A stretch of 64,000 nt of DNA from Branchiostoma lanceolatum. Lineage: Eukaryota; Chordata; Leptocardii; Amphioxiformes; Branchiostomatidae. The position numbers and the translations under genes are program-made. This document shows, one piece after another, positions 1-64,000 of the stretch. Numbering within the stretch: position 1 is the stretch's first letter; each line of letters begins with the position of its first letter. The notes below the pieces were generated by a model. The model made no database searches and had not been told where the DNA came from. It was given only the letters and a program-made list of their open reading frames with translations. Location of the stretch: positions 40,347,958 to 40,411,957 of the forward strand of contig NC_089722.1 of assembly GCF_035083965.1 (NCBI RefSeq), in the 5' to 3' direction.

Positions 1-46
1 GTTTCAAAAACCTAACCAAACTTTTGAAGAGAGTAAATCTACTTAC

Positions 47-3000
47 GATGTGTCCCTGATCGTTTTGTGCGGAATGGCTAGCGGCGCCACGGGTCTCATC
101 CGGAGCACCTCTCTGATGGTGGCCTCCAGGTACGGCAGGCGCTCCCGGTCACACAGACGCACCGGGTCGTTCGCGCACAGGACCTGGTGCATCTCCCTCT
201 GGATCCGGCCCTGAACCTGCCCAGGGGAAAAACAGATTCGCAGCACGTGAGAACTCTGATGAGAGGTGGCAACATGGTCTTGTGGTAAAGTTGACTTAGA
301 ATTTAAAGACGGAGGCTCCGCGTTTGGGGAGAGTCACATCTTGAGCACGTTAAAGAACCCACCACACTTATCGAAAACAGTAGGAGTCCTTGCAAAACGT
401 CGCTGTTTGCCTTTCTGCATCTGCTTTGAATTGATATTGATAGTTTGATAAGGCGTTGCATTGGCGCTTTAATTCTACTCATCTCAGGGTAGTGCACAAG
501 GAACAGCAGGATACCACCCCCACCCAAAACAAATGTTTTTTTTTTTTTTTTTACCTCGGGATAGTGCACAAGGAACAGCAGGATCCATCTCAAGGTGGTT
601 GTGGCGGTCTCCATGCCTCCCCCGAAGACGTCGTTGACGGTGATGAGGATGTGGTCGTCGCTCAGGTGCCGCAGTGCCCTGTGTCCGCTCGCCATCACCG
701 CCTCAGCCTGCGCCTTCAGCAGGGTGTCAATCAAGTCTCGGATCTTCCCGTCCTTGTAGGTCGCCTGGCAACGGCAATGACGTCAAGATTTAGAACACTG
801 TCACATATGAAAATTATGTTTTGCATGCATTCTGAATCCTGCTGGCTCCACGCTACATGTCTACCGATTATAAAGGCATTTGGCATTGTTGACGATCTTT
901 GGTGACAGTTCTCTGTCTTTGAACTAGCACTGTTCTGCCAAGTCCTAAAATTATCGCAGTCACATGCACACCTTAAGCTTTTTGAACTCACCGATCGATT
1001 ACGATTATGGTTATGATTATGATGCGTCAACTGTTATTACGGCCATCTTCAATGTCAATGACCCACTGCTCCATTGGTCAAGTAACCTTAAGGATACATG
1101 ACACCAGTATTCCCTTCGCGTCATACACCAAAAACAGATGCTTATCCTGACATGAACTATTGACCAGAAGAGATTCTTTCAATGTTAAAAGAAATCTTGA
1201 CCTACCCGATGTTCCTCGATATTCTTAGACAGCACTTTATTCCTCATGCCAAGACACTCCTTCATTTTCCTTACGGTGGCGTTTGGAAGTTTCTGAAAAG
1301 AACATAGAAAAGCACACCATTAGGGACTGAAAACAATTGTTGTGGTGAATTTCGAAAGAAATCCAGACAATAAAACGCCCTCTAACTAAAAAGTGTCTCC
1401 CTCCCGAGTACACATGATTTAGTTTAATGCCTAGAGGTGGCCATGGTCTCTTGGCCCTGCACCAATCAAACCCGTTTAAAGATCAACGGCTTTGACAGGT
1501 ATCATTGGTATCATGGGAGCAGTGCATAATACACGTTGCCCTGTGGTAGATCCCAAAGTAGTAAAGCTAAAGATGATAACATTTGCGTAGCGCCCAATGA
1601 GCATTACATTCCAATCCTACCTCTATGGCAGATACATTATTGGCATAGAGCAATGGTGCAGATACTTACAGCTAGCACAGGGAACACGTCAATGAGGCCG
1701 TCCTTGCCGACGGTATCTACGAGGCCTTCGTTGTAGTGCACGATGGTCTTGAACTCGGGGTCTTCGGGGTCGTACCGCTTCCCCAGGCAGAGCCGACTGA
1801 TGATGTTCCCTATGACGACATTCAAGCCCATGTACGGGTCCAGGGGGCGGCCGGCAGAGGCGGCGAGGTGCGAGCACAGCCAATCAGCCTCCTCCGATAC
1901 CCTGCTCTCGAGCTGCTGCATTCCGTTCCCAAACATCTAATCAGAGAGACGTGGCAGAAAAGGGAGGTTAGCCTTGGTAAATCAAACACGTAGTTGTTGG
2001 CAATGATGGTTAGATCGATGGAAAAAGTCAAACCAAAGACTTAATATAAGAACCAAGCCTTCTCTTCAATAGAAAAGTAATGAACAGTACAAATGGACTG
2101 TTAGTGATTTTCTAGTGACGAGGACCATGAATTACAGATATGAAGACGTTCTTCGTTATGTTTTTCATTGAACCTGATGGACATAGACAGGCGCTAAGCT
2201 GGCTCAACTGGTACATGATCGAATTAAACATGATATAATTTATATGCATGGGATTTTACTGCTTGGTATACTGGTATATATCGCACCCTTGAAACTCCAG
2301 GAGCTAGGGACCTTAAAAGATGCAAGAAGCAGTGGAGGAAGATGAAGAAATACGTTTCCATGACTGCAGTTGCAGAAACCAGTGGATAATGATGATGATC
2401 GCGCCCTTTTGCATGATCTGAGATGTCTGTTTTGTACATTCCTTCAATTTTACCTTTAAAGAGCTGTGTGTGAGCTTCTTGTGTATCCTCCAGCCCCTGC
2501 CGTAGTCTGCGAAGGCGATGCCCATGCCGCTGTTGGACAGCAGGTTGGTGGTGGGGAGGGGGGCGCGGCCGGCAAAGTCGTCACCGTTCTTCACCAGGGC
2601 CTCCTTGGCAAGGTCAATGTCGTTGATGACGACGACTTTCTCCATGCCAATCCACACCTGAAGATAAACACAAATATTTGAGAGAATTCTTTAACATGAA
2701 TGGTAGCTCTCGGCTTTGCATTGGTGCTTCAAAAAGTACGTGTATGTCGTTAATTCTCTTCAAATGACAGCAGACCAACGCAATGCTAATCCAGTAGCCT
2801 TTGTACATTTGATTGGCGGCATGATTTTTTTTGCGTGCTGTGGATCATGAGACCTTAGACCAAGGACACTTTCTTTTTATTCACGGCAGTTATTGTATAT
2901 CTCATATGATATCCACTCCTCTTACAATGTTGTGATTATCATATTACGGAAGCATGAAAACTGCTTCGAAGATCTCCATCTTTGCAGCTTGCAAGATTGA

Positions 3001-3319
3001 ATGAGTCAAACGGCTATTAAAAGCAAACGTCAGATACATAATGAAGGGTGTGGTACATAATGGAAACGGTAAAATAAGGTACCAGCATTACCTGATACAC
3101 GTCGCCAAACTTCCTTGCCATCTGAGTCATCCTGATGTGCGGATCCGCCCCCATCAGGTTGAGCAGGTTCCCGATGAGCGGCAGCGGTGTGGGGCCGGGC
3201 GGTAGAACCAAGCCCCGCCTCTCTCCCGCGTACACCAGGCCGTACAGCAACACGAACAGTGCAACCAGCCACACAACATCGGACACACCCACGGTGGAGT
3301 ACAGCTGGAGCAGACTCAT
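47..3319 (-). CDS. CYP17-like cytochrome P450, 5' part of gene (partial, off left edge)
   Basis: Six coding exons join in frame on the minus strand: 3319-3092, 2657-2454, 1936-1670, 1292-1206, 764-555 and 216-47. All have AG/GT borders, and every junction is phase 0 until the last, which leaves two bases. They give 388 residues of a family of about 500. Residues 8-31 form the N-terminal membrane anchor, followed by the proline hinge [12 protein letters not shown]. The I-helix oxygen-binding motif GGMET is at about 311-315 and the K-helix EVLR (ExxR) at 368-371. The block [16 protein letters not shown] is nearly that of vertebrate CYP17A, the ER steroid 17-alpha-hydroxylase/17,20-lyase. The heme-cysteine exon lies beyond the left edge. 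Clan 2 P450 is certain; the CYP17 assignment rests on the I- and K-helix segments, and CYP1-like is the alternative. Confidence 0.85.
303..385. repeat. Tail of an interspersed SINE
   Basis: The segment with gagagtcacatcttgagcac and the following CCACCACACTTATCG matches the 3' part of the SINE at 6565-6815. No tRNA-like head is present, so this is a 5'-truncated copy in an intron of the P450 gene. Confidence 0.5.
483..512 (-). repeat. Duplicated 3' end of P450 exon 5
   Basis: Thirty bases match the last thirty bases of exon 5 (555-584) with two differences, 72 bp away inside the following intron. The copy encodes the same [10 protein letters not shown] end but lacks a GT donor, so it is probably not spliced. 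Confidence 0.75.
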
Positions 3320-3414
3320 CTTCAGCTCACGTTGCCGACTCAGTGGTGTCGAGAGAGTTACGATGATATAGCTACAGTATACAACACTCGTAGCAGTGTC
3401 TCTACTACGTGGAT

Positions 3415-3438
3415 GTAGTTGTAGTTGTAGTTGTAGTT
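3415..3438. repeat. (GTAGTT)n microsatellite in the predicted 5' UTR
   Basis: Four units of the hexamer GTAGTT lie between the TATA box and the CYP17-like start codon, so the transcript would carry an ACAACT-type repeat. Confidence 0.7.
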
Positions 3439-3482
3439 TAACGGAGCCAGCCGTTAACTATGACTATAGCACGGCTCAGCTG

Positions 3483-3490
3483 TATTTATA
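3483..3490 (-). promoter_or_regulatory. TATA box of the CYP17-like gene
   Basis: The minus strand reads TATAAATA about 165 bp upstream of the start codon, an unusually good TATA box. A start site near 3455 would leave a 5' UTR of about 135 bp. That UTR contains a short repeat at 3415-3438. Confidence 0.55.
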
Positions 3491-3581
3491 ACGACGCAGA
3501 TATTCGCGTATCTGAGTCTCATGGCCGATCAAAGGAGAATGACGTTGGAAACCTCACTCAGTCACGAACAGATCTTGAGAG

Positions 3582-3588
3582 TGACCTT
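3582..3588 (-). promoter_or_regulatory. AAGGTCA nuclear-receptor half-site upstream of the CYP17-like gene
   Basis: The minus strand reads AAGGTCA about 95 bp upstream of the TATA box. Similar half-sites occur at 3826-3834 (CCAAGGTCA, a full NR5A/ERR-type match) and 4033-4041 (CAAAGGTCA). NR5A (SF-1) sites drive vertebrate steroidogenic P450 genes, but such 7-9-mers also occur by chance. Confidence 0.3.
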
Positions 3589-3739
3589 CCCTGGTTGAAG
3601 AGGTAAATGCCAGGATAGATTATGTGGAATTTCCAGCAAGTTAAAAGAAATTATGAATTGAAAAATTATCTCCGTGAAAAATAAAGATATCGTTTTTGGT
3701 CTGTCTTTCTGTTTTTGTTTCCGGATTTTTGTAGTCAAT

Positions 3740-3950
3740 GCTCTTGATGGATTATGATGATATTTGTTATGTGGGTAGGTGTTAGGAAGACAAAGGTTAA
3801 CGTCAATTTTGGGCCCCCTGGTATGTGACCTTGGTACTGTAGCAGAACTTCCGTTTTCTGTATCTTTTGACCTGGACATGCTATGGTCTTGTTTGCAAAG
3901 TGCTGTACATATGAATAACACCTCAATTCAGGCTGTCACCAGTATAAGTC
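3740..3950. repeat. Interspersed GGGCCCCCT repeat, copy 1
   Basis: It shares the series TTTGGGCCCCCT, TTGGTACTG(C/T)AGC(A/G)GAACTTC and GACATGCTATGG with copies near 5315-5530 and 20215-20400. It is a dispersed family of unknown class, with no coding capacity seen. Confidence 0.5.
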
Positions 3951-4244
3951 TGCAATAAGTTAAGCTCAAAGTTGATTTGAAAGACCCGCCAAGAAAGCAA
4001 TGTATTGTTTCGCCAATGATATGTTCAATCTTTGACCTTTGTCCGGTCAACGCTATTCTAAATTTGGGTACGTATTGCTATATCTTTGATCTAGGGCAAT
4101 TGTTCCAATCCTTTACAATTTTGATTTGAATTCAGGTGTAATTCTACCTCCTCCTTGCAGATCTGCCGCATTGAAATCAACATGGGAAAAGAAGCTTTTG
4201 CTATGGGGAAATACTTTGAAACAGAGTAGTGATGTTTTTGTTAC

Positions 4245-4346
4245 CTCTTCAAACATGATGAGATCTGTGTCGCTACGGAACCCCGCCCGACGATTCATGA
4301 TGGGGATGAGCTCCTCCACCCTGGTACTGATGGGGACGTACAGCTG
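4245..4346 (-). pseudogene. Orphan exon resembling a USP7 C-terminal ubiquitin-like domain
   Basis: A 34-codon open segment has an AG acceptor at its 5' side and a GAG|gtaac donor. It reads LYVPISTRVEELIPIMNRRA, then GFRSDTDLIMFEE. This aligns by memory with the HUBL segment of USP7 ([20 protein letters not shown], then GFIQDTSLILYEE). USP7 is a nuclear deubiquitinase of about 1,100 residues in some 30 exons, and no other USP7-like exon was found in the surrounding 10 kb. The likely explanation is a captured fragment or decayed duplicate; a distant exon of a larger minus-strand gene is possible. Confidence 0.5.
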
Positions 4347-5309
4347 CTCAGAATTGTGTTAAAAGGTCGTGTTACAAACGTCGTATGGCAGACGCATGAC
4401 AGCAAAGTGATTCTTCAGGCTGTCCTGAGTTTGTGGTAAAAAATCAATTGCGGTCTTGTAACACATCATTACCTTCGCGACGAATGGTTTCGTCGAGAAG
4501 GTTATGCGACGGTGCTTGTCTGTGTGTCTGTTAGTGAACAGAATAAGTCGAGAACGCCTGGATGGTTTGTTGTCGTAGTTGGTGTGTCGGTGTGTATGTG
4601 GCAAATCTCAAGATGATTAGATTTTGGGCGAAGTGTTTTGCATAATTAACGAGAAAAGTGTAAAAATGTGTTCAATTGTATGCTTTACTATGCGTTCTGG
4701 TTGCGACGGGGATATTGATACGGGTAGATTGGGGGCAAAGTTGGTCATGAGGGGTCATGAGGGGTCATGAGGCGTCAGTTACATGTACTGCAGCTGCCAG
4801 GGACAAATTGGCTATCAGCCAGCTGTAGGGCAGATACAAGAGATAGGCTTGCCCATGCAGTAATGCTTTAAAGCACTAAAACAAGGGCTCAGAAAAGGAT
4901 TCACCTTAATTGCAAGCCCCAAAAATTCTTATGCACCAGAAAGCCACATCTGTCTACTTTAGAATCATGCAAAGAAAATAGACAGTTGACCAGCTCGTTC
5001 TCTCGTAACAGCTGACAGACGAAAACAATCGTCAACTTTGACCTACTCCCAGCCTGGAAGAGTCCACTCGGAGCATGTGAAACCAAACCACAAAGATATC
5101 TCCTTACACCAATTAAAAGACTGAAACATACAAATTTTGACCAAAGTTGGATATACACGGCCTTATATGAGTAAGAACAGTCATTAATGCAGTGCCACAG
5201 CATGGGAATACCGAGCATGTCTGTGTGTCTGTTAGTGAACACGATAAGTCGAGAATTCTTGGAAGGATTGTCTTGGTATTTGGTATGTTGGTAGGTCTCG
5301 ATGAAACCT

Positions 5310-6150
5310 GAAAATGATTAGATTTTGGGCCCCCTATCGGCTTGTTACGGTACTGCAGCGGAACTTCATGTTATGATATCTCGTGTTGTGGACATGCTAT
5401 GGAACTGATTTTTAAGTGGTAGATAGCTCGTTGGGCAGAGAGTAAGTGGTATAGGCTTGGGCCCCCTAGCAACTTTTTTGGAACTGCAGGGGTAGGTTTT
5501 GCTTCAGACTTTGAAAGGGAATAACTCAAGAAGGGCTTGATGGAAGGTCATGATTTTTTGCATGTACATAGCTTGAGCGATGATGTACATGATTGGATAC
5601 TTATTATGCAAATCAGTAACTAATTTGCATAATTAATGAGGAAAGTTTATACATTCATCAATTTCCATGATAGGACTCGCAAACATGTGACATATGTAAC
5701 TGAGGAAGAGAGAAATATTAATAGATATCAGCTATGCAAATGAGAACCTCATTTACATAATCAATGAGAAAATAATATAACTCGAGATGGGCTTGATGGA
5801 TGGTCATGATTTTTGGTATGTAGATAGCTTATGTGATGCTTTGTATGATTGGATGATAATTATGCAAATCAGATTATAATTAATGAGGCAATTTTAAAAA
5901 CCTGCTGTGTTCCATGATATGACTATTCAAATATGTGACATTTGTAACTGAGGAAGAGAGGAATGTCAATAGATAGAAATTATGCAAATGTAGGCCTAAT
6001 TTGCATAATTCATGAGAAACTACTATCATTCCATACTAGTAAATAACGGCAATTTCATACTTGTTGCATTTAGAAGTTGTGTGAATGTGAACACCATTGA
6101 ATCAAATTATGCTAATAAGGAGCTTATTTGCATTATTGATGAAAAATGTT
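5310..6150. repeat. GGGCCCCCT repeat copy 2 plus degenerate tandem units
   Basis: The first 220 bp match the repeat at 3740-3950 and 20215-20400. The rest has about three degenerate units of roughly 240 bp, each carrying ATTATGCAAAT-type octamers and GACAT(A/T)TGTAACTGAGGAAG. No open reading frame of interest is present. Confidence 0.5.
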
Positions 6151-6564
6151 AGCATAACCTTCTTTGTTAAGCTCATAATCATAACAAGGAGGTTTGGACA
6201 ACTTATGTTATTTGGGTGAGGAGGATCAACTGGTATGATTTTTGATTGATGAAAAACACTCCTAATACGTCAGTCATAAAGGTCAAAATCATTTCGCGAA
6301 GGTATGAGGTCGTAGAACTCTTGTTGTCCATGATAACCGTCTTGACAGCGCAGCTATTTAACACTTCCTCAGCTCATAGACAGGGGAGGTATGCGGTTTG
6401 ATTACATTGCATATAGCAGCTTCTCTTTCACGCATTATTTTCGGGAAGGTGCAGTATCAACGAAACCCGGCAGGCTGCTTCACACACCATCATCGTCAGA
6501 CGTTAGAGACGATGACGTAGTTAAGAAGTTACAGCAATCAGCCATACCTCTTTCTCTATCTGAA

Positions 6565-6815
6565 TACAACTGTGGCGTCGCGGGGCCGCGGTGGACCTGG
6601 GATCGAATCCAGGGCCCCTTGACTTGTCCGGTTGACGTTGTGCCTTGGGAGAGGCACTTAACACGACCTTTCTCACTTCTCTTCACTCAGGTGAAAATGA
6701 GTATCTAACTTCGGTTAGGGACGTCCCTCGGATAGAACGTTACTGAAATGGGAGTGAGTCACACATCGAGCACGTAAAAGAATCCACCACACTTATCGAA
6801 AAGAGTAGGGGTCCT
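6565..6815 (+). mobile_element. tRNA-derived SINE, plus orientation
   Basis: A B-box-like GGATCGAATCC lies near the start. It is followed by GAGAGGCACTTAACACGACC, a CACTCAGGTGAAAATGAGTA segment, CTTCGGTTAGGGACGTCC and CGAGCACGTAAAAG. Related copies with the same core lie at 28421-28640 and, inverted, at 61575-61738, which supports an active or recently active family in this genome. Confidence 0.65.
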
Positions 6816-7626
6816 TCCCGCCCTGTTCAGTACAAACCTGGTGTGTTATGCTATGACTATGAGATTTACCGGGTATGCAAAATAAACAAATACACTGATC
6901 ACCATGTACTAATACTAAATAACAATGACTACATGAGTAAACAAATACTACAAATGTAGTTTATAAGGTCTCATTGATAAAGAGCACAAACTCAGCCTAG
7001 TTTATTGTCATACCCTTTAGACCTTTACGGGGCTATTCCTCCAGGGCTATAAGAGGCAGAATGATCATGACATATAACATACATACATAACACAAATCAT
7101 TTCGACACGGTCCCACAAATACAAAGTATATGCCCGGGCATGAATAACAAATTTATCGTTTAATACCACCATGGAACCTGAATTGATTGATGAAATGAAT
7201 CCACATTATTTTGTGTCGATTAGAAACGAAGCACGCTCTCGAGTCATTGCCAACCATGTTGGAAAAATAATTCACGTCATCTACGCGAGAAGATGAAAGA
7301 TTCACACGAAGGCCTTCGCGGAAAGTACTTATGAGACTGTCCCCAGTCTGATCTGTGCTAAAAATAGCGCTCTTGGAAGACGGCTTGTTGAGCGGCGCAT
7401 CTGATTGGTCCACTGGCGGGGTTCGTTCACATCCGGGATACAATCGTGCATATATCCACGACTAAAAAAGATTATTGTAGAAAAGGTTGACGGGTCCTCT
7501 GGGACACAGTACCATCGTGACGTGATTGGAGAGGATTTCAGCAGGTGGCTTGACGCACCCCGACAACACGCTCTACATACATGGATGTTAGGTTACATGC
7601 ATGACGCTCGTTCTATACGCACGTTC

Positions 7627-7726
7627 TTATAAGACGGTGTGGCAGAAAAAGTGCGTTTACCGCTGAACACACCCAACAGCCGGTGGAAGACAACCTGAGC
7701 CTATGTCTATAATAACAACAACAACG
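7627..7726 (+). promoter_or_regulatory. Possible TATA promoter and non-coding first exon
   Basis: A TTATAAG box lies at 7627-7633, with an inverted CCAAT (ATTGG) further upstream near 7403. About 95 bp downstream is a consensus donor AACG|GTGAGT at 7727. It could be the 5' exon of the membrane-protein gene starting at 13098, whose ATG exon is preceded by an acceptor. The link is inference. Confidence 0.25.
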
Positions 7727-7890
7727 GTGAGTCTAGTATTAACCTACCTTTACTTGGTTAATTCTTCCGGCAATGGAATAATGTATCTTGCCCTTGTATT
7801 TTCCTATTTTTTTGTATTTATGTATTAGAGTAGAATGCGTTACATAATCAATTGTGCTTTTTGCCCTATATTTTTAAAATATCTGTGACT

Positions 7891-7920
7891 AAATAAATAA
7901 ATAAATAGATAAATAGATAA
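7891..7920. repeat. (AAAT)n run, possible retroelement tail
   Basis: The run AAATAAATAAATAAATAGATA follows a T-rich 120-bp sequence that looks like a LINE or SINE 3' end. No body of the element was recognised. Confidence 0.4.
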
Positions 7921-9070
7921 AAATGAAATAATATTGACCATAGCCTGTATTAGTAAATCTCTCACTGCCAGAGACTGATTTTGGGGTACTGGTCAGCCGG
8001 ACAGGCGATTTAGTCAGGCTTAACTTGACCGTAGAAAATTAGACATGTAGGAACTAGAAATTCAAAAATAGAAACTAGAAATCTAAATAATAGTAAAAGA
8101 AACTTCAAATATCCTAGAAATCTAAAGAGCTAAGATACTAAGTGTTTAGTGTGAAGCGAAAACAAATTGTTAATATTATCATCGTTTTTGTTAATAAGTC
8201 TCCATCTACAGATCTCCATCTATTCAGTTGATGCGATGAGTTAGAAACAAATTCAGCGAAAAGCAATAAGTTGTCAACGAATATTTGAATGCCGCATAAC
8301 GGAAAGAGAAAGAAACTGTAATACTTGTCGCTCCACTGCTTCATGTATTTCATGTACTTTTCATTAAGCTGAAATCGGATTTGTGCTTACACACGGCAAC
8401 GTCTGCATCTGACATGGTAACGTGACTACTCTCACGTGTAATCTCCAAGCAGATGTAACGGTGGCAAAGAACGTATCCAACTGGCAAAATGAGTTTTTTC
8501 ATTATTATTTTTTTAACGAACTCGCTTAGTGCACGGCCGTAGGGGGCCACTCATCAGAACACTGAACTAATTCTTACTGTAGCAGCATCCCTTCGCCCTA
8601 GGTCAGAAACATCATTGCTCGAGACAAGCATGACTTCACTGACCCATTAGGAGAAGCAGGGGTTACGAAGGCTGCTCGGGAAATTCCCTACCCCATTTTA
8701 TAGAGTCTTGTGCCAGTTGGATACGGTTACATCTGCATCTCACGCTTACCTTGTCAGCAGAAAAGGTCAAGTTGTTTTGCAAACCTGAATCACAATGTCG
8801 GCGCAGTATTCATGCAATGTTAACATTGACATGCTCATAAAATCAGTAATTGCATGTATCAAATACTTCCCGTGCGCATGTGCGATAGACTATAAATGCT
8901 ATTCACCATGATGGTGGCATAGTACAACCGCTTTTTCAGCCCAGTAAAATAACCAACAGCGTATATGTGTAATGGCCAATGGTATGTAATCTGTATCTTT
9001 GTCAGATTTGTCTGGCCCTCACCTTTTCCACCAGGACCTCAATGAAAAGCGGCCTGCGTGCCAATTTGAG

Positions 9071-9372
9071 TACTCTCCAAGCAGTACTCTAGATCTTCAA
9101 AAGAGACCCAAAAAAGACAAAGTAGAAAGGCCGAAAAAACACCTAAAATCACGTCAAAAACATGCCGGAACCCCTCCTCTGCTTGGAGAGTAGACTCTAC
9201 CAGTCTCCAAGGGTCGCTGGGAAAATAGTAGAAATTGGCCAAATAGAGTCAAATGTTTGAAGGGAGTCGGCTACGGAGAGAGGCGAATTTGACCCTCTCT
9301 CCGTAGGCCGTGGCCAATTTCTACTATTTTCCCAGCGACCCTTGGAGACTGGTTGAGTCTACTTGGAGAGTA
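9071..9372. mobile_element. Fold-back MITE with 11-bp terminal repeats
   Basis: The ends TACTCTCCAAG and CTTGGAGAGTA are inverted. A long subterminal palindrome (arms about 9189-9246 and 9306-9363) includes AGTCTCCAAGGGTCGCTGGG. The flanks ATTTGAG on both sides look like a target duplication. Related arm fragments occur at 10900-10980 and 12840-12990. Confidence 0.7.
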
Positions 9373-10687
9373 CATTTGAGCGTTTCATGATTACATAAAG
9401 GTTTAAATCAACAAACAAAATATCTCACATCACGACGAGTAATCCATGTACTCCTGAGACTGAAAAAGCAGCAGCATTATGCCAATATCTGCAGTACATC
9501 ATCTTAGAACAGCCCCGATCTAACCGCTTCATTACTGACATACTTGGAGTATGCAAGGTTCTCTGTGGTGTAATGATCTATGAATGATCAAAATGATGTA
9601 TGAATATATTTTTTCGATTACCGACTTAGGTCACACATAGAATTCTTTCGAAGCCATTGCATTAGGTACACATAACCTTTGCTTTTCAAAGATACTACAA
9701 CGTTCATTTGTATTGACTGCAACACCTTGCTTTCTTTCTCAAAATGAATGGAATATCATATACGTCGTGATGACACTACATAATGAATATGAATAGGGTT
9801 TAATGAGTTCATAATCGCGCTTGTATGGAGGCAGTTCATTAATGATGTCTCTTCTGACTCCTATTGATTGATTGCATGAAAAGGGTAATTGCACGAATCG
9901 TGAAAGGGAGAGGTGAATAGATGAATGTCTTTTGAACGCATGCTTCAGGAGAACCGTCCCCTGCACGACTTAGTGCCTCTCACGAGGACAGGAGCCACCG
10001 GACTCAAACTCAGAAACTCTATTGCAATACGTGTTCCACAAGCCCGTACAAGAGGCTCAATAATTCCTTTCTCCACTGTGCAATACGGCTGTATAATAAG
10101 GCAAAAGTGTAGATTTTAACTGTGCAATTGTTTCTGTTATGTTGTAGATCAATCACATCGCTGCAATATTAGTGGACTGCAAGTCATTGTCATTTGTATG
10201 CACCTATTCGTTTGTATGCATGTATAGATGTAGCAGACCTTACGAAAGTCGCTGTGCTTTTGTTGTGTCAATAAAGATCTTTTATAGGTGGTTGTGATGC
10301 ATAGACTATGTCAAAAGGACGTAATTCGGGTGTGTTTGCCCGCGAGTTCCTTACCGAATAAAATGAATGTGCTCCACAAATCAGCAATAGATATTAGTAC
10401 TCAACTCACGTGTCCCTTACATACAGTAAGCATCACGGGACGGCTTGAGTCTATTCTAAGATCTAAGTCTGTCTGAACGACGCCGAAGCCAATGCAAATA
10501 TGACCGTGCGCCGAGAGTAGATTACTTCTGTATCAATTCCCTCCCGCGCGCGGCGACATGAAAGTGGAGTTGAAGCAGGTTATAGTTATTACGGCCACGG
10601 ACTGTTCTGATGAATGTGATTCACGACTGTTTGTAACTTGTTTGTTATTACGTTGCCATGACGACGGCGATCAAAGCGGCGATCGTT

Positions 10688-10980
10688 GATTGGCGTCGCT
10701 TTGAACACCCCAATTGTGCTAGGGCGGCTTTTGACAGAGCGCTCAACAAATTTCATTAAAAAAAACTATTGTTGTACGTTTTGTTGTCTTTTATGTCATA
10801 ATTTTACAATTTGCATTATACTCCAATTACGAAATCAAGCGTTACGCAAATCCAATTTAGGCGAGATCGCCGTCTAGTGGTGGCCTGTACTAGGCCCCGC
10901 GGATGGCTGGGTAAATAGTAGAAATTGGCTAAATTGAGTGAATAGTATGCTAAGGGAGTTGGCTACGGAGAGAGGGTCCA
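10688..10980. repeat. Dispersed repeat plus fragment of the 9-kb MITE
   Basis: Positions 10688-10877 resemble 17270-17466, sharing GCTCAA(C/A)(A/G)AATTTCATT, the ATTGTTGTCTTTT core and AAATCC(A/G)ATTTAGG. Positions 10903-10980 match the MITE arm at 9220-9285 (ATAGTAGAAATTGGC, GGCTACGGAGAGAG). Confidence 0.5.
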
Positions 10981-11351
10981 ATATGCCAGCCTGCAAGTGA
11001 AAGCCTGGCAAATGATCCCCCTATAGCCGGCGTAGTTAGTCTGGTAGAGACTAGTCTAGTGGAATATAATGGGGACCGAAAAAAGGTTTACCCTACAGAC
11101 TTGTTACTGGTTATCCACTCATTACTTTCGATTGCAATGTAGTATATCATCTTAAGAAAGTCTGAATAAATGTGCAATTCTACTGACGGGATCCGAACTA
11201 ACATTCGTTAACCTAGATTTGTAAGTTGATATAGATTCAGCACTATTGAATCTGCGATGCTTTCATGTATCTATTCTGTATCATGAATGGATTCGGAAGA
11301 ATCCTTTACGAAGCCCACGGGGTTATTATAGCTTACCTTACCACTTGTCAT

Positions 11352-11651
11352 TAGAGAAATATCCGCCGCTTTGTGAGAAAGAAAACTCAGTACATCACAT
11401 CAAATAATTTCTAACATTATAGAAAAAGTTTCCGTTTTCATCTTCCTTCACCATTTATCCTTATAGAAATATCCGCCGCGTTGTGTGAAAGAAGACCCAG
11501 TACATCACGTCAAATCATTTCTAACATTATAGAAAAAGTTTCCGTTTTCATCTTCCTTCACTATTTATCCTAAGGCTTATAGAAATATCCGCCGCTTTGT
11601 GTGAAAGAAAACCCAGTACGTCACATCAAATCAAATCGTTTCTAACATTAT
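11352..11651. repeat. Tandem repeat, three units of about 110-117 bp
   Basis: Each unit starts AGAAATATCCGCCGC and continues through TTTCTAACATTATAG and TTTCCGTTTTCATCTTCC. Units begin near 11352, 11462 and 11579, the third truncated. There is no coding content. Confidence 0.8.
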
Positions 11652-12269
11652 ATCTCAAAGCAGCACCTGTCACACACCGGATACAAGCTGACGCCCTGCG
11701 CATGCGCAGTTTTGTCCCGTTGTCTATTTAACTTCTTCAAAGCCGTGATTAGTCTGGCTGACGACGGGTCACCATGGCAACCAACCTCCAACCAACCAAT
11801 CAGCGCGCTGACTTCAATCAATTAAAATCTGTCTGCTGAAACATAGTCAGTAGAAATAATTGTTGGCGCAGGTCGTTATTTAAACTAGTGTTCTCGTAGC
11901 CTGGTCCCAGTCTCTAACGGTCGGCTTAGGGGTTTTTACCGGGCCCAGTTTGCTTTATTGAACCGTTTCTGATAACCCTCCTACCGCTACTACTACTTCC
12001 GCTTGCCACCCTACTTTCCCAGCCGCCCGACGACGTAATCTAATCTAAGGCCGTAAACACACCCCGTGCGGACTAAGCTGTCTGGGCGGGCGGGGGTCAC
12101 TCAAAGTGCCGCAGAGATATCGAGGAGCCCCGATGGTATGGATTCCAGGCTAGTGCTCTCGATGTGTAGCTAAATCAGCGGTGCTCCGCTTGAGTTTTCT
12201 TGGCACGAGCAATTCTGCGTTACGTCGATAAGGTGAGACATCCAGGTAATGCTATACGACAAATAACAG

Positions 12270-12346
12270 TTACTCAAGCAATTGGATATCATTTGGAAAC
12301 TGGATATGAATTTGGTTTCCAAAATCATATCCAGTTGCTTGAGTAA
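12270..12346. mobile_element. Short palindrome of a dispersed family
   Basis: TTACTCAAGCAATTGGATAT and its inverse face each other across a short spacer. The flanking phrase GACATCCAGGTAA and the arm also occur at 20684-20720, 23757-23800 and 25150-25210, so this is a copy of a small inverted-repeat family. Confidence 0.6.
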
Positions 12347-12839
12347 GTTTTTTTGCCAATTCTGCGTTATTATCCAGGTAAGTAACACACCGCCTGCGCA
12401 TGTATAGCGGCAATCTGACTTTGATATTCTTGTACCGCGCCTTCTGAGCTTCACCCGTCCGTTAGTCACATAGATTAAGCTGCGAAGCAGACCTATTATG
12501 AGACGTAGATTGCAACAGCACCTGTGGCAGCTTTCCTGTGATCATCACGATGCTTCGCACGGTTGCATGTACAAAACCGGGACATCTCTTGGAAGTTTCC
12601 CGTAGGCAGGTAGCTTTGCACGTCATGATTCGTGACCAGTGCCTTTACTAAAGGCTTTACACTCCACCTGTGTTCTGGCCTAACAGGATCAAGACAAACT
12701 TTTCTAAAAATAACGGGATGGATAGTTCCTGCGGCAGCCGGATACTGTTACGAGGTGTCAAATGCACAAACTGAAAGCCTGCGAAGAAATACGGATCAGT
12801 AAGACGTTTTGATGGTATTGACTAGCCTCTATCATGCTC

Positions 12840-12995
12840 TACTGGTCGCTGGAAAGAGTAGAACTTTGTCAATAGACAGATAACATGCCAGAGAACTTAC
12901 ACTTAGCAAGCTGGGGATTACAATTTGCCACCTAGGCCGACCAACTCCTCTTGCATATCATCTGTCTATTTGGCCAATTTCTACTCTTTCCATTA
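12840..12995. mobile_element. Decayed fold-back element related to the 9-kb MITE
   Basis: TACTGGTCGCTGGAAAGAGTAG at the left and TTGGCCAATTTCTACTCTTTCC at the right are imperfect inverses sharing arm sequence with 9071-9372. Confidence 0.5.
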
Positions 12996-13097
12996 TGTAT
13001 GTATAGACTATCAAAGCTTGCACAACGCATGAGTACTTAGTTTACACTATTCAATGACACTGATAGACTATCTCTTCTCCCTCCCTCCCTCCAGACC

Positions 13098-14093
13098 ATG
13101 TCGGTGGTCAGTGTTGTCCTGGTGACCCTGATCGTTCTCATCTCTATCGCCATCATCGTCCACTCTGCCGTCGGGTGTGTGAGCGGGAACTGCGTGTGCT
13201 GCAACCGTAGGTTCCTTCTTTCCTTCAACCATCTTATGCTTCTAGTCTCAACCAGACTAACTACGCTCACTGTGGACTGACTCTACTGGCTAATTATTCC
13301 TTCTACGATTCATGCCGAATTCTACGATTCATACGCCCGTAAGAGGGCCTGGTGGAGGCTATTATGCTTAGGTCCCAAGGAGGATAATCGAACCATCCCA
13401 GCATGCCTCAATACACACCCAACAATACACATCCACAGATGGGTGACTGCCATCTGTGGATGTGTATAGCAAGCCACAGACTTGCCATTTTGCATTTGAT
13501 ATTGTGGCAATTGGTACAATTTGACCATTAGTTTTTCTTCTCTTGAATAGTCAAAAGACTAAGTTAGTTCATGAGAGTGTCTGGCTATTCTAATTTGTCC
13601 ACAACTTTTCAAATTGTGTCATAAACACTTGCCAACCATTGATGCAAATATGCACTTGACCAAACTACAGTGTTTTTGATGATGGGATACTGCTTGTGCA
13701 TCACAAAAAACAAAATGTACCAAAAAACCTTGGTATCCCATCATCAATCAATAACTCATTCTAAGACCTTTCTTCACCAGATTCTAAACATAACGCATTC
13801 TTACACCTTTCCTTTCCAGATTCTAAAGGTAACTATTTTTTTCTTCAAAACCTTTCTAATCAGACTCCCGAAACCACAACATGGTGCTGGAGATCACGCC
13901 CCAGCGGGAGACGTTTGAGTTGACGAGCGTGATCCTGACTCAGGTCTCCATGGACAGCACCAAACCGAACGCGGAAGTAGTGGATCACCTAACAGGCTCT
14001 GTGGATCTACCGGGGCAGATGCACCAGGAAACGGACTCCAGGAAACTCGACTCGAGTTGTCCGGTCAAATATCAGGTGGAAAACATCTGCTGA
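13098..14093 (+). CDS. Possible small single-pass membrane protein, two coding exons
   Basis: Exon 13098-13206 follows a strong polypyrimidine AG acceptor three bases before the ATG, so an upstream non-coding exon is expected. It splices (phase 1, gtaggt donor, ATCAG acceptor) to 13864-14093, giving 112 residues. Residues 4-26 are a clean hydrophobic helix (VSVVLVTLIVLISIAIIVHS). It is followed by CVSGNCVCCN, a cysteine cluster typical of juxtamembrane palmitoylation, and a polar tail. The family is not recognised. The last codons run into a 108-bp repeat array, so the 3' end may be misjudged. Confidence 0.4.
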
Positions 14094-14310
14094 AGAGGTT
14101 CTGTTGAAAAAATATACCGGGTCAGACAGAGGCACTAGAAAACTGCAGACTCCAGAAAACGAGTTGTCAAGGCTAAATATCAGGTGGAAAACATCTGCTG
14201 AAGAGGTTCTGTTGAAAAAATCTACCGGGTCAGACAGAGGCACTAGAAAACTGCAGACTCCAGAAAACGAGTTGTCAAGGCTAAATATCAGGTCGAAAAC
14301 ATCTGATGAA
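14056..14310 (+). repeat. 108-bp tandem repeat overlapping the 3' end of the predicted gene
   Basis: About 2.4 copies, with ATCAGGTGGAAAAC recurring at 14073, 14181 and 14289 (one change). The period is 36 codons, and one frame stays open from 14104 to 14511 with a repeated SDRGTRKLQTPENELSRLNI peptide. The predicted gene stops inside the first unit in another frame. Confidence 0.75.
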
Positions 14311-15181
14311 GAGAACAGGCACTATCTCAGTGATCAGACTGACTGGACCAATAAGATACTAGACCAACCAATCCATGGTGGTCTGTACAGACACGCATCT
14401 TCATCAGCTCTTTGTACCGCTTTTTGGGAAAGGTTGCACGACAACAACGTTATGGTAAGCAATCGTGATTTTAAGAATGGATTTCGACCATTATACTGTT
14501 GTTTTGTTTAAAGTATTGATACAACCAGTTTATCTGCATGCATGTTGTGCTATTCTTCTTCGGGTTGACGAAGAGACAGAGAGTTCGTCTCGAAAGCTCC
14601 CCAGAGCAATATTTTCTTATGTTGTGTGTAATGATTAAATGTTTGTCAAACGTTTGTGGTATTCTCGTTTCAATAGACGGAAAGCCGAATAGATTGCTTT
14701 CAAACACCTCTGAGAAAGTATATTAGCAAAGCAATAGGATAACGACAAAATGTACTTTTCCAATGTCTGCACACACACACATTTAAATCTAGAAGTCGAA
14801 TCGGGTTCGTGGATTTCTTGTGCCAAAATTGAATCGTTTTGTACAACGTGCCTTCAGTGGTCGTCAAGTCGTTTTGTATGTGGCGTTACTAGATTAGATG
14901 TATCAGGCTTCACAGATGTATCTAATCATCTTCATGTCGGGCGGACTGCCCGGACTAAGGCTACTCTGTCCTTCCCGACCACACGGTTCGCCATTTAGAT
15001 GTATCTAAAAGCGGAAGTAAAACTGCACAAATCGAACATGTCGTGTTTCCCAAACTAGTTCCAATCAGTGCTCAACACGCTCGAGTATTAACTTTCAAAG
15101 TTTGCCATGCGTGTATTCTCTATGTAACGTTATGTTTGAGAAGTGGAGAATGGGAACCTGTACATACTACTAAATATCAAA

Positions 15182-15380
15182 CACTGCACGAAATGGCCTC
15201 ATATCCCGGCGTATACGTACAGGGATTCCTCCGGAAATATTCCATATCCCGGTGCGGATTTAGCGTATCCGTTAGTTACGTTGTATCCGCCTGTATCCGT
15301 CAGTATCCGTCAGTGTCCGCTAAGAATACAAAAAAATCTCTGTACGTATACGCCGGGATACGAGGCCATTTCATGCAGTG
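15182..15380. mobile_element. Fold-back MITE, about 200 bp
   Basis: CACTGCACGAAATGGCCTC plus TATCCCGGCGTATACGTACA at the left is the inverse of the right end, with two or three differences. The centre carries short direct repeats of CCGTCAGT and GTATCCG. Confidence 0.75.
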
Positions 15381-16478
15381 AAAGATTTGTATAGCGTGCT
15401 GGGTTCATGTCACAGATTGTCCTCTCTTGTTGCTTTCACAAAGCGGGAGAATAAACGAATAAAGTTGTCTCTGTACATATTTCATGTCTGTCCTGAAATT
15501 CTGTTGCAAGTTGCACTGACTGCTCGCTGCATTAGAATTCCATTGTCCTCACCATGAGTTGGGAAACTTGCTCTAGTTCCTAGATTGATGGGGCGAGTAT
15601 CAGATAGAGAAGTTCCTATCTTCCTATTCAAGATGGTCTGCATGGGTGTACCTGGCAGTAATTAACGGCAATACTTAATTGTACATTCAGGAAGGCCGGC
15701 GACGCGTAACGGTAAATTGGCAAGCTAGATCAGGGTACCTCAGTTGGAGAAACTGACAAATCTGCGAACAGCGTCACAACCAGACGCGTCGTTGTGACTT
15801 CAAGTCGGGCAAACTGGCGTCCGACTACGCGATACAAATTTGTCACTATTAAACGCTTTGATAATGCTAATGATGACGTCTGGATAACAAATAGCATGCT
15901 ACTCAGAATAAAAATGACTTTTATCCAACCGTATCCAACTGGCAAAAAGAGACATGCAGACCCTTATTCAAATTGTGTCTTGACATTGTAAAAGTAAAAA
16001 AAGTCAAGTCGAAAACGTTACAAATCAGACCTGCATTGTAGCATACGCTAGACCAAGCCACCGGGTCGTAAGCGCATATGGTCATGTTTGTGTATAAAAG
16101 TATCCCGTATATAGATTCATGTAGCTGTGTCCAAAGAGAGATCTTATGTAACGGCCGTTACTTGACAACATTGACCCAAGAGGACGAAATAGACTAGGCA
16201 GCTACGATAGGTTTGTACACCAGGCTATATTACATGGTATGCGAATTACGTTCAGGACACGGCGCCACGACGTACGTACGTCGGTACGGAGACACGTGCG
16301 GCCGTCATCACGTGTGGGACGGGTAGCGACTCTCCCGTGACGTCCGTCCAATATCTGGGGCAGCTGTTTAATACATGGATATAAAAATAGCGGCGCGCAA
16401 TTTCCACTCCACGGATCCCACATCCGTCAGCTGCTCAAAGGGATCATTTATGGACGCAAACCAGCTAACAGCCTGTTA

Positions 16479-16722
16479 CGCGCTTTGTACCATTCGTTTG
16501 CTTAATGATACTTGTGTGAGGATTTTTTTAAAGGTAAAGAAAGTCCCATAGCATTTCTTGGGCCGTGGGGGCAGTGGGCTGTTATCCATTTCCACCCTGT
16601 CATGTTATTTTGTACCATTTGTCTGTTTAATGACATATGTGTAAGGATTATTTTAAAGGTAAAGACTAAAGTAGTCCCATGGCAACTCTTAGGCCGTGGT
16701 GCAGTGGGTAGTTATCCACTGG
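16479..16722. repeat. Two-copy tandem repeat of about 130 bp
   Basis: TTTGTACCATT(C/T)GT(T/C)TG, AAAGGTAAAGA, AGTCCCATGGCA and AGGCCGTGG(T/G)GCAGTGGG recur once. The copies have diverged by roughly one base in six. Confidence 0.6.
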
Positions 16723-17269
16723 CCAACTTGAGCTTCTCATGAATAAACCGGTTAAGCTTCTAAAATGTTGTCAATGATGTGATGTACTGCCACTCTGCTG
16801 AATGATAATAAGCAGCCATCGTAGCAGAATGTCATATTTATCCTACCTAACCAACACCGCAGACATGCATACAAATGACATGCCCGAATTGCATTGAGTT
16901 TACAAGCCGAGTTCTTTACCTGTATGTTTTTTTTTTACAATCCAAGTTCTTTGCGCGAATGTACAAACGGTCGAGACAATTGCAATTGGTGCTTTCGGCT
17001 ATCTTTGCGTCCTTTGACGATTTTGAATACCACGATTCTACGGCAGCCCCAGGCCTGCTGTTTTGGCTTATATATAAATTATAAATTCTCCGCTAATCTC
17101 TGTTGCAGCCTTAGATCATTGTTGAAAGCGACAGGGAAACAGCCAGAAGCGGCGGAAATAGAATCTCTGTACGTCAGCGTGCGTGGGCTGTTATATATAT
17201 AGACAGCATAATCTTCAAAAATTGAAGGCGGATGTCTTAACGAAAGAAGATCCATATTTAACTAGGACG

Positions 17270-17466
17270 GCGCTCTCACCGCGCGCTCTGCGACCTTAAA
17301 TTTAACAGACCCCTCAAACGAATTTCATTGACAAAAAAACGAGTCTTTCTACGCTTTGTGTGTATTGTTGTCTTTTCAGACATACTTTTACATTTTGCAT
17401 GATATTCTAATTATGTAATCAAGGATTAGACAAATCCGATTTAGGTCGCAGCGAGAGCGCAGCTAG
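17270..17466. repeat. Dispersed repeat, second copy
   Basis: Related to 10688-10877 through shared blocks around CATTTTGCAT(G/T)ATA and AAATCCGATTTAGG. It lies next to the MITE at 17496 and may be part of one composite insertion. Confidence 0.45.
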
Positions 17467-17495
17467 TGGAATGAGGCCTTCGGAGTACTGATTAA

Positions 17496-17742
17496 AGCCC
17501 CCCTCTCACTGGAACCGCGCGGCACGCTGGCGGCGTCGCTGCGTCCTAAGATGGATTTGTGTTACTCTTTACTTTATTATGGGAATACCATTCAAAACGT
17601 ACAAGTATGGCCAAAAAGACAACAAAACACACAAAGCTGAAAAAGATTCGTTTTTTGTCGATGAAATTCGTTGAGTGCTTTGTTAATTCGATCGGCCACA
17701 GCGACGCCGCCAGCGTGCCGCGGGTTCAGTGAGAGGGGGGCT
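17496..17742. mobile_element. MITE with terminal inverted repeats of about 47 bp
   Basis: The ends begin AGCCCCCCTCTCACTG on both strands and continue through CGGCACGCTGGCGGCGTCGCT. The total length is 247 bp and the interior is AT-rich and non-coding. A target duplication is not obvious. Confidence 0.8.
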
Positions 17743-18839
17743 CAGGAATACTGATAAGGCGCCTGTAATTGTCGGTGATTTGCAAAATCACCTGTTCTTT
17801 GTCACGCTATTATGGTATAATGTAGCTCCGTCGTCACATTTGATATCTAAGTATCTATAACTGCTATTATGTAGATCTTAACGTTTATGAGATTTACTTA
17901 TCATCAAAAACGTGGGACTTTTTATTTTCCACTGCTTTCGAAGAAGAAGTCAAACTCTATATTTGTATAGAAGTCAAACTGTGCATTTGTATAGAAGAAA
18001 CGTATTGTAGACTGGAAACGTAGTTTAATCTTCTTCGCTTGAATCACATGTAAGTCTTATGTTTTACTTTATGTTTGTGCATCGTCATTAACTATTATCA
18101 ACTTGCAATTAGCCTACGGGCATCAGTTTGCAATTAACTTGTTATTATAAAACAAAAAACACTATTGCGGTGCCCGACTTGCCATGTTTCATCTGGACCT
18201 TAATGATTATCAACATGTTACAAATTCAGACTGGAGTTTAGCTGCGAACACACAGACAAAAAAAATGCATTTTGAAAAATCAAATTCGCGAAAGTCATGT
18301 TCTGTTTGGATGCGATCAGAGGAGCAAACTGGAGCTAGAATAGGACGGATTCCAAGCTACTCCCAACTCATCGCCGGCATGGGAGTACTAGTAGCTAGTC
18401 TCTACCATACTAACCACGCCAGCTATAGGTAGAATATTTGCCGGGGAAATTTGGCCACCGGAGGGTTTCATTTGCAGGCGCAGGGGAATATCAACTTTAC
18501 CGTGGACATGACTCTACTGGCAAATCATTCCCTTTTCTTGCGAATTCTACGTTCCATACCCCCGTCGGAAGGCCCGGGGGAGGCTAGGGAGTAGTCGTCA
18601 GTTGGTCCCGGATGTGTGACAGGGACGTAACCTTTATCTACGTACACCCTTTCATCATATCCCCAGTTTACACAATGTTGCCCTACGGGGTCCTTCACCA
18701 GATGGGCTCTTCCGGTCAGAAATTGGCAAGTTTTAAATACATGTACACCTGGACGGAGGCAAATATCAATTACATCTCCCTTTGTGAGACTAATTATGTT
18801 ATTTGTTGATCGCTATGGGCATCTACAAAAATGTATGTA

Positions 18840-19271
18840 CGCGGGGTGATCAATAAGTCCTCGGCCTCACCCAGAAATAAGGTTCACAACTCACATTTCG
18901 TGGCATAATCTTTTAGTTTGACGTCTTTTAGCAATATCCACCAAGCTTCAAATTATTGTGGTCATTACTTTCCAGTTGACGTCCATTTGAAAATCAGTAA
19001 GTAAGTTGCGAGAAAAACAGGGTTGAAGTGTGATCTGAGCTGTGTGGGTCCAGTTCCTCATGCCATGAATCGGCATAAAATCTGCGAAGACCTTGTCAAA
19101 ATGTCGCATCTCAATTGTCCATGTCTTTATCCTTCTACCTCATTTAACGTTACTGGGTGTCGCATGCAAACTAATGATCACAATGATTTGAATTTTGATA
19201 GACATTCATAAAAGCTCTTGTGGTTTAAAATCATTCCCCGATATTTCTTGGGACTTATTGATCACCCCTCG
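18840..19271. mobile_element. Non-autonomous mariner/Tc1-type element
   Basis: The ends read CGCGGGGTGATCAATAAGTC and its near-perfect inverse GACTTATTGATCACCCCTCG, each flanked by TA. The GGTGATCAATAAGTC end is typical of mariner. At 432 bp with no transposase frame, it is an internally deleted copy. Confidence 0.75.
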
Positions 19272-19780
19272 TACACCATTGTGTGTACGATTTGCGCACA
19301 CGGCAGGTCGAGCCAATTTACTAGACTATATAGTTCCTTGCCCCTGGGACATTTCTAACAAGCAGCACGAGTAACGTTACATGAAACCAGGTAAAAACTT
19401 CCGCCTGATAATATGATATACATGCATATTTACTTGTGTGTGCCAAGGTACAGACTTCGAATTCCCCCTAAACTCTGTTTTCATGTGACGTTCATAAGTT
19501 TTGCTTTCAAATTTGAATACCAATGCAAACATCCGTCCTACCGGAAGATGCCATCAAAGGGATAGCCATATATAGAAGCGCTCCCACAGGCAATCACATA
19601 AACTTTTAGGAATAAAACAAGGTTCCGACAAGATCAACTGTACAAAGAATGGCTCAATTCAATAAGAAGCTCCTTCAAATTCCTGTGCTTGATCTTATTT
19701 CACAAGACAGTTCTTCTAAAAGACTTCAGAAGCGCAGTGCCAGCTTATATAATGTTAGTTGTTTTCATAATAACTTTGTG

Positions 19781-19975
19781 CTATATTTGGTATACCTTGT
19801 GCTATTTTTGGTATACCTTGTGCTATATTTGGTATAGCTTGTGCTATATTTAGTATACCTCGTGCTATATTTAGTACACCTTGTGCTATATTTAGTATAA
19901 CTTGTGCTATATTTGGTATACCTTGTGCTATATTTGGCATATTGTGTGCTTTAATTTGGCATGTTGTGCTTTGGG
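19781..19975. repeat. 21-bp minisatellite, about nine copies
   Basis: The unit is CTATATTTGGTATACCTTGTG with small variants. Because 21 is a multiple of three, both strands carry long but meaningless open frames. Confidence 0.9.
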
Positions 19976-20214
19976 TTAGAGTTGGTTCCTGAGATCAAAA
20001 TAAATAGAGGAAAGGGTTTCTCTTTGAAATGATGTGTAGGGGCTAAATTACAATTCCACTTACAGTAAGTAAGTTATACTGTGATAGAAGTTAACCCTCA
20101 GGTTAGTGGAACGAAAGAAAAAAGTTCTTACAGTATTAACTTATGCAAAAGGCTTAATGAGCAGGACCATAAGTAGTAACAATTGTGTAGCATGAGTAGT
20201 CCCGTAGCAGCTTT

Positions 20215-20400
20215 TCTTGGCACTGCAGCAGAAGTTCCAGTTTTTTCCATCTAGACAGTATTCAAGACATGCTATAGTCACTATTTTTATGTGGTAGATA
20301 GCTCTTGTGCTTGGCAAGAAGTGACTTTAAGTTTGGGCCCCCTAGCAGGTTCCTTGCAGGGGCATTTTATATGCAGACTTTGAAACACAATGAGTCAAGA
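20215..20400. repeat. Interspersed GGGCCCCCT repeat, copy 3
   Basis: Shares GACATGCTATAGTC, GTGGTAGATAGCTC, TTTGGGCCCCCTAGCA and GCAGACTTTGAAA with 5310-5530. It lies just beyond the NOC4L poly(A) signal. Confidence 0.5.
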
Positions 20401-20411
20401 AGGGACAATTT

Positions 20412-20417
20412 TTTATT
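20412..20417 (-). terminator. Poly(A) signal for NOC4L
   Basis: The minus strand reads AATAAA about 70 bases after the NOC4L stop codon, giving a short 3' UTR. Confidence 0.6.
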
Positions 20418-20487
20418 GATGTTATGTTATGATACAAAAAGTCTTATCTTGTTGAGGCACCAATTATCATGCCTTGCCCTATTCTTA

Positions 20488-23400
20488 TCAATTAACAGTT
20501 TTTTGCTTCTTAGTCGGCGGCTCAGTTGCCCAGATGTTGTAGAACTGGTCATTAGGCCCAAACAGTCCTTTTGGAACGTGGAACTCCAGTGGAACCTGGT
20601 CAGACTGGCTGGTGAGATCCTTGTCAAACATCTGGGGAAGGAAGGGAGGGGAGATTCTTGTGAGCATGTCGATGAAGGTTAGACATCCAGGTAAAACATT
20701 GCATAATACAAAATAAATAAAGAAACTGGAGTCAGACGTTTTAGCATCCTCTGTCTTTCATCCCATTCATTCTCAGTTGCTGAAGAAAGATATTGTGGGT
20801 GCTATCTGAAACATCTGACTCTTCTGAGAATTTAGGCAGAACTTGCTTCATTTATTTTGTATAAAGTACTGTGAGCAAGTTCAAATTCAAGAATACCTGA
20901 GCTATTTTTTTGCCTCATTTCAGTGCATCATGCCGTCTTCTCCCTTTGCCATAGCTCCACGATGCCATCTTTTACATCAAGCTCTGTCACATGACCCAGT
21001 CAGTGGTTGCCTTGTTGGCATAAAATGTTTCCATACTAAGATTTGTATATTTCTGCATAGTGCTTCATGTGTTTTTCATCAGATTCCTACACTTTCCCAT
21101 TGTGCTTCATGCATTTTTCATAAAATTGATGTGAATGGTTAGGCACCCCTGAAAGTACACCAGTGAAGCCAAAATCAGAAGAGAGAAATTAAAGCTGTTC
21201 CCACCTCACTAGTCTGCAGCTCCAGGTACTGAGACAGGTCCGTCTCCAGCGGAGCCAGCGGCTTCCCCAACAGGACCGCAGCCTGGGATACGTCAGGGTG
21301 GACATGGGACTGGAGAGACTGGGGGGGAATTGGAGCGGAAGAATTATTGCTGGCATTGATACATTTATAGCAATTTTCTTGTGTTTGTGTGCATCAATGT
21401 TGTTTGATTTTAAAGAATTGTAACAAGCTATACTGATACAGGGTAACAGATAATGTTTCTCCCCCTGCGTGTAATGGTTAGCAATGAGTAATAATGATTA
21501 TGTCAAAAATTAATTAGTCATTACCTACTAGTAATAGTAAGCTCTGATAAGTACAAAATGTAGGTCATAGGTCAGGTCTTCATCGGGCCCGCAATTGTTA
21601 ATCAGTTTGTCTGTGAACAGGTTGTCTTGTTGGCAACAGGACAAGTTAGGGGTAAACTAATCAATTCATACGTTCTGTTTACCCTTCCCTGAGCTGTGCA
21701 ATCTTCCCCCTAACACTTTGCTTTCTTAGATAGAGGCTTAGAGGCTGTAAAGATTACACAATCTGCTTGAGAGTGTGCTGGCATGATCTGCTGTCATGTT
21801 AGTACTGTGTATCCCTGGAAAAGACCTGTGTTCTCTGTACAGGCTGTCTTGTTGGCAACAGGACAAGTTAGGGGTAAATTAAACAATTCATACTTTCTGT
21901 TTGCCCTTACCTGAGCTGGTCAGTCTTCCCACTAAAACTTCTCTTTCAAACTGGCTTAAAGGTTGTAAAGCAGATAACAGAATCCGCTTGAGGAGTGCAT
22001 GCTGGCATGATCTGCTGTCATGTTAGTACTGCTTATCCTTAGAAAAAGACCTGTGCTCTCTACACTAGTCATGTAATATAAAACACATCAACTCCTCCCA
22101 CCTTGACCTCCCAGAGAGAACTGTCCATGGCCTTGCACTTGGCTGGGTCTGGCTCATTTGCATCGTAGGGGTCTGACCCAAGTCCTGAAGGATTGAATGA
22201 GAATAACAGTTATTACCAAATTGTATTCAAGCCTGAACACCAAGGAGATGATGATGATGATGTGGAAAATTTATGAAAAGTACAGCCATCGCTTTGGTAT
22301 TTATCATATGGACATTAAAAATTGGAGGCAAGTTGGCTTGGCATTCCTCGTGAAAAACGACAACACTGAAGCCAACTTTGGAAGAGTTCTGGCATTGTAT
22401 ATCAATATGCTGCAACTGCCCAGTCACCACCCACACAGGGCTTTACATGGCCCACCTGCAGCAGAGTGTGCAGATCAAGGATTGGGCTGCACAGCCACAG
22501 GAGAGCCTGCAGAGGAGGACTGACTTCCCATTGATCTTCAGAAGCAAAGAAATAGCCATCATCACATGTACTTCCAACAAGCTGGTAAGCAAGACGACTG
22601 GTAAATACAACCTTCTCCAGTTAGACTAAGCTCTTAGTGAAGATAAAACAAAAAACTTGAGTGAAAACCCACCCTCCCCACCGCTCCTGTGCACTAGGAC
22701 CTGGCAGTTGGGATGTCTCCTCAGGAGGTTGGAGATCAACACTAGGACCATTTGGAGAGCTAGATTAAAAAAAAAGAAGAAAAAAAAGAGTATAATAGAT
22801 ACATTTATGACATATTTGAGGAATCTTATCATCAACATAATGCACCTAGAAGACCAGTTCATTGTTACCAGAGTTTCTAACCATTTGCCCAGACTTACCT
22901 GAGACAGGAGCAGACAGGGAGAGTCTGGATAACCGCTTGATGAAGGCAGCCGCCAGGTAGGCTGGGATGTGTCTGTAAAGGAAAACATATCATTATTCTA
23001 TTACTACTTATAGATAGTAGAATAAATTAAGGACTGGCTGCAGACAATCAGAGATGGAAGACTTCACTACCGTGTAAGAACACTTGCCGTGGAACACTGA
23101 CAGCTCAAACAGACCCCCCCCCCAACCACCCCCCTTCCCACACACATACCATATGTACAGTAAAACACATTACAAGAGTTCTTACGTTGATGTAAGGAAA
23201 ACGTCAGTGAGGTGGAAGAATCGTGCTGTGTATTTCACATGGAACACGGATGGCTCAAATAGTGCATACAGCTTCCTGAAGAAGTCTGGGTAGTCCCTGT
23301 AAAAAAAGCACACAAAAACAGGACATCATGATCAGTACTAGTGGCAACCAAGAACCACCATCATCTCCAAATGCAACTGATACAGACCTATATCTGGCCT

Positions 23401-26400
23401 CCTTGCACAAAAGATTAGAAATATCAAATTCTGCAAGGTAACTAACACTTACAAACTTCGTAAGTCTCATTATGTTTTGGTTGAGCTGTACCATCTTGTT
23501 AGAGGCCTGTTTGATGACACATCACTTTTGTACCAGCGTCAAAATGCAGACTCTGAGCTTAAGGGCCATACTTTCAGTTTGTGATTCCAACATGCGGCTG
23601 AAAAAAAAGAGAGCCCCTTATATTCCCACTTACAGGTTGTGCTTGTAGATGAGTGTGAACAGTCCGTTCAGGGCCAGAAGACTGATAGCTCCTCCTGAGA
23701 ACAAAAAGAAAACAAAGAAACAGTCAATCAGACTACCCAAGGTACCTGATTTACTTACAAATTTTATCCAGTTGCTTGAGTAAATGTTATTTGGCATACT
23801 TATTAAGTTATTAGCATGCTGCTGGTTGGAGTTTCAATCCTCTAACCTGGAATCCAAACTGTTTCCAGGACCTATACATGTATACAGGCCAACTCTTCGG
23901 CACATGGACCAACACACCCCAGAGGAAATTTTACCTCATGATCAGCCCCCAAGAAAGGTTCAATTTGTATTTGGGAACAGCCATAACTCAAGAGTAATGA
24001 AGAAGCCACCATAGCATGCTTCTCAAGAAAAGTGGTGGTGCTCCAAAGTGACCAAAACCTTTCTGTTCTTTTCAACATTTGTACTTATATCACAGGCACT
24101 AAATACTGAAATAAAGAAGGTGTGTGTCATTCTAGCTCGCCTGTCAGGGCTTCTATACTCCACCCCAAAGATTGGAGTATAGGAGCCCCAGTAAACTAAC
24201 TGGGCTATAGTTTAAGTTTTCTATGACTCACCGATGTTGTAGGACTGAGTCAGGAAGTCGATGAGCAGCTTGGGGCTGGACATGTGAGGGATGACAGCCT
24301 GGTCTAACGTCAGCAGCACCTGTTTGTACAGACTAGTGGGCAGCTGGGGGAGGAACAGCAATGTTAGACTGTAGGGTCAAGGTCAACAGCACCTGTTTGT
24401 ACAGGCTGGTGGGTAGCTGTGGGAGGAACAGCAATGTTAGACATGTGACCTTGATAGCAAGGTCAAGTTTAACAGCACCTGTCCATACAAGCTGATAGGC
24501 AGCTGTGGGAGGGAATAGCAACATTGGACATGTGAAATTGACAGCAAGGTTGAAGTTCACAGCACCTGTCTGTATAGGCTAGTGAGCAGCTGTATACAGA
24601 ACAGCAATAGACTACATGATTATGACCATGACAGCAAGGTCAAAGATAATAACACCTGTTGGTACAGGCATGTGGACAGCAATATCAGACACGTGACAGT
24701 CAAGCTCAAGGTCAACTGCACCAGATGACAAACTAGCAGATCCGTTACCTTGATAATGATAGCTATTAAGAACATACCTTGTTTTTCAGGAAACTCAACC
24801 AGGCATTTGTGAATGCTCTTCTTTGTTCCTGCAGAGGAAAAAATGGCAAATTGATACTTCAAATAAAAAAAGCCCTTACAATGTTGCTTCAATATTTTCT
24901 CTATAAACATCAAGAGAAAGAGCATCAAACTTTTGGAACTCATTACAGGAAATTCATTACAGCAAAAAAATCTTGTTTTACCCTTCTCCCTGCTACCTGA
25001 ACTCTGTAACCAATAGAGAATGGTGCGCCAAACGGCTACTTCAGCTAAAGGGTAAACATGAAAACCTTACCTTCAGCTGTTTTGGTCTGCACTCTGCATC
25101 TGGGTCTGAGGAAAGAGATCAAATAACAAACCAGTGACTACGTTGATGAAGTTTAGACATCCAGAAATGAGATATGCCAAATAACAGTTACGCATGGGAA
25201 AGCAACTGGATTTGCCTTATACAAAAGAGACTGATAAATTGATTGATTGATTGATTGATTGATTGGCTTATTGATGAATTGATTGATTGCTTGATATTTC
25301 CCTACCTGTTGGTGCTACATACAGGCTGCTGAGTTCGTCCCCCTCCCCTGGCATGTTTACCTGACTCAACAGGGTGTGGACATTGTGGAGGTACGTGTCA
25401 GGGGGGTGCTGGGAAGGAGAAAGGGAAGCATTAGACTACATTCAAGACAAATCTCAGGTCATCTGAAGACAGGCTGAATGCCCTGAGTGTACTACCCTGG
25501 AAAAATAGATACAGATAATGTTGAAAAAAAAAATTTGGGTTTGGAATTTTCAGAGGATCATCACATGCAAGATACTGGTAAAAGATGCATGCTGTCTTAA
25601 CAAAGATTTAAAATTTTCAAATATTGCTTTAGAAAAAAAATACATGCTCCAACTAGTTCTTTATGTCTACAGCCCCCATGCCATTGATGCCCGAAGATGG
25701 TCGTTTGATTTGTACTTTGGCCGGGACTCGCAAAGACAACATACCCATTCATTGACTACAGTGTGCTTGCCAAACTCTACCCTTCAATGTCATGAAACAA
25801 AAAAGACTCCCAAAAGATACCAAAACTACTATAGGCAGGTTAAAGCAAGGAGGCTTAAGACACTAACCTGAGTAAACTCCTTAGTGACCATCCTCAGGTT
25901 CTTGTGGAGGGATACAAAGGTGAACAGTCTGATGTCATCGTACTGAAAGTAGTCCTGGAACCGACCAATCACAGCGCTCTGGTCCGCCTCACTGGACATG
26001 AGTTTGTCTATGATGAGCTGAAAGGGAAAAATTACAGACAAGTTTTTTTTCCACACAACAAACATGGTTACTGCAAATAACACAAAACTTCCCCAGTAAA
26101 TAGAAAGGCTTCAAACAGCTGCTACTTTCTTTTTCTAACTCTATTTTTCAATTTTCATTGACTGAGTATCGTGGTACAATAACAAAATTCAAAAACATAA
26201 CTTAATTCAACAGATGCAAATTAGACATAAACCTGTTTAAACTATAAACAGATATATGCGTCATACAAAAGATACCATATCATTAGTGTTTACATAGTGT
26301 GCACCATTTAGCATAGTGATTGAAAATATTTAATATTGGACTGAAAAGGTACTCATCCAGATTTTCTGCTTTTGTATATGTAGATTTTGGGAAGTTATAC

Positions 26401-28850
26401 TTAACCTAACTTACCTGGAAGAGCCTGAGAGGGAAGTTGGACTGGTCTCCCCCAGACTTGGACGTCGGGTGTTTCCCCTCAGCCGTCACCAACTTCAACA
26501 GCGCCAGCAAGGCAAGCTCCTGGGGAAAGGATGTACAGTAACAAGGTTCAGAGGAAGAAAGACTTATAAGTTAAGGCAATGGACAAGATGCGGTATTATA
26601 GAATGGGCCTGAATGACACCAAGTGTAACATTAAAAAGAACAGATCTAGAGAGATGTAGAAAACTGGTTGCCAAATCTTCTGTGGTGCCCCAATGGTCAA
26701 ATAGTTAAACTAGACACAAGGAAACCAGTGGAGTAGTTAATTCGTTGGGTTGAGTGCTTGCTTTGTATTTGGGAGGATGAAGGTTCAAATCCTAGTCAGT
26801 CACAATCAAGACTTAAAAAAAGAATTCTAGTATATGCCACTTTCTCGGCATAGCATTCAGCAGTTCTAGTTCTAGTGGACTGCTGTAGTGTAGCTATTGA
26901 AGGCACAGTACTAGTCTAGCTATATACACGGGGAAGGATTTTAACTAACAGGCGCAGAAGTAACACAAACAGTAAAAACACCAGATGTTTGTGCATATTC
27001 TGTAATACATACCTTTATATCTGAGTTCTCATGACTAGACAGTCGGTTCAGTAGAATATCCAGTGTGTCCATGTAACACTGCCCCAGCCACCGACTGTAC
27101 TGCTTCTTAGGGTCAGCGGTCTCTTCTGATGGAGCAAAGATAGGGAGAAATCATTTGTTAATCTCAAAAGGCATCCCAAAACATCCACAAATACTTTTTC
27201 TGAAATTATTTATATATCACTGATTCAAAAGCTACTTCCGATAGCCCTTTCCACACATTTTTACAGGTCTGGTAACCTGTATAATTTGATTTTCATTGAA
27301 GTTATTTGTTATTTCACTTAAAAAAAAAAAAAACACAAAAAATACTAGTAGTAAGAATAAGATATATACATGTATTATAGGGATCCATCCCAGTGTAGGT
27401 GGATCAAAGCTTACTGTCCGGTCTTCCACAGCGGTCTGTACTAAACTGGTGTGTTACGCCCAAAGGCAGTTTACTGTTTATGTAATGGAAACAAACAAAC
27501 AAACAAATAAATAAGCTGATCCGTACCCTCCAGACCCTTGAGCCTCCCCCTGTACACCTCCTTCCTGCCCAGCAGTGTGCTGAAGATCTTCTGTAGAGCC
27601 GAGAGGCTGGCAGCCGTCACAACATCTTCCTCGGACTGGGGAAATTAGTTAAAGTTAGTTAAAATCCTCCCACACCATTATTGATGTATAGGGCGGTGCC
27701 CATCTCTGTTTCATAGCCCTGGGCCACACTGTTGTGCAATCACTATAGCAGGGGGCTAGTCCACTGGCAGTGAAGTGTATTTAACTTCCATACTGTTTCA
27801 CAAGTATGTACCATTTTTATAAAGTCTTTGGTATGACTCAATGCGCCTCTTGTCCAGAGATGCCCTACCCGGGGCTTGAACCCGGGCCTTCTGATCCAAG
27901 TAATTGGAACCAGATGTGGCGAGAGACAAAGGCGCAGGCCACTACACCACAGGGACACCCCCGGACTGGGGGGAATAATGGAGAAATATATTCAATGTTT
28001 TGGTTTGGTTTGGTTTACGCCACTAAGTGGCCAAGGGCGCTAGTAAGCGACTCAGACGCGGAGTACAACTGAGGAGCTTTATTCACACAACCGGCGGAGT
28101 CAACTACATGTAGATGGAAGTGACTAACATACTAAGTACATCACAACCTGTGATGTCATCATAGAGAACACGTGATCCTAACTAGTATGATGCATCTAAC
28201 TAGTCATCATCAACATAACATAACCAACTCTATGGCTTGATCTCTTTTCCTTTCTTTCTTCTCTCTATCTCCCTTTCTGACTTATTCCGATCCCCATTAG
28301 TGATACATCACTATTCTTCCCGGAGTCCATATTAAAATCATACCAAAAATATCATAGCAACGGGAATGTACAATAAATCATGCCTTTCAGTAAACAGAAA
28401 ACAAACATAGGTTGAGCTCAAAAGGTGGTGTTGTGGTCAGGGTTGTTGACCTACAATCTTGAGGTCCTGGGTTCGAATTAATAGTAGGCCTCAATCAACA
28501 TTGGGCCTCAATGTTGTATTCTTGCGAAAGGCACTTTACATCTATTTCCTCAATAAAATTGAGAACCTAGCTTCGGTTAGGGGCGTCAAAGAAAGAAGCT
28601 TTCAAGTTTGGCTCGACCAAAGTAAAGAAGTGGTAAGAAAGAAGGCTCAAGAGAGGAAATTTTGTGGGGAGGGGGGCATTATAAGTTCGACCATTTTACA
28701 CTAAATCCGGGCGATCAGACGAACCTGTGCCGTCTCCAGAATGTCCGTGATGTTGTTGGCATGTTCCCTGCTCTGTAGAACCTCCTTAGTTTTCCTCTTG
28801 ATGTCGGCGGCCACGGATCTGGGCTCAGACTTCACGTCGTCTGCAGACAT
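20488..28850 (-). CDS. NOC4L: NOC4L, nucleolar complex protein 4 homolog (complete, 16 exons)
   Basis: Exons on the minus strand: 28850-28725, 27635-27527, 27125-27013, 26519-26415, 26017-25868, 25408-25306, 25105-25071, 24828-24778, 24343-24232, 23694-23634, 23296-23186, 22972-22899, 22759-22682, 22184-22102, 21318-21205, 20631-20488. All phases agree and give 522 residues (human 516). NOC4L works with NOP14 in nuclear maturation and export of the 40S precursor. Signature blocks match human closely: GGAISLLALNGLFTLIYKHN, YPDFFRKLYALFEPSVFHVK, HIPAYLAAAFIKRLSRLSLS and NLLRRHPNCQVLVHR, all in the CBF/Mak21 domain, followed by SDPYDANEPDPAKC. The C-terminus ends in a lysine-rich KKQK. Splice sites were chosen by phase and homology. 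The neighbour on the left is repeats; on the right, a divergent gene. Confidence 0.93.
21621..22075. repeat. Two-copy tandem duplication in NOC4L intron 14
   Basis: Two units of about 225 bp begin at GGTTGTCTTGTTGGCAACAG and near 21846. Each carries a potential stem (GGGTAAAC with GTTTACCC; in copy 2 kept by G-U pairs) and the phrase GGCATGATCTGCTGTCATGT. A structured intronic RNA is possible, but no snoRNA boxes were convincing. Confidence 0.7.
24371..24715 (-). repeat. Tandem copies of the start of NOC4L exon 9 and its acceptor
   Basis: Upstream (in transcript sense) of exon 9 lie about four degenerate copies of an 80-90 bp unit, holding the intron end, the CAG acceptor and the first 40 bases of exon 9 (the SLYKQVLLT segment). 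The units contain CAGCACCTGT(T/C)(T/C)GTA(C/T)A and TGGGAGGAACAGCAATG. Only the copy at 24343-24232 continues into a full exon. Confidence 0.8.
25229..25290. repeat. (TTGA)n microsatellite
   Basis: An imperfect run of ATTG/TTGA tetramers in NOC4L intron 6. Confidence 0.8.
26740..26890 (+). mobile_element. tRNA-derived SINE-like element
   Basis: TTCGTTGGGTTGAGTGCTTG followed by GAAGGTTCAAATCCTAGTC resembles A and B boxes of a tRNA promoter at the normal spacing. The acceptor stem is not conserved, so it is not a functional tRNA gene. Confidence 0.45.
27745..27957 (-). mobile_element. tRNA-derived SINE, minus orientation
   Basis: On the minus strand, GTCCCTGTGGTGTAGTGGCC (A box) and GGGTTCAAGCCCCGGGTAGG (B box) are followed by GTCATACCAAAGACTTT and a tail ending TGCCAGTGGACTAG. 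The tail recurs at 42525-42655, so this is a mobile family rather than a tRNA gene. Confidence 0.7.
28421..28640 (+). mobile_element. tRNA-derived SINE, plus orientation
   Basis: GGTGTTGTGGTCAGGGTTG and CCTGGGTTCGAATTAATAG look like A and B boxes. The body GCGAAAGGCACTTTACATC and CCTAGCTTCGGTTAGGGGCG matches the SINE at 6565-6815. Confidence 0.65.
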
Positions 28851-29319
28851 TTCGTCTGTTTCTCACCTGCACGCACATCTACGGGGCCTCGGGAAAACTT
28901 AGCTGTTCAATGATATCTTTAATGTAAAGCCTGTATATTATCAGCAAATCATTATAAATATACCCATTAACTAATCAAATATTGAAATAAAATAGACTAG
29001 ATATTAGCTTCAGAATCTTTTGATAGCTAAAAACATTTTAGAATGCCAATATCTTCGTGTATCTTGGAATACTTGAATAGGCATACTTTTATTTACCAAG
29101 GAAAGGCCTATCTTCCTGTGGGTCAAAGGTTAGTCTTGTAGCAACAAGAAATCGTGGAAGGATGCAGAGAAACCTTTTCCTGCAGTTGGAACCAAGAATA
29201 TGTGTTAAACAGGACCAGCAGCAACAAAACAGAACAGTTGCATAGTACTCCCGTCAGTTCTAATCGTAGACAACGTTAGATCTGGATAGAGACTAAAATT
29301 CCTGACCAAATCAGGAAGT
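28851..29319. promoter_or_regulatory. Head-to-head promoter between NOC4L and the unnamed gene
   Basis: Only 469 bp separate the two divergent start codons. No TATA box is obvious on either side. In human, NOC4L also has a divergent partner (DDX51) at short distance, but the partner here is different. Confidence 0.5.
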
Positions 29320-31262
29320 ATGGAAGTTAGAAGATCACCAAGAAAGAAGTCTCCGTCGCCCGTCTTAAGCGTATACGCCACTTCGAGCGGTTCGAGCGAC
29401 TCCAGCAAGGAAGAAACAGATCGCCAAGATAAAGACTTCAAACCAAGTCACTCAGAACCTAGCAGCGACTGTAGCAGTGCCAGCAGTACTCCCAAGAAGA
29501 AGAGAAGAAGAAAAGAGAGTCCTGAGGAGGAAACCGCGAGAAGTGAAAGTGAAGACGGGTCCAGGAGTGACATTCTGGAGTTGCAGTCGAACCTGTCAGG
29601 AGTGCCGAGAAAAAGGAAACATTCGAGGAAGTATGGCGTTTCAACCTAAGTTTCAATTTCATTCGTTCAACGTTACACTAGCTGTTCATGGTAGTATATA
29701 ACTGTTATAGTGTTAAACTGTGGTGAAAGTAGATTACAATGTAACGTTATATATGTTGTCAGACATTTAAACTTGATGCCAATGGGTGAACTGGAATGAT
29801 TTTAATTCCTGCAGCTTGTTCTCCCAAACAATATTCTACATGTATCACCTGTGCAATTGATTTGAAATACCTGTCAAATTGCCTTTTGTTGTTTTATAAT
29901 CTTCTTATTAATGGTTACACATATAGAAAATCCTTATCCCCAAATAGTGTCATTATTTCTTTGTTGTTCAGACCCAGTAATCCCCAGGCGAGGTGGAGGA
30001 AAGGCCTGACTGAAGTCGCAGTCCGTGATTACGACCAGTCCATGGTGAAGGGCTTCCTCAAACAGGTAACAAAAGACGTACCTGTTGGACAAAGAAGGAT
30101 TTTATCTTGTCTGTACTAAAGAGTCCTCTCCCAAACTGTTGGCTCTTAGTCGATCTTGCGTCACTGGAGATCCTATGTCAGAGGGGATAGCATATACCTG
30201 TAGTGTGCCTGATGTAGGGACTTGGAGTTTGGGAGTTTTTATCCTGGTTGTTGTCACTCAACTACCCTGGGAGTCCAGGCACCGTAATCGGATCCCCGCA
30301 CGCGCGCCCAAGCTTTCACGTCTCACCCTCCCGCTGCCCCCCGAAGACTGACCCCGCCCCACTCTCCGCTCAGACCCAAACTCCGCTATCCGATTACACC
30401 GCTATCCGATTACCGGATCGGATAGCGGAGCTTGGGTTTGCAGCGGAGAGTGGGGCGGGGTCGGTCTTCGGGGGGCAGCGGGAGGGTGGGCCGTAAAAGC
30501 TTGGGCGCGCGTGCGGGGATCCGATTACGGTGCCTGGACTCCCAGGGTATCACTCAACCAACTTGCAGTGGAAAGGATTACAGTCCTCTGGAGGGGATGT
30601 TAACCTGAAGTTGCTGATTGGATAATGATTCAGGCATAATCAGTACCCTTTGACCCCTCCCAGGTGTCTGCACTCCAACAGAAGAACTTCAGTGTTGAAT
30701 CATGGGATACTGATGACATCAGCAGTGATGATGATGATGATGATGATGATGATGACCACAGTCCACTCAGGTTGGTTATCTAGAGCTTAATGATGATGCA
30801 GTTTCTCATTGTCTTTTAAGTTATAATGATAAAGTTGTTGTTTTCTAAATAATGAATGACAATGTTTCTGTTACTTTTCTTCCTCCAACTGACATTTGAT
30901 ACCCCAATATCATCATTCCAGGGAAGAGGAAGAGGATGTACCAGTGGCTAGAGTAGTAGTAAGTCATTTATCTTTGCTTGTATCTTTCTTCTAATCTGCT
31001 TTGTACAAATAGATGAACAGTTACAGCATTTTGAGTCTTTGGCAGATTAAGATTAATTGTGAAATAAAGTGGCAGAATCTATAGATATTGACTAGGATAA
31101 CCACTGACATTATATAGTGAAAGCTGCTTCTGTTTGTGTAAAGCAAACTGAAGTAGAGTTGCGTTTGTTCTGACTTCAAATGATTCATTCAATGACACAA
31201 CCTTTCTTCTTTTTTTCCAGCCAAATGAAACCTTCATTGAAAGAGTGCAAAGAGAAACATGA
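29320..31262 (+). CDS. Unrecognised charged nuclear-type protein, five exons
   Basis: Exons 29320-29630, 29972-30065, 30664-30770, 30922-30958 and 31221-31262 join in phase with GT-AG borders to a TGA, giving 196 residues. The N-terminal half is serine- and lysine-rich with basic runs (PKKKRRRKE, RKRKHSRKK) that look like nuclear localisation signals. A conserved-looking core RWRKGLTEVAVRDYDQSMVK is followed by a WDTDDISS segment, a run of ten aspartates and the C-terminal PNETFIERVQRET. No family was recognised. The divergent arrangement with NOC4L suggests housekeeping expression. Exon 4 has a second possible donor three bases upstream. Confidence 0.65.
30263..30549. mobile_element. Near-perfect fold-back element with 9-bp target duplication
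   Basis: The 287-bp palindrome has arms of about 130 bp, ends TACCCTGGGAGTCCAGGC and its inverse, and a GC-rich body. It is flanked by TCACTCAAC on both sides (30254-30262 and 30550-30558). A 9-bp duplication suggests a Mutator-like origin. It sits in intron 2 of the unnamed gene. Confidence 0.88.
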
Positions 31263-32700
31263 CCCAGGAAATTTCACCCACAACTTGATATGGACCGGCT
31301 CTTGTATTATTATTATCCAATCTATAAGCTATCAAAGTCCTACCAATACCATGCAAGTGAGACTCATTTTATTTTTGTGCTCATATCAGTGACCACCAGA
31401 GCATGTCATCCATAGAATAAAGTCTGTGAGGCCTTAAGTGCCTTTTTTTGGAGCATACATACAACATAACCTTCTTAAGAGCCAAAGACTCTCCCTAACA
31501 AACATGTATCAATGTATAAACAAAGTAAAGTTTATCAACTGTGTTTATCTGTCTGTTGATAATAAAAGTGAATTGTGTTTTAAGACCAGAGAATGTTTGT
31601 TATGAGTGTTTGTTGTTTTGAACTTCAAATCCACCCACTTAAAAGGAAGGTACCAATTCAAACACTTGTATGCATGAAGTAGCTGCTGTTCATATATGTT
31701 TCGCTAGGTGGCGCCAATGCACTGCAGGGAGGTTGAAATACCATTAGGGACTCCCCCTCCCAGTAATCATCTCTTGCATGTCTTGTGGGATCCATTTTTG
31801 GTACAATGGACGGCTATAGTGTTTAATTCAACATTTTCAGTTTTCTTGCAACAATTATGCTAGTGAACTGCAGTTTGATTTTGCCTTTTAGGAAACAATC
31901 TGTTGACTTGAATGAACAATATGTAACAGGCTGTCATGCACTACCACATGAACTGGAACTTAATAAGTGATGATTTGTTGGATGCAAGACCAGAATCATC
32001 TCACAACAATATTATAATAAGATACGCCCTTTACATCCGTTTACTGTTGCTTCGATCTGATTGAAATATTTCGATGTTGTATGTGCTGGTAGCTTGCATT
32101 TTTCTGAAGCTGTGACTATCTCCACTGCAAGAATTTACTCTTCTTCCTGTAATTTGGTAACTTATATTAAATGTCACAAGAGCATATAAAGGTACAGGCA
32201 ACAGAAGTAGAACACGTATCTGTACCTATCTATCTTTTCAATGTATTCAGTTCCAGTGGCTAGAGGTTTGTTTATATTTCAATCAATTGAACATCTTAAG
32301 AAAATCTTCAAAATGCGTTTTCTTTTGATGCACTATCAAATTTTGTGCTGTATTGGGTTTTTTTTCATATCAGTCCCCAACTTCGAGTCAGAAGGAAAAC
32401 ATAAATTATATGATAAAACTGACGTCTGTTGGTTGCTAGGCGTGCCCTTTCCACGTGGAAATATTGGCAACTAACTGTTGCCACTGTTTGCAATTGCCCT
32501 TTGTCCACAAAAGGTAACGCGATGACGTCTGCATCCAATATTTACGAGGAAAACAAAGGTCACATCACAAAGGAATCAAACAAAAACAGGTTGCGTTTCT
32601 ACTATTTATTGACAGGGGGCGCTGGGAGACCACGGGCTGAATTGGCCGGTCATCCAATCAGGGACCTCGTTACATCGGCGTTCGGTCTTGAAGTAATGTG
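31263..32700. other. Intergenic and 3' UTR region
   Basis: Follows the stop of the unnamed gene. AATAAA occurs near 31415 and AATAAAAG near 31560, either of which could end that transcript. No coding exon or clear mobile element was seen. Confidence 0.45.
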
Positions 32701-32965
32701 AGAGTGAGGTTAATTTATGTGCGCAAGCGCATCGCGGCAAGGTAGTAGACCCGCCATTTTGTCATCAGATTTGCTAGGCGGAAGTAATCGTCGAAAATGG
32801 TTGTGTTTTGGACACTTAGAACTGCCTGAGAACACGAAAAAACACCAGAAAATAAATCTTCGGAGAATTCTCCGTGTGGATTGAGGGAAGTGATCCGTGG
32901 ATGGCATCATCACAGATGGATTTCTGCGGATAGAAAATCGAGGTAAGGGTCGGCTTTTCCTTTTG
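32701..32965 (+). promoter_or_regulatory. Promoter and non-coding first exon of the remodeller gene
   Basis: The region combines GCGCAAGCGC (NRF1-like, 32721), an inverted YY1-type CCGCCATTTT (32751-32760) and an ETS-type GGCGGAAGT (near 32778). A likely 5' UTR exon ends at 32942 with GAG|GTAAGG. No TATA box is present. This is the pattern of a broadly expressed gene. Confidence 0.55.
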
Positions 32966-33153
32966 AAAATGGCGGCGCGCAATGCATTGTGGCTAACAAA
33001 GAACGGGCCGCAAAATTCGACAGAAAAGTAATTATCAATTTTTGTCATCATATCCATCGTGAAATCATATCTTACGAATCGTTTGACACCTTTTTCGTTA
33101 AATTCCGACCAAAATTGGCAGTTTTCGTCCGTCGCAGGTGTCCGCCATCTTGG
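32966..33153 (+). promoter_or_regulatory. Two further YY1-type motifs in the first intron
   Basis: AAAATGGCGGC at 32966-32976 and the inverted CCGCCATCTTGG near 33142-33153 flank the start of intron 1. YY1 sites just downstream of the start are typical of housekeeping promoters. Confidence 0.45.
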
Positions 33154-33371
33154 CGTGGTCGACTTTGGCGCTAATCATGAAATGCATGAAATTCAGGCGT
33201 TCACTTTTTAACGTCGTCAGAATTCAATAAAACTTCCCGATCGACAAGTGACATCAACTTCTAACACCTCACCACGCTATCTGGCACCAGGATCGGTAAC
33301 TTGTAGTAAATTGTACGTTTTGTTTCCCCCCGTGAGGGTGTGTAGGGACCCCTCGGGCAGCCCCCATCAGC

Positions 33372-36300
33372 ATGATGCGGCGGGGAAGCGTGACCGACCC
33401 GCAGGGCCAGATCCGGCGGGGCAAGTCGCAGGACGGCCCGGGAGGAGGCGAGGGCGGCTTCCCCGGGCCTGGCGAGATGCCCCCCGAGCAGCTGCCGCCG
33501 CAGTCCCCCTCCTTCCACCAGCAGCAGAGCCCCCTGCAGCATTACATGATGGCTGCCAACAGCCACCCTGGGGCGGTGCAGGGGATGGGGCCGGTGTCAC
33601 CCCTACCCCAGGGGCAGACGACACGCCCCTCCCCCGTGGGGCACATGCAGGTTAGCTTTGGTTTATTATGATTTAAGACTCTTCAATAGTGATAGAATAA
33701 CTGGTCGTCGCTTACCTCATAGTCATACAATTTTTCTTACTACTGAAATACTACCTACTAGAATCTTGAACTTGAACGAGGACATCTGTGAACTAGAATC
33801 TACTTACAGAAATTGCTTAACATTCAAGCTTGCTTCTGATGTGTGCTAACAGCAATAAGATATACATATTTACAATACTAGCGATCTAATCCAAAAACAA
33901 ATTATACTGTAGTATATCACAGTTACTCAGCTCGAAATACTTATCTGCAATTCATACTATGAATCATAGGGAAATTTTTGATAAAGATATATAAACAACA
34001 TGCAATTTGGCAAGTTGAAATCCAGACCATTGCAGAAAACAGAAATCGAGTATTTCGAGCCCGGCAGAAATTATACAATAACTATAAGATCACAAGTAAC
34101 GTCCAATTCCTGCCACAGGTGCCCATGAATACCATGGGGATGCCCATGACGACGCTCAGCATGCCCATGAGCCGCCCCACCACTTCGCCCTCGTTCCAAA
34201 GCCCGGCCACATCGCCCTTGGTTACACGGCGGTTCGACCCTGCCGGTTCGCCCGGGTTCCTTCCCGCTTCGAGCCCCTCTCCTACCGGCCTTCCGCAACA
34301 ACAGCCCTCGCCGTCCATGGCCAGTCCGATGCACCTCCAACGCGGGAACCCCCAGATGGCCACCACGCAGATGATGGGCACGATGGGCATGCCGCTGAGC
34401 CCGACGCGCGGCTTCCCCCTGGAGCAAGGCCTGCAGCAGGGGATGCACTCGCCCATGCGCCAGCTGAGCGTGAGTCCATCGGGGAGCGGACACTTTATGT
34501 TCCAGGAGTTCAGAAAGACTTATTCTGAGCAGGAGATGCAGCGGGTGGCCATGGGGTACCCCCCGCAGCAGCAGACGGGTGGTACGATCCACCACCACGG
34601 ACAGAGCCCCACGCGGGGGAACATACCGCCTCTCGCGAGCCCCACCGGGTTGGGGCATGGACTCCCCGGTATGGGTATGCGTCAGATGGGGCAAGTCGAA
34701 CAGCGGAGACCCTCATATAGCCCTACCCGGGCGTCGTACGATATGAACAGGACAAGTCCGATAGCTAGCGGATACGTCATGAATCCAGGAGTCAGCCAAA
34801 CCAGTCCCATACGAACTACCCCCAGCCCACACACCAGCCCGATCCCCGTTAAGAAACAGTCGCTAAGAAGGCTGGAGGAAAAACCTCCGCAGACTCCCGA
34901 AGCGGCGCACTATCGTAAACTCTTGGTAGAGCATCACAGCAAGGAACTGAACCAAATCAAGGAGTTACACAACGAGAGGCTGACGGAACTGTTCTTCCTT
35001 CAAAACGGTCAGATAATGATGGACTACCTAGCGTTTAAGAAGCGGGGCACGCCCACTCTACTTAAGTTCCTCAAGCAACACAACTTGGACGAAGATGAAG
35101 AGGAAGAACCAAAAGAACAGAGAATCAACGATGAGGTGAGATCGTTATTATTGCTACTAATTAACCAAGTAATTTTCGTCAGACTTGCACCCACAACTAA
35201 CTAAGGAACGATACAACAAGTGCATCGGAACTGTTTATGCATCGTGCCTTTTAGATTATTTCTCATTATTCTTTAAACAGTTATTTCTTTAATTTGTTTA
35301 GTCTTCTCAAGCTTACTAGTGAGGCTTTTTGGGATGATTGACAAAGACAGTACTAACTTTGATTGTATTGAATGGGATCTGACATGATTTCTTCAGCTTT
35401 AAATTGCTTTAAAACTAGTTTTGATTAGATTCTTGCTATGTTTAGGGCAGTGTTTCCGCCAGACCGCGACTGAGAGGCCGTCCACTTGGGGAGGGCCGTA
35501 CCGCGAAAATTAATTGACCGTACCGCGAAAATTAATTGACCAGGAAAAGTAACTGAATGTTGTGATCAGAAAAGACTTTGTTAATTTTTCAAAATCAATT
35601 TGTTACGAAGGTCGCTTTAATACTGCTTCAATCGTCACAAAATGCGATCTATATAAAGTATACTAGTGACCAGAAGCGTCTGAAGTGTAAAGGGGTTTTC
35701 CCGCCCTGTGGTCACGTGACATCTTGCCGTCAACCAATCAGAGCACAGGATTTTATGACGCGGACCAATCAGCGCTTAAAACCTTGCATATCAATGAGCT
35801 TAAAAACATGGCGGACGGCCCGGGACGGGGCAGGTTGCGGCTCGACTTATGTGAACTCATAGCGAAAATTATGATTTATCTACGGTACATATGGAGAATT
35901 TTCACGGAAAAACACTCAAAGGAATATATATTGTGTCGAATACGGTCAGAAATGACGGCGAATCGCGGCAAATTACGACGTAGAGGCTGAAATGCACGGG
36001 CGAAATTCTTGTTTTGTTTACGTTTTTCTTGTTTGCTTCGATGACTTTCTTCGATTGAGTCTTGAAAAACGGGTTTTTAATGAGATCACCGTATGCCAAA
36101 GGCACCGACATCGATTCTTCGCAAGCTTAACAATAGCAACAAACAAAAGAGTGTGAATGTCCAACGATATAGAGCGTCCCCACGCCCGCAGTAACAAAGA
36201 AAAACAAAGAAATTATGCCGACCTCTCGTATTTTTTTCCCCGATTTCTCGGCATTTAGTTTGTCTTTTTTTTAAAGAGGACGGCCTATGTCTGAGTTCAG

Positions 36301-39300
36301 GCCGTCCAAAGCGACATAAGGCCGTCATTTGACGGGAAGACGCCCCTCTGGCGGAAACACTGGTTTAGGGAGTGTACATTGCTTCTTGTGGTATTGAAAG
36401 AAAAAACAATTTCTAAACACTAACTTTGTCAATGACTTTCGTTTTGATTGCATTGTTTGCACATAATAACACTGTTGTTGGCACTTGGTTGCAGTGTAGT
36501 GTATAGTGGCTGATGCATGTCCAGTTCATCAAAGACTATGTTAATTTGACTAACTAGTTGTGTAGGCAGCGCTCAGGATTTAAAAAAACTGTTCATGTAC
36601 AGAGTTTGTCAGGAAGTGGAATCCTTGACAATTTATTATTTTCTTATATTTATATTGGTTAGTGAACACACAGTGTAGATACAAACTGAACCTTACGTCA
36701 TCATAAGAAAACTTCAGAGTCAGATAGCTGCAAAACCACAGGCTGAAAGTAATGAAATATTCATGACGCACTCTATCTACAACATGTGCAATCCATACAA
36801 ATAACATTTGATTCGAACTGATATTTCATTTGAATATTCAGTGATATTATAACGTGATGGCTTGCAGTAGCAAAACAGTTACCCTCTTAGGTTTTAACAA
36901 AGATCAAGCAAATAGAAGTTGTAAAGAAGTTATAACTTGAAGACAAGATGAGAAAGTAAGGGATGTGAAGTTAAGCAGTCAAGGAATTTGATTGTTCCGT
37001 TGTGAGCTTGAAAGTTTGTCTGTGTTGGTAGGAATCCATTCTGAAGCAGGGCTTAACTGTAATTTTTAACACAAGAAAAGTTGGACTTACCCAAACTTTC
37101 AACTGCACAACATCAGTTTTTGTCAAGAATTGAATAATTCACGGTTTCTGTGATGTTGATTTTTATTGATTAAAAAGTGTGACTCAGTTGAGTGTTCGTT
37201 CCTTGACAAAGACTGGGGGTGTTAAGTCGAAAATTTGCTAAGTCCAACTTTGCATGTGTGTGAAGCTACAGTTAAGTCCTGCTTCAAACTACTCCGCTCT
37301 GTTTTAGCACTTAACATATCTTGATCAGTTTAGCAGCTCTCTAAACAAACCTTTGCAATGTTCTGATGCTAAGTAACATACCTGTTTTTTTCTGCATACT
37401 GGATATGCTATAGTACTGCAATTGCTACCTCCTGACATTAGTACATTTTGCTTTCAGAGATCAGCGCCTAGACCCTCAAGTAGACCAAATGTCTCATTCT
37501 CACAGGTGCATACCATCATCCACGTTTTCCATTGATGCATTCCACTTTTCGTCTTTCACTTAGGAGAGCCATCTAGCTTTGTGTGATAGTACTGCAGTAT
37601 CTGCATGCATGAGCCAAAGCTGTCACTGAAATATTTTTTTCCTTTTTTTATTATTATAATTATACATTTTTCTTGTGGTCCTGTCTTGGCAGCCGTATCG
37701 TGGTTTGAAACGCATAGAGAGCTTTAAATACTGGTCACTTAAAATCTCAAAGGCCATTTTCCAAATTTTAAAATGTATGAAGCCTACATGCAAAATTTGT
37801 TACTGAATAACTCATGTAGGTTTCGCATGTCGTCTATGAAAAAAGTTATCTTTTCTCTGTCACAAAATATATAGGATATTAGAGTTTAGAATCTCAAAAT
37901 ACAACCAAAGACAAGTTTGAAAAAATTGCATTCTTCACACTGCGGCAATGGGAAGTTATAACCAAAGTCAGTATTGCCCTTAGGAAAATAACAGTCATCA
38001 AAACGTCAGATTGAATAAAACACTTCGGTACAAAAAAGTTGTAATTCAAAATCAGTTTCACTTTGAAATTTAAGCATTCCTTCCAGAGTTTTTCTGATTT
38101 CAAAGTGACCAGTGTTTTTGATATGAGGGGAGGGGGGCGTTCTCTCTGTCTCTGGCGTGTGTTCTGAATGTAGGACTTCTCTCCGTCAGGTTAAAGTAAT
38201 GACGACGAGCGGCAGTAACATCCCCGTGTGCACGCCTGTGGCCATCTCCACCCAACTGCCGCCGGAAGTCAGCGCGATCTCACAGCTCAGTCAACAGCAG
38301 CAGGTTAATGAATGATCAACACTCCTTTTCATGTAGCCGGGGCACAGAATACTTCCTCTTTTTCTTTTTCAGTTACCTGCAAAATCACATATACGAAAAG
38401 GAACCAAAATGATGTATCAATAATGGACTTTCAATATTGAAAGGGACAAAAATTATTCAGCTCAGCCAACAGCAACGGTTTTCTGAAGAATCAACACTCC
38501 TTTCCATGTAGCCGGGGCACAAAATACTTCCTCTTTTTCACAGACGTCACTGTCAAAACACAGTTGATGCAGTCTGAAATGCCTGACCGATTATGAAACA
38601 TGCGAAATCAGTTTTGAAGAATTCTGGTAACATTTACGAAAATGAAGCAAAATGATACATCGATGGAAATGAATTTTCTTGACGTTCGATTGGAAAGGAC
38701 TTCAAGTGTCTGTGATAAATGTCTTTCCAAGATGCTTTAATGTCTGCCTGCTTGGCTTATATGGAAGTGGAAAGTATTGGCAAGCATTGAAGACATTAGC
38801 TTCCATGTGCTAGGGGAATTACTAAAACAAAAAGGTGCACAAAAGGAAATAGCAACGGCAAAAGAGACTGCTATACCAGTTGTAGCTTTCTTTAGCCTTC
38901 TTCCTGCTGCCTAACCTACAACCAATGCAATTTGGGTGCCAAGCGACTACCTAAGCAGGTTGAAGCTTAAGATTAAATTAATTCACCCCACGAAAAGAAT
39001 ATTCTATTAGCCTCTAGAACTGCAGGTTTTCACAATTTTTCACTCGCAATTTATCTTCTGATAAGTGCAGGTTTGAGGTTGGTATTTTGTGCCCTGTTGC
39101 CACACCAAGCAGACGTACCGTAGTCAGTGCACACATGTTCGTCCGTGTCTCTCCCCCTCCCCCCAGGCAGCTTACACCCAGCAGTTTCCATCCTAGACCC
39201 TCACGCATGCAGTAGACTGGCAGTCAAGTGGATCGTGCTGTAGCTCTAGCGCTCTCGTACCCTCCTCCCGTTGTTGTCCGCATACGTAGGCTAGCCTGGA

Positions 39301-42300
39301 ACCCAGCCTTGTTGGCGAGACACCAACACCGCGAGCAAGGCTGGGTCTCAGGCTACGTGTAGTAGTAGTCGGCAAGTCGTGAAACGTCTGTAGGTTTAGA
39401 AACAGGTCACTGAAACTAAAGCCATTTTTTTTTACCCATACAGCAACAACAGCAGCAGGTGCAGTCGCACGTGGAGCTTCACGCGGGAATGCCGGTGGCG
39501 ACGAACGCAAACAACTTGGAGATCGAGGCGTTCAGGCGACAGCAGGTCCAGGCGGCGGCGGAGCCCAGCAGACCTCCGGGCGGGCGGCACGGGATGGTGT
39601 TCCACCCACAGAACCAGGCACTGCAGCAGCAGCTCATGAGCTCCATGCAAGGTACATGCCAAATGTTGAATCTTTAATCTAAGACTTTGTAGCTTCATGT
39701 CTTATAGTGCTTGGTACTTATACGGCACTCCAGTGATCTTTGTGTATAATACCGTAAATACATCTAAGTTTGCAGTGATTTAGTGTTTGTAGCTTTTGCG
39801 GTAACTTCTTTATTGCGGTCTTGATACCACCACAAAAATGCTTGTTCTGTCCGCCAACCACCTTGTTCCAACCGCGAATTTGAAACCACTGCAAACACTG
39901 CATTTTCTCCCTACTGTGAAATAAAGTCACTGCAAACTTAAGGCATTTACAGATATAGAAACAAAGAAAAGCCCATCATGGCAACAGTTCCCAGCACAGT
40001 TTACTTAACGGTAATCTGCTGTTTCCTCTGTGTCAGCGTTGAAGTGGCGTGAGACAGTACAACATAAACAGTACCAGGTTGTGTAAGACAGCTAAACATA
40101 CAGATGGCATTTGTTACTGTAATTCTTGATTTGTTAACTGTAACTTAATTTTTAGCTGATTTAACAGTCACTAGTCAACAGCTTAAATTTTTTCATCGCG
40201 GATATTTGATCACTAATGTTTGAGACACTATGTCATAGTAATGTTTCTTCCCACCGTTAAAATTAAGTGCTGTGACCTACTCCATTTTCCCCTAACCGCT
40301 ATATTTTCCTGCCGCTATATTAAAGTGATTAACAGTATTGGCATACCTATTTTTTTATGATACATGTGTATAAGACAAGATTTTAACATTTTATCCTCTT
40401 CATTTCAGGTGGTCTTGTAGCAGCCCAACAGCAGCAGCAGTCCACCCCCTTCACAGCCCAACAGCAGCCCCCTCCATACCCTTCCCCCTTCGGTCCTGCG
40501 GTGCCCAGCACAGCCCCCATGCACAGCCCCCAGCCCCTGCCGACCCACCCCTCTCTCCAGCACCAGTTGAGCCAGCCCCAGCCCTCCACACTCCCCCAGA
40601 CAGTGCCACAGACTCCACCTGGCATGGTGCAGAGAACTATGTCAGAGCCACAGCCACCAAGTAAGTACATCTCATGTTACAGGTTTGCGTAGCAAAACCT
40701 TTGTTGGATCCGTTGGCATGAATGGTGGTCGCCATCTTGAATTTGTGATGTCACAGGGTAGCCATTCCATTTCCTTGGGAGGGGTGTTTTTTCTTGCTAG
40801 CGTTCTTTCTACTTTTAACAAATCGGCACACAACTATCACACATTCAACTCAAATAAAAGGAAAAAGTCAATACCAATTCATATTTATAAAAAGACCCTG
40901 TAATTGCTAAACTAACATAGCAAACCTGAAGTTTATGTAGCACAAATACTTAACTCTAGTTTTCCTGTTCTATCTTGAACATTATAATTTTCCAACCTAC
41001 ATACAGTTAGTTACTATGTATGCCAATGGACCACAAGGCCAATGTGTCCCTTTTTGGTGTTTTTCCCATCACTCAAGCATTAAGACTAAGAATCATGTCA
41101 ATAGTGACCACCTTGTCTTCTTTGAAAGTTTCCCTCAAGCCATCATTTCCTTTACTAAAGACAGGTTTGACTGCTTTCTCGCCAAATAAAAGAAAAAAAG
41201 AATTCTGGTAGATAAAAGCGTTAGTGAAAAGATCTAGCTGTCACCAGTGCAAACAAAATTTATGAGAAAGAGTATCTAAAAAGAATGCTGATGTTTTGTT
41301 TCATCTTTAATTTCATTTCTCCCTTTGGCTCAGCTTCTGTGCTCTTTTCAGCGTTCCAGACGCCACAGCAGCCAAAGGACCTCCCCAAACCCCTGAACGT
41401 CTCCACGATGGTTTCCCCCACGTCTGGGACCTCCGCCGCCGTCGTGGCAAAGTGCACAAAGTCTCCGCTGTCCCCAACTTCGAGCCAGAGACTGCAGACG
41501 CGCCACCAGCATTCCATCTCGCACGTGTACGACACGACCATTGGATCGCAGGAGGAGATCGTGGAAAGGGCCAAACAGGTAAGACCAACTTTTTTGTTTA
41601 CTTTGGGGTAGTCCCTTAAATTCTGAGTAACTGATTTTTGAGGGAGCCCTTACAAAATCATAACAATTATACAAAGGAAATTACTTAACATAAACTTGCT
41701 AAATCATAGAAACAACGCGTTCTTGTTTTCCCAACGTTTATCAAGGTTTTCATTAACAGAAAACAGAAGAAACTTCATGTAAAACTGGTGTGGTTTCTGC
41801 AAAACCTGTTTTTAAGAATCAGAATATGCAGAACCCTGGTTTGTTTCCTACTCCTTCAGTACATGAGGTTCAATGTCAAGTTTACTGCAAAAAGAACACA
41901 TGTGGTACTGTCTACTTTCGAAGATTTGGCCTACCAATTTAAAACCTTGTATCTCAACTTGTGGAATATACAATATGCCTTCATGCATATGTATAATGAT
42001 TAAAATGTCTTTCCGTCATGATTATCAGATCTGAAATTTTACAGCCTTCTCAAAGTTTGTAGTGGGTATTGTTAAACATAATGATATTGTGTTGCTAATA
42101 GTCTAAATCTGTGTCTCTATAGGAAGCTGCAGTACAACAGAGGGTGGCTGAGCTGAGGAAGGAGGGTCTGTGGTCCCAGCGCCGTCTGCCAAAGGTGCAG
42201 GAGCCGCCCCGCCCCAAGGCACACTGGGACTACCTGCTCGAGGAGATGCAGTGGCTCGCCACCGACTTCGCTCAGGAGAGGAAGTGGAAAATGGCTGCTG

Positions 42301-45300
42301 CCAAAAAGGTTGGCAAAACAAAAATTCTGATACTTCACTTGATAGTTCTTCTGTATTGGTAGAAGTCATTCTGTATTGGTAGAAGTCATTCTGTATTGGT
42401 AGAAGTCATTCTGTATTGGTAGAAGTCATTCTGTATTGGTAGAAGTCATTCTGTATCAAAGTTGAACTGTAATTAAAAAACACAAAAAAATGGTCTCACC
42501 GAATTATTAACTTTGTCAAAAGTTAGTCCACTGTCAGTGGTGTGTGTTCAACTACCATGCTCTTTCTAAGGAGAGAAAGCAGTATGTGCCATTTAAAGTC
42601 TTTGGTATGACTTGATTGGAGATTGAACTCACGACCTATCGAATGCACCTGGTGAACAAAAACCCAGGCAAAATTATGCGCCAGTCGGAATCCAGAATTC
42701 TTTATCATAGTGGAAAGAAGTTTTGTCAGTAGCATAACTCCCTCACAACGGGCCAGCTGAATGACTATTTCTTCCTGGTCATATTGAGGGAGAGAATAAT
42801 GTTTTCCTTTTAAAAACCCATGCAGAAGTGTCCTGTCTTCTGATGTGGATCCTGTCAGAGGATACAATATATTTGATTTAGACAAATTGAGAGATAAGTA
42901 GAAAGCATAGCATGTTACACAAGTCTCGCTGGTCATGTTACTCGCCATATGAGTCAGCTGGTAAAATGCTCCTTCGGTCTCCAGAAGCGAACCGAGCTGA
43001 CTGACAAGATGTATGAAACCATGATAGGGAATACTGGAAGCTGAACTTTGTGAATACCCTTTAACTCTATTAAAGAGTAAGAAATATGATGATGATGATG
43101 CACTACAAAGAACTCCTTGGGAAGGCACAGCTTTACATCTTTGACTAGCATATATAGATATACTGTTATAAAGTGTGCTCATTGTTAACTTCTTTCCAGC
43201 TTGCCCGAGCGGTTGTGAGGTTCCACCAGGAGAGGAAAGCTAAGGAGGTCCGTGCTGAGAAGGAGGAGGCTCTAAGACTCAGGAGAATAGCTTCCAACAT
43301 GGCCAAGGAGATCAAGGCTTTCTGGGCTAACATTGAAAAAGTAAGACAGGGTTTCTTCCTCATAATGCCCCCATATGTTGTGTTTTCTAGAAAAAGCCCT
43401 ATCCTGTAAGGCATGTCTAGAACGAGAAGCCTTGTCATCTTGAGTCATAAGGTTACGTACCTAAATGTAACACAGGTGCAGAGGTTTGGACCTGTATCCG
43501 AACCATGTAACCTGAGGTCGTCCATGACGTAGGAAAAATTAATAAATAGTTTACAGAATGTTTACTTAGACTTCGGGTATCTTATGTAGAGAACTATGCT
43601 TTCAAGAGGATCTCAATGAAAAGATGGTGTTGCTGATTTTAAATGGCCCATGCAATGTTTTCAACAAAATTAGTCATCAGGAAACAAGTTGAATGATTTT
43701 GATGGAAGCCACATTTTGTTACATGGGCAAGTCGTTACAGATGTTGCCCTATCAAAATGTGGCCAGATCGATGCATACTTTGCTTCTGCCTCAGACTTCT
43801 CCATGTCACAAGCAGCAATGGAGCATGCTACAACTAAACAAGTTCTTTTTTTGTATAGGGTTGCATGCATCTGCTATTCACAGCTACCTTTCACTTTCCG
43901 TAACAGGTTATCATCCACTTTCAGTATGTATTAGAATTGAAACTGTCAAATGCTAAAATTGTATTGACTTTGGGGTAACAGATTTATTTCAAAATCAATT
44001 GAAATTTAGCCATATTCTACTTTTTGTGGCTCAAAACAAAGATACCAAAGTTGCAGGCATTTGCCTTTTGAACTTTTCGCAGTTCTGGCAAAAGATGTAT
44101 TTCTTGCGATACAGGCTGGATTAACCGGTAAACTTCCCTGTACTTGTAGGAACAGGGAAAGAATCAGTTGTGATTCAGAAAAAAAAGTACCGAAGTCTGA
44201 AGGGAATTCTAGTTTGAACTGTAAGTGGTACTGTATTGGCAGAAGACTTCTTGCTTAACCAGTTACATTTTGTCTGTATCTTAAGGTTGTGCAATATAAG
44301 CAGCATTCTCGGCTGGAGGAACAGCGTAAGAAGGCGTTGGACCTGCAGCTGAACTTCATCGTGGACCAGACGGAGAAGTACTCCTCCTGGCTGACCCAGG
44401 GGCTGAAGGAGGACGCCTCGCTACAGGGCTCAGCCGCTTCCAGTCCAGGCAGGGACGCTACGCTAGGAGAGGGTGAGTGTTTGGCAGGTCTTTCTTTCAA
44501 ATTCATATTCACTTCAACCCAAGGGAATGGGTTGTTTGGGTCGCGGAGCGAGTGTGTGTGTATGCGTGAGTGAGTGAGAGCATATGTGTGTGTGTGTGCA
44601 GGTTTTTTTCTAGAAAATTAAACAAGAGGGAGCACACACATGCGAGGGAGAGAATTCTTTATTTATGGATGAATCTATTGCTGAGTGAAGGCTGTATGCT
44701 CATATTTAGTTAAAATCTGAATTTGACAAGGGGGAGCTGGGCTGAAACAAGAGGGTACAACGCCCCTCTTTCCTGATTTAGATGAACCCCTGGTGTGTGT
44801 GTTTGTGTGTGTGAGCACATGCACGTGTGCATGCGAGTGTGTGTGTGTGTGAGTGCGTGTGTTAATGTGTATTTATGTGTGTGTTTCTGTATTCATAATG
44901 GACACAATGCAGCATTGCCATACATTCTCTGCTTTAATTTCTGCCATTGAAAGGCAGACTGGAAGGGTAGCAAGTCAGTATGGGAAAGGGGGTGAAGTTT
45001 GCCGTCTCTGATGCCTCGTTAGCAGTACAATTTATCCTGAAAATTTGTTTGAGACCACAGATTCCCAGTGTTTTCTCCTAGTTAAACCGATGTATCTGTT
45101 GATGGTTAGATGATGAGTTCCACCCTGATGATGAGAGTGATGATGAGGAGACTCTGGAACAGGAGGAGGAGGCTGACGACCAGGAGGATGTGGATGAGGA
45201 GGTAGCGCTCCTGCAGCAGGAGAGTGAAGTTCCTCTGGAGGACCTCATCTCCAAACTCCCTCCGGAGATCCTGGAGAAACCTGCCGAGTCCATGGAGGTC

Positions 45301-48300
45301 GACGGGAACTCCAGCAGTGACGAAGTATGGACAGTTTCTTTTTTGTAGGAGTTTGCTAAGTGCAAGGCCAAGAAAGACCACTTATAAGCACTAAACTACT
45401 GTTGTGTACTTACTACAAAACAAGACTCAAAGGTTACATGGATAGCTATAGGACTGGCACAGCATCTCTTCTCCTCAAGTCAGAAATACTGTAAATTATC
45501 TTTTTTTCCCAGGGATGAGATTTGTAAATAGGATGATGAGATTTGTAAATAGGATGAGAGAGATTTTTACTGTGTTTAAAGTTCGCAGTTGAAACAATTC
45601 TCTAGTACAGTATTAATCTAAGCCAGAAAAAGTTCACACTGAGCCCTGAGTCATTTGTCAAGTGGAATAACTCCCTCACAACGGGCCAGTTGAATAATTC
45701 CATTTCTTCCTGGTCGTATTGAGGGAGAGAAAATGTTTTCCTTTTAAAAACCCATGCAGAAGTTTTCAGTCTTCTGATGTGGATCCTGTCAGAGGATACA
45801 AGTCATATTCACAATCAATCAATTAAATTGAACAATCAACTACATCACAAGATTATGTAAATACTAGAAGCTCTCAGAAAATTCGTCATCTTGGTTTATT
45901 TTACTATGGTTAAGAATTTAAGAATCCTTCAAACATTCCTGCATCTGGCCCCTAGTCTAGATTGTTTCTGAAGCCAAGGCAATCCAAAAACTGGGAAAAA
46001 TGCAATCATGCTACAGATTATTTCTGTCTAGATGTCTTTCTAGGCAGGATGTATTTTTGTGTTTGAAGTTTTGCTTGTGAACTCATAACATGTTATTTCC
46101 CTCAGGAGGAGGAGGGTTCGACCAGAGAAGCACCGGATGATGATGAGTTCATGCCTTCTGACGCCTCGGAGGAAGAAGGGGGTGAGAAAAGATTATACAG
46201 TTCAATTCTGCAAGCATTTCTTTAGCTTGTCGCTTTTGGCAAGGGCACACTGTTCGATTTTTCTGAGAGTGCAAGCTATTCTCATATGTTTTTTCGGAAT
46301 TCGTCTTTCCCTAGAACTGTCGTAGAATGGAATTTATTATAGCCAAATACATTAAGAGCATCCTCACTAGATTTTATTAATCAACACTTACAGCTAGATG
46401 TGCAAAAGTTTAGGTATGGCAGGTTGTTAAGTGTAATATAACCAGCTGCTGCCGCGCCGCATGACTGTGAAGCTGGTGTGATATGCCAAATGGCAGTTAT
46501 ACCGGCTATGAAGATACAGATACAGATTCTCTTACATGCCCAATGGAAGGAATAAATCTAAGCTCCCACCTTTTGTTTCAGCTGGTGACGATGAGCAGAC
46601 AATAGAAGAAGAGGAGGAGGCTGAGGGTGAGGCAGATCACAAGGAAGAGCTGGACGATCTTCAAAAAGAAGGTAAAATCCACTTGAATATAAATCACAGT
46701 TGTCAATGCAGAGCTTGGAATTCCAACCTCCAATTTGGAGGAACATTTTTAAGTTTACAGAAAGAAATGTAAACAAGGTTTGCATGAAATCTGTTACGGT
46801 GATTAACATTGTACAGATTTGATATGCCTTTTCCTTATTCAAAATAAAGTGTTTCGACAAGTACTTACGGCAGATCAAAGGACTGATCGAAAGCATGTTT
46901 GAAAGCTCTTTACTTTTTGTATGGAAATAGCGATAAACGTGTTGAAGAAAACAGGAATTATTTCAATCCCCCCATTTGATGAAATTTTTCAATTTCTGTA
47001 ACAAGTGCAATATCATGTGTTCCTAACCAAAGAAATTGGGAATGCTGAGTTTTAGATTAGGATGTTATGTTTAAAGTATGATTCTTTTGTTTTGCAGGGG
47101 AGATGTCCATGGAAGACCTGATAAAGAAATATGGTGGTGCTTACGAGGAAGGGTTCGAGCCTCCCCCCAGTCCTCCCGAGTCTAGTCTCACAGATGAAGA
47201 CGAGTACGAAGAAACTGAAGGTAAGACTTTCAAACAGAAGATTCAGAAAAGAAAAATCTGTCATCAGCATTTGGATAGCTGTAAAGGTTAAACAGCTACT
47301 GGGAATCATTTAACACTTAGATAAAGTTCTTTGCACACTTTGGACTTTGTTATCCAGTGATTCACAGTTGTAACATGTGATATCTTTTTGAGTAAATGAA
47401 GAGATGGTAAGACTCATTCTTTGGCTTCCTTAGCAGTCAACATTTTTAGAGGTTTGCAATCTAGAATAGCTCAGTGGTGCTTAAGAGTAGGTTTTAACAA
47501 GAAAATTATTTGACTTTGAAGCTCAAAACTCCCTCACAACGGGCCAGCTGAATGACTATTTCTTCCTGGTCGTATTGAGGGAGAGAAAAATGTTTTCCTT
47601 TTAAAAACCCATGCAGAAGTTTCCTGTCTTCTGATGTGGATCCTGTCAAAGGATACAAGTCTTTTCAATGAAATTGATCAATCTACTACATCACAATTGT
47701 CTCTATCAGACTCAGTGCAATTTTTTGTACTGAATGCTCTTAATACAAAGTTTATTCCATGTGAATTTGATATATTTTTAGCTTTATGTTGGATTTTTTT
47801 CATGTCATATTTGTGTGATGTTGAGTTTTCTCTCAACTTGAAACTGATTTAGAGTCTGATATTCTTGTATTCAAGAAAGTTGTTAAACATCCAAAGAGCT
47901 TGGTTCAACCTTCTTCACACTGAAAGAAATGTGTTGAAGCAGTTTAAGAAAAGAAGTGAAAAGTTTTTTTGTAGTTGAGAATCATTGTTATTTTTCTCTG
48001 TGTTTGTAGAGTCTGAGACTGAGGAGCCCAGTGATGATGAGGAGGAGGAGATGGCTGACATCGGGATGGAGTACCTCATCCACGGGGACAAGGAGAACCA
48101 CCAGCCTCAGGAGGGATCATCGGTAAGGACTGTTTAGCAACCGATGATCAACCAAAATACTTGGGTCATTGAGAGATCAAAAGACATTAAGGTTGATTAA
48201 AGATTATGAAATTATTTCATCCAGTGTGAGATGATTATAAGATCTTGCAGATAATTTAGCACTCACTCAAGGGGACATGGAAAACCACCAGCCTCAGGAT

Positions 48301-51300
48301 GGCTCATCGGTAAGGACACAGGTCTGCAGGGCAACTGATGATCATTGGTCGTTGAGAGATTGTAGAATAGAGACCTTGTTGCCACCAAGTACTGTAGGAG
48401 CATCCTCACTAGATAGCTTTAATGAATGCTTGCAGTCAGATGTGCAAAGGTTATGTGTGACAGGTCGTTAGGTGTAATACAACAAACTGCTGCTACCACA
48501 CAATGTGCATGCGAAGCTGGTGTGTTACACCAAAGAGCAGTTATACCAGCAATAAAGATACAGATCATAGGAATACATTGAGGTTGTTATGTTTATTGGA
48601 AGACCACCGGAAGAACTTGGAGATTGTTGGAAGAATTTGGACATCATTTGAATCATTGAGAGATAATTGGAAAATGTTGGAGATCATTGAGCACTACCTG
48701 AAAAACTGTTGATGGATCTGTCAAATTTGTGAACCCTATCCGTAGGACTAATGGTGTGGATTCCACTATGTCTGATTGCCTTGTTTTCCTTCCTGTTATT
48801 AGACACAACAAGAAGGCAAAGGTCCCAGTAAGGAGATCACAGACATCGCCGCTGACGCTGCAGCCTGCCAGCCCACAGGGTACACGCTAAGTACAACACA
48901 GGTCAGTGAAAAATATACCAGAATCAGTGCTTCAAAAAACATAAAACTAAACTGCATATGTAGTTTGGTACTGGTAAAACTGGAGCTTTGCAGGTATTTC
49001 TGATGTCTGCCTGCACTGGCCATAGTACCATCCTCGAGTCTTTTTGAATGTCCCCTGTATGTAGTTAAAACCAAAAAGATATGTACTAGGGGTGGATACC
49101 GGTTCGGCTGGACCGGTTTGGACCGGAAAAACATGCAAGAACCGGGTCAAAAAAACCGAAAGTCGTGAACCGGTTTTTTGGACCCGGAAGTCGGAACAAA
49201 GTAGAATATTTAGACATCTCCTCAGTTCTGGCCACAGAAGGGGAAAAATAGCCTTGAATCAAACTAAATCAGCCTGAAATAAGTCCATATTCACCTCTTT
49301 CTATAACTGTTGGTTCAGTTTTAGGTCGATTCTGAAATGTGCTACGAAAAAAACAACATTAAAAGTTACCACACAGCCACGAGGTTGGTGCCGAGGTGCC
49401 GAGTATTAGTGCCCATAAACTCGCGTAAATTTTCACTCCAAACGTAAGAATCAGCACTCAAACACATTAAATATGGGGCAAACAACATCTTTTCTTTCTT
49501 GTACAAGTGTATTCAGTCCATTTTTACGAGTTTGGGACGCATTAACCTCCTTGATTGCACCGAGAAATCCTCTAGCGCCAGCAGCGGCGGCCATCTTGCT
49601 TTTCTAGTAAGTGGTACCTTCAAGTCGATAGAGTGCAATTATCAGCCTGCTCACTAGAGGGAGCTGCTAGGAGTTAACTATCAAGATCTGTTTTCTCAAG
49701 GTGGTTTTCTTCATTAGTTTTATCAAATTTATTTCGAACTCTGGATATTTTATTTAAGGCAATTAATTATGTTTTGATGAAATAAAAAGTGTTGTAAGGC
49801 TGCTTGTTAGTTACTGACAGAAAGGAATTGAAAGTAAGTGCAACATTCAAATACATATTGGTTTGATATTACTGAGTATTACTAAGATATCAACTTCAGG
49901 TTTAGGTTCAGGTCCGGACCTGAACCTAAACCTCTGGACCTGAACCTGGACTCGAACCTGATCGAGCCGAACCGGTATCCACCCCTAATATGTACCATGT
50001 CCACAAGTCCCAGCCCCAAACTTGCTGCTAACATGATGAATCTACTCATTCTTCTCTGATCATACATGATCGACAAGCACTGGGTACTGATTAGCTCTCA
50101 ATAGATACATTTTATATGGCTTTAGTTCTGTGAACCTTAGAAAGATTTGACCTCTTAAGCTGCCTTCTTTAGGTCACCACTCGAAATGACGAATGCAATC
50201 TGCTGCAACATGTCTGAGCTGGAGTCGATACTAGGATTAGGCCATCCATGAAATTCGACCCAAGCAACAGAGTTTTGTTACTTCTTTGCCACAGGTTTTG
50301 ACTATATTTTGTTCACTCTCCCCTTCAGGTGAAGACTCCTGTGCCGTTCTTACTGAAGCACACCCTGAGAGAGTACCAGCACATCGGGCTGGACTGGCTC
50401 GTCACCATGTACGACAAGAAACTCAACGGCATCCTGGCGGACGAGATGGGGCTGGGGAAAACTATCCAGACCATCGCGCTGTTCGGTCACCTCGCCTGCG
50501 ATAAAGGTTCGTCTTGTTATTTTTGTTTTTATCAAGTCCTAACACAGATCAGATGGACGTGAGTTAAGTGCTGTTTTGTCACCTGGCCTTTGACCTAAGA
50601 TCAGAGAAGCATTGAGATGTTCCCTCGATGAAGGTTATACATGCACAATAGTTGCTTGTTTGTATTATACATTTTGACGATTTCTCAAATTCTGCTTCTG
50701 TGTCTTGGTCCAAAACTTCACCTCTAAACTAAGAAATTGATTAGCGTCTTGGCATCTTTTGCTATCGCATGAAAAATGTCTATTTTCTCAAGAAAGTAAA
50801 TGAAATATTGTAGACGTCTAGACATTTAGCAGAAATGTTAATTGCTGCCTGCCGATTATTGAATAGTGTCAGTTGCATGTAGAAAAGATACCTGGTATGT
50901 GGTATGAATTTGCAGCTAAATCTCTGTTGACCTTTGATTTACTTTCCTTGCACCGTTTTGTCCGCGCAGGTATCTGGGGTCCCCATCTGATCGTGGTTCC
51001 TACCAGCGTCATGTTGAACTGGGAGATGGAGTTCAAGAAATGGTGTCCGGCCTTCAAGATCCTGACGTACTACGGCAACCAAAAGGAGCGCAAACAGAAG
51101 CGGCAGGGCTGGACCAAACCCAACTCCTTCCACGTCTGCATCACCTCCTACAAACTGGTCATACAGGACCACCAGTCCTTCCGACGCAAGAAGTGGAAGT
51201 ATCTGGTCTTAGACGAGGCGCAGAACATCAAGAACTTCAAGTCTCAGCGGTGGCAGACTCTGCTGAACTTCCAGAGCCAGCGCCGGCTACTTCTGACGGG

Positions 51301-54300
51301 AACGCCGCTGCAGAACAACCTGATGGAGCTGTGGTCGCTCATGCACTTCCTCATGCCACACGTGTTCCAGTCTCACAGGTGGGGCGTTTTTTGGGTCTTG
51401 TCTGTGTGTGTTAGTGTGAGTGTGAGTGCGTGTGTTAGTGTGTTGGCTGCTTCTGACGGGAACGCCTCTGCAGAACAACCTGATGGAGCTGTGGTCGCTC
51501 ATGCACTTCCTCATGCCACACGTGTTCCAGTCTCACAGGTGGGCATTCTTTGGGTCTTGTCTGTGTGTGTTAGTGTGAGTGCGTGTGTTAGTGTGTCGGC
51601 TGCTTCTGACGGGAACGCCGCTGCAGAATAACCTGATGGAGCTGTGGTCGCTCATGCACTTCCTCATGCCACACGTGTTCCAGTCTCACAGGTGGGCATT
51701 CTTTGGGTCTTGTCTGTGTGTGTTAGTGTTAGTGCGTGTGTTAGTGTGTCGGCTGCTTCTGACGGGAACGCCGCTGCAGAATAACCTGATGGAGCTGTGG
51801 TCGCTCATGCACTTCCTCATGCCACACGTGTTCCAGTCTCACAGGTGGGGGTTGTTTGGGTCTTGTCTGTGTGTGTTAGTGTGAATGCGTGTGTGTGTTA
51901 GTGTGTCGGCTGCTTCTGACGGGAACGCCGCTGCAGAACAACCGGTGGTCGCTCATGCACTTCCTCATGCCCCACGTGTTCCAGTCGCACAGGTGGGGGT
52001 TGTTGGTGTTTATGTGTGTGCGTGTGTGTGTGTTAGTTTGCATGTATGCATGTGTTAGTGTGTGTGTGTGTTTCTGTGATTCTTAATGTACACAATGCAG
52101 CAGTATCTGCTGCTATTTCTGTCTTTGAAAGGCTGACTGGAAGGGTAGCAATTCAGTATGGGAAAGGGGGTAAAGTTTGCCGTCTCTGATGTCTTGTTAG
52201 CAGTATATTTATCCAGAAAATTTTTTGAAGACCACTGATTCCCCTTGTTTTCTCCAAGTTTAACTGTTGTATCTGTTGTACCCACAGAGAGTTCAGGGAG
52301 TGGTTCTCCAACCCCGTCACCGGCATGATCGAGGGAAACACAGAATACAACGAGGGACTCATACGAAGACTACACAAGGTAATGCAGCTTCCTAGGATAT
52401 TTTACCATTAGGGATGCGTACCTAAACCCATTTTCAGGTTCAGGTCCGGACCTGAACCTAAAGGTTTAGGTTCAGGTCCGGACCTATTAGGTCCGACCTG
52501 AACCAATGGCATATCTGACTAATTGCCAAACTTCTATTTACTAGTACTTGGAGTGTTCTTACATTGCACCGTGATACACATACATGTTCTTTTATACCAG
52601 TGTAACGCTGTTTGTCATAGACCAAGACGTTATTGTACACTAACCTGAGAGTATAACACAATGCTAAGTCTGTTGCTTTCTTCTACCAGAATAAGGTAGA
52701 ATTATTTAAGTTCTTAAAAATGAACGAAATAAGTAATAATTACTGATCAAGACTGTGAAAGGAAAAATATTTTCCAGTGCAAAATCACTTTTTAAAGGAA
52801 ACCAATAAATGAGATTAGACTTTGTCAAGTTGGAGTCCAACACAAATCACATTTTTTTTAAATCACATGCAAAAAAAAAAATAATAATTAAAAAAATATA
52901 TACTTGAATTTCTCTCTGAACTCGGCCTTTTTGTCATTCTGCTTTTCCATTTCAAACATTCTGGCATGCCCTTCATCTGATCAAGCCACCTGCCACCTGG
53001 TCTTCATTAGAAGTTCATTAGCAGCAAGTCCCGCGAAGCTGATATCACAGGGTATCACAGTCCTTTTGGGAGGCCCACTGCAGAAACATATCCCTGATTG
53101 CCGCGATCAAGCCATCTTTATCCAATTTGTGACAGAAAAAAAATAGCCAGCTTCTCCTGCCCTGGACAGATTTTGCCCTTTTTCGTTTTATGCTGCGGGA
53201 TGACATCTTTATATGCCCAAGCGTCAACGAAAACAGTTCGTCACGTCTTCTCACTTCAGTTCCCACGGCTGTGGGTAAAAGGTCATGAAGTCTCGCCAAG
53301 TCTCGCTGTCTAGGTCAGCTGACCTTGCATATAACCTATATCAAATCTCGCGAGAGCAGCTAATTCAAAACAAATATGGCGCCTAGCGCCTCGGTGAACG
53401 CCAATTTTGATCGTGTTTTGCACAATCTAATGGTGTATCTACCGCGATAGGAATATTCTTTACTAATCACAACATATTTCATGACATGATACATTATCTT
53501 GTGGTGGTGCTGGGATATTTTCACGGAGAAAAGATCGTTTTCGGGAAAGATTGCTTGTTGTACCTCAGCATGCAGATAATATGACCGCCATGAATGGCAA
53601 TGTTTTCGTCTTTTTCGAGCGCAAATTTCGCGATTTACGGAATGTTTAAGATGGTCTAGAACGAAAAAGATATAATGTGAGTGCTAGATTTTTTTACCGG
53701 TCCAGTACCGAAAAAAACGGAAAACTGGGTTTCGGTTTTTTGGACCTGAACCGAAACGTTTTTTCAGGTAATAACCGGATCTTTATAACCGGTACGCATC
53801 CCTATTTACCATATAACTATAAGAGACTTGTTTGCAGAAGTTTTTTGCTTGTGGCATTTCTGGTAACCTCTTCACTGCAAACTTGAAACCACTGTGAAAT
53901 TATTGTGTCTTCAATCTGCCTGCCTACCCAGTTGTTTCAACTGCAAACTTAAAGCCACTGCAAATTCTCCATTTTCTCTCCGGCAAAATTAAACCTCCTT
54001 TTACAGTACTCTAATAGTCAATTTTTATACCTGAAAGCTACCTTTGCTAATGTTGCACCTTTGATTCTTGCATAAGAAGCATGTGTAGCTCTCAGTCTGA
54101 AGAGGATTTCTTGATGTAGAAACTATAAACTTTAAAACTAACGAGGTTGATAAGACGAGCCTTCTGGTTTAATGATGACTCAGTCGCAAACCCTCGGAGA
54201 CTATCATGTGGACAAGGCAGGCTGTGCTGGTGTGTACCTTCACCAGAACAGCGTATTTGACCACATACACAATATACGCTTCCCTGTGTTAGTGTTTTCA

Positions 54301-57300
54301 AAAATGTTGTATTTGTTGACAAAACTTTGATCTGTTAAAAAAGCTAACTCTAAACGTAATGAACTGAAGTGTCTGACATTTTGGCAGTGGAAGATTGGTT
54401 GGTTGGTTGGTTGGTTGGTTGGTTGGTTGGTTGGTTGGTTGGTTGGTTGGTTGGTTGGTTGGTTGGTTGGTTGGTTCAGGGCTCGAAATAGTGGGTGTAT
54501 GTGCACCCAGTGCACCCAAAATTGGAGCTGTGCACCTAATTTTTGACTGTGGGTGCACTGGTGCACCTATATATTTTTGTAGCCTATAGGGTTAAGGTAC
54601 TATTGTACACTAGTATACAGAATATTCTTGAAATGTAAGTATAAAAACAGCATGATAACTTTTTGCTGTACTTTATTTAATGTATTATTTGTTTGAAATT
54701 TTAAAGTTAGCTATAGAATTACAGATTGAAGTTCTTAAGAGAGGCAGCAGCGTTAAACTTTGTAATTATGTTCTGAAGAACATTCAACTTTATTTTATCT
54801 GGTGCACCCAAAATTCTTTCTGTGCACCCAATTTTTTGAGTTGGGTGCACCAGTGCACCTATTCCCAAAGATGAATTTCGAGCCCTGTTGGTTGGTTGGT
54901 TGGTTGCAAATTTTTTATTTAAAAAAATTTATTTACCAAATCTACAACTGTATTACACATTGATTGTATTGAAAGCCAAATTCCCATTCACATTTTCTAA
55001 AAATTGTTGCCACTAAAACTACAAGATTCTTTTTATTTTATTTTATTTTCCTTTTATTGGGATTCCAACAATGCAATACAATGGGCCACCCAGGCAGCAT
55101 TCATGTTCAGAAGTTTTGATCTGCTGCTAACCTAAGATGCCCATACTAATACCACCATCTTCTTTCCTTCCCTGCCCAGGTGCTGAGACCGTTCCTACTA
55201 AGAAGACTAAAATGTGATGTGGAAAAACAGCTGCCCAACAAGTACGAACACGTGGTGACCTGTCGCCTGTCCAAGAGACAAAGGTTCCTCTACGACGACT
55301 TCATGTCTCAAGCCAAGTAAGATCCATCTTTCACTATTGTATCTAGCAGGGGTCTCCCTAAAGAATGGAACAGTGGTGCTCCTCCATCCTGTTGTAATTC
55401 GAGCTCCATCCTGTTGATTTTCAGAGTTAGATATTTCTTTAGATATTTTCCCAGCCAAGCCTGTAATTTTGCTCAAAACTTGAGATTTCAGTAATTGTAG
55501 ACAAGATGCAAAGCTGAAGTTGCAGGAAATGACCTCCATTTCTGTCTGGAAAAAGCAAAATGCAAAAGCTGCTGTCTTCTTGACGAGTGCGCCCCCCTCC
55601 AGACCTCAACTCCTCGCGACATGTATCCTCATAATCCTGTGCTTGGCACCCTCCCCCCATCCTGCTCTATATTTCTAGGGAGATCCCTGATCTAGTACAT
55701 TTTATTAACCTTCTCCTTACCACCTAACCCCATATCTAATATGTACTTGGGGCCAAAAGGCTAACTTGTCAGAGCAAAGGTTAAATGTCAAAACGTGCTG
55801 CTAACATGATGAATCTACTCATACTTTTCTGATCATACATGATCGACAAGCACCGGGTACTGATTAGCTTGCAGAAATGTTTATCTAAAGATTACTTTTA
55901 AGCTTTAATTTTTAAACTGTGCACTTATGTTTTGTTTTGCTACATTGTCTTTCGGGAAAGCCAGATGTTGAAATACAGTGTAGTTCGGACTCAAAAGAAA
56001 TTATGATGACAAGGACAAGAATGTGTACACCATGCCCTGTTACAACATTTGTCTTACCCCTTAGGCCTAATTGCTCCAGTCAAAGGTCTTCTTTTCAGTT
56101 TGTTATCTGACAACCATTGAATTTACTGTATGTGTAATTAGTCATACAGTCAAACCTGCCTAGGCGACCACCTTTTCAACGCGACCACCTGGCCATGGCG
56201 ACCGCTTTTTCTCGGTCCCGAAAATTTTCCCCATAGGCACAAGCATTAAGCGGCCTGCCCAAGGCGACCACCCGTCCAACGCGACCGCGACCGCCACGAA
56301 TTGGGACAGCACAGAACACAATCCCTGCCCATGGCGACCACGTTTTTCCGGCGTGTGGTCACGGACATCGAATTTTACTGTCGGATTTCGCGGAAATGTT
56401 TTTAAGACCTTGACGGACCGTCAAAAGCATTGATTCCTCCATGTGTTTAAATAAAACGTTACCACTATAAACATTGTAAATACAAAGGATTGTGAGACAT
56501 CGATGCTGTTGTGCCCATCGTAATCTTATAGTTTACCGCAAGCTCGGTTCGGTTTGAACTCAATTTTCAAAACGAGCACGTAGTGCATGGCGTCAAAAAG
56601 TCAGATTTCACAGAAATTACTATCTATTTCTTGTAATTTCAACAAAAATGTGTCTCTGTCTTACTAAATTCCGCCGAAAAATGACTCCGCGGTGGATGGC
56701 AAAACCTTGGCCGAGACATGTTGTTTCTTGGTCCGTGACGCCATCTTTGTTTCAGCGCGGCATAACGCTGACTTTTCAAATACACGGCGCTTCTGTGTAT
56801 GAATATTTAGAATACTCTCATTATTGATAAAAATTAATATTCTTATATTCTTGTTATTTCCATGACTCTCACAAACCTTTATTGGGCACTGCTTGCTTGT
56901 AATCGCCGACGCTGTGCGTTCTGCTCCACTGTTACCTTTCGATGCGGTCGCGTGCTCGGCGGCGGTATCACAACTTTCCGTTTTCGTCCTTCCGTTGTCA
57001 GATCGAAAACTTTTTGCCGCTTTAATCCAGCGGTCGGCGCCCAAAAGAAGGCTGGGGTCAGCAGGTGTTTTCTAGGGATTTGTCTCAGGCCTTAAAACCT
57101 AGATTTTATATGAGTGTGTGTGTGTGTGTGTGTGTACTCTTACTTAAACGTAACGTGTGAATGCGGGAGGGCGCTGCAAGGTCATCGAGGCAGACATTGC
57201 TTTTAGTCAAAACTATGACGAACATTTGTTCACGATGTAACGGTATACAAATATTACAACGGAAAATGTAAATTCTGTAGGATCTTTCTGTCAATGAGAA

Positions 57301-60300
57301 TTGACCCTGGTGGGGGTCATGCTGTCTAAAATCACATATTTTTCCATCCATCTACGTGGTACACGGTATTTGAACACCTCGAGCTGGAAACAAGGTTATG
57401 GTTGGAATCCTCTTCATGGCGACCACCTGTCCATCGCGACCGTTTTTGCTCGGTCCCCCGGGTGGTCGCCTTGGGCAGGTTTGACTGTAGTTTGTGTTTT
57501 TATATGTGAAACCAGGGGTACCTTAAAAACAGGCTTGCCTGAGTGTATTTTCCCTGTATAAATAAAAATAAATAAAAAAATTTAAATGTTTCAGAACCAG
57601 GGAGACCCTTGCCTCTGGACACTTCATGAGTGTGATCAACATCCTGATGCAGCTGAGGAAGGTGTGTAACCACCCCGACCTGTTCGACCCTCGGCCCATC
57701 ATCTCTCCCTTCAACACAGAAGGCATCTGTTACTACACAGCCTCACTGGTACACAGGGTAATGGAGTATCATCCTTTTCAGGTGAGAGCTTAATCAGCTT
57801 TGTTTTGTCTTTTTCAAATCTATGCCGTTAGTAGCTTAGTACTGAATAATGTTCACTATACAGGACGCTGAGCTGTGGCAGGGATAAAGGTTCTTTTGTG
57901 ACAGGAGTTTAGAAGATAGAAATCAAAAGATGAACTGTCAGTATGTTCCAACACAACTGCTACAACCAGACTGAGAAACTGTTTCTCAGATCTATCTCCA
58001 TAGGCGAGGAGAGTAGTTTTGTTTTTAAGTTTTTCTGTGTTAGTAGAAATCATTCTGAAGCAAAGAAAAACTGTAATTTCAAACATAAAAATTGACCTTA
58101 CACTAAATTTCGACTGTCTGACTCCAGTCTTTGTTGAGGAATTAGCAATGGAAAGTTGGACAGTCGAACATTTGAGAGCAGATAAATTTGGTTCTGGAAA
58201 TGAAAAGAATTGTTGAAAGTTAGGGTAAACGAGGTTGATAAGACGAGCCTTCTTTCAAGTGAGCACTCAGTCGCAAACCCTCGGAGACCATCATGTGGAC
58301 AAGGCAGGCTGTGCTGGTGTGTACCTTCACCTGAACAGCGTATTTGACCACATACACAATATACCCTTCCCTGTGTTAGTGTTTTTCAACAGTACTTAGT
58401 ATTGACAAAAGCGGGTTGATCTCTCGAAAAAAGATAACACTAAAAGTCATTAACTGCATTCAGACTCAGAGATGAGTTTTTTCTGGGTTCAAAGTGCAAT
58501 TATGAGCTATGTACGTTGATGATTTTATTGGTCAGTAAGGCATTGTCCTAAAGAGCAGTTAGATGAGTTACCATTAGTTTATAAGTTAGTTTCTGTACAC
58601 CGATTTTTGTCACCTTTTTCCTATAAAAAACTTAACAACTTTGAACCATGATAAATTAGTCTAAGTATTATTCCCTGTTTTATTCCAGCATGTGAACCTA
58701 GGGTACCTGAACCTGTGCCTGTCAGACTTGGAACTGAGTCTCCCTGCCTATGCTGCTCACCGTGTAAACCAGCTACAAGCCTCCAGACAACTCATCGAGG
58801 AGATAGACTCCCAGCCCGACCCCCCTCCCCGGCTACCCCCCATGAAGCTGAGACCCAGCCTGTTCCAACCCCCTGCTCCGGCACCCAAGGAGAGCGGGAG
58901 GTCGTCTCCCTTCGCTCCGGCGCCAGCGGCACAGTCTAGTCCACGAGCGTCTCCCGTGGTGTTCTCAGTCGCTGTCGTGCCGCCGAGAGTAAAATCGCCG
59001 GCCGTGGCGTCGGCGTCACCGGCTAGAGCTTCACCCCCTGTTCAAGGTAATGATGTGATCACATTATTCGGACAAAAACACATGTATAGCAACTTCGATT
59101 TTTTGACAAAGCGGAAGAAACGGTTAGATTTTGGCCAGGTTGGTGATTTTTGAACCCAGAGTATTTGAAAACACGAACACAGAGGTGCTTTGGTAAAGTA
59201 TGTCAAGGATTCTAAAATAAAATCTTGTATACAGTCAAGCCTGTACAAGTGACTACCTCCACATAAGGACCACCTGGCCATTGTGACCACTTTTTGGTGG
59301 TTTTCACCTCGACACAAGCATTAAGAATCCTGTCTATCGTTGACCACCTGTCCACATCGACTAGATTTTATCGGTCCACTGAGTGATCCTCTCCGACAGT
59401 TTTGACTGTATGTTGTATTTGCTGTCCTCACTTCTGATGTCTTGCGTTGCTGTTCCACAGTTGTACAAGCGGCACAGCAGCTTGCTGTCAGCGCGGCTAT
59501 CCCTACTGTCACCACGGCTGCTCCAGCTGCCCCGGTACAGCCCAAGGTCGCCGCGTCCCTCACGCCGTCGCAGGCCGTCACCATCGTGTCACAGATGCAA
59601 CAACAACAACAACAGCAGCAACAACAGCAGCAACAGCAACAACAGCAGCAGGTAAAGGTTTGTGGCACTGACAGAATTCAACTTATGACTAACTGTAAAG
59701 TAACGAATAACAAAACTCTTTATTCACACCAACATTTAGGTGTCAGTGTAATGTGAACCGGGCAGAGCAACCCTGAGGAAGGTGACAGACTGTCTCCGAA
59801 ACGTTGGTTGAATAGAACACTTGGTTGTGTACAAAGAGTTTGGTTATTCAGTGACTTGATGAAAGTATTCACGGATGTAAAATGGATAGAAACTTAAGCT
59901 TGCTCTCAGTGATCATCTGTCATCTTATTGAACTAGTGTGCAAATGTCTGTGATGAAATTAGTTATATCTCCTATAATTAAAGTATAAATGATACAAAGG
60001 TATTTGAGGCTATTTTGTTGCTTTTCCTCAGTCTGAGGTTCAACTGCTTTACTTTAACCTTTTATATTCATGTCTGTTGTAATGTCAGTTACGGTCAATG
60101 TAGATTCCTGATGCCTTTCCAAATGTACTGATCATGTTGTATGTTTTGTACAGCAGGGTGTGGCCCAGATGGTCACCACGACGACCCCGGCTGCCGTGAT
60201 CACCACCCAGCCCCAACAGCTGCCAGGTTTCACCATCCCCACATCCCTGTTACAGCAGAGACTCATACTGCAGGGCACACAGAGACTTCCCACAGGTAAG

Positions 60301-63300
60301 GACTTACCTCTTCTTCATTAGTACCCTAACACAACAATTTCACCATCCCCACATCCCTTTTACAGCAGAGACTCATCCTGCAGGGCACACAGAGACTTCC
60401 CACAGGTAAGGACTTACCTCTTCTTCATTAGTACCCTAACACAACAGTTTCACCATCCCCACATCCCTGTTACAGCAGAGACTCATCCTGCAGGGCACAC
60501 AGAGACTTCCCACAGGTAAGGACTTACCTCTTCTTCATTAGTACCCTAACACAACAGTTTCACCATCCCCACATCCCTGTTACAGCAGAGACTCATCCTG
60601 CAGGGCACACAGAGACTTCCCACAGGTAAGGACTTACCTCTTCTTCATTAGTACCCTAACACAACAGTTTCACCATCCCCACATCCCTGTTACAGCAGAG
60701 ACTCATCCTGCAGGGCACACAGAGACTTCCCACAGGTAAGGACTTACCTCTTCTTCATTAGTACCCTAACACAACAGTTTCACCATCCCCACATCCCTGT
60801 TACAGCAGAGACTCATCCTGCAGGGCACACAGAGACTTCCCACAGGTAAGGACTTACCTCTTCTTCATTAGTACCCTAACACAACAGTTTCACCATCCCC
60901 ACATCCCTGTTACAGCAGAGACTCATCCTGCAGGGCACACAGAGACTTCCCACAGGTAAGGACTTACCTCTTCTTCATTAGTACCCTAACACAACAGTTT
61001 CACCATCCCCACATCCCTGTTACAGCAGAGACTCATCCTGCAGGGCACACAGAGACTTCCCACAGGTAAGGACTTACCTCTTCTTCATTAGTACCCTAAC
61101 ACAACAGTTTCACCATCCCCACATCCCTGTTACAGCAGAGACTCATCCTACAGGGCACACAGAGACTTCCCACAGGTAAGGACTTACATGTAACTCTTCT
61201 TCATTAGTACCCTAACACAACAGTTTCACCATCCCCACATCCCTGTTACAGCAGAGACTCATACTGCAGGGCACACAGAGACTTCCCACAGGTAAGGACT
61301 TACCTCTTCTTCAGGTACTGCCTTACACAACATTGTTGGGAAGAAATACGTTCACTTTTTTCTTTGATTTTTGTATAAGAAAAGTTGGTGCACGAGGAAT
61401 GATGACAAAAAAGGCCGAATTACAGTAGCCCTCTCCTTCTGGAAAGGGTTACGCTGACAAAAACTCCTGGAAGCGATTATATCCATCCTGACCTCACTGC
61501 ACACAAATTGCATTTGTTTTGTCGTGAGTAACCTGGTCTTGCGTCCCATCTGGGAGTACGTCCATAGCTGAAGCTACTAAGTACTCATTTTCACCTGAGT
61601 CAAATGAGGAAATTGGTGTTAAGGTCCTTTCCAAAGGCACAAGATCTGGGCCTGATAAGGATTAGAAGTCAAAACCTTTAGATTTTAAGTCAACAACTCT
61701 ACCCACAAGACCAACTGGAGATCACCTTGCCACCTTTGATTAAGGTCTCATTCCTGTATTACTCCGAGTGGGTACCCTAAAAGAGTCCGTTGCCCAAAAA
61801 AATGAACGGCTGCATGAACGTGTGTCTATATCGGTGGGAAATTCCCTTTTAGCTATTCCAGCTGATATCAAGCGTCAAACTGATGAAAGCTTGTTTGTAA
61901 CTGAAGAAATTAGCAGGCAAAGTTCGGCAGCCGCGCGCGAGGTCAGAAGTACACAGCCCGGGCATTGTGTGTGAATCGGTCCGGCGCTTACAGCTGGAAA
62001 GTGGCTTTTTGGAGGTGTAGCCAAGTGCAGATTGTAATTGCTATCAAAAGAAATTGTGTGTAGTGAAAATGTTGTCGATTTTTTTACATAATCTAGGGTA
62101 CATGTTCTCAACATGAAAAACATTGGCACATTTCCTATAGCTTCATTACGAACGCGCCCATGTAAAACATGTTTTATAACATGTAAGCCTATGGGGCGAA
62201 AAAACTCATGAATGAGACCTTAACACTGTGTTCCTCTCAGGCGAGGTTGTGTCCATTGCACAGCTGACACCAGCGACCACCACAGTGGGCGGGGTCAGAC
62301 AACCCCTGATGTCCTCTCAGCCAATCACAGTGCAGATTCACCAGACGCAGCAGGGCGCGAGACTCACGGTCCCCACCGGGCAGATCAGGCAGTTGCCGGG
62401 TAATCGTTTGTTTGTTTGCTTGTTTGCTTGACATGATTGGTATAATCACTACTACCATTTCCGTAATTTAAGTTGCTAAGTACAAATTGCAAAAGAAATG
62501 GATTGGTTTTAGGCATCACATGTTAATGATTTCTGTTTGTTAATTTTGTATAACTTATTTGCACAATTTGTATTTGTATTTAAATAGAATTTTATTTATC
62601 ATGTAATATTTTTTACATAAATAATTTTTTTTCTAATTGTAACACTGCTTCATTGTAAAAGTTTTGTGTGCTCATAAATGTAGTGGAAGAATGGGTTCCC
62701 TGAGTAGGTGCAAGTTGAGGAATGATGACAAAAAAGGCCGAATTACAGTAGCCCTCTCCTTCTGGAAAGGGTTACGCTGACAAAAACACCTGGAAGCGAT
62801 TACATCCAACCTGACCTCACTACACATAGAATAAATCAGTACAGTCAAACCTGTACAAGAAGACCACTGAGGGGACCAATAAAATGTGGCCAGGTGGTCA
62901 CTATAGACAGAATTTTTAATGCTTGTGTCAATGGGGAAAATTATCTCAGACCACACAAAAAATTGTCATAATGGCCAGGTGGTCCTTATGTAGAAGTGGT
63001 CATTTGTACAGGTTTGACTGTACTTCTCATATAATCTATGATTAAGTGTACCCAAGTATTCACATTTCAGTATAAAAGTAAGAAAGTTAATGGCTTACCT
63101 TCTATATTTCCAGGAGGTTTTGTACAGATAATCCAGACAACGACAGGACACCAGATCTTGAGAACTGCGAGTCCCAACATCGTCACTGCCGTCCCCCAGT
63201 CTCAGGCACAGCTACTATCCAGAACATCCTCACCCGGTCAGTTTATCACTTATGTTTTTTAAACATATGAGCAGGTGATAGCCATTCTTATACATAGAGC

Positions 63301-63934
63301 CTCACATGGAGCCTATACCATATACCTTGGTAGCTGTGGCCTCTAACCAGCTGTCAGCCAATCAGAGAATTGGCTAAATGTTTTCTGTAGGTACATCTTA
63401 TTCTCCGATTGGCTGACAGCTGGTAGGGGGTAATGGCCACAAAAGTGGAATCCTCAGCCCGGTTTAGCAAAGCCTCCCCAAGGTATATTGTATAGGCCGC
63501 AGGGGAGGCTTTGCGCAGAAGAATGGTGATAGATTATGTTGTCCCTGGAAACTTAGATAAGTTTTCGATGCTGGTCTGGGAAGATCGTAATGTAATGATT
63601 TATGAATAAGTAATGATTTCTATATTTTTTGTGTACGTTGGCTTGAAGTGATGATTTTTACGCGTTAGACTTCTGACTTACCCATGAACGACAAGCACTG
63701 GGTACTGATCAAGCCTCTACACAAACTCAGCTACACTTTTTCTTAGAAAAAAATAAACATTTAGAAATATTGTGATCTGTTTAAGAATGTTCTTTGCTGT
63801 CTGTTTCAGCTACCCAAGGTGCAGGAGTTGTTACCCAGACTGTAACAGTACAGAGAGTCCCGACCCCTCACACGCAGATCGCACAGCAGCCACAGGCTCT
63901 CATCGTACAGCAGGCACAGCAGCAGCAGCCACAG
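33372..63934 (+). CDS. Domino-type SWI2/SNF2 chromatin remodeller (EP400/SRCAP ancestor type), 5' part, continues off right edge
   Basis: Twenty-seven coding exons agree in phase: 33372-33650, 34119-35135, 37458-37505, 38190-38303, 39444-39651, 40409-40660, 41334-41578, 42123-42308, 43200-43340, 44286-44472, 45110-45324, 46106-46181, 46582-46671, 47098-47220, 48010-48122, 48803-48901, 50329-50506, 50970-51378, 52288-52378, 55180-55316, 57595-57781, 58689-59046, 59461-59651, 60154-60295, 62241-62399, 63114-63236, 63810-63934. They encode 1,831 residues of an expected 3,000 or so. The protein is the motor subunit of a TIP60/SWR1-type nuclear complex that exchanges H2A.Z. Order: Pro/Met/Ser-rich N-terminus with the EP400 block, Q-rich linker, HSA, acidic region, ATPase lobe 1, then a Q-rich insertion. 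Lobe 2 and SANT lie beyond the edge. The start is MM after an AG acceptor. The least sure exon is 37458-37505 (48 bp, phase 0, possibly alternative). Confidence 0.93.
34119..35135 (+). other. Remodeller exon 2: EP400-specific N-terminal block
   Basis: This 339-codon exon (residues about 94-432) contains [16 protein letters not shown] and [11 protein letters not shown]. It then has [39 protein letters not shown] and an acidic end. These align in order with human EP400 ([48 protein letters not shown]) and are absent from SRCAP as I recall it. Confidence 0.88.
35448..36362. mobile_element. hAT-type non-autonomous element in remodeller intron 2
   Basis: The ends CAGTGTTTCCGCCAGA and TCTGGCGGAAACACTG are perfect inverses. 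GTTTAGGG is duplicated on both sides (35440-35447 and 36363-36370). The 8-bp duplication and CAGTG terminus define hAT. 915 bp, no transposase frame. Confidence 0.92.
37727..38117. mobile_element. Palindromic MITE in remodeller intron 3
   Basis: ACTGGTCACTTAAAATC at the left is inverted as GATTTCAAAGTGACCAGT at the right, with further pairing inward. The interior is AT-rich and non-coding. Confidence 0.6.
38455..38545 (+). repeat. Decayed copy of remodeller exon 4 end plus donor region
   Basis: CAGCTCAGCCAACAGCAACG, then AATCAACACTCC and the phrase CATGTAGCCGGGGCACA match 38283-38370, which covers the last 20 bases of exon 4 and the start of intron 4. The copy has lost the GT donor. Confidence 0.75.
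39167..39193 (+). other. Possible alternative short exon with in-frame stop
   Basis: A strong polypyrimidine acceptor (CTCCCCCTCCCCCCAG) precedes GCA GCT TAC ACC CAG CAG TTT CCA TCC TAG. It is in phase with exon 4 and would truncate the protein at about 495 residues. No poly(A) signal was seen nearby, so a decoy or relic is also possible. Confidence 0.25.
41018..41115. repeat. Decayed fragment of the Tc1-like MITE family
   Basis: GACCACAAGGCCAATGTG, TTTTTGGTGTTTTTCCC and CAAGCATTAAGA resemble the element at 59232-59408. The terminal repeats are lost. Confidence 0.5.
42349..42458 (+). repeat. 20-bp minisatellite, about five copies
   Basis: TTCTGTATTGGTAGAAGTCA is repeated perfectly, starting about 40 bp after the exon 8 donor. 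A very regular array suggests recent expansion. Confidence 0.9.
42525..42655 (-). mobile_element. tRNA-derived SINE copy, minus orientation
   Basis: On the minus strand GTGAGTTCAATCTCCAATC (B-box like), GTCATACCAAAGACTTT and a tail ending CAGTGGACTAA match the SINE at 27745-27957. Confidence 0.6.
42738..42869 (+). ncRNA. Candidate H/ACA snoRNA, family A copy 1 (remodeller intron 8)
   Basis: The 5' hairpin closes with CTCCCTCA and TGAGGGAG. An H box AGAATA (ANANNA) follows. The 3' hairpin has outer stem TCCTTT/AGAGGA and inner stem CAGAAG/CTTCTG, with a pocket between. ACA lies three bases from the end. Length 132 nt, sense to the host gene. Two near-identical copies lie in introns 11 and 14. 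Confidence 0.75.
43708..43835 (+). ncRNA. Candidate single-copy H/ACA-like RNA (remodeller intron 9)
   Basis: GCCACATTTTG pairs perfectly with CAAAATGTGGC around an internal loop and a second stem GGGCAA/TTGCCC. Then a hinge, a second hairpin with stem CTCCAT/ATGGAG, and GCTACAACT, where ACA sits three bases before the proposed end. The length of 128 nt suits H/ACA. The hinge AGATCG departs from ANANNA, so confidence is limited. Confidence 0.4.
44585..45109. repeat. GT-rich tract and intron-end block shared with intron 18
   Basis: The GT-rich run (44585-44885) and the 200 bp after it (ACACAATGCAGCA, GACTGGAAGGGTAGCAA, AGTTTGCCGTCTCTGATG, GTTAGCAGTA) match 52000-52287. Both blocks end at the 3' splice site of the next exon. 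An H/ACA-like end GCAGTACAATT (GCAGTATATTT in the other copy) is suggestive but not convincing. Confidence 0.6.
45671..45803 (+). ncRNA. Candidate H/ACA snoRNA, family A copy 2 (intron 11)
   Basis: Same design as 42738-42869: closing stem CTCCCTCA/TGAGGGAG, H box AGAAAA, CAGAAG/CTTCTG stem, TCCTTT/AGAGGA and terminal ACA. The apical loop differs (TTTTCAGT for TGTCCTGT) while the stems are unchanged. Confidence 0.75.
46355..46535 (+). repeat. Interspersed repeat ending in GATACA units, copy 1
   Basis: AGCATCCTCACTAGAT, AGATGTGCAAAAG, GAAGCTGGTGTG and GCAGTTATACC recur at 48398-48565, with fragments near 27430 and 6838. The tail GATACAGATACAGAT suggests a non-LTR retroelement 3' end. Confidence 0.6.
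47529..47660 (+). ncRNA. Candidate H/ACA snoRNA, family A copy 3 (intron 14)
   Basis: Same boxes and stems as the other family A copies. The outer 3' stem here is TCCTTT/AAAGGA, where one change turns a G-U pair into A-U, as expected for a selected RNA structure. ACA lies three bases from the end. Confidence 0.75.
48258..48309 (+). repeat. Copy of remodeller exon 15 end plus donor
   Basis: GGGGACATGGAAAACCACCA, then GCCTCAGGATGGCTCATCGG followed by TAAGGAC, repeats the last 40 bases of exon 15 (to 48122) and its GTAAGG donor, about 180 bp downstream. No acceptor precedes it. Confidence 0.85.
48398..48565 (+). repeat. Interspersed repeat, copy 2
   Basis: Second copy of the element at 46355-46535, in the same orientation, in intron 15. 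Confidence 0.6.
49087..49987. mobile_element. hAT-type non-autonomous element in intron 16
   Basis: The ends TAGGGGTGGATACCGGTTCG and CGAACCGGTATCCACCCCTA are perfect inverses flanked by the 8-bp duplication ATATGTAC (49079-49086 and 49988-49995). Subterminal TTCAGGTCCGGACCTGAACC palindromes are shared with 52409-53804. Confidence 0.92.
50027..50095 (+). ncRNA. Candidate C/D-box snoRNA, family 1 copy 1 (intron 16)
   Basis: The terminal stem GCTAA/TTAGC encloses C box ATGATGA (50033-50039), D' CTGA (50056-50059), C' TGATCGA (50067-50073) and D CTGA (50087-50090). The guide before D is AAGCACTGGGTA. Length 69 nt, about 230 nt before the next exon. Confidence 0.8.
51379..51998 (+). repeat. Four downstream copies of the 3' end of ATPase exon 18 plus donor
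   Basis: After the true exon, the last ~90 bp (encoding [20 protein letters not shown] and the [11 protein letters not shown] end) recur near 51449-51538, 51602-51691, 51755-51844 and 51912-51991. Each is followed by GTGGG(C/G) and a GT-rich spacer; the period is about 155 bp. The last copy lacks 11 bases. Acceptor signals are weak, so they are probably unused. Confidence 0.9.
52409..53804. mobile_element. hAT-type non-autonomous element in intron 19
   Basis: Ends TAGGGATGCGTACC and GGTACGCATCCCTA, with TTTACCAT duplicated on both sides (52401-52408 and 53805-53812). 1,396 bp. It shares TCAGGTCCGGACCTGAACC palindromes with 49087-49987. The longest internal frames show no transposase motif. 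Confidence 0.9.
54142..54272 (+). ncRNA. Candidate H/ACA snoRNA, family B copy 1 (intron 19)
   Basis: 5' hairpin closed by CGAGG/CCTCG with inner GACGAG/CTC(A)GTC. H box AGACTA at 54198-54203. 3' hairpin closed by GTGG/CCAC with upper stems GCTGT/ACAGC and CTGGTG/CACCAG around a two-sided pocket. Then ACA three bases from the end. 131 nt. Confidence 0.82.
54395..54476. repeat. (TTGG)n microsatellite, about 20 units
   Basis: An uninterrupted TTGG run, resumed for about four units at 54888-54905 after an inserted element. The long PTNQ open frame it creates is an artefact. Confidence 0.95.
54477..54887. mobile_element. hAT-type MITE inserted inside the (TTGG)n run
   Basis: Ends CAGGGCTCGAAAT and ATTTCGAGCCCTG. 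The interior has GGTGCACTGGTGCACC-type palindromes near both ends. The flanks are both TTGG repeats, so an 8-bp duplication cannot be resolved. 411 bp. Confidence 0.88.
55800..55868 (+). ncRNA. Candidate C/D-box snoRNA, family 1 copy 2 (intron 20)
   Basis: GCTAA/TTAGC stem, C ATGATGA, D' CTGA, C' TGATCGA and D CTGA at the same spacings as 50027-50095. The D guide is AAGCACCGGGTA, one base different. 69 nt. Confidence 0.8.
56147..57487. mobile_element. Tc1/pogo-like element, 1.34 kb (intron 20)
   Basis: Ends CAGTCAAACCTGCCTAGGCG and its inverse CGCCTTGGGCAGGTTTGACTG, flanked by TA. Subterminal GCGACCACC repeats. No transposase frame was recognised, so it is probably a deletion derivative; shorter relatives lie at 59232 and 62842. 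Confidence 0.85.
58230..58359 (+). ncRNA. Candidate H/ACA snoRNA, family B copy 2 (intron 21)
   Basis: Same design as 54142-54272: CGAGG/CCTCG, H box AGACCA, GTGG/CCAC, GCTGT/ACAGC, terminal ACA. The apical loop of the first hairpin has diverged completely while the stems and pockets are kept. Confidence 0.82.
59232..59408. mobile_element. Tc1-like MITE, 177 bp (intron 22)
   Basis: CAGTCAAGCCTGTACAAG at the left and CAGTTTTGACTG at the right with TA on both sides. Internal GACCACCTGGCCATTGTGAC links it to 62842-63020. Confidence 0.75.
59685..59860 (+). mobile_element. Palindromic retroelement relic with hammerhead-like core (intron 23)
   Basis: AATAACAAAACTCTTT at 59705-59720 is inverted as AAAGAGTTTGGTTATT near 59839-59854. 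Between them lies CTGAGGA, a stem (GGTGACA/TGTCTCC) and CGAAACGTTGG. This order resembles the hammerhead ribozyme core found in Penelope-like elements, with CTGAGGA instead of CTGATGA. Confidence 0.4.
60229..61312 (+). repeat. Ten-copy 110-bp array of exon 24 end plus donor
   Basis: The 3' 68 bases of exon 24 (TTTCACCATCCCC to CCCACAG) with GTAAGGACTTACC and about 30 intron bases recur nine more times. Donors lie at 60296, 60406, 60516, 60626, 60736, 60846, 60956, 61066, 61176 and 61292. Units are nearly identical. The first and last share ATACTGCAG where inner units have ATCCTGCAG or ATCCTACAG. Confidence 0.95.
61395..61496 (+). ncRNA. Candidate C/D-box RNA, family 2 copy 1 (intron 24)
   Basis: GAGG/CCTC terminal stem, C box ATGATGA (61400-61406) and D box CTGA (61489-61492). 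An internal D'-like CTGA follows a hairpin GTAGCCCTCTCC/GGAAAGGGTTAC. It is 102 nt and differs from the copy at 62717-62818 at three positions. The C' box is unclear, so another structured RNA class is possible. Confidence 0.55.
61575..61738 (-). mobile_element. tRNA-derived SINE, minus orientation
   Basis: On the minus strand TCTTGTGGGTAGAGTTGTTG precedes a tRNA-like region, then GTGCCTTTGGAAAGGACCTT and ACTCAGGTGAAAATGAGTAC, the same body as the SINE at 6565-6815. Confidence 0.6.
61744..62219. mobile_element. piggyBac-like non-autonomous element
   Basis: Ends GGTCTCATTC and GAATGAGACC are inverses, each flanked by TTAA, the piggyBac target. 476 bp. A 68-codon internal frame has no recognised domain. 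The class is inferred from TTAA alone. Confidence 0.6.
62717..62818 (+). ncRNA. Candidate C/D-box RNA, family 2 copy 2 (intron 25)
   Basis: Same boxes, stem and 102-nt length as 61395-61496. The flanks are unrelated, so the conserved unit ends at or just past the terminal stem, as expected for a processed intronic RNA. Confidence 0.55.
62842..63020. mobile_element. Tc1-like MITE, 179 bp (intron 25)
   Basis: CAGTCAAACCTGTACAAG and CTTGTACAGG-type inverse ends (TTGTACAGGTTTGACTG at the right) with TA flanks. Inserted 23 bp downstream of the family 2 RNA. Confidence 0.85.
63338..63440. mobile_element. Fold-back element in intron 26
   Basis: CCAGCTGTCAGCCAATCAGAGAA is inverted as TTCTCCGATTGGCTGACAGCTGG, within a wider palindrome bounded by ATACCTTGG and CCAAGGTAT. 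Confidence 0.7.
63642..63713 (+). ncRNA. Candidate C/D-box snoRNA, family 1 copy 3 (intron 26)
   Basis: Terminal stem CTTGA/TCAAG (sequence changed, pairing kept), C box GTGATGA, D' CTGA, C' TGAACGA, D CTGA. The D guide AAGCACTGGGTA is identical to copy 1 while the D' guide region has diverged. 72 nt, 96 nt before exon 27. Confidence 0.8.
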
Positions 63935-64000
63935 GTAGGGAGGCAGCGTCTTCTAACACTGCACTAGGGCTGTGTTTCTGAACATAACCTGTACCTGTAG

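Follow-up and report, generated by a model that had tools for sequence, protein, structure and literature searches.

Can a single protein-coding gene of the lancelet Branchiostoma lanceolatum serve as host to a whole set of intronic guide RNAs, and what would such RNAs guide? The window analysed here, a stretch of 64,000 nt, contains part of a chromatin-remodeller gene in whose introns an earlier note had placed ten compact, box-bearing elements. All ten lie where that note put them, in sense orientation, one per intron and conserved above their flanks, and they form two H/ACA and two C/D families of snoRNA type as it had proposed. With the addition of a SNORA1-like H/ACA element, the sequence indicates with high likelihood that this one gene bears at least eleven intronic candidate guide-RNA genes, one per intron (Table 1). 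We consider it very probable that the gene hosts several snoRNAs as guests, with the family targets and duplication history proposed below.

Table 1. Positions of the host gene parts and candidate guide RNAs, numbered from the first letter of the window.
Feature	Position	Strand	Details
Reading frame with EP400 N-terminal domain	33966..35201	+	PF15790 E 1e-32; upstream part of host gene
Host gene part, 19 joined exons	43200..63934	+	HSA-like region, SNF2 ATPase, Q-rich tail
Family A copy 1, H/ACA, SNORA27-like	42735..42869	+	SNORA27 42.3 bits, E 2.1e-4; mir-4899 87.5 bits; H box AGAATA; ACA tail
Family A copy 2, H/ACA, SNORA27-like	45668..45803	+	SNORA27 42.6 bits, E 1.8e-4; mir-4899 88.8 bits
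Family A copy 3, H/ACA, SNORA27-like	47526..47660	+	SNORA27 39.5 bits, E 9.3e-4; mir-4899 86.0 bits
SNORA1-like H/ACA RNA	43707..43835	+	SNORA1 40.6 bits, E 9.8e-4; ACA tail; absent from earlier list
Family B copy 1, H/ACA anatomy	54141..54274	+	H box AGACTA; ACA 54267-54269
Family B copy 2, H/ACA anatomy	58229..58361	+	H box AGACCA; ACA 58354-58356; UGAG in 5' loop
C/D-1 copy a	50027..50095	+	Stem GCTAA/TTAGC; C ATGATGA 50033-50039; D' CTGA 50056-50059; D CTGA 50087-50090
C/D-1 copy b	55800..55868	+	Boxes and stem as copy a; D guide with one change
C/D-1 copy c	63640..63715	+	Stem GGCTTGA/TCAAGCC; C GTGATGA 63648-63654; D' 63673-63676; D 63705-63708
C/D-2 copy a, SNORD89-like	61394..61497	+	C 61399-61405; D 61488-61491; SNORD89 25.1 bits, E 0.78
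C/D-2 copy b, SNORD89-like	62716..62820	+	C 62722-62728; D 62811-62814; SNORD89 30.1 bits, E 0.041

The host gene and its intronic elements

The host gene starts upstream of 43200 and ends beyond the window. Splice motifs define 19 exons from 43200 to 63934, and these yield a single open frame when joined without the tandem exon-like units at 60.3-61.3 kb. A SNF2 domain was detected with Pfam, and the best PDB match of the ATPase is human SRCAP (6igm) at 892 bits, versus 477 bits for yeast SWR1 and 475 bits at best for human EP400. The homologues of the reading frame near 34 kb are EP400_N proteins (homologous-protein search, 74 proteins). The view of the host as a remodeller therefore stands for the SRCAP/EP400 group, but not for a plain EP400, as the ATPase is SRCAP-like. 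Because an EP400_N domain at the N-terminus is combined with this ATPase, the host is probably a Domino-type relative of both SRCAP and EP400. No NOC4L-type Pfam domain was found in the eight upstream reading frames scanned. Tandem units were also observed in this gene. At 60227-61296 there are nine units of about 110 nt, 98-99% identical in the middle of the array, each with a GTAAGG donor after an exon-like stretch, which may reflect either exon duplication or an assembly artefact. At 51245-52051, five units of about 155 nt repeat the 3' end of an ATPase exon and its donor, and at 48260-48312 the end of the preceding exon and its donor are nearly copied within the next intron.

For the elements themselves, we observed anatomy, position, strand, conservation between copies, family similarity and complementarity. 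Their relative intron order matches 8, 11, 14, 16, 19, 20, 21, 24, 25 and 26 of the earlier numbering, in which the SNORA1-like element falls in intron 9. Exactly one element was found in 11 of the 19 introns between 42.3 and 63.8 kb, and none in the other eight. Random length-weighted placement of 11 elements, with the start of the first intron approximate, gives no doubles with a probability of 0.0075.

Conservation was assessed by a repeat search and by aligning the copies with 120-nt flanks, taking identity per 20 columns. Family A is 0.75-1.0 identical inside and 0.0-0.3 outside, where the flanks are at background. C/D family 2 is 0.8-1.0 identical inside and 0.35-0.6 outside, with a short last window set aside, and the three copies of C/D family 1 are 0.3-0.85 identical inside and 0.0-0.4 outside, having mainly the boxes and the D guide in common. 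Family B reaches 0.65-1.0 inside, and a similarity of 0.6-0.85 persists for about 80 nt beyond the ACA before dropping (54275-54360 and 58362-58445). This is contrary to a clean snoRNA boundary, which does not predict it.

The changes between copies had also been called stem-preserving, and this is true only in the sense that they avoid the consensus stems. Paired positions account for 1 of 14 variable columns in A, 0 of 9 in B and 0 of 3 in C/D-2, in a stem consensus that was derived from the same sequences and from which pairs broken in one copy were dropped (the A1 5' hairpin and the B2 3' hairpin). Among the copies of A, B and C/D-2 there are no compensatory pair changes; one one-sided change occurs in A.

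Rfam searched in E-value mode over 31000-64000 returned 27 rows. Of these, 17 were of snoRNA type, some overlapping and some false, and all 17 were sense, bearing out the proposed orientation; the four antisense rows included no snoRNA. One sR5 row (E 0.079), no worse than the SNORD89 rows, is false, since it lies inside a coding exon. In the first 31 kb of the window there were nine rows, two of them snoRNA-type (E 2.2 and 6.6). All named families remained under their gathering scores except mir-4899. Boxes were judged by the consensus motifs of snoRNAs. Scanning 31 kb with a C/D descriptor yielded nine sense and no antisense candidates, and five of the nine are the C/D elements noted earlier; a C box, a D box and a terminal stem are present in all five. 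Its extra candidates at 45110 and 34371 were excluded as within coding sequence, and those at 45533 and 47815 as intronic but weak. The H/ACA descriptor was non-discriminating, with 13 sense candidates, nine antisense, and two in one shuffle, and two antisense candidates were lower in energy than every sense one. Both family B copies headed its sense list, and family A was missed. Two hairpins, an ANANNA H box and a near-end ACA were found in families A and B, from folds and, for B, also from the descriptor. A tRNA scan of the DNA found none.

Could the repeated blocks be mobile elements or decaying intron duplications rather than RNA genes? Such an origin would accommodate the other duplicated intron blocks of the same gene (44923/52101 and 46343/48385), the 9-nt direct repeat around the SNORA1-like element and the similarity of family B beyond its ACA. 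However, the other 10 of the 11 elements have no common flank word of at least 7 nt in the 34-nt stretches compared. Every element is sense, with boxes and guides conserved and flanks not, and three families match named snoRNA families. We regard this explanation as very improbable. As snoRNA genes, the candidates would, we infer, be expressed and processed, direct modification, and be orthologous to known snoRNAs. Each guide RNA would most likely be freed from the debranched intron by trimming, which is the usual route for animal snoRNAs, and the copies of each family would have been born by duplication within the host gene.

Targets were sought in provisional reference sequences for U2, 18S and human 28S. 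A search of genome contigs for rRNA templates found two LSU fragments of eukaryotic type in metagenome-assembled bacterial records, and a search of viral contigs with two patterns gave nothing. The guide search yielded U2 for C/D-2 and LSU for copies a and c of C/D-1, whereas families A and B stayed within shuffles; in H/ACA pocket scans against the references, A, B and the SNORA1-like element did no better than shuffled guides.

H/ACA elements, SNORA27 and mir-4899

The three copies of family A have a mean column identity of 96% and match SNORA27 (RF00443) over its full length (E 1.8e-4 to 9.3e-4), with scores of 39.5-42.6 bits where the gathering score is 64. They share with it their length, a 3' hairpin with CCUUUUAAAA and AUCCUGUCAGAGGA, and the ACA tail. 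Unlike SNORA27, their 5' hairpin is that of mir-4899 (RF03603), which reaches the gathering score of 85 in all three copies (86.0-88.8 bits) and is here embedded in a 135-nt H/ACA-like unit. The 28S-3694 5' guide of the SNORA27 consensus, UUUCACUUU, is absent from all three copies. In the provisional 28S sequence, this consensus guide pairs with a uridine lying 14 nt past the presumed C3680, an offset that agrees with 3694 minus 3680. In the 3' pocket for 28S-4522, the right strand CCUGUC is kept opposite GACAGG of GACAGGUUAGUUUUA (LSU L002, by eye), the left strand is altered, and the scan result was within the null. It is plausible that the predicted 3' pocket of family A targets 28S-4522. 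Both sites are listed as SNORA27 targets in the available part of PMC6466398, where the human host is RPL21; family A differs in having three copies within one gene.

In the mir-4899 model, 14 and 15 flanking positions are unpaired and there is no basal stem; the folds lack one too, and the 3' end of the model extends into the second hairpin. Drosha normally requires a basal stem. Because this stem is absent, we read the annotation as covering the 5' half of an H/ACA RNA, as the sequence suggests, and its small RNAs would therefore most likely be snoRNA-derived fragments. Family A might instead be a true microRNA cluster with a secondary resemblance to SNORA27. All three copies do exceed the mir-4899 gathering score, and the family exists through annotated small RNAs, as is the practice of miRBase. 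Conversely, the whole 135 nt are conserved, including the second hairpin and the ACA tail, the SNORA27 match spans the entire unit, and the hairpin lacks a basal stem, so that we find a microRNA cluster improbable. The H/ACA reading would make a database microRNA family half of a guide RNA. We take mir-4899 to be an amphioxus miRBase entry. Its number lies among those of amphioxus microRNAs, which include bfl-miR-4894 and bfl-miR-4900a in the available text of PMC5650284, and a literature search for mir-4899 gave no match. Human microRNA precursors with H/ACA features, as outlined in part of PMC2730528, likewise carry a microRNA annotation over an H/ACA-type RNA, but here three paralogues in one gene have a recognisable SNORA27 3' half. 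This SNORA27/mir-4899 chimera, triplicated in one gene, looks like the most unusual feature of the locus.

The SNORA1-like element resembles SNORA1 (RF00408) in a full-length match with the CAAUG and UGCUU guide parts, but it is single-copy and scores under the gathering score of 70. No exact ANANNA H box was seen in it by eye. If its junction is placed as in the Rfam consensus, the 3' pocket forms 7+6 bp (13 bp) with a site in the provisional 28S sequence, one that the SNORA1 consensus itself fits with one mismatch per side. Somewhere in the reference set, 13 bp were reached by 14 of 300 shuffled guides, and a fixed-junction pocket scan of the element did not exceed the null. Family A and the SNORA1-like RNA are proposed to be dyskerin-type H/ACA guides for LSU pseudouridines. 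Within 43680-43845, a 9-nt direct repeat, AAACAAGTT, stands on either side of the element; it is perhaps a target-site duplication, a sign of retroposition.

The family B copies are 97% alike and have a strong 3' hairpin. The UGAG of the 5' loop occurs in copy 2 only and resembles a CAB box. No named Rfam relative of the family was found over 31000-64000, or for copy 2 alone at E up to 10. A match of the 5' pocket to U2 position 44 (10+3 bp, including G-U pairs) was discarded as within chance. Since the H/ACA descriptor is non-discriminating, family B rests on anatomy and duplication, and we propose it as an H/ACA guide. There is some chance, though not a large one, that function is confined to the C/D elements and family A, with family B and the SNORA1-like element arising by chance or in decay. 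Family B has neither an Rfam relative nor a target above shuffles, and the SNORA1-like element is single-copy, with no exact H box by eye and a pocket scan within the null. Against this, the near-identical B copies both have H and ACA boxes and head the sense H/ACA list, and the SNORA1-like element combines an E value of 9.8e-4 with a consensus-registered 13 bp match. We therefore keep both among the candidate guides.

C/D elements, LSU and U2

In C/D family 1, Rfam matched copy a to generic C/D models only, and a local scan of copy c gave C/D families in 14 of 15 rows (best E 0.0079). The D guide common to copies a and c forms 11 bp, one of them G-U, with LSU UGCCCAGUGCU, which is present in the fetched LSU sequence L001. 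A single change in the copy b guide abolishes this match. The residue at the box-plus-five position of the a/c duplex is a C, which we take to be 28S C3680, the site number being our own assignment. Guidance of 28S C3680 is attributed to SNORD88C in the available part of PMC10894041, and copies a and c, but not b, thus have a guide to this site beside the D box. Ten base pairs were reached somewhere by 121 of 2000 shuffled guides, and for this reason the weight lies on hitting a known site in register. The D' guide of copy c differs from that of copy a and forms 9 bp with LSU GAGUCUAAC, presumably the SNORD24 region. In a local Rfam scan, this part of copy c is aligned with plant snoR64 (E 0.048). 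No target match was found for the D' guides of copies a and b. We propose that copies a and c guide LSU 2'-O-methylation at the SNORD88 site and that copy c would also guide the second LSU site. The likeness to SNORD88 (PMC10894041, in part) lies in the inferred target site; C/D-1 differs in having no Rfam match to it, and the resemblance is one of task.

C/D family 2 resembles SNORD89 (RF00578) in its boxes, in a AAAAGGCCGA block for U2 and in an AGCGA block, but both copies (30.1 and 25.1 bits) are under the gathering score of 41. The U2-complementary blocks are AAAAGGCCGA at 61409-61418 and GAAGCGAT at 61470-61477 in copy a, and lie at 62732-62741 and 62793-62800 in copy b. In a duplex scan against the provisional U2 sequence, nt 9-18 (10 bp) gave the top duplex in both copies, and it was found before the Gm12 role of SNORD89 was looked up. 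Shuffles attained a 10-bp duplex in 2 of 1000 cases for U2 1-30 and in 24 of 1000 for the whole of U2. On this U2 sequence, both copies hold the guide sequence for Gm12; the D' box adjoining it would be degenerate (UUAC). The 8-nt GAAGCGAT complements U2 nt 1-8 and, on both strands of the window, occurs only in the two C/D-2 copies. Shuffling copy a 20000 times produces it in 45 cases, and the Rfam SNORD89 consensus at its position reads gaAGCGaa. The available part of PMC7960923 lists SNORD89 as the U2 Gm12 guide and reports Gm12 as necessary for splicing.

C/D-2 would then be the counterpart of SNORD89, guiding U2 Gm12 while held by two stretches that cover U2 nt 1-18. This two-part clamp is a prediction. 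C/D-2 differs from SNORD89 in its two copies and the longer match to U2 nt 1-8. The predicted clamp would make concrete how SNORD89 holds U2, whose Gm12 is reported to be necessary for splicing (PMC7960923, in part). The earlier link of the locus to rRNA modification keeps its LSU sites for some families, but C/D-2 is directed to U2 and hence to the spliceosome. Names or likely sites can be given to three of the four families. In a bolder scenario, which we think rather doubtful, a SNORA27-type RNA was triplicated after its 5' guide arm had either been exchanged for a hairpin whose small RNA (mir-4899) is loaded into Argonaute or had itself become one, giving dual snoRNA-microRNA genes. The two SNORD89 copies would clamp all of U2 nt 1-18 by two pairings, and guides for ribosome and spliceosome would be co-produced by one chromatin gene.

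Hosting history and other repeats of the locus

In humans, SNORA49 and SNORA30 are intronic. Human gene lists place SNORA49 beside EP400 and SNORA30 beside SRCAP (PMC10137620, available part), and the earlier note had suggested, from SNORA49 in EP400, that hosting may be ancient. This found no backing here, as neither SNORA49 nor SNORA30 was matched over 31000-64000 or with family B copy 2 alone, at E up to 10, and therefore the guests themselves give no support for shared hosting. Hosts of several snoRNAs such as GAS5 also carry one guide RNA per intron, but the present host is a protein-coding chromatin remodeller. No description of this locus was found among the titles and abstract beginnings searched, which is not proof of absence. 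The elements are mostly new members of known snoRNA kinds, in a host without such guests in the literature searched. Host switching of snoRNAs becomes testable, with human SNORA27 in RPL21 (PMC6466398) and SRCAP and EP400 beside other H/ACA RNAs (PMC10137620), as far as the available parts of both sources go.

Further repeats were observed in the introns of the gene. The duplicated blocks 44923-45102/52101-52278 are 85-87% alike and 46343-46521/48385-48565 are 76-78% alike. Both pairs were dropped as RNA genes, since by eye no boxes are kept in both copies, and the first additionally reaches near the intron end. Two introns contain inverted arms and AGGTCCGGACCT-rich palindromic stretches (49084-49990 and 52433-52502), which suggest terminal-inverted-repeat transposons.
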